From the IMG/VR virus record IMGVR_UViG_3300025876_000036, positions 1 through 46,026 of that record: DNA of 46,026 nt; one strand, 5' to 3'. Both the position numbers and the translations under genes were made by a program. The notes under the pieces were generated by a model that saw nothing but the letters and a program-made list of their open reading frames with translations, ran no database searches and had not been told where the DNA came from. This document shows positions 1 to 46,026 of the stretch, piece after piece. Position 1 is the first letter of the stretch. Each line of letters begins with the position of its first letter. The DNA is from a virus.

Positions 1-937
1 TCAAACCTCCATATGTAGTTCCGTATCCTGTTGCTCCTACTGGAACGTGAATCTCTGTAGCCGCTACACCAGAAAACGGATTAGAACCCAAGGCAGGAGC
101 AGTTGTAGCTAGGCAGTTTATTGTCCCTAGTAGTATACAGTTGCGGAATGCGTGCGAATCTATAGTCGTTACGGTATTGGGTATGGTCAAACTCAGTAAA
201 GCGCTACATTCAGCAAATGTGAATTGCTCAATGGTAGTAAAGCCAGCGTTGTTTGGGAGGGTGAGACTTTCTACCCTGTCACAGCCTTGGAATGCTCTTT
301 GTTTGATGGTGGAAACGCTGTCTGGGATGGTGATGCTCGTCAAGTCGCAGTTTTGGAATGCGCCATCCCCGATGTAGGTTACGCTGTCAGGAATGGTGAC
401 GCTCGACAGGCTAGTGCAGTGAAAGAATAAGTAATCTTCGACTCTGGTGAAGCCAACATTATTTGGGAGGGTGGCGCTCGCGAGGTCAGTGCAGCCACTG
501 AATGCGCTAATCCCGATGCTGGTGACACTGTCGGGAATGTTGATGCTCGTCAGGCTAGTGCAGTCTTTGAATGCATTATTACCGATGCTTGCGATGCTGT
601 TACCAATGGTTACATTTGTCAGGGCGGTACAACCAACGAATGCAGAAGGGTCAATACTAGGAACATTGCTGCCAATATAGATGCTAGTTAAAGTAGTGTC
701 GTCGCCGTAATACAGACTATAAGTCAACGGAGCAGTAATGTTCCGTGTTTGCTCCACAGCACTGTGAAAGTCTGTAGTATACGTATACACAGAGTTTTTA
801 GCCGAATCACTTAGCGGCAAATTACTAAATCTAATCTTTTTGGTCTCATCTGCGCCAGAGTCTACAACTGGCAAGAAGTCAGTTACTGAGTCAGCTGAAG
901 TTAATTCTGTTAATTGTGATATTTTTTGGTCTGCCAT
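1..937 (-). CDS. Tail fibre with BspA-type leucine-rich repeats (3' end beyond window)
   Basis: Open from ATG at 937 to the left edge (312 codons seen, no stop). The N-terminus (MADQKISQLTELTSADSVTD, then a LPVVDSGADETKKI stretch) has the pattern common at the N-terminus of phage tail-fibre and tail-spike proteins, where it attaches the fibre to the tail. After about residue 80 come eight or nine BspA/LRR_5 repeats of about 23 residues (core I-P-D-S-V-T-x-I-G-x-x-A-F-x-x-C-x-x-L-T-S), then a cap-like segment (ATEIHVPVGATGYG). The likely role is receptor binding at the host surface. It starts 17 nt after the 107-residue gene and shares that unit's promoter near 1369-1396. The repeat DNA is GC-richer than the neighbouring genes and uses C/G-ending codons. 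The family call is secure; the receptor is unknown, and the end of the protein is probably close because the cap is reached. Confidence 0.85.
   Translation of the reverse strand, partial: MADQKISQLTELTSADSVTDFLPVVDSGADETKKIRFSNLPLSDSAKNSVYTYTTDFHSAVEQTRNITAPLTYSLYYGDDTTLTSIYIGSNVPSIDPSAFVGCTALTNVTIGNSIASIGNNAFKDCTSLTSINIPDSVTSIGISAFSGCTDLASATLPNNVGFTRVEDYLFFHCTSLSSVTIPDSVTYIGDGAFQNCDLTSITIPDSVSTIKQRAFQGCDRVESLTLPNNAGFTTIEQFTFAECSALLSLTIPNTVTTIDSHAFRNCILLGTINCLATTAPALGSNPFSGVAATEIHVPVGATGYGTTYGGL
116..693 (-). repeat. LRR_5 repeat array, left fibre
   Basis: Roughly 69-nt (23-codon) units encode consecutive BspA-type LRRs. Two units are a longer variant in which L-P-N-N-x-x-F-T-x-x-E replaces I-P-D-S-V-T-x-I-G. 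The same two unit types, with close DNA matches, occur on the opposite strand at 43.3-46.0 kb. Confidence 0.85.
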
Positions 938-954
938 TATATTTTTTAATTATA

Positions 955-1278
955 CTACTCTAAACTTAAATTACGGGAGTCTTCAGTCAAAAGATGGTAT
1001 TCATTTTCGAGTAGGATATGGTTATGAAAGAGTGATCTTGGATCAAGAGGTCTAAATCCGCAATCAACAGGGGGATTTATTTTTTCATCGAATCCAAAAA
1101 AATGATATTTTCTATTAAGTTCTTGAACTATATGGGTATACATATGGCCATATTGTTCGTGTGAAACAGGATTGCCAGAGGCTAAAGAGATAATTCTATC
1201 CTCAAAAATACCAGACCCAAAAAGACCTGAATTAAAGGAAGTATGTATTTCGCTCTGTAATAATTTAAGATTTTGCAT
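955..1278 (-). CDS. Small tail-associated protein, 107 aa, unknown function
   Basis: I do not recognise the family. The protein starts MQNLKLLQSEIHTSFNSG and has His/Tyr/Phe-rich stretches (SHEQYGHMYTHIVQELNRKY). It ends HILLENEYHLLTEDSRNLSLE-like. That ending matches a motif in two other tail proteins here: the 682-residue protein ends with LLQDGYKLLAED and the 2361-residue protein contains LLQNGYKILTEDSGNLNLE. This ties it to the tail or fibre apparatus. It lies directly upstream of the LRR fibre on the same strand. No Shine-Dalgarno sequence precedes the ATG, and a 25-codon reading frame ends 5 nt before it. The two may be parts of one gene split by a frameshift. A fibre-attachment or chaperone role is only an inference from position. 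Confidence 0.6.
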   Translation of the reverse strand: MQNLKLLQSEIHTSFNSGLFGSGIFEDRIISLASGNPVSHEQYGHMYTHIVQELNRKYHFFGFDEKINPPVDCGFRPLDPRSLFHNHILLENEYHLLTEDSRNLSLE

Positions 1279-1283
1279 GGTGG

Positions 1284-1361
1284 CTATATATTGACATCAA
1301 ACAAAGTTATAAAACCTACAAGGTAAAAACCATTTTTAATTAAATCTTGTAAATCTGCCAT
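1284..1361 (-). CDS. 25-residue leader ORF or 5' part of a frameshifted gene
   Basis: ATG at 1361 to TAG at 1284 encodes 25 residues beginning MADLQDLIKNGFYLVGF. It starts 7 nt after a TGTAATA box, exactly the spacing seen at other genes of this phage, so the start is well supported. It ends just before the 107-residue gene, which is in another frame. If the ribosome or the true sequence changes frame near 1295-1300, the two would join into a single protein of about 130 residues, with CQYIATMQNLK across the junction. Otherwise it is a short leader peptide. Confidence 0.45.
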   Translation of the reverse strand: MADLQDLIKNGFYLVGFITLFDVNI

Positions 1362-1368
1362 ATATTAG

Positions 1369-1396
1369 TATTACACATTTTTGAAAAATGTAGAAA
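1369..1396 (-). promoter_or_regulatory. Putative late promoter, minus strand (fibre operon)
   Basis: Read on the minus strand: TTTCTA at 1396-1391, 15 nt, TGTAATA at 1375-1369 (preceded by TG), then 7 nt to the ATG at 1361. It matches the two-part motif found before the other transcription units, with a spacer one nucleotide shorter. Confidence 0.6.
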
Positions 1397-1463
1397 TTAA
1401 TATCGCATATTATACTAGCCTTTTATTAAAAACTTTGTGTAATTTGTTTTTTACCTTCATTAT

Positions 1464-1492
1464 TTTCACAAAATCTCACTTTGAATGTAACA
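1464..1492 (+). promoter_or_regulatory. Putative late promoter, portal gene
   Basis: TTTCAC at 1464-1469, 16 nt, TGTAACA at 1486-1492, then 6 nt to the ATG at 1499. This spacing decides the portal start: the in-frame TTG at 1481 lies inside the promoter motif. Confidence 0.65.
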
Positions 1493-1498
1493 TTTGTC

Positions 1499-3478
1499 AT
1501 GGCAAAAAATAATTACAAGGCAGATAATCTTTATTTTACTAATAGGAAGAAATATTATGAGCAGAAGAGATTTGAACCGACAAAGTCACTGGGATCTGAC
1601 TTTTCTAATGAAGATTATAACAAAATGGTTGGATTCGCTGGTAGCGAATGGGTAGAAGGTGGTTTGAGTCGCAGAGGATTAGACTCTCTAGGGGTTAACA
1701 GTCAGCTATCGATTAGGTTCCCCAATTTAACTGGTGGAGGGAATCTTTATAAAAATAATGGAGGCTATATTACAATTAATGAGACCGTATGGCTTTGTCA
1801 AAAAGCTTGGGAGGAATTCCAGCTATTCCGCAACACCATTGAAGCTATGGTCGAATTCTCTATGTCAAAAATTAAATTATCGTCCCCCAATAAGAGTGCT
1901 AAAAATTTTTGCGAGACTTGGCTAAAGGCTATTAATATAGATGGATTTGCGGAGCAGTTTTATAGAGAATTGTATAGATCTTGTAACGTTTTCCCGTATG
2001 CGATGAAAGGGAAGATCAATATGAAAGATGCTAGAGATTTAAAGATGCATGCATCTAGTGCGGAAATACCAGTAAAATATACGATTCTTAATCCAGCCCA
2101 AGTAAGTTTATATGGGGGTTTGACAAACGACAGGGACATTTATAAAGTTTTAAGTCCCTACGAAATTAAAAGATTGAAAAATCCGCAAACTCAAAGTGAG
2201 AAGATTTTGTATCAAAAATTAAGTCCAGAAATAAAACAAGCGATTAAAAATAGTTCTGAAATATCTCAAACATCTTCTATTTATATACCTCTTAAAGACG
2301 TGAGTTCTGTTTTTTATCAAAAACAAGATTACGAATATTTTGCAGTACCACTTTTTTATGGAGTCCTAGACGATATTGAATTAAAGCTTGAAATGAAAAA
2401 GGCTGATAGGAAAGTTTTAAAGACCTTGGAGAATATGATTCTTAAGGTCACTATGGGAGGTTATAAAATTGACGGTAACGAAGTGCCTCCCAACCCAGAG
2501 CATTTAGCTTACATGAGGCAGCTTTTTAATAATGAGTCAACCCAGAGAGTTCTTGTTGCAGATTACACTACTGAAGTTGAATATGTTATTCCAGATATTA
2601 CCAAAGTTGTAGGAGTTGAAAAATATGCTCAGGTAAATGAGGATATTCGCGAAGGATTGCAGTCAATTTTTGGCAGCAACGAGAAGTTTTCCAACCAAAT
2701 GACTAAAGTTAGGGTATTTTGCCAGCGACTTAAGAGGGGGCAGTCTATTTTCAAAGAATGGATTGAAGGGGAAATCGGGAATATTTGCAAAGCTATGGGA
2801 TATACAAACCCTCCGACAGTAAAACTCTCTTCTATTAGCCTTGAAGACCAAACCCAAATGAACAGGGTTTACACTCGCATGGCCGAATTGGGATTTTTGG
2901 TTCCAGAAGAGTTAAATACAGCAATCGAAGATGGTATTCTCCCAGAAAAATCAGAAAGCCTTGAAAATCAAAAAGAGTATCGTAAATTGAAAAACGATAG
3001 CCTTTATGAACCACAAATGAATTACAACCCAACAGATGAGGATTCTGGTTCATCTCGTAAAAGTGAAATAAAAAAAGAAAGAGGAAGACCAGCTGGTAGT
3101 GGCGTTCCGATTGGCGGACCTAGACAAAGCAGAGTTGTCGGCGGTATCGGGGGTATCTCCCTGAAGGAAATACAATCTTGTCTAATAGAGATGGATAAAA
3201 TTAAAGAAAATGTAATTAAAAAACTCAAGGGTAGTTACAAGGTTAAGAAACTTACAGATTCCCAAGTTGATTTTGCCAATTCAATTGCGAAAAAGGTTGT
3301 CGAAAATTATAAAAAAACTGAGTGGGGAAAAGCTGTTGCCTCTGTGATTAAAAACAAATCAATTGATGAGGACCCAAAGATGCAAGAAGAGATCGATAAA
3401 ATTTGTGATGATTTTGAATTAGACGCTTTTCTGGGCGCTTTAGTCTGGCATTCTCGCAGGGATGCACCAAGCAATTAA
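1499..3478 (+). CDS. Portal protein
   Basis: 659 residues. Portal proteins form the dodecameric ring at the capsid vertex through which DNA is packaged and to which the neck attaches. Supporting features are the length, the position as first head gene ahead of protease/scaffold, decoration and capsid genes, and portal-like sequence: an N-terminal helical region (about 90-170), YTILNPAQVSLYGG at about 193-206, a long helical stem region (about 295-460), and a C-terminal linker (GRPAGSGVPIGGPRQS, about 530-545) followed by a Lys-rich helical tail. I chose ATG 1499 because it lies 6 nt after a TGTAACA box; an in-frame TTG at 1481 would add six residues but overlaps the promoter. No Shine-Dalgarno is visible. 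The terminase genes that normally precede a portal are not in the window; the upstream neighbour is a divergent fibre operon. Confidence 0.85.
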   Translation: MAKNNYKADNLYFTNRKKYYEQKRFEPTKSLGSDFSNEDYNKMVGFAGSEWVEGGLSRRGLDSLGVNSQLSIRFPNLTGGGNLYKNNGGYITINETVWLCQKAWEEFQLFRNTIEAMVEFSMSKIKLSSPNKSAKNFCETWLKAINIDGFAEQFYRELYRSCNVFPYAMKGKINMKDARDLKMHASSAEIPVKYTILNPAQVSLYGGLTNDRDIYKVLSPYEIKRLKNPQTQSEKILYQKLSPEIKQAIKNSSEISQTSSIYIPLKDVSSVFYQKQDYEYFAVPLFYGVLDDIELKLEMKKADRKVLKTLENMILKVTMGGYKIDGNEVPPNPEHLAYMRQLFNNESTQRVLVADYTTEVEYVIPDITKVVGVEKYAQVNEDIREGLQSIFGSNEKFSNQMTKVRVFCQRLKRGQSIFKEWIEGEIGNICKAMGYTNPPTVKLSSISLEDQTQMNRVYTRMAELGFLVPEELNTAIEDGILPEKSESLENQKEYRKLKNDSLYEPQMNYNPTDEDSGSSRKSEIKKERGRPAGSGVPIGGPRQSRVVGGIGGISLKEIQSCLIEMDKIKENVIKKLKGSYKVKKLTDSQVDFANSIAKKVVENYKKTEWGKAVASVIKNKSIDEDPKMQEEIDKICDDFELDAFLGALVWHSRRDAPSN

Positions 3479-3539
3479 AGTGAAACAAATATAATAATTT
3501 TACTTTTATAATACCATCGATAACTCTGAGTGCTTTTAA

Positions 3540-3568
3540 TTTCACCAAAATGAACAAAAATTGTAATA
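3540..3568 (+). promoter_or_regulatory. Putative late promoter, protease/scaffold unit
   Basis: TTTCAC at 3540-3545, exactly 16 nt, TGTAATA at 3562-3568, then 6 nt to the ATG at 3575. The sequence between portal and next gene holds no terminator. Confidence 0.7.
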
Positions 3569-3574
3569 AAATTT

Positions 3575-3985
3575 ATGAATAAATTAAAATTTAGTAATTC
3601 AATTGTGGCAGAAATTTTTCAAAAGGAGCAGAAAGTAGAGGGGTCAATAGAGGAAAATAGCGATGGGACTGTTACTTTAGCTTATGATTATTCCGATCGA
3701 CCAGAGGGATCTGGAACTTCCAGTTACGAGATCGACGAAAAGATTGCCAGATGTATGGAAGGCATGTCTTCTTCTATTAATAAAGAGTTGAGTTGGATGA
3801 ATCAGCGTATCGATTATTTGGCAAAAGCTCTTTACGAGCATAAAGAAGGTCACTTACCTAACCCCCAAACACCATCTCAAATGCAAACAGCGATTGAAAC
3901 TTTGGGCATGGGGGAAGATTACGAAGTTAAGAAGCGTACAATCTATGCAAGCTATGAAGGCAAATCCTTAGAGGCAACTTACTAA
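3575..3985 (+). CDS. Hypothetical head-region protein, 136 aa
   Basis: I do not recognise the family. The protein is acidic, with an N-terminal half rich in charged and polar residues (SIEENSDGTVTLAYDYSDRP) and a helical middle (KIARCMEGMSSSINKELSWM). Its stop overlaps the start of the protease/scaffold gene by one nucleotide (TAATG), so the two are translationally coupled and probably needed in similar amounts during prohead assembly. It sits between portal and protease, a position often used for small head-assembly or accessory proteins. It starts 6 nt after a TGTAATA box with no Shine-Dalgarno, a leaderless candidate. No transmembrane segment or signal peptide is visible. Confidence 0.65.
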   Translation: MNKLKFSNSIVAEIFQKEQKVEGSIEENSDGTVTLAYDYSDRPEGSGTSSYEIDEKIARCMEGMSSSINKELSWMNQRIDYLAKALYEHKEGHLPNPQTPSQMQTAIETLGMGEDYEVKKRTIYASYEGKSLEATY

Positions 3986-5583
3986 TGAATAAAGATCAAA
4001 TTAAAAAAGATTATCCATTTTCCACAAAAATAACTGCGGAATACCAAGTTATTCATCCGAAAGAAAGAGATGAACATCTCGCACTGGCATCTTTAGATTC
4101 TTTGAAAGCATTGCTTGATGTACCTAAAGAACAAATAGAGATGAACAAAGACCTTCTGTATATTTCTGCTGATTTATGGGTAGGGGGGATGGCTAATAAA
4201 AATGGGCATGCAATCACAACTGAAGATACAATAGCACTGGCCAAGCAAATTCCTCATAAATATTTGAACCTTGAACATGATGAAGATGTTGTCGTCGGAT
4301 CTCTTTTCTCTTATGGATTCCGTGAATATGCGAATGAAAGAAATTTAATTCCAGAAGAAGATATTAAAGATTTGAACAAACCAATAGTTGCTTCTGGTGG
4401 CGGTTTTGTTTGGCGCAGTATTAACCCAGATTTGGCCGAATTACTTGTAGAAGCTTCTGATAAAAATTCTTTGAAATATGGGCAAGCATCATTCAGTTGG
4501 GAAGTTTATTTCAAAGAGTTCGCGATCATGGAAGGTTCAAAATTTGTTAATCAAGCACAAATAATTGATGATGAATCTGAAATAGAAAAGCGTGTTCCGT
4601 TTTTAAAAGATAACGGCGGCTCTGGAGAATATGAGGGTAAAGAAATTTACCGTCTAGTAAAAGGTCCGAAACTATTTTTGGGAGCTGGTATAGTAGGCAA
4701 TCCTGCCGCTGATGTTAAAGGTATCCTTACTAGTGAAACAGAAGAAGATGTGAAAATTAAAGTAGAAGCTTCAAAAGATTATGAAGATCAAGAAGTTAAA
4801 AGAACAAGTAAAAAGAAAAAAGAAATTTCACATTCAAAAAAAATAAATGTAAAGAAATATACAGCTATGAAAATTAAAAATCAAGAAGATTATAAAACTG
4901 TATTAGCTTCTGTTTGCGAAAGCGAAGAAGTTGATCATAAACTCCTTGCCTCTCTTGAAGCGAATTTCGATAAAGTAACTGCTTCTGCAATTGCTGATGC
5001 GATCCGTGATGAGAGCGCCAAGTTTGCTACTGAGAAGAAAGAACTCGAAGAAGCGAAAGTAAAGGCCGCCGAAGAAAAAGCTAAAATTGAAGCAGAACTT
5101 ACAGAGCTTAAGGAGAAATCCGAAGCTTCTGAAGAAGAACTGAAAGAGATTAAAGCCAAACTTGTCGCGGAAGAACAAACTCGCATTTTCAGCGAACGTA
5201 TGGAAGCACTAGAAAAAGATTATGATCTTGAAGCTGATGACTCTAAAGTTATTGCTAAACAAATCAAGAGTCTTGACGAAGGTGGTTACGATGCTTGGCT
5301 CGAAGATTTCAAGGTTTTTGCTAAAGAAAAGTCTAAAGACTATAAAGCTAAAAAAGCCGAAGAAATGAAAAAGAAACAAGAAGAAGAAGAAGCTATTAAA
5401 GCCAAATCTTCAACTGAAGAAACTGAAGAGCAAAAAGAATCTCGTGAAAAGGAAGACGCTGCAAAGCTTATTGCATCTGCACAAGAAGATGTAAAACAAG
5501 AAGTAGCATCGACCCAACATGAAGAAAAAGTTTCCCTTGCAGATCAATTCACTGAATTCGAATTAGAGCTTGAAGGAAAATAA
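3985..5583 (+). CDS. Prohead protease fused to scaffolding domain
   Basis: 532 residues in two parts. Residues 1 to about 255 resemble phage prohead maturation proteases of the herpesvirus-assemblin-like serine protease type: a His in KYLNLEHDEDVVVG (His98) and a Ser in GQASFSWEVYF (Ser169) are the likely catalytic pair, with GPKLFLGAGIVGNPAAD near the end of the domain. Residues from about 295 on are highly charged and predicted coiled coil (EKKELEEAKVKAAEEKAKIE), typical of scaffolds, ending EFELELEGK. A Lys-rich linker (about 270-292) separates them. The protein should direct prohead assembly, then cleave itself and other head proteins. An in-frame ATG at 4867 (Met295) could give a separate scaffold product, as in phages with nested protease/scaffold genes. 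It overlaps the upstream gene by one nucleotide. Confidence 0.8.
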   Translation: MNKDQIKKDYPFSTKITAEYQVIHPKERDEHLALASLDSLKALLDVPKEQIEMNKDLLYISADLWVGGMANKNGHAITTEDTIALAKQIPHKYLNLEHDEDVVVGSLFSYGFREYANERNLIPEEDIKDLNKPIVASGGGFVWRSINPDLAELLVEASDKNSLKYGQASFSWEVYFKEFAIMEGSKFVNQAQIIDDESEIEKRVPFLKDNGGSGEYEGKEIYRLVKGPKLFLGAGIVGNPAADVKGILTSETEEDVKIKVEASKDYEDQEVKRTSKKKKEISHSKKINVKKYTAMKIKNQEDYKTVLASVCESEEVDHKLLASLEANFDKVTASAIADAIRDESAKFATEKKELEEAKVKAAEEKAKIEAELTELKEKSEASEEELKEIKAKLVAEEQTRIFSERMEALEKDYDLEADDSKVIAKQIKSLDEGGYDAWLEDFKVFAKEKSKDYKAKKAEEMKKKQEEEEAIKAKSSTEETEEQKESREKEDAAKLIASAQEDVKQEVASTQHEEKVSLADQFTEFELELEGK

Positions 5584-5612
5584 TTTCACATCGTAAAAAA
5601 ATAATTGTAATA
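5584..5612 (+). promoter_or_regulatory. Putative late promoter, decoration/capsid unit
   Basis: TTTCAC at 5584-5589, starting immediately after the stop codon of the scaffold gene, then exactly 16 nt and TGTAATA at 5606-5612. The start codon is 20 nt further on, leaving room for a short leader, unlike the 6-7 nt spacing at several other genes. Confidence 0.7.
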
Positions 5613-5632
5613 ACATTTAACTAATAAAAATT

Positions 5633-6202
5633 ATGGCATTCAAAGACTTAAAACTAAAACCCCTTCGTAATATCTCTCCGTACGACATTCGTTCGCATCT
5701 TAGAGCAGACTTTACTGGCGAAGCTGGTGATCTTGTCAAGGTTAAAACTTTTGACCCTGACAGCGACACTTACTACGCTCAAAATCAATCAGTTGGCGCT
5801 TCTAATGATGGCGTCTTCTCTAATCAATTCCAATCTCCTTGGACTGTTGAACTAGCTACTAGTGGCGATTTGGCTGCTGGTATCCTCGGTATCACACTCG
5901 AAGGAACTGCACTTACTGACAACCACGGCAACAAGATCGATGGCTTCAACCAACGTTGGGCTGATGAGAATGGCTTCGTTGCTTCTGGCAAGCCAATCCA
6001 AATCGCTACTCGCGGTAACTTCTGGATTAGCAGCAGTGTTGTTAATGGCAACCCTCAGCCCGGCTCTGGCCTTGCTGCTGGTGCTAATGGTGGATTCAGA
6101 GTCGTCAATCCAGCTACCGCTGGTGCTGGACTTGTTGTAGCAAAAGTTCTTTCTTCTGCTGGAACTCGCCAAGGCGATGTTAACATCGAATTAACCCTCT
6201 AA
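5633..6202 (+). CDS. Putative head decoration protein
   Basis: 189 residues, rich in Gly, Ala, Ser and Asn with little charge, beginning MAFKDLKLKPLRNISPYDIR. The ADFTGEAGDLVKV and GILGITLEGTALTDN stretches are consistent with a beta-rich decoration protein of the sort that stabilises expanded capsids. The main argument is position: it lies 20 nt before the major capsid gene, in the same promoter-terminator unit, and shares that gene's high-expression look (higher GC and repeated use of favoured codons), implying similar copy number. The function is inferred from context. A head fibre or accessory capsid protein is the alternative. Confidence 0.65.
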   Translation: MAFKDLKLKPLRNISPYDIRSHLRADFTGEAGDLVKVKTFDPDSDTYYAQNQSVGASNDGVFSNQFQSPWTVELATSGDLAAGILGITLEGTALTDNHGNKIDGFNQRWADENGFVASGKPIQIATRGNFWISSSVVNGNPQPGSGLAAGANGGFRVVNPATAGAGLVVAKVLSSAGTRQGDVNIELTL

Positions 6203-6222
6203 TCATAAACGGAATTATTTAT

Positions 6223-7371
6223 ATGAAAATTAAATTAAAAGAAAAACCTGAACATATCGAACTTATCAAAGCTATGGGATCTCGTGATAACGAAGCATCT
6301 CGTGAAGCAATGAGAGTATTCGCCCGTCTTGTCGGTCCTCTTGCCAAGAAAGTACTTGATGAAACAAACGTAATCGATAGTTTCTACGACACTCTTTCTG
6401 TTGGTGAGTACGAGCCTCGTACTATCCCTCTTGATGACTATCACAACATCTCTGATGCAGATTATGTTCGTGTGTCGTTCTCAAGTCGCCCTGGAGATCT
6501 TGCTTACAACCAACTTACTGGTGCAGACGATGTTGCTTTCAGCACTGCTTTCATTAGTTCCGCAATTGCGTTCTATAAGAAGTATCTTAAGGCTGGTCGT
6601 ATCTCCCACGCAGAGAATGGTATCCGCAAGCTTATCAACGAAGTCCGCTTCAAGATGAAACGCCAAGGTATCCAGCCAATTCTAGATGCACTTGCAAATT
6701 CGACAACTAACGGTGGCAAACACCTTATCCGCTCGAACACAGCAGGTCAGCTTGGACTTGATGACTTTAACCGTCTTCAAACAATGGCTGCTCGTATCCT
6801 TACTTCTGGCCTTGGTGATACACCATCGGGTATCGACAATAGCACTCGTGCTATCGATACTTTGATCATGTCACCTGAAATGGTAGAAGAGATCCGTGCA
6901 ATTGCTTATCAGCCAATGAATACTCGTGGTGTTCCTGATAGCAACGAATCAACAGCAGTTGCTGCTCCTGATAGCGTTCGTGAAAGCGTTTATGCTTCTG
7001 GTGGTATCCCTTCCATCTACGGAACTGAAATCATCCAGCTTAACGAAATGGGTATTGGACAAGATTTCAATACTATCTTCGATACTCTTGCTGGTTCGGT
7101 TGAATATCCTGATGCTGGTGAAAAATTCGATTCTGCTACAGCTACTGGCTTTGCTGGTGCAACTGAAGAGTTCGTTCTCGGTCTTTCTCGTAAAGTCGAT
7201 GTTAACGGCCTCCTTAAGGTTGAAATCGAAGACGGCGAAACTGGTGCAAACTTCAATGTTTCTCCTGATGATCAGTTTGTTGCTCGTGAGGGTAAGACTG
7301 GCATGTGGGGCGAAGCGGAAGTTGGCTATCTTGCAGTAGAGCCTCGTAACCTGTTTGGTCTTATCGTTTAA
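6223..7371 (+). CDS. Major capsid protein (HK97-fold type)
   Basis: 382 residues. Evidence: its place after portal, protease/scaffold and decoration genes; normal length for an HK97-fold capsid protein without a fused scaffold; an N-terminal helical segment (MKIKLKEKPEHIELIKAMGS); a loop region with R and P residues (EPRTIPLDDYHNISDADY); a spine-helix-like region (about 120-160); and a C-terminus in beta structure (GYLAVEPRNLFGLIV). Codon use is more GC-rich and uniform than in the unknown genes around it, as expected for the most abundant virion protein. A strong intrinsic terminator follows 21 nt after the stop. The protease upstream may trim the N-terminus, but no cleavage site can be fixed from sequence. 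Confidence 0.88.
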   Translation: MKIKLKEKPEHIELIKAMGSRDNEASREAMRVFARLVGPLAKKVLDETNVIDSFYDTLSVGEYEPRTIPLDDYHNISDADYVRVSFSSRPGDLAYNQLTGADDVAFSTAFISSAIAFYKKYLKAGRISHAENGIRKLINEVRFKMKRQGIQPILDALANSTTNGGKHLIRSNTAGQLGLDDFNRLQTMAARILTSGLGDTPSGIDNSTRAIDTLIMSPEMVEEIRAIAYQPMNTRGVPDSNESTAVAAPDSVRESVYASGGIPSIYGTEIIQLNEMGIGQDFNTIFDTLAGSVEYPDAGEKFDSATATGFAGATEEFVLGLSRKVDVNGLLKVEIEDGETGANFNVSPDDQFVAREGKTGMWGEAEVGYLAVEPRNLFGLIV

Positions 7372-7392
7372 TCGGTATTTAAAACATTTACT

Positions 7393-7421
7393 AAAGCCCA
7401 CTCTTCGGAGTGGGCTTTTTT
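7393..7421 (+). terminator. Intrinsic terminator after the major capsid gene
   Basis: An 11-bp perfect stem (AAAGCCCACTC / GAGTGGGCTTT) closes on a stable TTCG tetraloop and runs into a T tract at 7416-7421. It insulates the decoration/capsid unit from the next genes, whose own promoter lies 57 nt further on. Confidence 0.93.
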
Positions 7422-7477
7422 ATTGTCTATTTCTTGAAAAAACTTTATACACTAAAAAGGCATAGAGTATCAATAAA

Positions 7478-7506
7478 TTTCACAAAAAAACATTTTAACT
7501 GTAAAG
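7478..7506 (+). promoter_or_regulatory. Putative late promoter, 106 aa/208 aa unit
   Basis: TTTCAC at 7478-7483, exactly 16 nt, TGTAAAG at 7500-7506 (two mismatches to the common TGTAATA). The ATG follows after 28 nt, with a weak AAGG ribosome-binding sequence in between. Confidence 0.55.
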
Positions 7507-7534
7507 AATAGTGTAAGTAAAACCAAGGAAAATC

Positions 7535-7855
7535 ATGAAAATAAATGGAAGAATAGGAGTTAATGAGCTTAATAAGGCTCTAGGGAATAAACAAGTAATT
7601 TTAGATTGCTCTGGAGCAGTAGATTACGCATGCAAGATTGCCAAGATGGACGTAGACTCGCTTTACAGGCATGGCATGTCGCAATACGGAATAAGACCCA
7701 ATAACCGCACGAAAGGCCGTCCAAGCTTTGAGAAGCGATGTGTGGAGGCCTTTAGAAAAGAAACGGGCCAGAAGATTACACAGGCTGGAGAAAAGAAAAG
7801 ATTGACCAAGAAAAAACAAGCCGAATTGGAAAGAATCTTAGCTAAGGGTAAATAA
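7535..7855 (+). CDS. Small basic protein, 106 aa, unknown function
   Basis: Begins MKINGRIGVNELNKALGNKQ and becomes strongly basic toward the C-terminus (KKRLTKKKQAELERILAKGK). It lacks transmembrane or signal features and has three Cys. Basic proteins here could bind DNA or the capsid interior, but nothing in the sequence names a family. It is the first gene after the capsid terminator and is preceded by a late-promoter-like motif and a weak AAGG ribosome-binding sequence. The next gene starts 10 nt after its stop, so the two are probably co-transcribed and may act at the neck or in assembly. Confidence 0.6.
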   Translation: MKINGRIGVNELNKALGNKQVILDCSGAVDYACKIAKMDVDSLYRHGMSQYGIRPNNRTKGRPSFEKRCVEAFRKETGQKITQAGEKKRLTKKKQAELERILAKGK

Positions 7856-7865
7856 AACAAACTTT

Positions 7866-8492
7866 ATGGCAAAAATAACTTATCTTAATGAAGATCTTTA
7901 CGAAAAAGTAAAGAAAGAAGCTGATAAAAAATTCGAAAAGGATTCCTATGTAAAGAATATGTGGATTCTAAAAGAATATGAAAAGCGAGGAGGCAAAACC
8001 AATAAAGAAGGTAAGAAGCCTAGCGACAAGCAAGTTAAAAAAAGCGTGAAGGGCTATGAAATTAATTTGGATCTTTGGGAATTCGAAGTAGCAGAAGATA
8101 AGGATTACAGCAATTATTGTGAAGAGTTTGGTTTAGAAACTGAAAAAATTATCGCAGAAGATAGTGAAGAAAAAATTTCTGAGGTTTACAGTAAATACAA
8201 GAAGACTGTAAATATGAGCTATAGCTCCTTAAAGAAATGGTCAGAAAATCCATGTAGCAAAACTGCCAGTCTGTCTCGTGGGCCAATTGAAAGAAATTTG
8301 AGATTATTATCCAAAAAGAAGAGTGAGTGGACAATGAGCGACGTTAAATCTGCGAATAGAACAATAAGCTTTGTATCTCGGATGAAAGGCGCAGAACAAG
8401 GAGAAAAAACTACTATCAAGAAAGATGGAGGCAAAATTCTTTGCCCTTCTAAAAGAGATGTTAGTTTAATGAATTGGGCCTACAAGCCCTAA
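7866..8492 (+). CDS. Hypothetical protein, 208 aa, with conserved-looking Trp/Arg C-terminal block
   Basis: The N-terminal half is Lys-rich (YEKVKKEADKKFEKDSYVKN). The C-terminal half (about 117-208) has an ordered block: SYSSLKKWSENPCSKTASLS, PIERNLRLLSKKKSEW, NRTISFVSRMKG and a terminal SLMNWAYKP. I have the impression that similar blocks recur in phage hypothetical proteins, but I cannot name a domain or function. It follows the 106-residue gene by 10 nt and is the last gene of that unit. An inverted repeat (ATTGGGC near 8475 and GCCCAAT near 8531) brackets its end, too far apart for a convincing terminator. Confidence 0.62.
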   Translation: MAKITYLNEDLYEKVKKEADKKFEKDSYVKNMWILKEYEKRGGKTNKEGKKPSDKQVKKSVKGYEINLDLWEFEVAEDKDYSNYCEEFGLETEKIIAEDSEEKISEVYSKYKKTVNMSYSSLKKWSENPCSKTASLSRGPIERNLRLLSKKKSEWTMSDVKSANRTISFVSRMKGAEQGEKTTIKKDGGKILCPSKRDVSLMNWAYKP

Positions 8493-8541
8493 AACATTGC
8501 CGACTTATATTTTAGAATATTAAAGAGGCAAGCCCAATAAG

Positions 8542-8570
8542 CTTCTCCATCTTCGCCTTTTTGTGTAATA
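8542..8570 (+). promoter_or_regulatory. Putative late promoter, neck genes
   Basis: CTTCTC at 8542-8547, exactly 16 nt, TGTAATA at 8564-8570 preceded by TG. The ATG at 8577 is 6 nt downstream; the ATG at 8571 would directly abut the box. Confidence 0.68.
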
Positions 8571-8576
8571 ATGAAC

Positions 8577-9032
8577 ATGGCAGAATTTCAACCACTTTCA
8601 GGCGTAGCCTATGAAATACATCAAGAACTGGAATCACCAGCTAATCCTACGACTGGTAGTATTTTTTATTGGTTAGAGTCGAACGTTGGCAAATTAAACA
8701 ATAAAATTTCAACATTCTACTCTTACGATTCTGGTGATTATTCCCCGCAGCTTGGGCACGACGAAAAAGATATATTAAAAGCTATATATTACGGGTTTTA
8801 TTATAAAAATAAAGCTAGAACCTCTTTGATTTCGACTAGCAATAATAACCTTTTATCTCTTAAAGACGATCAATCATCCGTTTCTTTCGTTAATAATAAA
8901 GATGTTGCTCGTGCCTATAACGATTTGGCTAAAGACTCGGATCGAGAAGCCAATGATTTGGCAAATTTGTGGAAGCATAATAGGAGCGGACCAAGAGATA
9001 CAAAGCAGAGCTGGAGTGGACACTGGCAATAA
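8577..9032 (+). CDS. Putative head-tail connector protein
   Basis: 151 residues from ATG 8577 (MAEFQPLSGVAYEIHQELES). An ATG at 8571 would add two residues, but the 6-nt spacing from TGTAATA favours 8577. Size, the largely helical character of the N-terminal half (YWLESNVGKLNNKI, DEKDILKAIYYGFYYKNKAR) and the position directly after the head genes and before other small neck genes fit the small adaptor proteins that close the portal ring. I see no diagnostic motif, so this is a position-based call. The stop overlaps the next start by one nucleotide (TAATG), indicating coupled translation with its probable partner. Confidence 0.5.
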   Translation: MAEFQPLSGVAYEIHQELESPANPTTGSIFYWLESNVGKLNNKISTFYSYDSGDYSPQLGHDEKDILKAIYYGFYYKNKARTSLISTSNNNLLSLKDDQSSVSFVNNKDVARAYNDLAKDSDREANDLANLWKHNRSGPRDTKQSWSGHWQ

Positions 9033-9487
9033 TGAGTTATTTATCAGCAGAGCAGGAGTCATTGGTAAACGAGGCATTCTCGGAACTTCATTATAACTTT
9101 GCTAAAAGAAATCCTTTTTATGCAGTTTCCGAAGGTGGTCAGACAGTGGTCTCTCATAATATAAATCACAATGCATTTTATGGGGCTTCGCCGCTTAATA
9201 CCGAAGTTGTTACTACAAAGCAGAGCGGACTATTTTATGCCAGAACATCTTTTGTTAATGGATCTGAAAATTTTTACAAAATAAATTTCGGAAGCAATTC
9301 AGAGCCGTTACCAGAAGTTTCTCAGACAATATTGAAGGTTATTACGGATTCAACAGGCAACTCTCTACTTGAAGACGCAGAAAGGATCGAGTGGGACGGA
9401 AGGTGGTACAGTCGTAGATCGGAACCTTTAAAGCACGGCCTTTTGCAGGATAATTTTTATAAATTTTACTTTGAAGAGATAAAGTAG
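9032..9487 (+). CDS. Putative neck/stopper protein
   Basis: 151 residues, beta-rich and aromatic (YGASPLNTEVVTTKQSGLFY, EWDGRWYSRRSEPLKHGLLQ). It is translationally coupled to the preceding connector candidate. In siphophages the second small neck gene usually encodes a stopper that holds DNA in the filled head; the position, size and beta-rich look agree, but no motif proves it. The gene ends just before the next late-promoter motif (9492), so it closes a two-gene unit. Confidence 0.45.
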   Translation: MSYLSAEQESLVNEAFSELHYNFAKRNPFYAVSEGGQTVVSHNINHNAFYGASPLNTEVVTTKQSGLFYARTSFVNGSENFYKINFGSNSEPLPEVSQTILKVITDSTGNSLLEDAERIEWDGRWYSRRSEPLKHGLLQDNFYKFYFEEIK

Positions 9488-9491
9488 TGAA

Positions 9492-9520
9492 GTTCTCCAG
9501 AGGGGTATTTTTGTGTAATA
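9492..9520 (+). promoter_or_regulatory. Putative late promoter, tail-completion unit
   Basis: GTTCTC at 9492-9497, exactly 16 nt, TGTAATA at 9514-9520 preceded by TG, then 6 nt to the ATG at 9527. It starts 5 nt after the preceding stop codon. Confidence 0.68.
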
Positions 9521-9526
9521 ATACCT

Positions 9527-10102
9527 ATGCCGATTTTTCAGAGAAGAATAGATGCTAAAGTCCAAAAAAGTTTGACGGGTCAGAAAGCTAAAAACTTTAT
9601 GATGCGTAAAGCTAAAAACAAGTTGAGCATCGCGAAATCAATGTTAGATGATGATATCGATTCTGATCCCGTATCCCAGAAGATAGAAGGAGACCCAAAA
9701 ACTATTGGTTATTTTGGATTCGAAGAAGGGGAACTGCCAGTAGAAAACTTAAAACGGGCTATGAGCAACCGGATTGGTATGACTTCTAAGAGCACTGTCA
9801 GAACCAGAACGGGAAAATCTTCGCGAGGAGCAACATATAAATTTAAAGTAAAATTTCCCAGTTCTAAGGATATCTATTCAGAATATATTTTAAATCTTCC
9901 TTGGATATCAAAAACTTGGGTCGAGGGGGTTGAAAGAGGCTTGAGTGGAGTAGAAAAATTCGCTTATAAACCGGGCGAAGGTCGCTCAGAATTCGGTTAT
10001 CAGCTCAAGGGAAATGTTAAAGATCCAATCACACCAATACAGGATGATGGTTATATCGAAAGAATTAGAAAGTATTTCTCAGAAAATTTAGCAAAAAAAT
10101 AA
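9527..10102 (+). CDS. Putative minor neck/tail-completion protein (HK97 gp10-like position)
   Basis: 191 residues. The N-terminus is basic and helical (RRIDAKVQKSLTGQKAKNFM); the middle is rich in Ser/Thr/Arg (SKSTVRTRTGKSSRGATYKF); the C-terminus has a Trp-containing helix (LPWISKTWVEGVERGLSGVE) and a DDGYIERIRKYFSENL end. The order connector, stopper, this gene, then a further gene and the tube matches the usual place of tail-completion proteins of the HK97 gp10 type. It starts 6 nt after TGTAATA with no Shine-Dalgarno, a leaderless candidate. The next gene follows within 3 nt of the stop. Confidence 0.5.
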   Translation: MPIFQRRIDAKVQKSLTGQKAKNFMMRKAKNKLSIAKSMLDDDIDSDPVSQKIEGDPKTIGYFGFEEGELPVENLKRAMSNRIGMTSKSTVRTRTGKSSRGATYKFKVKFPSSKDIYSEYILNLPWISKTWVEGVERGLSGVEKFAYKPGEGRSEFGYQLKGNVKDPITPIQDDGYIERIRKYFSENLAKK

Positions 10103-10105
10103 ATT

Positions 10106-10939
10106 ATGAATCCACAATTTAAACATAAATTAGGCTCAAGCCTAGCTTTCTTCTTAGAACATAAGATTATTAGCAAGGGACAAGCTTACACAAATATAAC
10201 TGGAGAACTTTATCCTTCTGATCAAATATTATTTAATGGATTAGATTTTTCATCTAGTCCTGCCGCCCAATGGGTTTATGATTCCTCCATTTCGGGAGCT
10301 GTTATTCCTAACGGAGTTTTTGATGGGGCGGGTAATTTTGTTGATAGAGGTGTTAGCGGACTTAATTTAAACTTTATGAATGGGGGGGCGTATCATAGCG
10401 GGATTACCCAAATATCAGGGGTTTACGCCAAGAAAGATTTAAACTTTTATTTTAGGAATGAAAAGGATGTGGAGCTATTTGTGGAGAAATCTTTTAATGC
10501 GCAAGACCCTATAGACTTCATTGACGGGTCGAATGATCTAAAGATTAATGCTCCATGTATTATTTTGAGCCATAAAGATGGCAAGAATACTCCCTTCGCT
10601 TTCGGAGGAATGGACGAGAGTGAGTCAAACTATCAAGCCATTGTAATTTCAGATGATGCCTATTTAATGGATGGAGCACTGAGTATTTTTGAAGACCTAA
10701 ATCAAACTTGCTTCCCAGTTATAGATTTTCAAGATATACCTTTCAATATTTATGGAGATTTGAAAAATGGGGAATTTAATTATACTGGCTTATATTCGGC
10801 GTATCCAGATTCGATACAGAAAGCGACTGTAGATAGAGTTATAACCAATACCACCAAAATGTCATCTAAGGGTAGAGATAATTTTTATTTAGGTTATGCA
10901 GAATTTAGATTGTTATATTATAAATTTCCAAGAATTTAA
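10106..10939 (+). CDS. Putative tail terminator or tail-associated protein, 277 aa
   Basis: 277 residues beginning MNPQFKHKLGSSLAFFLEHK. It is Gly/Asn/Phe-rich with repeated short beta-like stretches (NGVFDGAGNFVDRGVSGLNL, GYAEFRLLYYKFPRI) and few Lys/Glu helices. It sits immediately before the tail-tube unit, where siphophages encode the tail terminator, but it is longer than typical terminators, so it could be a terminator with an extra domain. I do not recognise a family. Its start follows the previous stop by 3 nt in an A-rich stretch, implying coupling. The next promoter box begins at the last base of its stop codon. Confidence 0.5.
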   Translation: MNPQFKHKLGSSLAFFLEHKIISKGQAYTNITGELYPSDQILFNGLDFSSSPAAQWVYDSSISGAVIPNGVFDGAGNFVDRGVSGLNLNFMNGGAYHSGITQISGVYAKKDLNFYFRNEKDVELFVEKSFNAQDPIDFIDGSNDLKINAPCIILSHKDGKNTPFAFGGMDESESNYQAIVISDDAYLMDGALSIFEDLNQTCFPVIDFQDIPFNIYGDLKNGEFNYTGLYSAYPDSIQKATVDRVITNTTKMSSKGRDNFYLGYAEFRLLYYKFPRI

Positions 10940-10968
10940 TTTCTCATTAAACCAAAAAATTTGTAATA
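10940..10968 (+). promoter_or_regulatory. Putative late promoter, tail-tube unit
   Basis: TTTCTC begins at about 10940, directly after the preceding gene, with exactly 16 nt to TGTAATA at 10962-10968. The ATG is 30 nt further on, giving the longest leader among the sites, in front of a high-copy virion protein. Confidence 0.7.
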
Positions 10969-10998
10969 TTAAATACAACCCTCAACTATTTTTAAATT

Positions 10999-12066
10999 AT
11001 GGCTAGAACACAAGTAAAATATGGATCGGCTGGACTTTTCGTAGGCCCGTCACCAGCGACTGGAGTACATACTTCGATAGCACAACTTCACCGTATCCAA
11101 TCTGTTAGTGATACTTTCGACATCCCTTTGGAGGATGTTAATCAATTCGGCAGCACAGCTGCTTTGGACAGAGTTTTAAACACCTCTCCTACTCCTACAA
11201 TGGAGTTTACATACTATGTAACTGACGGACATAACGAGAACGCATTGGGACTACCAATTGATGGTAGTACCTCTATCGCTGGCGGTCTTTTGGACGGAAC
11301 CGAAGATGACAAGAACTATTTTGCACTATATACAAAGCAAGGAACAGATGCAGTTGGTTACACAACTACTTCAGACGATTTTGTTATAGGTATCGGAAAC
11401 GGATTTATTTCATCTTACTCGGTTTCCGCATCTGTTGGTGGTTTCATGGAAGCTAGTGTTTCCGTAGAAGGCTCAAACTACTCAGTTGAAACTGCTGATG
11501 GATCAATTGATGTGCCAGCGATTAACCCAATTGATGGGTCTGCTATTGCTCAAACCTATACGCTCCCCGTTGCATCAACTGGAACTAGCGCGATGCCAAC
11601 AGTTATTAAAAAGGGTGATATTGCTATTACTGGTTTACCAAGTGATTTGCTAGGTGTAGATCTTAGCCAAGCAAATATCCAGTCATTCTCAGTTTCTGTT
11701 GATTTCCCTCGTGAAGCACTGGAAAGACTCGGTAGTGACTTCGTGTTTGCTCGTCCACTTCAAACACCTATCACTGCAACCGTATCTATGGATTTCGCAG
11801 TATCTGAGTTGGTTGAGGGTAGTCTCGCAGATATTTTCAATAATTGTAATATTAACTCTTACAACTTTGCTATTACTGCAAGCCCGTGCACGGCTGGGAC
11901 AAACACAGAGTCATTCAAGATTGATGTTAGAGGCGCGTTCTTCGAAAGTCAGAATACCTCTGTAGATATCGGCTCTGACAGAAACGGTTCCGTATCGTTT
12001 TCAGTTCCGATTGGAGCTTCTAATGATACAACCAGAGGAATTTTCCTCGATGGTACTGCCGTTTAG
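10999..12066 (+). CDS. Major tail tube protein
   Basis: 355 residues, beta-rich and low in Lys. It is the last gene before the tape measure and stands alone between a promoter and a terminator, as expected for the most abundant tail protein. Two halves with tube-like character are visible: VSDTFDIPLEDVNQFGSTAA followed by a TPTMEFTYYVTDG strand, and a second part with ANIQSFSVSVDFPREALERL and FARPLQTPITATVSMDF. The second half has a counterpart (EHIQSFNYSIS) in the gene at 20195, so tube-fold proteins occur on both sides of the tape measure. The length suggests an extra domain, perhaps exposed on the tail surface. The product polymerises in rings around the tape measure. Confidence 0.8.
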   Translation: MARTQVKYGSAGLFVGPSPATGVHTSIAQLHRIQSVSDTFDIPLEDVNQFGSTAALDRVLNTSPTPTMEFTYYVTDGHNENALGLPIDGSTSIAGGLLDGTEDDKNYFALYTKQGTDAVGYTTTSDDFVIGIGNGFISSYSVSASVGGFMEASVSVEGSNYSVETADGSIDVPAINPIDGSAIAQTYTLPVASTGTSAMPTVIKKGDIAITGLPSDLLGVDLSQANIQSFSVSVDFPREALERLGSDFVFARPLQTPITATVSMDFAVSELVEGSLADIFNNCNINSYNFAITASPCTAGTNTESFKIDVRGAFFESQNTSVDIGSDRNGSVSFSVPIGASNDTTRGIFLDGTAV

Positions 12067-12088
12067 AATTCTATTCAAATATATTATT

Positions 12089-12119
12089 AAATCCCACTGG
12101 AAACAGTGGGATTTTTTTT
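12089..12119 (+). terminator. Intrinsic terminator after the tail tube gene
   Basis: A 10-bp perfect stem (AATCCCACTG / CAGTGGGATT) closes on a GAAA tetraloop and is followed by eight T. The last T residues double as the start of the TTTCAC box of the tape-measure promoter, so terminator and next promoter overlap by 3 nt. Confidence 0.92.
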
Positions 12120-12145
12120 CACTTTGTTTAATATTTGATGTAATA
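12117..12145 (+). promoter_or_regulatory. Putative late promoter, tape measure gene
   Basis: TTTCAC at 12117-12122 (its TTT is the terminator's T tract), exactly 16 nt, TGTAATA at 12139-12145, then 11 nt containing a weak AGG before the ATG at 12157. Confidence 0.68.
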
Positions 12146-12156
12146 ATATTTAGGTT

Positions 12157-15100
12157 ATGGCTCAAAGTGATTTAGAAATTATAGTAGGAGCGGATACGCG
12201 AAATTTAAATCGGAAAGTCGATACGGCTGTCCGCAGACTCGAACGTAAAGGGGTCAATTTAAGCACCCGAAAGGGAGAGCAGGCCTTGGGTCGTATTACT
12301 GGCAAGGCTGACGAGTTTACCAAATCGCTAGAAGCTTCTAATGCCCGTGTTATTGCGTTCGGGGCGTCTGTTGCAGTTATTGAGGGAGTTAGAAGGTCTT
12401 TCGTAAAACTAGTAACTACAATTATAGAAGTTGAATCGCAACTTACATCCATTAACAGTATTTTAGGTCAATCTAACAGTACAATTAAACAGTTTGGGAA
12501 TAGCTTGTTTGATGTTGCAAAACAAACTGGCCAGTCTTTCCAGCAAGTAGCGCAAACTGCTCAAGAATTTGCCCGTCAGGGTTTATCGGTTGAGCAAACA
12601 TTACAACGTACTAGTGATGCCTTAATTCTTACTCGATTAACTACTTTAAAAACTGATGAAGCAATTTCCGCACTTACAGCAACTATTAATGGTTTCCAAA
12701 GGGAAGCTTTAACATCTACTCAAGTCATCAATAAGCTCCGTGCTGTTGAAACATCTTTTGCCGTTTCTTCGGATGACTTAGCTAGTGCACTAGCTCGTTC
12801 TGCTTCTGTAGCTCAAGGTGCTGGGGTTTCATTCAATGAGCTATTGGGCGTTATCACTGCGATTAAGCAGAGAACTGGTCTTGGTGGCGCAACTATTGGT
12901 CAAGGTCTTAAGACCGTTTTTACTAGACTGAATTTACCGACTCGCGTCGCCGAATTAAAAGCATTGGGCGTTCAAATAGATGAAAGCTCAAACGGATTTG
13001 AAAAATTGCGTCAAGTCGCAATTGCTTATAAAGCAGCCCAAAATGCCAATAACCAAGGTTTAGCGACTCAAATTGGAGTTGCAGCTGCAGGGCAGTTTCA
13101 AATTTCCAAGTTATCTGCTGCATTCGATGATTTATCTAACTCATATAGCGTCGCTGATGCTGCAGCCCTAAAATCACTTCAAGCTACTAATGAAGCTAAC
13201 AAGGCAAATGAAGCATACAATCAAACTATTGGGGGGTTATCTAAGACAATTGGTGCTAGTATTGGGAAAATTCTAAATAGTGTTGGAGAGCTAGGGACTA
13301 GTGGAGCAATTAAAGATCTTGTTTTAAACATCAATTCCATTTTAGAAGCTTTTCAAGGAAATACAGTTTCTGGATCTAATGCATTAATTAGTATTTTAAA
13401 TAAAGCTATTGTAGGGGCCAAAGAATTCGGATTTTTACGTGATGCTGCAGAAGGCTTCGCAAAAGTTTTAACTGGACCTGGACTTGTTGCTGCTGCTGCA
13501 GTTATTAAAAATCTATTTTCTAACACATTAATTCAGGGTGGTGCATCTTTACTTTCATTAACTGGGGTTAACAAGGGTCAAAAAAATAGAGAACAGAATC
13601 AAGCTGCTACTTTAAGCCTGTTAAAACAAGGTACTATTGAGGAGCAAAAGCAGTTTACTTTAGCCACTTCGCAAGCTGAAAAAGAAAGAGTTATTCTTGG
13701 GATTTTACAAAAACAGCTTGCTATTCAAACAGCTCAAGAATTACAGTATGTCAGAACTGCAGATGCCATAAGAAAGAAGGGCTTGGTTATAGCGGCTGAT
13801 AGCTCTGGGTATACTATGAGGCAGACGGCTACTTCAAGAGTGCTAGGGCGCGGAGTGGGGTCTAAGGCGGAAGGAACAATACCAGATGCAATTGTTAGAG
13901 AGCAAAATGCTATTAATAAAAATGTAGGAGGTGCTACGTCTAAAGCAAGAGTCCAAGTTATTGAAAAATTTAATTATGGCAGAGGTAAAAAGGGTCCAGC
14001 GGTTGTTAATAGCGAAGAGCTCATTATCCCTAATAAATCTGGAGACATTGTTTTAAACAAAGAAATGATGAAAGGCGGGATGTTAAATAAGAAAGGATTT
14101 AATTTCGCTGCAGGAAGCACACGAGAAATCGCTATAAAAGGTAAACTAGAAAACGGGTTACCCCTGACTAATAAGGATAAAGAATGGCTCCGAAAGAATG
14201 CTGGTAAGAATCCAGCAGGGGCCTCCAGTAGAAGTCAGAACAAAATTTTACCCGCTACGGCTGGTGCTATCGCTAAAAGAGGGGGTAAGGATATTTACCT
14301 TGATACTTCCGACCCATCGGCTAGAAGAGAAAGGTTCAGTACATTGGCCAAGCAAAATCGCGGAAGATCAGCATTTGACTCTTTAATATCTACCGATGCT
14401 CCATCTAAGACAATTGCTAGGAAAAACCTAATAAATAGAGGAGCTTCAGGAGGTTTTGAAAGTCTTACCGCAGGTTCAGGAAAAAATACTTTCGCAGCTG
14501 TTGATCAACGCGGTATTCAAGTGGCTACTGGAGAGGGTAAGAAAGGTTTTGCTGGATTTGCAAGACTACAAAAAAATCTCGATAAGCGGGATATTGAACA
14601 AGCCAAATTAGACGCTCAGGCTGCCGCTATAAAACAGGAAAAAAGAGATGAAAAAGCGCAAACAATCCGAGCGGCAAGAAGAAAATCAGAGCAACAAAAA
14701 AAACAACGAGCTCTGGATCTAAAGGATTTCAAAGAGGATGCGAGGCTCGGCAGTCAGAAAGAAATATTTGAAGGTGGAAAAGAAGCAGGGATAAATACTA
14801 GATTTTCAGCAAAAGATAGAGCTAGTATTCAGGCGGACGAGTATAGAAAAGAGATAGCGCGGCAACAAAATAAAAGAGGCATTACTGATGATGAGTTAAA
14901 TAAAACTCCAGAAGGAAAGGCATTAAAAGCGCAAGTTAGGAAACAAGTTAGAGCTTCTGTTGGTAATAGATTTTTTGAAATAGATAAGCAAGTAGCCCAA
15001 GAACAAGTTGGTGCAGCTCAAAGAGAAATACAAAAGCAAAGCCGCAAAGGGCTGGGGAAGATTGGTCTGCCAAGTTTTGGAAAGTTAGAAAAAAGTTTTG

Positions 15101-18100
15101 AGCAGGATAAGAATCTAACCCCCCTTGCGAAAGCCCAATTGAAGGAAGATATCAAAAATAGGAGATTCCAAAGAAATCAGGGGATTGCTCAAAAAGGATT
15201 TATAGGTAGCTTTGCTTTGAGTGCTGGCGCTCCACTTCTGGGGAGGGTAGCTCAAGGTCTTGGTGCTAGTGAAAAAACTGGTAGTGCTATTACAGGGGCC
15301 GCTCAAGGAGCTGCGACAGGACTTGCTGCTGGAGCCCTGTTCGGATTTCCGGGGGCTTTAATTGGCTCATTAGGGGGCGCTGCAGTTGGAGGTGCTTCGG
15401 CCTTCTTGGATGAGGGTCCTTCGGAATCAGAAAAGTTAGCAAAACTATTTGGAGAGATTAAAGAAAAAAACGTAAATACCGCTAATGCTATTACCGGTTT
15501 TTTGCAATCTGAGTCTTTAATTTCTGACCTGATATCTTCTGGAGATATTGATGAGGGGAAGATATTAGATTTACAAGATTCAGCATTTCAAAATTTACAA
15601 AAGACGGGTTTAAGCTTTGAAGATGTTACAAAATTAACCACTGCAAAACCAAAAGACAGGGGTAATGTGGCTGCAGAATTACAGAAGAATTTAAATTCGC
15701 AAACAAATATAGCCGAATCAAAAGCAGTCCTAGCAAAAATTCTAGAAGAAAAATCAGGAACAAAATTTGTAGGGAAGGAGTCGGATTTGTCGGGGGGTCG
15801 TCCTAGTGGCTTCGCAGTAGCACGTGCCCTTATATCTAACGGCGCTGCAAGAATTGGAATAAATAATGGAGATGTTCAAAAAGTTCAAGATGCTTTCTCT
15901 AAAATAATCCTCCCCGGTGAAACAACGGAATCTGGAAAGACGATTGAGAAAGGTGGAGAGTCATTCCAAGAAATAGAGAAGATAATTTTTTCTAGTATTA
16001 ATTTCGATAAATTAGACTCAGCTTTACAACTATCTGGCGGTAATATATCTCAATTAGGAAAAGATTTAAACGAGGCTTTTCTGTCTGGTAATGCTGGTAA
16101 AATACAGACAGCTTTTAACCAATTGGGAATTTCGATATCGGATTTACCTGAAGGTATTAGGCAAGCTTCAGATGGAATAGCAAGGTTCGGTGAGATTGTA
16201 GGGGCGAGTTTTGAGGAGGGAGGAAGATTCGACAAACTTAATACCACGAGGTCGTTACAAAAGGCAAGAGTAAGAGTATCGGCTAATGATGCTAAATTCG
16301 GTCAGGCACAATTATCCGTTTTGGATGCGCAAAGAAGTATAACTAATGTAAATTCATTCAACAGTAGATTAGCCGGTGCAACTCAATTAAAAAGACAAAG
16401 AAGTAATATAGAAATAGCTAATTCTAGGTTTGGAATAAAAAATCCAGAAAGGGATGATAATTTCAAGAAGATACAGGAATTGCAGGTTAATGAAGAAACA
16501 TTAAAAACAGAAAATAATAAAAACAAAATTCTTGATGAAGCAAATGATGAAATAAGAAAGTTTATACAAGACCCAACTGTAGCTGGTGATATAGATAATG
16601 AAGAATTGACCAAGGTTCTAGCAAAAATGGGAGATGGGATTTCTAGTTTAGAAGAATTGGGAGGTATAAGGACAGAACTAAAAAAGATTTTCGAAGGTAC
16701 AGATAAGTCATCTCAGATTCTGGATAATTTATACCTAAAAGCTGCAGAGTCTGTTGAGCTTGAAAAGGTTGCGTCGAATGATAGGTTGGAGAATATAAAG
16801 ATTGTCCAAAATCAAGCGAGTGCCATTAGGCAGCAGCAAAAGAATGCAAGTACAAGATCCCAAATGGAATCTGAAATGGGTATGAAATTCGAAGATATAC
16901 TGGGAACAGGCGATAAAAGTATTTCTGGAGTTGTCCAAGCCACTTCGGAATTCGGGAATACAAAGGGAGTTAACAAGATATTAAAGGATGTAGCTAATGA
17001 CACTAGAAAAGGTTTTATTGCTGCTTTGCAACTGAAAGACGAGGACGGCGAGTTTAAAATATCTCAAGGTAGACAAACTCAGATGTTAGCTGACTTTGAC
17101 AGGCAGATTAAAAAGTCTGGGAGAGTCGGATCTGGTATTTCTAAATTTGACGTTTCTGGAAGAGTTAATTCAAGTTTGGATTTTCTGGAAGATAAATATT
17201 CTGAAGAAATGCAAGGTGAAGGATTTACAGCTTTTAGAAATGAAGTAACCCAAAGGGGTAAAAGCGTTGATGAGGTTATAGCTAGTACGCCCAAAAGCGT
17301 AAGAGAAGGGTTTACTGAAATTGAAAAGCCATTTTATAGAGAGGGCGACATAGAACCGATTTTAACTCCACTAGAAAAAACACAAAGAGAGAGAGCCGCA
17401 GTTGACAAAAAAAATAAAATCGACAGATTGAGGTTCGAACAAAAAGCAAGACTGGAAAATAAGGATGGATATACGGAAGATGACCAAGGAGTTTTAAGGT
17501 CTTCAGATTATATGGAGGCATTGACGCCTCGGTCAGGTTTGGCCGAAGATCTTGAGACCATTAAGAAACCGCTTCAGATGGATAAGGAGACGATGGATAG
17601 GGTGGAAGGTAGGACAGGTAAAATAGACACTTCTGCCGCTAAAGGTTATGATTTTCGATTGGATCCTACTTTAGGTCCATCATTACCTGAAAATCTATTT
17701 ACCAGAGAAACTAATAAATCTCCAATTTTTATGGGGGGTTTTAAGCCCAAGATTGAGCCAGAGGCAAACGTTAACCCTTTGACAGAAGCATTAAATAAAG
17801 CTACTGAAGCGCTTGAGGCGCAAGAAGGCGCAAAGAAAGATAATGAATTCCTCAAAGAAATGGTAAACAAGATTGGAGAAGGACAAGCCGAAAGGACTCT
17901 AGTCTTTGGAGAATTAAAAGAAGCGATAGTAGCATTAAACACTTACATGGCAGGAGATTCTAGCAAGGAAACATTTGCTTCGATTCTGGAAAAATTGACT
18001 GCCGAGCCAACCGAAGAAGATAATAAGTCGATTGAAACGGGCAAAGAGATGGCTGCGGCATTTGCCAATTCGTTGAAGGCGGGTCTACGCGAGACTTTTA

Positions 18101-18258
18101 GTTTTGAAAGTAAGGTCGATCTTGTTCAAAAATATATACTATCGATTGAGTCAAATGAACAAGATGTCGCGAACTTCGATTTGATGAAAGAAGAACTTAA
18201 TAAGAGGGTTGATGACTTGGAAGCTTTAATGAACGGTGACGTTAAGCCACCCAAGTAA
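12157..18258 (+). CDS. Tail tape measure protein
   Basis: 2033 residues, by far the longest head/tail-core gene, right after the tube gene. The N-terminus (about 60-340) has the pattern of the TP901-type tape measure core: IIEVESQLTSINSILGQ, QVAQTAQEFARQGLSVEQTL, VSSDDLASALARSASVAQGA and GLGGATIGQGLKTVFTRLNL. A Gly/Ala-rich hydrophobic segment (about 1040-1085, ITGAAQGAATGLAAGALFGF) could span a membrane during DNA injection. Long charged helical stretches fill the rest (for example KLDAQAAAIKQEKRDEKAQT at about 815-835). VNSEELIIPNKSGDIVLNKE (about 618) is a motif style I associate with tape measures. At about 1.5 angstrom per residue the tail would be roughly 300 nm. It sets tail length and leaves with the DNA. 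Confidence 0.9.
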   Translation: MAQSDLEIIVGADTRNLNRKVDTAVRRLERKGVNLSTRKGEQALGRITGKADEFTKSLEASNARVIAFGASVAVIEGVRRSFVKLVTTIIEVESQLTSINSILGQSNSTIKQFGNSLFDVAKQTGQSFQQVAQTAQEFARQGLSVEQTLQRTSDALILTRLTTLKTDEAISALTATINGFQREALTSTQVINKLRAVETSFAVSSDDLASALARSASVAQGAGVSFNELLGVITAIKQRTGLGGATIGQGLKTVFTRLNLPTRVAELKALGVQIDESSNGFEKLRQVAIAYKAAQNANNQGLATQIGVAAAGQFQISKLSAAFDDLSNSYSVADAAALKSLQATNEANKANEAYNQTIGGLSKTIGASIGKILNSVGELGTSGAIKDLVLNINSILEAFQGNTVSGSNALISILNKAIVGAKEFGFLRDAAEGFAKVLTGPGLVAAAAVIKNLFSNTLIQGGASLLSLTGVNKGQKNREQNQAATLSLLKQGTIEEQKQFTLATSQAEKERVILGILQKQLAIQTAQELQYVRTADAIRKKGLVIAADSSGYTMRQTATSRVLGRGVGSKAEGTIPDAIVREQNAINKNVGGATSKARVQVIEKFNYGRGKKGPAVVNSEELIIPNKSGDIVLNKEMMKGGMLNKKGFNFAAGSTREIAIKGKLENGLPLTNKDKEWLRKNAGKNPAGASSRSQNKILPATAGAIAKRGGKDIYLDTSDPSARRERFSTLAKQNRGRSAFDSLISTDAPSKTIARKNLINRGASGGFESLTAGSGKNTFAAVDQRGIQVATGEGKKGFAGFARLQKNLDKRDIEQAKLDAQAAAIKQEKRDEKAQTIRAARRKSEQQKKQRALDLKDFKEDARLGSQKEIFEGGKEAGINTRFSAKDRASIQADEYRKEIARQQNKRGITDDELNKTPEGKALKAQVRKQVRASVGNRFFEIDKQVAQEQVGAAQREIQKQSRKGLGKIGLPSFGKLEKSFEQDKNLTPLAKAQLKEDIKNRRFQRNQGIAQKGFIGSFALSAGAPLLGRVAQGLGASEKTGSAITGAAQGAATGLAAGALFGFPGALIGSLGGAAVGGASAFLDEGPSESEKLAKLFGEIKEKNVNTANAITGFLQSESLISDLISSGDIDEGKILDLQDSAFQNLQKTGLSFEDVTKLTTAKPKDRGNVAAELQKNLNSQTNIAESKAVLAKILEEKSGTKFVGKESDLSGGRPSGFAVARALISNGAARIGINNGDVQKVQDAFSKIILPGETTESGKTIEKGGESFQEIEKIIFSSINFDKLDSALQLSGGNISQLGKDLNEAFLSGNAGKIQTAFNQLGISISDLPEGIRQASDGIARFGEIVGASFEEGGRFDKLNTTRSLQKARVRVSANDAKFGQAQLSVLDAQRSITNVNSFNSRLAGATQLKRQRSNIEIANSRFGIKNPERDDNFKKIQELQVNEETLKTENNKNKILDEANDEIRKFIQDPTVAGDIDNEELTKVLAKMGDGISSLEELGGIRTELKKIFEGTDKSSQILDNLYLKAAESVELEKVASNDRLENIKIVQNQASAIRQQQKNASTRSQMESEMGMKFEDILGTGDKSISGVVQATSEFGNTKGVNKILKDVANDTRKGFIAALQLKDEDGEFKISQGRQTQMLADFDRQIKKSGRVGSGISKFDVSGRVNSSLDFLEDKYSEEMQGEGFTAFRNEVTQRGKSVDEVIASTPKSVREGFTEIEKPFYREGDIEPILTPLEKTQRERAAVDKKNKIDRLRFEQKARLENKDGYTEDDQGVLRSSDYMEALTPRSGLAEDLETIKKPLQMDKETMDRVEGRTGKIDTSAAKGYDFRLDPTLGPSLPENLFTRETNKSPIFMGGFKPKIEPEANVNPLTEALNKATEALEAQEGAKKDNEFLKEMVNKIGEGQAERTLVFGELKEAIVALNTYMAGDSSKETFASILEKLTAEPTEEDNKSIETGKEMAAAFANSLKAGLRETFSFESKVDLVQKYILSIESNEQDVANFDLMKEELNKRVDDLEALMNGDVKPPK

Positions 18259-18287
18259 TTTCTCACTTTATCTTTTTGGATGTAATA
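18259..18287 (+). promoter_or_regulatory. Putative late promoter, post-tape-measure unit
   Basis: TTTCTC at 18259-18264, exactly 16 nt, TGTAATA at 18281-18287, then 18 nt ending AAAAGGC before the ATG at 18306. The first box starts inside or directly at the tape-measure stop. An in-frame TTG at 18276 lies inside the motif and is rejected as a start. Confidence 0.65.
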
Positions 18288-18305
18288 TTAGTTTGGATAA
18301 AAGGC

Positions 18306-18524
18306 ATGGAAGAAAAAGATTATTTATATTTTAATTTTTTGGGTAAACGGTGTATTAAATACATGTTTAAACAATATTTATATCATCTAGAAGATTTACT
18401 TGATAAAAAGTGCATTTCTAGTGATGATTATGAAGAGGCGAGGCAAAGGATTTTAGATATTGGTAATGATCAAGCGAGATTTTTTGAAGATCAAGCTGGT
18501 AATTATTTTGAAATTAACAGGTAA
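18306..18524 (+). CDS. Small protein, 72 aa, unknown function
   Basis: Starts MEEKDYLYFNFLGKRCIKYM and is predicted to be mostly helical (YLYHLEDLLDKKCIS, DDYEEARQRILDIGNDQARF), rich in aromatic and acidic residues, with no clear membrane segment. ATG 18306 is chosen over the in-frame TTG 18276 because the latter overlaps the promoter boxes. A possible ribosome-binding sequence (AAAAGG) precedes it closely. It is first of three genes that follow the tape measure and precede tube-like proteins. A small assembly factor is plausible, but nothing in the sequence proves it. Confidence 0.55.
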   Translation: MEEKDYLYFNFLGKRCIKYMFKQYLYHLEDLLDKKCISSDDYEEARQRILDIGNDQARFFEDQAGNYFEINR

Positions 18525-18533
18525 GGGGGATTT

Positions 18534-19274
18534 ATGAAAAAATTATATACATTCAAGGGGGAAATAGGCGGAAAAACTTTCGATTTTGGTCTTAAAAAAC
18601 CAAATAGAAGCGAAATGGAAGACTTAGAAATTTTCCAAGCTGCGATCAAGTCAAAGCTCATGAACATGGGAGTTCAAACAAGAGCAGCCGTTGACAAGTA
18701 TTATATGGATAATTGCGATGGAGCGATGACCAAGGGTGATGAGTATGAAATTACTAAATTACGCCAAAAGCTTGTACAAAAAGAGGAGGAATTGCTCACT
18801 AGCGTTGGTGATAAAAACAAAGATTCTAGGATTAAATTATACGAAGAGATCAATAAGTTGTCAGAAGAGATCAGAAATTTCAATGAATATTATTCGGCTA
18901 TTTATGATGATACTGTTGAGACGAAGGCCCGTAATAAGTCAATTGATTATGCCTTTTTAAACTTTTCTTTAATTGGGGACGCAGCTCTATTTGATTCAGA
19001 CAACGAACATGCACAAAAAAGAATGATTGAGCAGTTCGAACAGATGGAAGAAAAACAAGAAGGTGAAAATGGCGGCGAATGGTCTGATATTTGTAACAAA
19101 TTGGTATTTTTATTTACTTTGTGGTTTATGGGGATTGCAGATACCGAAGAAGATTTTGAAAGATTTTATAAAGAAAATTTTGGAAAAGAAGTTGAAGGAA
19201 AAATCGAAAACGAAGAAATAGAAAAAGAAGTAGAGAAAGAAGAAAAAGAAGTAGAAAAAGATAATAAGAAGTAA
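18534..19274 (+). CDS. Putative tail assembly chaperone, 246 aa
   Basis: Helical, strongly charged protein: KLYTFKGEIGGKTFDFGLKK at the N-terminus, a coiled-coil middle (EITKLRQKLVQKEEELLTSV, IKLYEEINKLSEEIRNFNEY), a hydrophobic LVFLFTLWFMG near residue 200, and a low-complexity Glu/Lys tail. A ribosome-binding-like AAGGGGGA precedes the ATG. The stop overlaps the next start by one nucleotide (TAATG). A pair of helical proteins next to the tape measure, the second in the -1 frame, recalls tail assembly chaperones, which are usually upstream of the tape measure and made by frameshifting. Here the pair lies downstream and the -1 frame is closed by TAA TAA at 19262-19267, so frameshifting is unlikely. 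The assignment is tentative. Confidence 0.4.
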   Translation: MKKLYTFKGEIGGKTFDFGLKKPNRSEMEDLEIFQAAIKSKLMNMGVQTRAAVDKYYMDNCDGAMTKGDEYEITKLRQKLVQKEEELLTSVGDKNKDSRIKLYEEINKLSEEIRNFNEYYSAIYDDTVETKARNKSIDYAFLNFSLIGDAALFDSDNEHAQKRMIEQFEQMEEKQEGENGGEWSDICNKLVFLFTLWFMGIADTEEDFERFYKENFGKEVEGKIENEEIEKEVEKEEKEVEKDNKK

Positions 19275-20173
19275 TGAATGAAGATTCTATTCTTCGAAGC
19301 GGGCTTTCGGAAATATTAAAAGGCTATTCTTATGATATTGAGAACGATCTTTATATCAAGCACATGTCTTTGGATGATCATGTAGATTATGAGAGAGTGT
19401 ATTCTTTTTTTTACGAACGATTAAAAAAAAGAGGTGTAGAAAGTTCTGAAAGTTTAATTGAAAGGGCCATTTCTCAAGATTTGTGGTCAGAGGAAAAAAA
19501 TGTTAAAATCAAAGACTTGCTCGAATTAAATGATCAACTGAAAAAAACTATTCAGAAGTCATTGGCGGAAGACATGAAGAAACATGCAAAAAAGCAACTC
19601 GAAGATAGTTACAAAGAGTACGAGAATCTATTAGACCAAAAATATTCAATTACATCCAGCTCAATAGAGAGCATCACCGACAAAAGGATGCATGAATATT
19701 ATATTATAAATTCTTTATATTTAGATGAAAACCTTTCTCAAAAAAAGTTTAATGAAAAGGATTTTGATGAAATAGAACCAGAAGAGTTATTTAAAATTAA
19801 CAAGAGCTATAATAAATATACTGAAAAATTAAGAGAATCAAATATTAGAAAAATATCTATTAAAGGGTTTTTCCGAAGTTCGTGGGATTTAGCAGAGAAT
19901 GCATATCATTATTTTGGAAAACCAATTAGTCAAATTACATATTTTCAAACAAATTTAGCTGCAAATGCAAATATATTCGGAAATATTTTTAAAAACTACC
20001 CGAATATTGATTCTGAAGATCCAGAAGAAATAATAGAATTTGCACAAATGAGACACGAAGCCGAAAAACAAAAAGGCAAAAATAGAAGTTTTATGGGGGT
20101 TGATCAAGACAAAATGAAAAGAGCTGGCATTGAAAGCGCTGATAAATCTGCTCAATTCAATAACGCTCGATAA
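19274..20173 (+). CDS. Putative tail assembly partner protein, 299 aa
   Basis: Helical, acidic/basic-patterned protein starting MNEDSILRSGLSEILKGYSY, with long charged helices (DQLKKTIQKSLAEDMKKHAK) and a more hydrophobic block (FFRSSWDLAENAYHYFGKPI, FQTNLAANANIFGNIFKNYP). The tail (MGVDQDKMKRAGIESADKSA) is polar. It overlaps the preceding gene by one nucleotide and is presumably made with it. I do not recognise a family; the position between tape measure and tail-tip genes favours an assembly role. The promoter motif for the next unit overlaps its 3' end. Confidence 0.45.
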   Translation: MNEDSILRSGLSEILKGYSYDIENDLYIKHMSLDDHVDYERVYSFFYERLKKRGVESSESLIERAISQDLWSEEKNVKIKDLLELNDQLKKTIQKSLAEDMKKHAKKQLEDSYKEYENLLDQKYSITSSSIESITDKRMHEYYIINSLYLDENLSQKKFNEKDFDEIEPEELFKINKSYNKYTEKLRESNIRKISIKGFFRSSWDLAENAYHYFGKPISQITYFQTNLAANANIFGNIFKNYPNIDSEDPEEIIEFAQMRHEAEKQKGKNRSFMGVDQDKMKRAGIESADKSAQFNNAR

Positions 20174-20183
20174 AAGTGTAATA
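20155..20183 (+). promoter_or_regulatory. Putative late promoter, tail-tip unit (weak upstream box)
   Basis: TGTAATA at 20177-20183 is intact. The hexamer 16 nt upstream is ATTCAA (20155-20160), a poor match to TTTCTC/TTTCAC and inside the preceding gene. The ATG at 20195 follows after 11 nt with an AAGG just before it. Confidence 0.45.
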
Positions 20184-20194
20184 AATGCCAAGGT

Positions 20195-21016
20195 ATGAGG
20201 TATTTTAGAAATCAAGATATTTGTGTAAGATTAGAGGGCGATTCAATTAAGGGAGCGAACTCTTTTTCTTTTGATTCCTCCTATTCTAGTCCCAAAGTAG
20301 AAGTTGTTGGAAAAGGCATTTTAACTCGGAGTTACGGAGGCAAGAACGAGTCTGTAGGATCTATATCGGCGTTAATATTAGACGACGGAAGTGACTTGTA
20401 TAGTAAATTTATTGCAAACAGTGGAGTTATCTCGAATGGATCTCTGGGATCTTCTGATGTTAATTTTAATTTTAACCAAGGGTATATCAATAGTTACACC
20501 TTGAACGGAGGGGTTTCTACCCTACCATCCGATTCGATTGAATTTGTTGCTTATGGGGAGATAGAAAACGAAGAGATCGACCCGCAAGATAATATAGGCG
20601 AGAAAGCATTCAAAAGTAAATCTATTTTTATTGGAGGTCTTGACAGATTAGAAACAGAACACATTCAGTCTTTTAACTATTCCATCTCAACAAGTTGGAA
20701 GCCATCTTATATCATGGGAACTCATCTACCAGTTAATGTTTCTAGGGTGGAAGGATATACAATTTCTTTGGATTTGGATTTGATAGTCGCTGGTTCGGCT
20801 ATGGATAGTGTTATGAATGATTTTGAAAAATTTATAAGTGGATCAAATGATTTAACAATTACTATAACGGGATGCGATGAAACAATTATCTATTCTATGC
20901 CAAAAGCTAATATCGAATCGGAGGGACTAACTGCAAGTGTTGATGGTTTTTTGGAGGGAAGTATCAAGTTTCAGTCATTTGTTAATAATTTAGAAGATTT
21001 GGAAATTGCACCATAA
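20195..21016 (+). CDS. Tube-like tail protein (273 aa)
   Basis: Beta-rich, Ser/Gly-rich protein. The segment KSIFIGGLDRLETEHIQSFN with the following YSISTSW and a later EGYTISLDLDL matches the style of the second half of the tail tube protein (ANIQSFSVSVDFPRE and TPITATVSMDF), which suggests the same fold and common origin. Proteins with a tube fold downstream of the tape measure often form the distal tail or tube-initiation ring. Its stop overlaps the next gene by one nucleotide (TAATG). A weak AAGG lies in front of the start. Assignment to the tail tip is by fold similarity and position, not by a diagnostic motif. Confidence 0.55.
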   Translation: MRYFRNQDICVRLEGDSIKGANSFSFDSSYSSPKVEVVGKGILTRSYGGKNESVGSISALILDDGSDLYSKFIANSGVISNGSLGSSDVNFNFNQGYINSYTLNGGVSTLPSDSIEFVAYGEIENEEIDPQDNIGEKAFKSKSIFIGGLDRLETEHIQSFNYSISTSWKPSYIMGTHLPVNVSRVEGYTISLDLDLIVAGSAMDSVMNDFEKFISGSNDLTITITGCDETIIYSMPKANIESEGLTASVDGFLEGSIKFQSFVNNLEDLEIAP

Positions 21017-21801
21017 TGAGTTATATAAATTATAAAGATGTTAGTGTAACATACGATGGTGTGGAAATATTATGTAAAGATTTTAGCATAAGTACTTCGA
21101 ATTCTCTAGGGTCCGCTAGAGACCGTGGGTCTATTAGCTCTGGAGTAACTTACGGGAATAAAAGGCCTACTACTGCAATTAATATAAACTATTTAATAGG
21201 TAGTGATGGGGACGTTTTTTATGAAGACTTTAAAGCACTTTTTGATGGAGACGAGAATTTTTCAGAATTTAATACCAAAGAGTTGGTGATTGGGTCTTAT
21301 AGCTTTACCGGACCATTATGCCCACAAAGCTTGTCCATTTCTGCAAGTGAGAACTCACTTTTTGATGCCAGCGTTAGTTTGATTTACTATGGAAACATAC
21401 AAGAAGAAATGACCACTGAACAACTAACCAATTTGTTTGATGATAGTATCCTCATTGGTCATTCCGCCAATAGTCCAGTAGTCGGAGTTAGCGGGGTATC
21501 TGACTTGTCTTTGAGCGCTTCCTTAATTCAGAATCCCATATTTTTTACATCAAATTCTGCTAATGAGCCAGACTTCATCGACATTACGGAAAGAAAAAAA
21601 GAATGTAACATTAAAACTAGTAACATTGATCATTTTATTACTACCAATGGAGAAGAAGCCTCTCTTTCTTTTAGTGTGCAGGATTTAGAGGGAAATTCAT
21701 TACAGGATTATTCAATTTCTGGAAAAGTCCAATCAACTGACTTCACTTTAAGTGCCGAAGATGTTGCGTCCGTAGATATGTCAATAATTACCTTTATATA
21801 A
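21016..21801 (+). CDS. Tube-like tail protein (261 aa)
   Basis: Beta-rich protein starting MSYINYKDVSVTYDGVEILC, with ISTSNSLGSARDRGSISSGV then RPTTAININYLIGSDGDVFY, resembling the first half of the tail tube protein (LEDVNQFGSTAALDRVL then TPTMEFTYYVTDG). It is coupled to the preceding tube-like gene by a one-nucleotide overlap, and the next gene starts right after its stop. The two adjacent tube-like genes may form distinct rings at the distal end of the tail. The homology is judged by eye and needs a profile search; function is inferred. Confidence 0.5.
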   Translation: MSYINYKDVSVTYDGVEILCKDFSISTSNSLGSARDRGSISSGVTYGNKRPTTAININYLIGSDGDVFYEDFKALFDGDENFSEFNTKELVIGSYSFTGPLCPQSLSISASENSLFDASVSLIYYGNIQEEMTTEQLTNLFDDSILIGHSANSPVVGVSGVSDLSLSASLIQNPIFFTSNSANEPDFIDITERKKECNIKTSNIDHFITTNGEEASLSFSVQDLEGNSLQDYSISGKVQSTDFTLSAEDVASVDMSIITFI

Positions 21802-23364
21802 ATGATATTCGATAAAACAACAATATTAGGGTCTTCTACGGAATATGAATATTTCGGAGCAAATTTATATAATTATAGGAAAATAAAAACTCTGAAGGTT
21901 GAGGGTTTTTTAATTGATGCAGATATTTTAGAAGGAAGCTCAACTCCGAATGTTCAAGCTATTGACGATTTTTTGGAAGTGCCGATAATGGAGGAAGTCA
22001 GTATTAATGGCGAAGACTTCGGTACAGGCAAGTTGACCAGCATCTCTTTTTCTGATGACGATCTTAGTCCAAATTTGAAAAAAGTCTCAGCTTCTATAGA
22101 AATTTATGAAGAGGGATTAGAGGATGATTTTATCGTACCTACGAGCACAAAGTTTTTAGAAAGTTTAAGCGAATCTTTCTCGTTTAATAGATCAGCCTCT
22201 AATAAAGATTTTAATTATTCGGTTAGTATTTTGTATTTGGACGACGAGACTACTGATCCACTAGCCTCAGCGAAAGACCTAGCAGAGGCTTTAATTGACC
22301 AAGCATTGTCTGGAGAATTAATAGTTGGTTATGATCCATCTGAATACAAATTATACTCTACTGAAAGTATCGATCAAATATCTAAATCATACTCTCTATC
22401 TCATCAATATAACTTTGTTGAAGCCCCAGAGGATAATTGTGATTACACCTTAGAAACCTCCATTTCTACAGACGGCAATGGGATAACAACGGTATCCGAG
22501 CGCGGTGTTGTTCGTGGTATTAATGGAGAAGACTTATTAGAAGTGGCTAAAAGCAAAGCATCAAATTTGATTAACAACTCTTATGATAGATGTTTTACTG
22601 CATTCAACGTCTTTATAGACGAATATGACACCCCTCAGACTCTTAATCAAAAAAAGATATCAGTTACTAGAGATATAAACGAAAGAAGTTCAACAGTTAC
22701 TTATACGGTTGTTTATTCCAACGACATATCTATTCAAGAGGGTCATAGTTGGTCGTATAGTAATGAAATTAAAAAGTCAGAAAGTTTTTACTTAATATCT
22801 GAAAGAGGACAAATAATTGGAGATGGCAAGCCGTTCTCTTCTATCGAAAATGCTAAAACAGCTTGGGATGAAATAAAGAACGGCATTCAAGAAAGAGTAG
22901 AAACAACATTTAGAAGTAACACAATAGACTTTAGGGAGATATATCTTTCGAGTGAAGATACTAATTATTCGGAAATAGATGGGACCATTAATTATAACTT
23001 TACCTACTCAAGCGAACCTAGGGAAGGCGACGACAAAATCACAACTAAAAATACTTTAACAAATTCTTACCCAGTTGATTTAAAAAATAATTTTAACATA
23101 TTAAGAGACAAGCAGATATCTCAAAAATTAAACTTAGCTACAGTAGGAAAAACTACATTAACTATGGAATTAAGAGGTGAGAAAGAAAGTAGTTTCTCAA
23201 ATTACATTAGCTTTATTAATTCTAATGTTTCAAGCTATAAGCCAGATGAAGAATTTCTTCACATTTCTGCACCAAAAATATCCTTCAACCCTAAAAAGAA
23301 TTTAATGACATTTAGTGTTTATTGGAATTGGCTAAGGGAGTCCGCCGACATAGATGATATCTAA
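21802..23364 (+). CDS. Repeat-built tail protein, 520 aa
   Basis: A beta-rich protein made of tandem units of about 100 residues. Two units carry the same signature: VSERGVVRGINGEDLLEVAK at about 232-251, and ISERGQIIGDGKPFSS followed by ENAKTAWDEIKNGI at about 330. Each unit ends in a strand such as TVTYTVVYSND or TINYNFTYSSEP. The next gene has similar strands (KISYSVIISEE, SISFSFEYDDA), so the two proteins seem related. Its start is adjacent to the previous stop and its end overlaps the next start by 11 nt, so translation is coupled. A structural tail protein, perhaps side decorations or tail-tip domains, is the best guess. I cannot name a family. Confidence 0.55.
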   Translation: MIFDKTTILGSSTEYEYFGANLYNYRKIKTLKVEGFLIDADILEGSSTPNVQAIDDFLEVPIMEEVSINGEDFGTGKLTSISFSDDDLSPNLKKVSASIEIYEEGLEDDFIVPTSTKFLESLSESFSFNRSASNKDFNYSVSILYLDDETTDPLASAKDLAEALIDQALSGELIVGYDPSEYKLYSTESIDQISKSYSLSHQYNFVEAPEDNCDYTLETSISTDGNGITTVSERGVVRGINGEDLLEVAKSKASNLINNSYDRCFTAFNVFIDEYDTPQTLNQKKISVTRDINERSSTVTYTVVYSNDISIQEGHSWSYSNEIKKSESFYLISERGQIIGDGKPFSSIENAKTAWDEIKNGIQERVETTFRSNTIDFREIYLSSEDTNYSEIDGTINYNFTYSSEPREGDDKITTKNTLTNSYPVDLKNNFNILRDKQISQKLNLATVGKTTLTMELRGEKESSFSNYISFINSNVSSYKPDEEFLHISAPKISFNPKKNLMTFSVYWNWLRESADIDDI

Positions 23365-24955
23365 AATTACAGAACCAAAAGTTTCTATTACTCAGTCTCC
23401 CATTTTCTATAATAAAAAGTGGGGATTTTCGGAGAATATAACTCTGAATGGAAAAGCTATTGCCACTGAAGGTTACGTTGATTTACTAGGTTTACAAGAC
23501 GACATTCTTACAACTTACGAAATAGTAAATGGTACATTGAGCGTAGGGGGAATTACAAGAGGAAACGTTTTTTTGCAAAGCATTGATTTTGGGCCATCAG
23601 ATTATTTATCAAATATTGATTATACTGTGGTTTTACTATGCTATCCCAATGATTACTTTATCGAACAAGGTATAATTAACCCCTCAGACAAATGGGATTT
23701 TTCCGAAGACAGAGAAAAAGTTTTAAGGGTTAGCCATGTCGCATCTGCGGCTGGAATAAATACTGAAGGTTTAGACGGCACAGGATTCGACACTGTTCAA
23801 ACCTTTGTTAAAAACTTGGTTTATCCAGTAGTCACAGAAGTTCCGACGAGTCTGGCAGCTTACCTAGAAAATGGCGTAACTAGTTCTTCCGATTTTGTAT
23901 TAATAAGTCAATCAGAGAGTATAAATAGAATTAATGGAGAATATTCTATTAGCGAAGTTTATGAACTTGATTTGCTTAATACTAATAAAAAATCTAAAAT
24001 TAGTTATAGCGTTATTATAAGCGAAGAAGTTCAAGGCTTTCATAAGGCTTCTATATCTGGGGATATTACTGGTGGAATAAATACAACCCCAGAAGAATTA
24101 GAAACAATTCTTGCGGACTTGGAATTTAAAACAATAATAGAAGAGAGTCACGGCATAACGCTAAATGAAACTCCGATTACAAAGACAAACAAAATAAATA
24201 ATAAAGCTAAATCCATATCCTTTAGCTTTGAATATGACGACGCTATAAGCAATATTGGTGAAGATACATTGATTTTAGAATTATCCTTGAACGAAAGCAA
24301 GGGAGAAGATAAAATAACAAAATATTCTCTAAAAGGTTCTTTAAAGGGAAGGTCAGATTTAACAGATAAATGGGAGCTTATCGAAAGTAATTACGATTCG
24401 AAAATAAATATCTATAAAAGCGAGAATGTATTGGAACTTTTTTCTAATTATTATGATATTGAAGATATAAATAAGAATTATACCTCGGCCAGTGTTACAA
24501 AAAATAAATTTAAAGGGGAAATAAGTTTTTCCGTTAACGTTACAAACGAAGAAGAGCCGCCAGAAGGTTTTGAAAAATTTGACTATTCTGTTGGCATAGA
24601 ATATCCATACTTCAAAGCACAACCTTATGCACTAGTTGGTCAAGTATATTTAAAGCAAGAAGGTTCAGACGAATACGTCCTTCAAAATTTAGAATACTTT
24701 GAAAGAGCCAAGTTATCCATTAATGGTACTGCCGTAATTAAGGATGATATTGGTATTGAACAAGGAATAAAATCCACTCATGATGAAATTTTGGGAATTT
24801 CAAGGGATTATCTATCAGGAGATGAAATTTTGATTACAAAAACTATAGGATCAAACCCAAATTTCGGGAAAAAAATTACATTTAACTATTCTTGGGACTA
24901 TTCCGGATCACCAGTTAACCAAAAAGGAGATCTAGGCAGTATTAATCTCCGATAG
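23354..24955 (+). CDS. Repeat-built tail protein, 533 aa
   Basis: Related in style to the 520-residue protein just upstream, whose stop it overlaps by 11 nt. It has beta-rich units of about 100 residues with closing strands KISYSVIISEEVQG, SISFSFEYDDA and KITFNYSWDYSGSP, and helix-like elements between them (NTTPEELETILADLEFKTII). It starts MISKITEPKVSITQSPIFYN. Its 3' end overlaps the convergent minus-strand gene by 14 nt (24942-24955), where the transcription direction changes and no terminator is visible. Probably a structural component of the distal tail; function is not recognisable. Confidence 0.55.
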   Translation: MISKITEPKVSITQSPIFYNKKWGFSENITLNGKAIATEGYVDLLGLQDDILTTYEIVNGTLSVGGITRGNVFLQSIDFGPSDYLSNIDYTVVLLCYPNDYFIEQGIINPSDKWDFSEDREKVLRVSHVASAAGINTEGLDGTGFDTVQTFVKNLVYPVVTEVPTSLAAYLENGVTSSSDFVLISQSESINRINGEYSISEVYELDLLNTNKKSKISYSVIISEEVQGFHKASISGDITGGINTTPEELETILADLEFKTIIEESHGITLNETPITKTNKINNKAKSISFSFEYDDAISNIGEDTLILELSLNESKGEDKITKYSLKGSLKGRSDLTDKWELIESNYDSKINIYKSENVLELFSNYYDIEDINKNYTSASVTKNKFKGEISFSVNVTNEEEPPEGFEKFDYSVGIEYPYFKAQPYALVGQVYLKQEGSDEYVLQNLEYFERAKLSINGTAVIKDDIGIEQGIKSTHDEILGISRDYLSGDEILITKTIGSNPNFGKKITFNYSWDYSGSPVNQKGDLGSINLR

Positions 24956-25808
24956 TTCCTAAAGTTTTTTCAGCTAATAAAGACAATTTTTCGAATTCAA
25001 TATCTCCGTCTTCATATTTTTTTAATTCTTCAGAAAGTGACCAATTTCTAGTATTTTCAAATTTTTCACCACTATTGTTATACTCGATTGGACTAATGGA
25101 GCCTAAAGCATAAAGAGGTTGCTCCTCTGGATCTGAGGAAACAAAAAGGATCGGGAGACTTCCACCTAAAAATGGGATTATTCCTACAGGAGCTCCAAAT
25201 CCGTTTGTAGTGAAACCGTTTCCTACGGCGGACGCTTTGATCAGATATCGCCCATTTCTTCTTAAGATGAATCTAGTATCTATCTTAAGGCCCCCAACGT
25301 GTGCTTGCCCAGTCATTCTTTCGTGACTTTCTGTGAAAAGTGGAAGGGTTGACGACCTAGTGGCATAGGTAGTTAATTCTGGGTATGTAATGTTCAACCC
25401 ATATAAATTTGGAAAACTGACGATTCTGAGCGTTAAAATAAGAACATCTAGTTGATACATTCTGTTTTTAAAGGTTACATCATAAATATTATCTATACTC
25501 GCTCCTACTTGGTAATTGGCAATATTAAATCTTTCTATATCGCCTTCCTTTTCTTCATAAAGTTCTATGATTCTCTTTTCCCTTTCTTCAAGATCTTCTT
25601 CCTCTTGGCTATATCCCAATTCCTCTTCTGCTTTAGATTTGCAAGAATTATATAGCAAACTATCTAAGAAGTATAAATTTCCTATAGATGGCTTTTGATC
25701 CAAAGTCTGCCAGATTGTGTTTTCAAAATTAATAGGCTGGCTTTTCTTTTTTTTCTCAGAAGCCTCCTTGTAATATTCCTCACTACCTATTTCTACAAAA
25801 TCACTCAT
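24942..25808 (-). CDS. Tail-region protein, 288 aa, unknown function
   Basis: Last gene of the minus-strand unit that starts at 34027. The N-terminal third is charged and helical (AEEELGYSQEEEDLEEREKR); the rest is beta-rich with a Gly-rich hydrophobic stretch (GFGAPVGIIPFLGGSLPILF) that may be a buried strand pair rather than a membrane anchor. RFILRRNGRYLIKASAVGNG stands out as basic. It starts 12 nt after the stop of the 300-residue gene. I do not recognise a family. Given the flanking tail genes it is probably part of the baseplate or fibre complex. Confidence 0.5.
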   Translation of the reverse strand: MSDFVEIGSEEYYKEASEKKKKSQPINFENTIWQTLDQKPSIGNLYFLDSLLYNSCKSKAEEELGYSQEEEDLEEREKRIIELYEEKEGDIERFNIANYQVGASIDNIYDVTFKNRMYQLDVLILTLRIVSFPNLYGLNITYPELTTYATRSSTLPLFTESHERMTGQAHVGGLKIDTRFILRRNGRYLIKASAVGNGFTTNGFGAPVGIIPFLGGSLPILFVSSDPEEQPLYALGSISPIEYNNSGEKFENTRNWSLSEELKKYEDGDIEFEKLSLLAEKTLGTIGD

Positions 25809-25820
25809 CGATTGAAAGTA

Positions 25821-26723
25821 TTATTCATCCCCTCCCCCACCTGACAATTCGAAATAATTCGAAGTCAATTGCGCCGATGCAAATTGCGGAGACAAGTTAA
25901 GCACTGGAGTTTCGTTGGAAAGTCCATGAGATACTTCAAGATCATTTTCAACACAACCAACTACCGACATATATAAACCCGTGTCTTTAGCTTTAGAATC
26001 AAACAGTATAACACTTCCCGAATCTGCCAAAATGTCCTTAGATAAATATCCAATTAGCACGTATGCTTTTTTTTGATATCTACTTTCACCGAGTTTATCG
26101 TTAGTTGGCTTTTCGCCCGTGGACGTGTCGATTAGATCACCTTTTTCATCTGGTTCGAGGCTAAAAAGGTATGACGAGGGGAAGGAGGGCCATCCCAATA
26201 ATTTCTCCTCCTCTGGGAGGAAATCAGTGCGTTCATCTTGTTCTCCAGGAATTTTTCCATTACCATTGCCATTAACAGGTCCACAAACAATTGCAGCAGA
26301 ACGAACATCTAGGGTTTGATGCAAATCTAATTCTAAATATATATAACTCCTTTTCTGGGGATCGTCGTCCCATATAGGAGTAAAGTCGATCCCCAAGCCT
26401 TTAATATGGAAAGCTTCGTAAGGGGATTCCCTACTTTGTGGTGAGGGTTCTTTATCAGCTTTGATATCTGTGATAATTTCCGGGCCAGTCACACCTACCT
26501 CCGAAGCATATTCTATAGATTTCTCCTCTGCCTCATATTGTTTTTCAGTCATATAAATTCGAGATGATATTCTCAAATCTTGATCCGAACCATCTTTGCC
26601 GTGTCCCATATAAAAATCAACACCATTTGGCTGATACCTTTCTTTGGAAATTGCAATACTACTAGCAGCAGCAATTTGAATTGTTTCTGCCCCAGTTTTT
26701 ATAATTTTAAATCTTCCTCCCAT
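25821..26723 (-). CDS. Tail-region protein, 300 aa, unknown function
   Basis: Starts MGGRFKIIKTGAETIQIAAA and contains SRIYMTEKQYEAEEKSIEYA, an Asp/Pro-rich middle (FTPIWDDDPQKRSYIYLELD) and a C-terminus ending in LSGGGGDE. It is acidic and beta-rich overall, without membrane segments. The ATG lies 2 nt after the stop of the 2361-residue VWA tail protein, so translation is coupled and the products probably act in one complex. It could be a tail-tip or fibre-base protein; no family is recognised. Confidence 0.5.
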   Translation of the reverse strand: MGGRFKIIKTGAETIQIAAASSIAISKERYQPNGVDFYMGHGKDGSDQDLRISSRIYMTEKQYEAEEKSIEYASEVGVTGPEIITDIKADKEPSPQSRESPYEAFHIKGLGIDFTPIWDDDPQKRSYIYLELDLHQTLDVRSAAIVCGPVNGNGNGKIPGEQDERTDFLPEEEKLLGWPSFPSSYLFSLEPDEKGDLIDTSTGEKPTNDKLGESRYQKKAYVLIGYLSKDILADSGSVILFDSKAKDTGLYMSVVGCVENDLEVSHGLSNETPVLNLSPQFASAQLTSNYFELSGGGGDE

Positions 26724-26725
26724 AA

Positions 26726-29700
26726 TTATTTGTCTCCGTATATTGGGATTTTATATCCAGTTAAATTTATCCCAGTAACTATTAACTCAGCGACGTCAGC
26801 TTCATTGTTGGTATCATCATAGTCTATCAAATCACTAGGCACGTAATCAATAAATAAATTAAATTGACTTGGGTAAATGCCTAGATAATTATAGCCATCT
26901 TCATAGATCGAGGTTATAACCCCACTAGGAATGCCAGATTTAAAACTATAATCTTTGTTGTATCTTCCAGAATGCAAAACCCATGTATCGGTAAAATACT
27001 TATTACCAGTATATATATTAATTATACCACTAATTTCGCCTGTGTAATCTACTTCATAGATCCCAGTATTATTAATTGTTTCCGAAGAACTACCAGAAAA
27101 AGTCCCGTAGCCACTTAATGGTTGATACAAATTTTGACCACCAGTGAAAGTATCCGATTGAAACGTTGGCTTCCCATCGCTTCCGATAGAACTGACCGTT
27201 ATTAAATTACCAAGATCTCCCAAGGCATTTGTGTAGATCTGTAAGGTGCTGTTATCACTTATTGATGCGATAAATCCGAATTCGCCACTATTAATAACAT
27301 TCGACAAACCAGTTATATCCTTAAATAGATTTGGTAACTGATTCCCCGTATTTCTTACAAAGGCATTGTTATCAATTATTATTCTATCATTTATAATCGG
27401 ATTATTGTAGTTTAATGTTACTTGAGAATTAATATACCCAGACGGAGTAGAGTTAAATATTCTCGCAATTTCTAATGCTTCTAAATTTAGATTGCCAGAG
27501 TCTTCAGTTAAAATTTTATAGCCATTTTGAAGTAGAAGCTTTTCTCCTAAAACAAAAGATTGAGATCTATAAAAATCATAGCTACCGCTTCCATCATTTA
27601 TAAATCCAGTCTCCGAGCCGCTGACCGTTGTAAAACTATTGATTCCGCTTTGAAAAGCTTTAACATTCCCAAGCCCAGTGAATCTAGCGGAAGCTTCAAT
27701 ATCTATAAGTATTTGTTCGTTAGTTGAACCCAATATGCTGAAGATATCATCTATTTGATTAACTTCCACTTTGACATTTTCATATCCAGTAACTGTTTTT
27801 TGGACCTCTATTTTATTATACAACCTGCTAGTTTCTGTATTATAAAACAATCCAGTAATAGTCCCAGAAGCTTCTCCAATTCCAGTTAAGTTGGTGACAT
27901 AGTTGCCAAAAAAATCAGTAGCGTAAACTTGCTCGCCATTGTAGAAGAAGTCTGAGGTTATAATTCCAGTTTTGTTTTCATTGACGGGCAATACTCCAGA
28001 AAAGCTACTGCCAGTGTGTATGCCAGTTACATTGCCGAAAACTGGAACTTGTAAGTTTCCAGAATAAGTAGCATCATATAGGGTAATCTCTTGTGACCCA
28101 CTCAAATCAAATTGATAATTAGTTGGTCCATACAAATTAATCTCGTCGAATATCGTTATTCCACTCTGCGATAAAAAGCCCTCCTCTAATGGGAGAACAC
28201 TGAACCCGCTATAGAATAATCTATAATACCTATAAGGGTTTTCATTCTCAAATATGAACCCAGTTCTAAAGCTGATGCTTTGATCGCTTTCTGGGTTTGA
28301 TTCCTCTTCTTCTTCCCCTTTTATAACGGAATTTGGGATAACCGAGATATCCTCAAAGAATAAAGAGGCTGTATTAACTGGATAAACCGCCACTTGATTA
28401 GCGATCTCAAAAAGGGCTTCTGGTTTCAAGTCGGCTGTGAATGATCCATTAAAATATGTATTATTTGATGGAAATATATTTTCACCTTCAAAGCCTGTAA
28501 AAAATCCGCTATATGATATAGTTGTTACTTTCGGTATTAACTTTTCCTTTTCTTGTTCCGGTATCTCTTCTTTACATAGAACATAGCCAGTTTTTATATA
28601 ATTCGGATCTTCGATATCTACGCCAGAATTAATGGGGTGGCCAACTGGAATTTCTATTTGATAGTGATTATCGCACCCGCTACATTCAGCCTCTTCATCT
28701 TGAGAAATTGTATAGTAGTTACCAAAGCTGTCAAGCCCACTTTCAATAATAACAGACTTTGATCTTTTAACTATTTTAGGTGAAGGGCAGGGATATATTA
28801 TGTCTTCGAAGTCTAATTCATCATCTTCTTCTTGTGGCTTGACTACTTTGTAGCCAGAAACGAAACCAAGTAAAGATCCAGAATAATTTCCACTATACTG
28901 GAATTGGATATCTTCTTTATAAAAATCCGAAACATCTATTTCTTCAGGGAATCCAACTCCAGTAAATACGCCATATCCAAGATTTGTAAAAGTTAGCCCA
29001 ATGGATTCTACTTGATTTAAAAATACGCCATCTCCCGATATAATTGAATGATCATTTGAATTTATGATTATTGAGTCTATCCCCTCTTTCTCGTTATCAA
29101 CTCTTAGCTCAGAACCCTCAATAAAGGATAGCGGTTGTTTTTGTAATTCCAATCCGTCAGTTATGAGTTCGTGGCTATTTTCGTCGTAATTGAAATCTTT
29201 CAGCATTAGGTTTTTCCACCGCTGACCATTGTCACTGGCTTGAACCCCTATGGAAATCGGCATTGAGTATTGATATTTACTATCAATCCCATCTTGATTA
29301 TTAAACTCAATTTTATAACCCCCCATTTCTCCGTAGATTAGGGATTGTATCTGCAAAAAGTTAGAATTAATAGGGGTCGCTTTTAACAATGGCCCATTAT
29401 AAAAATCTCCACTTTTGTCATTTGCGTATTCTTCAATATCAACTTTAAATGACTGCCATATACCCCTTTTTGTGCCTAATGTAAAAGTATTATAATAACT
29501 GTTAAGCAAATAGGACAGCTCAGTCGCATTACTAAATGTGCTAACATTGTTACCCCTTCTGTCATAATAAAACTTATTATCTAAATTATAATTACTAGGA
29601 AAGCCAGTTCCATAGGTCTCCATGTATTTACCAGAGAAGTCAAAATTATACGGACTAAATTCCAAATAATCGCCAAGACTTATTTTATTAAAATCTATGC

Positions 29701-32700
29701 TTCCACTAAAAAAAGCGCCAGAAACCGATTTGTCTTTGTTGCCGACGTTGCCGCCACCGCCCGGTGGCTCGCCCCCAGCTCCACCAGCGCCTTCTGTGCC
29801 GGGGCAGCCTGGTGGTGGCTCACACAGCCCTTCATCTTCATCTTCGTCGTCGTCGTCATTGTTATCTTTATTAATTTTACCCAATAACTCTAAATTACAA
29901 ATAAAACCAACGTCTTCCCACTTTACTTCTGGCTTGTTTAATTCTGAAAAATTTGGATCACTGGAAGAAATGGATTCTTGATACCTAACGGAAAAGCCAA
30001 CTCCTTGAGCTATATTATAAGGGATTCCACTTGTGTCATATTGAATATATGCTATATCCTGAACAAATTTTGGCTTCTCATCTCTGGTTATGTCAATTAT
30101 GCCTTTACCACTTTCGTAAAATACATATGATTCCCCCCAAGGACCACCACCAGTTTCGGAGAAATATTGTAACGCTGTTAATCCTGTATCGTCACGGGAG
30201 CGGATCTTGGCAGAATCAGTATCTAAAGTTTGGTAATATCCACCAGTTTCACGAGTAACCAAACCGTCGCTCCAAGTAAGTTTAGCACTCCAAGGAATTA
30301 TTCTGGATGCAAAACCCCAGCCATCAAATACTGCTATTTCTAGTTTATCATCGGGGTAAATATTACCAGTATATGACCATACATATTCTGGAGAAGATTG
30401 CCCCGAAGTTAAAGAGACATAAGGCCAATCAATGGAATTTAATATAATTGAAGTATACTCAGTTAAGGTTAGTTGTTCCGAGGATCTATTGAAAGCATTC
30501 TGGAAGTCATTAGAACTTTCTGTAGATATATTAAAACCATTAGGAATAAAAGGCTTTGAATAAACGCCAACAGATAGGTTTTCATCTAAATTACCAACTA
30601 ATGGTTTAGCGTTCCAACCTCTTATTAACCCTCTACCATCAGTTACTACGAGTTCCAAAGATGAATATTCTACAGGACCATGCAAAAGCTCAATTTCATC
30701 TATTCTATCTTGAATAGATACTTCTACGGAACCATATCCGTCCCAACTATCAGAAACTTTAAATATTTGATTATAATCGCTGGATAAATTTGTTATAGGA
30801 TAATCAATAGAGTTAGCAGTGATTTTACCGCCCACTACCCATACCGAATAAGGTGGGGAATGTGAATACCATCTTATATTTCTACTTGGGCTTAAAACTA
30901 CCTCATCATTTACTAATATTGCAAAGTCATCATCTACGTTGACACCTAGACCTCGTCTAGTTTCGCCACTCAATTCTAATTTTTTAATAAAGAGCGAGCC
31001 TAAGGGCCAAAAATCTTCTTGCGAATACGAAGCATCTTCAAAATATAAATCATCTATATAATCATTTAAATCAGCGTTGTCAATAGATAATATTGAAATG
31101 ATATCAAGATTGGCAAAACCTCTTTTAGCTATCACATTAATAAGAATACTAAAATTCGCAGAGTTAACATTAGACATATTTACCCATTGAGCGTTGCACT
31201 CAGGTGGCAACTGATTTAAAAAGCTATTATAATAAGGTTCTAGTAACAAATTGGTGTTACCATAAGAATCTCTCGTAGTAGTAAAAAAAACAGTTTGAAC
31301 CTCTTTGCTTCCTAAGATGCTTAAAGCTTGAGATCCATAATTAGATAAAGAATCATCATCTTCGTCTGTGAATGCACATAAAATAACCTTTCTATCAGAA
31401 TAACCATTAAATGCACCGATAGAATCTATATCTACAATTGCTTCTGATAGATTTTCCTTGCCCCCTTCCAATGTTATATAGCTACGGATATCATTTAACA
31501 CCGCTTGGAATCTTTCATAAGACCCCGGTGTAGTCACCATATTGATATCATAATACTCATTTATGATACCAATAGTACTATTACTGTAATAATAATCATA
31601 TGAATAGATAAATGCATTGATTATACGAAAATCAAAAAGTTCGGATGCAGATATAGCAGCAGCACAATTTCTTATGTCGTCACCCATAGAGCCAGACCGA
31701 TCAAACAAAAATATGATGTCTACATCTTCAGCAATTTCCACATCTTCGCCTGAATCATCTACAATTCTTACCTTATTATCGCCCTCTAACCCCGTCAAAT
31801 TAAAATTACTTAAGTCTGAAATTTTATAATTCCAATCATGCGCTGGATTTAAAATTCCGTCCAAAGAATCATCATCTTTGTAATAAATACCAGTATAGGT
31901 GATATCCCCTTGGAAAGTGCCGCTTATAAACGCACGACCCGTTCCGTTGGCCTGTATTGTTGTTTTTAAAAGATTCGTACTACTTGGTAACAAATCCTCA
32001 ACCCTCTCATCCTTGATGCCATCCACTACCTGATCTCCAGAAATGCTTCTGCTAAAAAATGGGTCGATGCTCTTGGTGAAAGTATCTTCTGAGATATCTG
32101 TAGGAATTATTATTCCACTTGTAATTGCAGTTTCAGTATATCCCGAAGCGTCTGATATTAGGTAGGTATAAAAATTATCTCCAGATATTAAATTTTTAGA
32201 GCCACTTGTATTAACAAAATATTCGGGAACTTCGTTTAAAAAACTTATATCGAAAAAATCAAACTCTCCAGTTATCCCAGTATTGATGGTCTTGTTAACA
32301 TCAATCACTCCAGAGGCTAAATAAATTTCCCCAGAGTAAGACGGATTTCCGCTTACGTTAACGTTTATTCCATTTACAAAAAATCCATCCAAGTTGATTG
32401 GACTAATCAAGTTAAAGTTCTTGAAATTAACAGCTTTTTCTATGTATTTCCCTTCCACGTAAGGCTCTCCAGAATATGGAGGATAAAACATGTCTCCAGT
32501 TACTAACGAATTACTGTAATTTTCTCCAGATATTCTAATCCCGTAACCATCCCCAGAAAAGAATTCCTCAAACATGTTTTTAAACTGAACACGACCACTT
32601 ATTGAGACGTCTATATTTCCCCTAAATTTATCCTCGTAGTAATTCCCATAAACCTGTGTTTTTAATATCGCTGGTTTATCAAAAACATTAATATATAGCC

Positions 32701-33811
32701 CGCCAGTAATACTCCCAGTTTTTGACCCTGAAATATATCCACCCCCTACAAAAGAATATTCACTAGTATCAAATTGAAAAATATCTGCTGGAGATAGCCA
32801 ATTGCTAGATGGTCCATTTTGAAGAACGGTTGTCTGATCATTAACCCATACAGGTATTTGTTTGGAAGTTGATATATAAGCATCTTCCGCTTCTGTACGA
32901 GAATAAGAAAATGTTGTAATGCTTTGTAGAGGATTTGAAACTTGTGTATTTGACGGTGTAGTATAAAAATCATATACAGGAATCTGGCTGCTTTTAATTC
33001 TGTCTATTACATATTCTTCAGGAATATCATTCTGTGCTCCAAAGCTAATATTGCTGGTATCAGAATCTCTCAACAAAAATATTTTATTATCTCTACTATT
33101 TTCTTCTAAACCACTAATCATCTCGTCAATACGCGACCAGCGCTTGATGGTTCCACCCCCAAATTGAGGTATAATAGAGTTTAATAAAGCATCATTTAAA
33201 TATGCCCTACCAGTTTCAGTTTCAGAATCTACAAACGGAACATTTCGTGATGGTTGCAACAAAGGCCTTATACTAACCAAACCCCTTAATCCACTAAAAA
33301 AAGTGGTTGCGAAATTAGAAAAAGTTGAGGCTTTAGAAACCAATACCACACTTTTACCAGTAAATGTAATTGACGGGGCTTCACCAGTTTCAAAAATATA
33401 GTTTCCAGTTAATGTTCCCTCTGAATATCCAGAATATATAAGACCAGCGACTTCGACAACTCCGAAACCCTCAACGTCTCCAGAGAATTCAACACCAGTC
33501 CAAGTATAATAGTCGTGAAATCTTTTGCTTTTTACAAAATCAGTACTCCATATACTATCAATCCCGATTTTTCGTTTTTCATATTCTAAACTCCCAGAGG
33601 GTGGAACATCTGGATAAAATTTATTGAAAGTATCAACATAATAACTGCCAACCTTAAGCTCTTCGTTGTACAAAAGATTGCTAGAAATTCTATTCCCAGT
33701 CTGGAAAAAATCTGGTAAGTCGAAAGTTTTTAGAGGCAGATTAGTTTCTACATCTAAAATATCTCCAGTAGATAAATCATATCTTCCAGTTGATGTATAA
33801 TACTCTGACAT
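26726..33811 (-). CDS. Giant tail protein with von Willebrand A domain (2361 aa)
   Basis: The protein is built from beta-rich, Ser-Gly/Thr-Gly-dense segments, a style it shares with the 682-residue protein and the giant right-hand fibre. A VWA domain (about 698-890) is clear: DVDIIFLFDRSGSMGDD carries the MIDAS signature (Asp704, Ser706, Ser708), TLEGGKENLSEAIVDID supplies the second MIDAS loop, and VILCAFTDEDDDS (about 810-820) the third. VWA domains bind metal-dependent ligands. At about 1316-1356 an Asp/Glu run, a CEPPPGCPGTEG motif and Gly/Pro runs form a flexible linker in GC-rich DNA. Near 2130, LLQNGYKILTEDSGNLNLE matches other tail proteins here, followed by a NSQVTLNYNN...GDLGNLITVSS-type domain. 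It starts directly after the 71-residue gene (TAA then ATG). Role: a fibre or tail-tip adhesin. Confidence 0.8.
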   Translation of the reverse strand: MSEYYTSTGRYDLSTGDILDVETNLPLKTFDLPDFFQTGNRISSNLLYNEELKVGSYYVDTFNKFYPDVPPSGSLEYEKRKIGIDSIWSTDFVKSKRFHDYYTWTGVEFSGDVEGFGVVEVAGLIYSGYSEGTLTGNYIFETGEAPSITFTGKSVVLVSKASTFSNFATTFFSGLRGLVSIRPLLQPSRNVPFVDSETETGRAYLNDALLNSIIPQFGGGTIKRWSRIDEMISGLEENSRDNKIFLLRDSDTSNISFGAQNDIPEEYVIDRIKSSQIPVYDFYTTPSNTQVSNPLQSITTFSYSRTEAEDAYISTSKQIPVWVNDQTTVLQNGPSSNWLSPADIFQFDTSEYSFVGGGYISGSKTGSITGGLYINVFDKPAILKTQVYGNYYEDKFRGNIDVSISGRVQFKNMFEEFFSGDGYGIRISGENYSNSLVTGDMFYPPYSGEPYVEGKYIEKAVNFKNFNLISPINLDGFFVNGINVNVSGNPSYSGEIYLASGVIDVNKTINTGITGEFDFFDISFLNEVPEYFVNTSGSKNLISGDNFYTYLISDASGYTETAITSGIIIPTDISEDTFTKSIDPFFSRSISGDQVVDGIKDERVEDLLPSSTNLLKTTIQANGTGRAFISGTFQGDITYTGIYYKDDDSLDGILNPAHDWNYKISDLSNFNLTGLEGDNKVRIVDDSGEDVEIAEDVDIIFLFDRSGSMGDDIRNCAAAISASELFDFRIINAFIYSYDYYYSNSTIGIINEYYDINMVTTPGSYERFQAVLNDIRSYITLEGGKENLSEAIVDIDSIGAFNGYSDRKVILCAFTDEDDDSLSNYGSQALSILGSKEVQTVFFTTTRDSYGNTNLLLEPYYNSFLNQLPPECNAQWVNMSNVNSANFSILINVIAKRGFANLDIISILSIDNADLNDYIDDLYFEDASYSQEDFWPLGSLFIKKLELSGETRRGLGVNVDDDFAILVNDEVVLSPSRNIRWYSHSPPYSVWVVGGKITANSIDYPITNLSSDYNQIFKVSDSWDGYGSVEVSIQDRIDEIELLHGPVEYSSLELVVTDGRGLIRGWNAKPLVGNLDENLSVGVYSKPFIPNGFNISTESSNDFQNAFNRSSEQLTLTEYTSIILNSIDWPYVSLTSGQSSPEYVWSYTGNIYPDDKLEIAVFDGWGFASRIIPWSAKLTWSDGLVTRETGGYYQTLDTDSAKIRSRDDTGLTALQYFSETGGGPWGESYVFYESGKGIIDITRDEKPKFVQDIAYIQYDTSGIPYNIAQGVGFSVRYQESISSSDPNFSELNKPEVKWEDVGFICNLELLGKINKDNNDDDDEDEDEGLCEPPPGCPGTEGAGGAGGEPPGGGGNVGNKDKSVSGAFFSGSIDFNKISLGDYLEFSPYNFDFSGKYMETYGTGFPSNYNLDNKFYYDRRGNNVSTFSNATELSYLLNSYYNTFTLGTKRGIWQSFKVDIEEYANDKSGDFYNGPLLKATPINSNFLQIQSLIYGEMGGYKIEFNNQDGIDSKYQYSMPISIGVQASDNGQRWKNLMLKDFNYDENSHELITDGLELQKQPLSFIEGSELRVDNEKEGIDSIIINSNDHSIISGDGVFLNQVESIGLTFTNLGYGVFTGVGFPEEIDVSDFYKEDIQFQYSGNYSGSLLGFVSGYKVVKPQEEDDELDFEDIIYPCPSPKIVKRSKSVIIESGLDSFGNYYTISQDEEAECSGCDNHYQIEIPVGHPINSGVDIEDPNYIKTGYVLCKEEIPEQEKEKLIPKVTTISYSGFFTGFEGENIFPSNNTYFNGSFTADLKPEALFEIANQVAVYPVNTASLFFEDISVIPNSVIKGEEEEESNPESDQSISFRTGFIFENENPYRYYRLFYSGFSVLPLEEGFLSQSGITIFDEINLYGPTNYQFDLSGSQEITLYDATYSGNLQVPVFGNVTGIHTGSSFSGVLPVNENKTGIITSDFFYNGEQVYATDFFGNYVTNLTGIGEASGTITGLFYNTETSRLYNKIEVQKTVTGYENVKVEVNQIDDIFSILGSTNEQILIDIEASARFTGLGNVKAFQSGINSFTTVSGSETGFINDGSGSYDFYRSQSFVLGEKLLLQNGYKILTEDSGNLNLEALEIARIFNSTPSGYINSQVTLNYNNPIINDRIIIDNNAFVRNTGNQLPNLFKDITGLSNVINSGEFGFIASISDNSTLQIYTNALGDLGNLITVSSIGSDGKPTFQSDTFTGGQNLYQPLSGYGTFSGSSSETINNTGIYEVDYTGEISGIINIYTGNKYFTDTWVLHSGRYNKDYSFKSGIPSGVITSIYEDGYNYLGIYPSQFNLFIDYVPSDLIDYDDTNNEADVAELIVTGINLTGYKIPIYGDK

Positions 33812-34027
33812 TTAAATATTTTCTAATATATTATTTTTATAACGCCTCTGAATTGCATTTTTTTTACAACCAGAGCAACCACCACCTTGAAACTCTAATT
33901 CTGCAATGTATTGCTTATGCAGATCTTTGAACTTTTCTGGCAATTCTCCATCTTTAAGTCCAAAAAAAACATTCACAACCTCATTGATATTTTTTTCTAT
34001 TCCTTTATCCCTAATAATCCTTCTCAT
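33812..34027 (-). CDS. Small protein with CxxC, 71 aa
   Basis: Starts MRRIIRDKGIEKNINEVVNV, has a helical charged body and a GGGCSGCKKNAIQRRYKNN tail in which a CxxC follows a Gly run, possibly metal-binding (only two Cys, so it would need a partner). It is the first gene of the minus-strand unit, 7 nt after a TGTAATA box, and its stop touches the ATG of the giant VWA protein. Small Cys-containing proteins next to tail genes can be assembly or regulatory factors, but the sequence does not decide. Confidence 0.6.
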   Translation of the reverse strand: MRRIIRDKGIEKNINEVVNVFFGLKDGELPEKFKDLHKQYIAELEFQGGGCSGCKKNAIQRRYKNNILENI

Positions 34028-34034
34028 AGGGGAA

Positions 34035-34063
34035 TATTACAGTTTTTTTTATAAAAAGAGAAA
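34035..34063 (-). promoter_or_regulatory. Putative late promoter, minus strand (VWA unit)
   Basis: On the minus strand: TTTCTC at 34063-34058, exactly 16 nt, TGTAATA at 34041-34035, then 7 nt to the ATG at 34027. This is a perfect copy of the motif on the opposite strand. Its upstream box touches that of the plus-strand promoter. Confidence 0.72.
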
Positions 34064-34092
34064 TTTCTTATACATACATAAAATGTGTAATA
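34064..34092 (+). promoter_or_regulatory. Putative late promoter, plus strand (LamG/hub/fibre unit)
   Basis: TTTCTT at 34064-34069, exactly 16 nt, TGTAATA at 34086-34092 preceded by TG, then 7 nt to the ATG at 34100. It is back to back with the minus-strand promoter: GAGAAA|TTTCTT is the shared centre. Confidence 0.7.
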
Positions 34093-34099
34093 ACGTCTC

Positions 34100-36148
34100 A
34101 TGGCAGAGGATTTTTTGGATTTTTATAGGAGCAAGGGTAATAGTTTGTCGGACATCGACATATATTATGACTTTGATACTGGAATCCTTGGAGAATCACC
34201 TGCAACGAGCGGCTTTTTCGAATCTGGGAATCCCTATAAGCCGATAGTTTATAATAAAAAAACAGAAATATCAGATGGCTATGCTGTTGGGGAAAATTAT
34301 TCTGGTTTTTATGATAAAAAAGGAACGGGCAATTTTATTAAAAATTATGACAGTGAAAGTTTTTTAAAAATTAATAATTCAAAAAATTTATCTGGAAGTT
34401 CAAATTGGACCTTTATAATTACCGCCAACAAATACGGGACTAATAACGGTATTATTTTTAGCAGCCTATCGGGTGACAAAGGCTTTAATCTAGGATTTAA
34501 TGATACCCATAATTTATATCTTGAGTCATCTTCTGGGATATTCGTTTCAGAATTAAATTATGCTAGTTATAATGGGATCGTTTTAAACAAAAATGGATCA
34601 AACTTTAATATAGGGAGATACAATTTTAATACAAACAAATTTGATGTGGAAAACTTTTCAATAAACGGAGTTTCTCATGGTGAAAACTGGTTTATTGGTG
34701 GAACACCGAATAAACAAATATCGGAATCAAGTTTTAGCGGGACAATAGATAACTTTGTTTATTTCAATAAAAAAATAAATACTACCAAATTAAATAGTAT
34801 ATTTTCTGGGTTTTTAATTAGAAGCGAGGACTCTTTGGGTTTAATCAGTTTAACTGGAACGCAGACTTCGCAAAGCGGATACGTTGAAAGCGGTATTAAA
34901 TATATTTTCAAAGAGTCTGTTGATATTTCTGGAGAATTTTCCGTTTTAAAGAATAACATTCCATTTAATAAGGACATTCTAAAGACTGGCTACATTAGTG
35001 ATTTTTGTGGAAATAGGGAATCCCTTTATCGAAGTGGAGACAAAATAGGAATAAAGAAAGGAAACTTTTTTCTTGAGTATAGCGGTAACTTTGCTGAGTC
35101 AAATATTCAAACTGGGCTAATAACTGGTTCGAGTGTTGTAATTAGACAGTTAATTACTGGTTTTCAGAGCCAAGTAACTTTAAGTACTGGACAGTTTTCG
35201 GATCTAGTATTTGAATATAATTGCTTAAATGATTGTGGCAATATTGAGCCTATATTTTCATTTCAGACTGGAATTGGGATTATAAGTGGTTTTAACTTTA
35301 TACCTATAACTGGCCTTGTAAGTGGTTTTGAATCTACTACGGTTAAGAACGAAACATTAAAAGAAGTCTTCGTGAGTGATGTTATTGATCAATCGTGCGG
35401 ATTTTATATTGATAGCGGTTATATTGATCAGTATGGGTTTGACTCGATTTTTATTAAAAAAAATATGGCTCCATCTTTTTTAAATCAGTCTTTAGTTTCT
35501 CCAGAAGATTTAAATTTAAATAATACTGTAAAATATAATAATACTGAAGGATTTTTTAAGATTCCACAAAATGATTCAAATAGCAACTTCTTTTCATTTT
35601 ATAACGGTTACTTGCAAATATCGGGAAAGAATTATGACATAAAAAATAATAAAATCACTGGGAGCGGATTAAACTCTTCTGGAGTTTTCACTTACGGAAA
35701 TCTATCCGAATTGAAAATTAAAGATATTAGTGGCTCGTATACTGGAACAAGCAAAACCTCCCTATTATTTACTGGAGATAAAAACTCTTTATACAGCATC
35801 TTAACTGGTTCTGGATCGGTTATCAATCTTCCAGTTGGGGAGTATAAGGCTATGGAGTTTAATGATTATTTTGAAATCAATAGCGGAGATAACAATTATT
35901 TAAGTTTTGATAAATTTTTTGAAAAAAGCTCAATGGTTTTCTTAAATGGAAAGAAGATGCTGCATAGTTTAGATTATTTAGAGACGCCAAACAATAAAAG
36001 ATTAAAATCTGGAATATTTGAAACAAAGGGGGATTACTTTGGGGATATAAACAACTTTTTTCAACAAGCTATTTTGGGTAAATCTATCCTACTCCAAGAT
36101 GGTTACAAACTTTTGGCTGAAGATATGAAAAGTCTAAATACACAATAG
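34100..36148 (+). CDS. Tail protein with LamG/concanavalin-like domain, 682 aa
   Basis: The first 235 residues look like a laminin-G/concanavalin-A-like sandwich: YDFDTGILGESPATSGFFES, NLSGSSNWTFIITANKYGTN, GFNLGFNDTHNLYLESSSGI and a closing SFSGTIDNFVYFNKKINTTK, the usual end of such carbohydrate-binding domains. The rest is Ser-Gly/Thr-Gly-dense beta structure as in the VWA protein. The very C-terminus (ILLQDGYKLLAEDMKSLNTQ) shares a motif with the 107-residue protein and the VWA protein. The start lies 7 nt after TGTAATA with no Shine-Dalgarno, a leaderless candidate. It probably contributes to surface recognition at the tail tip. Confidence 0.65.
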   Translation: MAEDFLDFYRSKGNSLSDIDIYYDFDTGILGESPATSGFFESGNPYKPIVYNKKTEISDGYAVGENYSGFYDKKGTGNFIKNYDSESFLKINNSKNLSGSSNWTFIITANKYGTNNGIIFSSLSGDKGFNLGFNDTHNLYLESSSGIFVSELNYASYNGIVLNKNGSNFNIGRYNFNTNKFDVENFSINGVSHGENWFIGGTPNKQISESSFSGTIDNFVYFNKKINTTKLNSIFSGFLIRSEDSLGLISLTGTQTSQSGYVESGIKYIFKESVDISGEFSVLKNNIPFNKDILKTGYISDFCGNRESLYRSGDKIGIKKGNFFLEYSGNFAESNIQTGLITGSSVVIRQLITGFQSQVTLSTGQFSDLVFEYNCLNDCGNIEPIFSFQTGIGIISGFNFIPITGLVSGFESTTVKNETLKEVFVSDVIDQSCGFYIDSGYIDQYGFDSIFIKKNMAPSFLNQSLVSPEDLNLNNTVKYNNTEGFFKIPQNDSNSNFFSFYNGYLQISGKNYDIKNNKITGSGLNSSGVFTYGNLSELKIKDISGSYTGTSKTSLLFTGDKNSLYSILTGSGSVINLPVGEYKAMEFNDYFEINSGDNNYLSFDKFFEKSSMVFLNGKKMLHSLDYLETPNNKRLKSGIFETKGDYFGDINNFFQQAILGKSILLQDGYKLLAEDMKSLNTQ

Positions 36149-36247
36149 GCCTGTAAAAACTTAATTAATATAATATAAAATATAAAAGCGAAAATTACGA
36201 AATTAACATTAATTGAAAAAACAATAATTTATAAGATAATACAATAG
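36149..36247 (+). other. AT-rich intergenic gap
   Basis: This 99-nt gap, about four-fifths A/T, lacks a terminator and a recognisable copy of the two-part promoter motif. The hub gene downstream is therefore probably read from the promoter at 34064-34092. No Shine-Dalgarno is visible before the ATG at 36248. Confidence 0.5.
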
Positions 36248-39200
36248 ATGAAAGAAACAGAAATAGAATTGATAAAAATTGATGGCGCGACTGATATATT
36301 TGGAGGTAAAATATACAATGCTTCATTCAAAAATAATTTTTCAGATTCACCGTCTAGCATCACTATCAATGTTGTTAATGAAGATGGTATATACGAAATT
36401 CCAAAATTGGATGCCAACTCTATTCAAGAGTTTTACGAAATAAAGATAGGAGAACAGGAATTAGGAAAATACTCCCTAGTCAAGACGCGCACCAGTGTGA
36501 GTAAGTCGGGCAAAATATTGGAATTAACTTTTTTTGACATTACTATGAATTTGGATAAAATTTATATTGGATTACATAAAAAGCACGGGATTATACCAAG
36601 ATCTGACGAAGGGGATAAAAGATTAAAAAGCTATAGCAAAAAAGATATTTTATCTTCGATGGAGGGTGTCGAAGTTGAAGGCGATGAAACTGGAAGGCCA
36701 CCATTTTTTATCCAACTGAATGACGATGGTGACGTTACGCCCTTAATTTTAATGGGTAGAGAATTTCACCCTTGTGACGCCAATCGAGATGGCTATTTAG
36801 ATTTTGAAGAAGACTTGTTTCAGGGAGATGGGTGTGACCCATGCCCAAACTGTCCAGAAGACAAGTATGATGGCAGTATAGATCGTCAAAGATGTTTAGA
36901 TTTAGAATGTAGTGAGATTTTTGAGGTTAGATATAATTTCAAATCATTACTTGAAGCAATAGCAGAATTTTTTACACAGGCAGACATAGATATAGAGATA
37001 GAAGGACAGCCAGAAACCAATGATCTATATTACGCGCAGTATGAAGGGACTTTGAGAGAAGTTTTAAAAAGATGGTCAGCCGACTTCTCTTTTAACTTTT
37101 ATTTAGAAAATAATGAAGGAAAAGCTACTCTTAAATTTATTGATACAAAAGTTGAAGCAGATATTATTGGCAAGGACGAACTCGGCGAAGAGGACGTTAT
37201 AAGTTTCGAAGAAACGCAGAGTGTCGAAAATACTCAAAATTCTGGAAGCATATCTCTTTATAGACAAAGTGGAGAAAGAAAAATTTACAACTGTTCTACA
37301 AGTGTTAAGATGGATTTAAAGCCTCTAACTTTGGGGGACTTATATTCCGATACGGACGAAGCTATTCTAGGTAAAAAACAAGAAGAAAATGATCTGGTAT
37401 CTTTTGAGGATCTAGAAATATCTATTGGTCTTGCAAAATATAGCCTAGCCATGCGAGAGCACTTTTGGTGGGGCAAAATGTATGGAGCAGACAGGGGTAG
37501 GGAAGATATTGTCAAGCTGCAATACCTAGGTCCCCCTGAGAAGAAAAGCTCGCCTACTGGAGGGGGAGAGATTAAATTTGAAGTCCCAGAAAAGTTTCCT
37601 AAAAGCACTCTTGAACGTTCTAGCGGACTTCAGGAGTCGGAGGGGTTAGATTCATTAAATCCAGACACTTTAGTGGAGGTAGCAAAAGAAAGAGGTATTT
37701 TGCAACTTGGATCATTTAAGGCTTTAGCTTTCTTTTTTCCTACAGGTAGGAATAATGAACCTTCGGAGATATATTACAACAAGGGCACTAGGTTTGGAGA
37801 AGGAGAGGGGAAAAAAATAGACTATAACGCAACTGTTGTCAACGATTGCAAAAAAATCTGGAAACCTACCCCAGAAGAGCTGGATTTTTTCGCCTCTACT
37901 CCAATTTTTGGGAATGCTGAGATTGATTTTGAGGAGAACACATTTGCTGTGGAGACCTTTTCTAGAGGCTATTTTGTACTAGCTTCTAGAAAAGATGATC
38001 TTTTAGAAAAGATTATAAAAAATGAACAAAGATTAGGCTCCGAATTTATTGGAAAGTTTTTCGCGAGACAAATAGATATTACTGATGAGCTGAATATTTG
38101 CGGATATGACAAATATGGAAAAAAGGATTATAGCAGAAAAAATATTTCGGTAAGAGGGGGTGGGGAATTTTATAACTTTACTGACAAAAACACCAAAAAG
38201 TTTTTAGAAAGTCCGCTATTTGATTTCGGTCATAGTCAGGGATCAGTTGTCGGGAAATTACAAGAAAAAGTTCAAAATAAAACTAAGATTAACATCGTTC
38301 AAGATGGAGAAAGCGCTTTTGATGAGGGGGTGATTATAACCCAAGTTTCAAATAACTGGTATCCACAAGAAGGTGTTACAAACGAGCTAAAGGCATTTCT
38401 CGATGTTTACGAAGATAAGAAGATGAAACAAATAGATATTAATGAAGGTAATAAAGAGGAATTTAGCAAACTAATATCAGATTTTGCCCCAGAACACATT
38501 AATGATCCTAATGTTAAACTATTTGTTGTGTATCCAGATAGTTTCAGCGAAGGGTTTAGTGTTGAGAGAGACCAAGTGCATCCGTCAATAAGCATTAACT
38601 CTACGGATAGTAGAGGCAGAGCGGTGTCTTCTGGTTGTTATGGAGACTGCGAAAATAATGAAGAATGTTTTGAAGGCGAAAAAAATAGTGCTAGATTGGA
38701 AAAATTGCAACTTAAACTAGATAGTTTAAAACCGCACTCTACCTTGTGGAGAGCTGTTAAAAGGGAGATCGATGGGGATAAGTGCCGCGATAATCAATGT
38801 GTAGACAGCAATTTTTGTGAAGACGACGAAGGCTGCGGGTCTTTTGATACGATTGATGGAGAAACTTTTTCCGAATATGAGTGTGTAGAAGGAGAGTGTA
38901 TTGAAAAGTTGGGCTTACAGTCATCAATTTGTACGAGATTAGATCTAAATGGCTTTAAGATTTACTCTCCACCTCACGGATTCAAAACGCCATCAGGTAA
39001 AAAGCTTCTTTTTAACGAAGATTTTGACGCTAGGACCTATAGGTCTATTTTGGAATATCAAAAAAATGTTGAAGTTTTTGTTCCCAAAGTGGAACACATT
39101 ATCCAAGATAATATAGAAAAGTTTGAAAAGGGTTTCTCCAAATTTAATGTAAATTTATACCAAGTTCCGATAGATGACTTGAATTTATTTTATAGAAAAG

Positions 39201-39541
39201 AATTGGCCACCCAAGTCTGTACCCCTAGTGATGAGTTGTTAGAAAAACTGCATGAAGATTTTAATTTAAATTTGTCTTACAATATTGAGCAACCGCGTAA
39301 AAGTATAAAAATATCTCTTGCTGGAGTTTCTAAACAATTAGGAGAAGATATGATAGCCAAGGGTTTAGAGTCTTTTGACATTAATATATCGGCGGACGGA
39401 GTTACTTCAAATTATGTTTTTGGAAATAGAATTATGCAGCCAGTTTCTGTAGATGTCACAAGAAGGTTAGTAGACATATTACAAAAACGAACTACCAAAC
39501 ACTTAAATTATACTCAGTCTGTACTGGGAATCCAAAATTAA
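36248..39541 (+). CDS. Baseplate/tail hub-like protein with EF-hand loop and Cys-rich insert (1097 aa)
   Basis: Features at the start and middle resemble phage tail-hub proteins: a beta-rich N-terminus (KIYNASFKNNFSDSPSSITI), and NFKSLLEAIAEFFTQADIDI followed by GTLREVLKRWSADFSFNFYL (about 235-290), the pattern of hub domains that anchor to the distal tail. Two insertions are unusual. At 177-188 DANRDGYLDFEE is a textbook EF-hand calcium loop (Asp177, Asn179, Asp181, Asp185, Glu188), followed by GDGCDPCPNCPED. At about 797-898 there is a second Cys-rich block (GCYGDCENNEECFEGEKN, CRDNQCVDSNFCEDDEGCGS). Calcium binding or disulphides may stabilise the baseplate outside the cell. It is coupled to the giant fibre gene by TAATG. 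The hub assignment is moderately supported. Confidence 0.6.
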   Translation: MKETEIELIKIDGATDIFGGKIYNASFKNNFSDSPSSITINVVNEDGIYEIPKLDANSIQEFYEIKIGEQELGKYSLVKTRTSVSKSGKILELTFFDITMNLDKIYIGLHKKHGIIPRSDEGDKRLKSYSKKDILSSMEGVEVEGDETGRPPFFIQLNDDGDVTPLILMGREFHPCDANRDGYLDFEEDLFQGDGCDPCPNCPEDKYDGSIDRQRCLDLECSEIFEVRYNFKSLLEAIAEFFTQADIDIEIEGQPETNDLYYAQYEGTLREVLKRWSADFSFNFYLENNEGKATLKFIDTKVEADIIGKDELGEEDVISFEETQSVENTQNSGSISLYRQSGERKIYNCSTSVKMDLKPLTLGDLYSDTDEAILGKKQEENDLVSFEDLEISIGLAKYSLAMREHFWWGKMYGADRGREDIVKLQYLGPPEKKSSPTGGGEIKFEVPEKFPKSTLERSSGLQESEGLDSLNPDTLVEVAKERGILQLGSFKALAFFFPTGRNNEPSEIYYNKGTRFGEGEGKKIDYNATVVNDCKKIWKPTPEELDFFASTPIFGNAEIDFEENTFAVETFSRGYFVLASRKDDLLEKIIKNEQRLGSEFIGKFFARQIDITDELNICGYDKYGKKDYSRKNISVRGGGEFYNFTDKNTKKFLESPLFDFGHSQGSVVGKLQEKVQNKTKINIVQDGESAFDEGVIITQVSNNWYPQEGVTNELKAFLDVYEDKKMKQIDINEGNKEEFSKLISDFAPEHINDPNVKLFVVYPDSFSEGFSVERDQVHPSISINSTDSRGRAVSSGCYGDCENNEECFEGEKNSARLEKLQLKLDSLKPHSTLWRAVKREIDGDKCRDNQCVDSNFCEDDEGCGSFDTIDGETFSEYECVEGECIEKLGLQSSICTRLDLNGFKIYSPPHGFKTPSGKKLLFNEDFDARTYRSILEYQKNVEVFVPKVEHIIQDNIEKFEKGFSKFNVNLYQVPIDDLNLFYRKELATQVCTPSDELLEKLHEDFNLNLSYNIEQPRKSIKISLAGVSKQLGEDMIAKGLESFDINISADGVTSNYVFGNRIMQPVSVDVTRRLVDILQKRTTKHLNYTQSVLGIQN

Positions 39542-42500
39542 TGATATTAAGTGGCAAAAATTTTAGAAGTATTTCAGATCAAACTGGTAATTATAGTTAT
39601 GTTTTTGGTGTTAAAACCAAGACAAAATCTTCAGACATTTATGTTGGTTTAACTGGGGATTATAACATAGACTATAGATTTATTAGTGGTAAAATTTTTG
39701 ACAGGAATAGAGATTTTGTATCTAGCTATTCTAAAAACGGCAATTATATTATTTCTGGAAATTTAAAGAATAACCATCATGAATATTTCATAAACGGAGT
39801 CCCAAAAATTGTAGGAGAAACCGTTCCGAGTGGGAAAATATCTGGAGTGTTTGCTATTAACGAGGAGCCAGAAAATATTGATTTTAAATTTTATGGAGAA
39901 ACCCCATCTTATTCGATTACTACGAGCTCCAATCAATTAATAAGTGGCCAAACCCTAACAGGTTTTATCAATAATAATAACCCATCTTTATCTTTTACAG
40001 TATTTACTGGCGAATTGTTAAATTCAGATATCCCAGCAACTTTTTCTATAGATAGTAATCAAGACGTAACAGGCTCAGCAGAATTTTATTTAACGCCATC
40101 GCAATCACAGAATTTAAGCGGAGTCGCCAATTTATTATTTTATACAAATTTTGGAGAAATAGAATATTCTTACAATCTAACTGGAGGAAATTTACCTTCA
40201 GTTATAAAGTCTAGTTATTACTTAACCTTACAGCCATTTAATCCAAATTTTGAGGGAAGTTCTGGGTCCCTTTCCATTACTAGTTATTACGCAAATTTTG
40301 ATGGTGCGAACGTTAAAGTTTCCCTTTCTCACGTTTCTGGGCAGACTGGTGAAATATTTAGAGATAAAAGTTTTTCCAGAGGATTTAGTCATACTCAAGA
40401 TGATAGCGTTACGGGAACAAATATAGTTTCTATTTTTAAAACTGGTTTGGTTTCTGGTTACAACGCTTCTGGCCTTATTCAAACTGGTATGGGGTCGGGG
40501 ATTTTAACTGGATATGCCGAACCTACTGGACAGATCGTTAATGATTATGAGCTAGTTTTAACTGGACTGGCAAGCGGCTTCCTTGATACTGATATTAATT
40601 TGGCAGGATACGCAACATCTCGTTTCTTTGGGTTCGTTCCTTTTGGATCGAGTTCAATTTTAACTACAGCCAATGATATTGCGGGTACTGGGATTTTAAA
40701 CCAAGAACAACTTACCGGGATTATTAGAACTGGTATAGGCGAAGCCCTATTTAATCCTTATGAATATTTGCCAACGGGAGAAATAAATCTTCAGTCAGGC
40801 GCATATAATACAAGAACTATAGAGAAATATATATCATATACTGGAGCAATCACTGGATATTACGATTTGGCTGCGAGTGGATATGCTGGATATATTATAG
40901 AAACTGGCATATTCGACCAGAATTTCTCTGGAAATGTTAAGAGGGGCGTATATACCTTTGACAAACAATATGATACGAATATTACTGGTTTTGATGCACT
41001 ATTTGGAGCGGACACCATTGGGGAGATAGTTAGCGGAGGGCTGCCCGAAGTTACTGGCGAATCTTTTAGTTTAACTGGGAATTTAAAACTTTCTGCAAGT
41101 GGTGAGTGTTTAGAGGAGGTTCCAGTATATGATGTTTCAGGGTATAGCGTCAAATATCCTTACAACTTTAATATAGCTAATTTACTATTATCCTTATCCA
41201 AGTTAAACCCAAGCTTTACTGGGTCTATTATGACCGTAGAAAGAGCTAGTGATGGCGAAACTAAAGACATTTATTTTTACAATAAATATATTAATTATGA
41301 AAATATAAAGCAGTTCGCACAGTCTGGAGAAGTTTATATTAACGAATGGAAAGACCAATCTTTAAATAAAAATAATTATATTCCGAGTACAGTAGATAGG
41401 CCAAAAATATTAATTGGTCCTGGATTTTTTAATTCTGGAATATATTTTTATCAAAATTGGCTGGAAACAAGTAATTCTTTGGAATTTATTGACGGAGAAG
41501 ATTATTCGATTATATTTAGTGGAGATTCTCCCTGTGATTTTCTGGCTGGTAGTTATTATAATTCATCTATCGATACTGGTGCTTTAAATGAAGGGTGGAA
41601 TTTAGACGTTTGGAATGAAACCGTAAGATATACAGGTTATAATGAAGTTTCCATTCCTACAGTTACTGGGGATGGAAATCTATATATAAGCGCCATTGAC
41701 GAGAATCAAAATATATATATAAACAATCTAATCTCTGAAATTTTCATATACCCTTTCGATGCTACAGCTATATACTCCCCGACTGGAGTCGTGAGTGGAG
41801 TCGGACCGCCAGTATATAGTATATTTGCCGATGTATCTGGTTATTATAATATTGATACAGACATACACCCACTGGGTCAAAAAACATCTTCTCAAAAAGC
41901 AGCAAACCTCGGAAACTGGGCAGTTTTCCCGCCATCTTATGACGAATATATAACTTCTTATAACCCATACACGCAAGTCACACAATTCCAATCCGAGCCT
42001 ATCACTGGAGTTTCTTATGGGGCAGCTGGGGTTGGGAATTGGGTTGCTATGGGGATGAATGCGCCTATATCGCTAGTATTTTACGATCCAGAAACCGATA
42101 TTGTTAAAAAATTTGCTTATTCGAAGGCTGTTCACAGCACCACAGCGGTTGGCAACTTGGCGGTTTTTGGAGTTAATGATTCTAGTAATTCGAAAGTCGC
42201 GGCTTATTGTTTCGACCCAGTAACAGAACAAGGCTTTGAATTAAATTATACTGGGAATATTGTCTCAGAGGACAGCATCCTGTTTCGTCAATCTGCGACG
42301 GTCGGAGACTGGGCTGTTTTTTGCCCAAATAATTCAGAACAAATTATTGCAGTCAATCCATCTTCTACAACTACTAATCAAGTGCAACATATGCAGCCAC
42401 GGATAACTGGAGATGCTGGTCAACTTGCTCCATTCATGTTTTCGGGACCAGCTGTTGTTGGGGACTGGGCGGTTATGGCAGGGCGCACTGGAAGCGTTGT

Positions 42501-45500
42501 CTCTTATAACCCAACTGCAAATGACCTATATATACATCCGCAAGAAATACCTGCAATCCCGATGTCATTTGCTGAAAGAAATGGCAGCTATTACCCAAGA
42601 TTTGGCACACCAACTGTAGTTGGTGATTGGGCAGTTTTTCCGCCGTTGAGGGGAACTGGTATTCTAGCTTATAATCCGATAACTAGAATCCAGAAAAGTT
42701 TATATTTTAATGGGGAAGATTTTGAAATAAGCAATCCTGAGGAAGCAACTAACTTTAGTTCTGCAGCTACATTAGGAAAATGGGCGATATTTGCGCCACA
42801 AAGTGCTTCAGCATCTCTGGCTTATGATCCAGTAGAAAATGTATATCATAAGTTTTATAACGAACTTACGGAAGGGTACACCATGTCCACCACTGTAAAT
42901 GACGAATGGGTAGTACAATATCCAAATACAGCAGATTCCTTTGCGAGTATAAAAATTGCTAATCCCTTTTCTAATCCTTTTGATTTCTTATGCCCTCAAG
43001 AGGTAATACTGTTTACTGTAGATACCTCGATTAACACATCGCTTGAGGTTGAACTAGATCCATTACTCAGCTATTCAGCAGTAATTGATTGGGGCGATGG
43101 AAGTACTGATACATTCCTAGATGGAATTGTACCCTCAAGTATTTCACACACCTATGCTACGGTTGGTACATTCGAAGTAATTGTAACTGCAACTTCAGTT
43201 CCTAAGTTTGAGTTATCTTCAGAGCTGAATGTAGTTTCCGCAATTCTTGAAAATTTACTTCAAACTACAGAAAATATGTTCTTTGCATGCCGTAACCTGC
43301 AAAGCGCGACCATCGGCGACGGCATCACCAGCATCGGGGATCGCGCATTCCAAAACTGCGTTAGCCTGAGAAGCATCATCATCGGCAACAGCGTCACTAG
43401 CATCGGGATTGAAGCATTCTTATTTTGCTGGTTACTGAATGCAATCACTTTGCCAGACAGCCTCAAAAGCATCGGGTCTAGCGCATTCCGAATTTGCGAA
43501 CGCGTGCAGAGCATCACCGTTCCAGACAGCGTCACCAGCATCGGGGATCGCGCATTCTCTCAAATGGAACGCCTGACGAGCGTCACACTTCCAAATAATG
43601 TTGACTTTACCAGAATCGAAGAGTACACGTTCGCTGACACTAGCCTGACGAGCATCACCATTCCCGACAGCGTCACCTACATCGGGAATGGCGCATTCGC
43701 TGACACTAGCCTGACGAGCATCACCATTCCCGCCAGCGTCACCAGCAAAGGGAGTCTCATATTCAATGACTGCGATCTGCTGACGAACATTGTGGTTGAT
43801 AGCGCCAATCCGAATTTCAGTTCGACAGGACCACTGTTACTCAACAAGTCAGGGAGTATTGTGTTGGAAGGTTTCGGTGTCAGCGGTGATTTTACCATTC
43901 CTAGCACCATTAACGTCATCGCTTTTGCCGCATTCACTGGCACTGGCCTGACGAGCATCACGATTCCTGACAGCGTCGAAAACATGGGTGCTGCAACATT
44001 CGCTAACTGCGAAAACCTGACTAGCGCCACCATTGGCAACGGCGTCGTCCTCTTGGGGGAAGGCACATTCCGGAGATGCTATAATTTATCAGTCGTTAAC
44101 CTCTCTATACCTAAATCCGTAATAGATGGAGCTAGCTCAATGGATGGAGTTCCAGATACTTTCGAATATACAGCACCCCTTCTTACCATTAATGTTCCAA
44201 TTGGCACTCCTGGTTGGGTAGCTGGAACTGGTCTGACAATTGGTGGTAACACAAATGTAACGGTCAATATAGGCGAGCCAGCGTTAGAGCCATTACTTTT
44301 TACTGTAGATACCTCGATTAGCACATCGCTTATTATCGATCTAGATCCATCTCTCAGCTATTCAGCAGTAATTGATTGGGGCGATGGAAGTACTGATACA
44401 TTATTAGATGGAATTGTACCCGCGAGTATTTCACACACCTATGCTACGGTTAATACATTCGAAGTAAGTGTAAGTGGAACTTCAGTTCCTAAGTTTGAGT
44501 TATCTTCAGAGCTGAATGTAGTTTCCGCAATTCTTGAAAATTTACCTCAAACTACAGAAGACATCTTCAATTCCTGCACTGGCCTGACGAGCGTCACCAT
44601 CGGCAACAGACTCACCAGCATCGGGTCTGGCGCATTCTATGGCTGTACTGGCCTGACGAGCGTCACGATTCCCGAAAGCGTCGAAACCATCGGGAATAGC
44701 GCATTCCAAAGCTGCAGCCTGACGAGCATCACGATTCCCGATAGCGTCACCAGCATCGGGGGTGCCGCATTCGCGGAATGCACTGACTTGGCGACCGTCA
44801 CCCTTCCAAATAATATTAACTTCACCAGCATCGAGGATTTCGCATTCGGTGGCTGCACTGGCCTGACGAGCATCACCATTCCCAACAGCGTCGAAACCAT
44901 CGGGTATCAGGCATTTGAGAACTGCTATATCCTTACGAGCGTCACCATCGGCAATAACGTCGAGAGCATCGGGATTGAAGCATTCATGTCCACTGGCCTG
45001 ACGAGCGTCACCATTCCCATTAGCGTCACCAGTATCGGGATTAACGCATTCCGTAACTGCAGTGACTTGGCGACCGTTGATTTGTCCGTGCCTAAAACAG
45101 TCATAGATTCAGCTACAAATGTTTTCTTTAACACAGCATCCCTTCTTACCATTAATGTTCCATATGGCACTTCTGGTTGGGTAGCTGGAACTGGCCTGAC
45201 AATTGGTGGTAACACAAATGTAACGGTTAATATAATAACACCAGAAGCGATGCTGTTTACTGTCGATGCTTCGATTAATACATCGTTTCTGGTTAGACGC
45301 GATTCCAGGGATATTTATTCTGGAGCAATTGTTTGGGGTGATGGAAGTGCTGACGAAGCCCTATCTGGAAGTGGTATTGTAATTATTGAACACACCTTCC
45401 CTTCTACTGAAGTATATCAAGGAATGATAATTGGAACTTCAGTTCCTAGTATTAGTTTCGATTATAATCGAAGTTTAACATCATTTGAAAATCTTGGAGA

Positions 45501-46026
45501 CGTGGGCCTCAACAGTACAGAAGGTATGTTTACAAACTGCATTGGACTGACGAGCGTCACAATTTCCGACAGCCTCACTAGAATTGATAATGGCACATTC
45601 CGTGACTGCATTAGCCTGACGAGTATCACGATTCCCGACAGCGTCACCTACATCGGGAATGGCGCATTCTGGGGCACTGGCCTAACGAGTATCACTATTT
45701 CCGACAACGTCACCACTATTGGGGGTGCCGCATTCAGAGAGTGCGCTGACTTGGCGAGCGTCATCATCGGAAACGGAGTTGAAGTGATCAGCGGCAATGT
45801 ATTCGCGGAATGCACTGACTTGGCGACCGTCACCATTGGCAACAGCGTCACTAGCATTGGGGATTACGCATTCCAAGGCTGCACTGGCCTGACGACCATC
45901 ACCATTCCCGACAGTGTAGAAATTATCGATACTTCCGCATTCCGGAACTGCAGCGGCCTGACGACCATCACCATTGGCAACAGCGTCACCAGCATAAGGA
46001 GCGGCGCATTCGATAACTCTGGCCTG
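39541..46026 (+). CDS. Giant receptor-binding fibre: beta-propeller, PKD and LRR modules (3' end beyond window)
   Basis: Open reading frame from ATG 39541 to the right edge with no stop (2162 codons seen). Layout: residues 1 to about 780, Ser-Gly/Thr-Gly-dense beta structure with a lectin-like part (NSLEFIDGEDYSIIFSGDSP); about 790-1145, eight propeller repeats (VVGDWAVFPP then ILAYNPIT type); from 1158 on, three modules of a PKD-like domain (IDWGDGSTDT and SHTYATV) plus an array of BspA LRRs (about 23 residues each), the first two closed by a TINVPxGTxGWVAGTGL cap. Such modules mediate protein or sugar binding on cell surfaces; here they probably bind the host receptor. It is coupled by a one-nucleotide overlap to the hub gene. 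The LRR DNA is GC-rich (36 of 60 bases at 44581-44640) against 14 of 60 at 41281-41340, suggesting foreign origin of this part. Confidence 0.85.
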   Translation, partial: MILSGKNFRSISDQTGNYSYVFGVKTKTKSSDIYVGLTGDYNIDYRFISGKIFDRNRDFVSSYSKNGNYIISGNLKNNHHEYFINGVPKIVGETVPSGKISGVFAINEEPENIDFKFYGETPSYSITTSSNQLISGQTLTGFINNNNPSLSFTVFTGELLNSDIPATFSIDSNQDVTGSAEFYLTPSQSQNLSGVANLLFYTNFGEIEYSYNLTGGNLPSVIKSSYYLTLQPFNPNFEGSSGSLSITSYYANFDGANVKVSLSHVSGQTGEIFRDKSFSRGFSHTQDDSVTGTNIVSIFKTGLVSGYNASGLIQTGMGSGILTGYAEPTGQIVNDYELVLTGLASGFLDTDINLAGYATSRFFGFVPFGSSSILTTANDIAGTGILNQEQLTGIIRTGIGEALFNPYEYLPTGEINLQSGAYNTRTIEKYISYTGAITGYYDLAASGYAGYIIETGIFDQNFSGNVKRGVYTFDKQYDTNITGFDALFGADTIGEIVSGGLPEVTGESFSLTGNLKLSASGECLEEVPVYDVSGYSVKYPYNFNIANLLLSLSKLNPSFTGSIMTVERASDGETKDIYFYNKYINYENIKQFAQSGEVYINEWKDQSLNKNNYIPSTVDRPKILIGPGFFNSGIYFYQNWLETSNSLEFIDGEDYSIIFSGDSPCDFLAGSYYNSSIDTGALNEGWNLDVWNETVRYTGYNEVSIPTVTGDGNLYISAIDENQNIYINNLISEIFIYPFDATAIYSPTGVVSGVGPPVYSIFADVSGYYNIDTDIHPLGQKTSSQKAANLGNWAVFPPSYDEYITSYNPYTQVTQFQSEPITGVSYGAAGVGNWVAMGMNAPISLVFYDPETDIVKKFAYSKAVHSTTAVGNLAVFGVNDSSNSKVAAYCFDPVTEQGFELNYTGNIVSEDSILFRQSATVGDWAVFCPNNSEQIIAVNPSSTTTNQVQHMQPRITGDAGQLAPFMFSGPAVVGDWAVMAGRTGSVVSYNPTANDLYIHPQEIPAIPMSFAERNGSYYPRFGTPTVVGDWAVFPPLRGTGILAYNPITRIQKSLYFNGEDFEISNPEEATNFSSAATLGKWAIFAPQSASASLAYDPVENVYHKFYNELTEGYTMSTTVNDEWVVQYPNTADSFASIKIANPFSNPFDFLCPQEVILFTVDTSINTSLEVELDPLLSYSAVIDWGDGSTDTFLDGIVPSSISHTYATVGTFEVIVTATSVPKFELSSELNVVSAILENLLQTTENMFFACRNLQSATIGDGITSIGDRAFQNCVSLRSIIIGNSVTSIGIEAFLFCWLLNAITLPDSLKSIGSSAFRICERVQSITVPDSVTSIGDRAFSQMERLTSVTLPNNVDFTRIEEYTFADTSLTSITIPDSVTYIGNGAFADTSLTSITIPASVTSKGSLIFNDCDLLTNIVVDSANPNFSSTGPLLLNKSGSIVLEGFGVSGDFTIPSTINVIAFAAFTGTGLTSITIPDSVENMGAATFANCENLTSATIGNGVVLLGEGTFRRCYNLSVVNLSIPKSVIDGASSMDGVPDTFEYTAPLLTINVPIGTPGWVAGTGLTIGGNTNVTVNIGEPALEPLLFTVDTSISTSLIIDLDPSLSYSAVIDWGDGSTDTLLDGIVPASISHTYATVNTFEVSVSGTSVPKFELSSELNVVSAILENLPQTTEDIFNSCTGLTSVTIGNRLTSIGSGAFYGCTGLTSVTIPESVETIGNSAFQSCSLTSITIPDSVTSIGGAAFAECTDLATVTLPNNINFTSIEDFAFGGCTGLTSITIPNSVETIGYQAFENCYILTSVTIGNNVESIGIEAFMSTGLTSVTIPISVTSIGINAFRNCSDLATVDLSVPKTVIDSATNVFFNTASLLTINVPYGTSGWVAGTGLTIGGNTNVTVNIITPEAMLFTVDASINTSFLVRRDSRDIYSGAIVWGDGSADEALSGSGIVIIEHTFPSTEVYQGMIIGTSVPSISFDYNRSLTSFENLGDVGLNSTEGMFTNCIGLTSVTISDSLTRIDNGTFRDCISLTSITIPDSVTYIGNGAFWGTGLTSITISDNVTTIGGAAFRECADLASVIIGNGVEVISGNVFAECTDLATVTIGNSVTSIGDYAFQGCTGLTTITIPDSVEIIDTSAFRNCSGLTTITIGNSVTSIRSGAFDNSGL
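41905..42990 (+). repeat. Eight-repeat beta-propeller region in the giant fibre
   Basis: Eight protein repeats of 39-54 residues each carry a Gly-x-Trp-Ala-Val-Phe-type strand (Trp codons at 41917, 42040, 42310, 42466, 42628, 42781 and 42907; Leu at 42157 in repeat 3) followed by a Tyr-Asn/Asp-Pro strand (SYNPYT, FYDPET, CFDPVT, AVNPSS, SYNPTA, AYNPIT, AYDPVE, IANPFS). The size and pattern fit kelch-like blades. The repeats have diverged at DNA level, unlike the LRR region. Confidence 0.75.
43012..43263 (+). repeat. PKD-like module copy 1
   Basis: Encodes FTVDTSINTSLEVELD, then IDWGDGSTDT and SHTYATV. Two stretches are identical to copy 2 at an offset of 1287 nt: 43066-43115 and 43191-43258. 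Confidence 0.8.
43264..44090 (+). repeat. LRR_5 array, module 1 of the giant fibre
   Basis: About ten BspA-type repeats of roughly 23 codons (core I-P/G-D/N-S-V-T-x-I-G-x-x-A-F), including one long LPNN-type unit (PNNVDFTRIEEYTF) and one irregular unit around 43780-43900. Confidence 0.85.
44176..44278 (+). repeat. LRR cap, copy 1
   Basis: Encodes LLTINVPIGTPGWVAGTGL and GGNTNVTVNI. It closes module 1 and is nearly identical at DNA level to the cap at 45139-45241 (offset 963 nt). Confidence 0.75.
44299..44550 (+). repeat. PKD-like module copy 2
   Basis: Near copy of the PKD module at 43012, in frame, with two long identical DNA stretches (44353-44402 and 44478-44545). It starts the second module of the fibre. 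Confidence 0.8.
44560..45075 (+). repeat. LRR_5 array, module 2 of the giant fibre
   Basis: About seven repeats with the strongest DNA uniformity (CTGACGAGCGTCACC-type starts, CATCGGG-type turns), including one long unit PNNINFTSIEDFAF. Followed by the second cap. Confidence 0.85.
45139..45241 (+). repeat. LRR cap, copy 2
   Basis: Encodes LLTINVPYGTSGWVAGTGL and GGNTNVTVNI. Almost the same DNA as copy 1. Confidence 0.75.
45256..45520 (+). repeat. PKD-like module copy 3 (diverged)
   Basis: Encodes FTVDASINTSFLVRRD, IVWGDGSADE and EHTFPST. Same layout as copies 1 and 2 but clearly diverged, so the first two copies are the more recent duplication. Confidence 0.7.
45530..46026 (+). repeat. LRR_5 array, module 3 (continues past the window)
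   Basis: At least seven repeats are visible up to the edge (for example TISDSLTRIDNGTFRDC, TIPDSVTYIGNGAFWG, TIGNSVTSIGDYAFQGC). No cap or stop is reached. Confidence 0.85.

Follow-up and report, generated by a model that had tools for sequence, protein, structure and literature searches.

The stretch of DNA analysed here (46,026 nt, hereafter the window) is an IMG/VR fragment of a virus whose record ends where the window ends. Genes of its virion block are preceded by a recurrent pair of boxes, TTTCWC and TGTAATA, separated by 16 nt. This raises the question of whether the pair is a promoter and, if so, which factor reads it.

The two-box motif in the window and in sister contigs

The two-box motif is real. 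A count made without reference to genes gave nine exact copies of TTTCWC-N16-TGTAA in the window, against 0.12 on average and at most 2 in 60 dinucleotide shuffles. Each of the other 13 spacings between 10 and 23 nt gives the pair once or not at all. The enrichment over shuffled sequence on which the initial annotation had made its proposal depend was thus found, and only at 16 nt. A weight matrix finds 12 window sites scoring above 16 where 0.05 are expected, a result that is not independent because the matrix was made from the same sites; on the sister genome G004 (141,669 bp) the window-derived matrix places 15 sites above 16, with 0.6 expected. The 13 boxes listed in the initial annotation are all present at their positions, those at 1486 and 7500 as the variants TGTAACA and TGTAAAG. 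As described, 11 sites have a spacer of exactly 16 nt and the site at 1375 (-) has one of 15 nt; the upstream box called weak at 20177 reads ATTCAA. A further conserved site, inside ORF 3985–5583, had been overlooked (Table 1).

Motif sites precede the first genes of units and are generally absent before operon-internal genes. The claim that every transcription unit carries one is slightly too strong, since the gene at 36248, which follows a 99-nt gap, is without a site; it holds for almost every late unit. Two TGTAATA copies had been singled out as unpaired. None of the unpaired copies has a good upstream box, but there are more of them than those two: the window has 21 copies of TGTAATA, both named and further unpaired ones included. 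Sigma-70-like TTGACA/TATAAT matches with a 16–18 nt spacer are at chance level in window positions 1–20000 (50 versus 48.9) and the motif letters also differ, so that sigma-70 promoters were rejected for the structural block, in agreement with the initial annotation. Its distinction from T4-type late promoters likewise stands, as the sequence differs and an upstream box is present in the window clade.

Table 1. Putative late promoters and promoter-like sites in the window (+ and -, strand).
Site	Positions	Strand	Context
TTTCTA-N15-GTGTAATA type, weak -35, G present	1369–1396	-	ATG 1361; conserved in G004
TTTCAC-N16-TGTAACA	1464–1492	+	ATG 1499, gene 1499–3478; orthologous sites in sisters
TTTCAC-N16-TGTAATA	3540–3568	+	ATG 3575, 6 nt past box
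TTTCAC-N16-TGTAAAG, internal promoter-like site	4826–4854	+	inside probable protease-scaffold ORF; in-frame ATG 4867
TTTCAC-N16-TGTAATA	5584–5612	+	before 5633–6202 and 6223–7371 (probable major capsid gene)
TTTCAC-N16-TGTAAAG	7478–7506	+	directly after terminator-like hairpin 7393–7418
CTTCTC-N16-TGTAATA, G before box	8542–8570	+	ATG 8577
GTTCTC-N16-TGTAATA, G before box	9492–9520	+	ATG 9527
TTTCTC-N16-TGTAATA	10940–10968	+	before 10999–12066 (probable tail tube gene)
TTTCAC-N16-TGTAATA	12117–12145	+	before tape measure gene 12157–18258 (PHROGs)
TTTCTC-N16-TGTAATA	18259–18287	+	
ATTCAA-N16-GTGTAATA, weak -35	20155–20183	+	before 20195–21016; conserved in G004 at 21548
TTTCTC-N16-TGTAATA	34035–34063	-	operon 34027–24942 (-); ATG 7 nt past box
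TTTCTT-N16-TGTAATA, divergent, G before box	34064–34092	+	ATG 34100, 7 nt past box

Promoters 7478 and 12117 each follow directly on a strong terminator-like hairpin (7393–7418 and 12089–12114), and the -35 box of the latter promoter abuts the T run of its hairpin. The two divergent sites near 34 kb form an abutting pair. The position of gene 1499–3478 after the terminase suggests that it codes for the portal.

Several other features of the window were recorded. A 25-aa ORF (1361–1287, -) begins 7 nt past promoter 1375 (-) and ahead of a 107-aa ORF (1278–955), and a 136-aa ORF (3575–3985) separates promoter 3540 from the protease ORF. The promoter-to-protease gap of G004 is about 50 nt, and no counterpart of ORF 3575–3985 was called there. 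A conserved TTTC[CT]C-N16-TGTAACA site found antisense inside a tail-region gene (24521 (-) in the window, 26108 (-) in G004 and 34148 (+) in G003) may be an antisense promoter or a coding coincidence. The very long ORF 39541–46026 (+), which runs off the end, has repeats such as LTSITIPDSVTSIG that are reminiscent of BspA-like leucine-rich repeats; its position makes the product a candidate receptor-binding protein or adhesin.

The portal-to-tail block recurs in six contigs (G001–G006), with orthologous promoters as far as each contig reaches. Identity separates three lineages: the window with G001 and G002, G003 with G005 and G006, and G004. Eleven sites of G004 score above 18: nine at 3.5–36 kb, of which one is antisense within a gene, one at 72 kb and one at 78 kb. 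Genes near 84 kb and at 128–134 kb have weaker sites upstream. The top hexamer upstream of genes is TGTAAT in the structural block of this genome at 1–46 kb (11 versus 0.9 expected) whereas at 96–121 kb it is CTTGAC (22 versus 1.5 expected), accompanied by TTGACA (13 versus 1.9), which splits G004 between two promoter classes. The position and content of the TTGACA-class genes point to an early role. Shine-Dalgarno-like sequences are few in G004 (6 of 140 genes in 46–121 kb, versus 13 at a control position), in line with initiation that would be independent of them; AAGGA/AAAGG does occur before genes in the wider family. A genome scan for the host returned four MAG contigs with mixed labels. 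A weak PEP-CTERM-type match was seen at G004 135450–136079 (L025:15450–16076) and, together with the scarce Shine-Dalgarno sequences, hints at a host phylum such as Verrucomicrobiota.

A phage sigma gene and the GTGTAA element of its family

The initial annotation had proposed a phage-encoded or phage-redirected sigma factor and a search of the genome for its gene. A Sigma70_r2 search of the window fragment found none, and the gene was found in sister contigs G004 and G006. In G004 it lies at 121936–122631 (231 aa), near an ERCC4-type nuclease gene and the large terminase gene, and codes for the one Sigma70_r2 match of that genome. The 43-kb contig G006 carries the sigma gene (42233–42925) and eight promoter sites together. 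The phage from which the window derives would carry the gene as well.

Pfam Sigma70_r2 matches the G004 protein at 3.7e-5, just below the curated cut-off for that protein, and matches 12 of the 12 homologues tested (best 1.3e-7). The NCBIfam sigma70-ECF match spans residues 29–195, and Pfam detects region 4 as r4_2 in two of the 12 homologues, a weak match at 0.015. Cysteines C84, C87, C96 and C108 are invariant and define a Cys-rich region, a probable zinc knuckle that would hold zinc; such a linker is unlike the typical ECF linker. Two AlphaFold models, both of moderate confidence, have pLDDT values of 65 for the first and 73.8 for the second (46 sequences), the latter displaying sigma2-type helices, the Cys region and then a helical HTH-like carboxyl terminus domain. 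The leading PDB matches in Foldseek are sigma factors, many of them ECF and some in initiation complexes, with both domains aligned. Their probability is up to 1.0 with a best E value of 2e-3, none reaching 0.001. TM scores over the whole chain are low, which an uncertain placement of the domains would explain. The protein appears to be a divergent ECF-like sigma factor, with a clear region 2 and weak sequence support for region 4.

A profile scan of viral contigs identified at least 591 stretches encoding relatives of this sigma. Searches by tblastn with three family members against 50,697 phage records gave no convincing match (three partial matches with E values of 0.2–0.8 for one probe, none for the other two). 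An unbiased count in 79 sigma-bearing loci (L074–L152) gave GTGTAA as the top 6-mer upstream of genes, 171 versus 12.2 expected, counts that are not all independent as the loci partly overlap in content. After removal of duplicates, 149 of 239 GTGTAA sites are 14–17 nt from the ATG. GTGTA at 13–18 nt from the ATG occurs 137 times versus 5.4 expected, and zero times in the T4 late region and in 50 kb of pelagiphage HTVC008M. A remote homologue with the Cys motif (G007 9133–9774, L159; E 1e-15) is encoded by a more remotely related phage, where the sequences before genes favour GGTGTA/GTGTAT (GTGTAA 4 versus 2 expected, GGTGTA 10 versus 1.3). The motif core follows the sigma across distant relatives. 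The proposal of a phage sigma was largely borne out by this association, by the genes in G004 and G006 and by the separate host-like -35 class in G004. Since the motif goes with a phage lineage as well as with the sigma, its reader could be another factor specific to that lineage.

An alternative host sigma could also be the reader, ECF sigmas being common in bacteria. A shared host sigma is very unlikely, however, because the motif core spans phage lineages whose own sigmas are 31–43% identical and whose MAG labels are mixed. The preferred reading, to which we assign a probability of about 80%, is that late transcription in an uncultured phage lineage uses the motif as its promoter, with a phage-encoded ECF-like sigma as the reader. 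This factor, composed of sigma2, the Cys-rich probable zinc knuckle and a sigma4-like HTH, would be made earlier in infection and would direct the RNA polymerase core of the host to the phage promoters. Recognition of the -10-like element (G)TGTAATA would fall to its sigma2 domain and, in the window clade, that of the -35 box TTTCWC, 16 nt upstream, to its diverged carboxyl terminus helix. With transcription starting 6–8 nt past the box, most first genes would be transcribed from their ATG or a position next to it, and many late mRNAs would be leaderless. We infer the pairing of this sigma with this motif, the transcription start sites and the late timing.

Transcription of phages phiEco32 and 7-11 starts 6–9 bp from the promoter element (PMC8948821). 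The ATG is 6–7 nt past the box at about half of the window sites, which together with these known distances would place the starts on or beside it. The usual position of GTGTAA, 14–17 nt before the ATG, makes the transcripts of the wider family probably leaderless too. The same tight distance would be expected if GTGTA were a translation signal of the mRNA instead of a promoter element. That is the least probable of the alternatives considered: several boxes of the window clade are 11–30 nt from the ATG and keep the 16-nt spacing between boxes, sites are generally absent from operon-internal genes, and they occupy positions before first genes, among them two immediately past terminators (7393 and 12089) and two that abut in divergent orientation.

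The -35 box of the window clade and the internal site

The window clade differs from most of the family in the preceding G and the upstream box. An anchored logo of the family GTGTAA sites has no -35 element, while TGTAATA of the window clade often lacks the preceding G and has TTTCWC 16 nt upstream. The family at large appears to use mostly the -10 element alone, with a -35 box that is strong mainly in the clade of the window. The earlier view that the pair is what matters must be narrowed accordingly, since GTGTAA usually stands alone in the wider family. In the window, the G precedes TGTAATA at 5/5 sites with an imperfect -35 and at 0/9 with a perfect box (Fisher p 0.0005); inclusion of sites seen only in G004 gives 9/12 and 0/10 (p 0.0005). 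Sigma-70 promoters have a trade-off between the extended -10 and the -35 elements, which this pattern resembles. The trade-off was not found in the family outside the window clade.

The sigma itself also differs in this clade. Alignment shows a carboxyl terminus helix segment of GYKQIKNLKK type in the family and GYRSLASHRK in the window clade, which occupies a very long branch in a tree of 81 sigmas (long branches can mislead). Gain of -35 recognition through the diverged helix is a reasonable hypothesis. Two-box promoters occur elsewhere in the family too: G011 and G014 have TTTCAC-N16-TGTAA 35–36 nt before the next gene after their homologue of window 10106–10939, and G012, a distant relative, has GTTCTC-N16-TGTAATA before the homologue of 10999–12066.

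The clade-specific character of the -35 box would also suit a phage activator bound at TTTCWC that assists the host primary sigma at the -10 element, in the manner of T4 MotA at middle promoters, and the 17 nt between TTCWCN and TAATAN are the spacing of sigma-70 promoters. This arrangement is unlikely. The invariant core is TGTAA and TAATAN has no fixed T at its sixth place; moreover, the -10 element of the wider family stands without the box, G004 has a separate host-like TTGACA class, and a phage sigma gene was found. We lean slightly towards a fuller proposal, in which an undescribed and widespread family of phage sigmas, marked by a Cys-rich linker, would produce leaderless late mRNAs at the GTGTAATA element in a large uncultured phage lineage. 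In the window clade the carboxyl terminus helix would have changed specificity and gained the -35 box.

The site overlooked at first lies in ORF 3985–5583. Relatives conserve the first half of this ORF, and its second half starts at the in-frame ATG 4867. This nested second gene (238 aa) is behind its own promoter-like site, an arrangement kept across the family. In lambda C/Nu3, the scaffold gene is nested in frame within the capsid protease gene. Judged by gene order and its internal start, ORF 3985–5583 is probably the protease gene and its nested product possibly a scaffold; family searches named neither a protease nor a scaffold for it. The site recurs, intact or degenerate, at codons 241–286 in most relatives. 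Its DNA footprint is ambiguous because a peptide pattern, [I/S/T]-S-[Q/H/L]-x6-V, possibly a cleavage site, is conserved there as well. A constraint at the DNA level is indicated by the valine codon, which a hand count found to be GTA in 26/26 lineages; GTA represents 28% of valine codons, and the chance of its exclusive use is 2.5e-7 if 12 lineages are independent. TTTCAC-N16-TGTAA has 13 distinct matches in 1.33 Mb of family sequence at 16 nt versus at most 2 at other spacings. Most of the 13 are the protease-scaffold internal site, and this form was rejected as a general family-wide promoter.

Relation to known phage sigma factors

Salmonella phage 7-11 encodes sigma gp47, a factor with region 4 whose function was shown biochemically; it reads late promoters GTAAtg-16-aCTA, the early genes having host sigma-70 promoters (PMC8948821). 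The window clade shares with it a bipartite late promoter, a 16-nt spacer and, as proposed here, a phage sigma as reader, whereas both 7-11 elements differ in sequence from TTTCWC/TGTAATA. The sigma of the 7-11-like phage GAP52 is only a weak fold match to the present one. Sigma gp36 of Escherichia phage phiEco32, reported to be without region 4, reads middle/late promoters tAATGTAtA with starts 6–8 bp downstream (PMC8948821). That single element with core TGTA resembles the promoters of the wider family that consist of GTGTAATA alone. The differences are the HTH-like carboxyl terminus domain predicted here, the -35 box of the window clade and the ATG placement, which suggests leaderless mRNAs. 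The late promoters of T4 gp55 (TATAAATA) are single -10-type elements of late genes read by a phage sigma2-type factor. The present system is alike in having a -10-type element before late genes and, as proposed here, a phage-encoded reader; it differs in sequence, in the -35 box of the window clade and in its GTGTA placement, which the T4 late region does not have.

Three features of the phage-sigma class are present, namely a region-2 sigma in G004 and G006, a shared non-host motif upstream of virion genes and separate sigma-70-type boxes in G004. The system would work like those of 7-11 and phiEco32, and by detectable sequence its sigma belongs to neither: tblastn with the three family members gave no convincing match in the 50,697 phage records. 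With a one-element and a bipartite precedent in phiEco32 and 7-11, the phage-sigma strategy is already known and the variant is new. The literature searched holds no description of the motif or of its sigma family, and what appears new, judged from sequence, is both of these in a lineage that this literature does not describe.

The motif and its proposed sigma likely give the transcription logic of a large phage lineage without cultured relatives in the collection searched. The promoter signature could predict late genes in metagenomes, and the fixed ATG distance predicts widespread leaderless late mRNAs. Setting the sigma tree beside the promoter sequences makes coevolution of sigma and promoter, from -10-only to bipartite, testable. 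If the proposal is true, the window clade would be a natural example of a promoter architecture changing together with its sigma factor.
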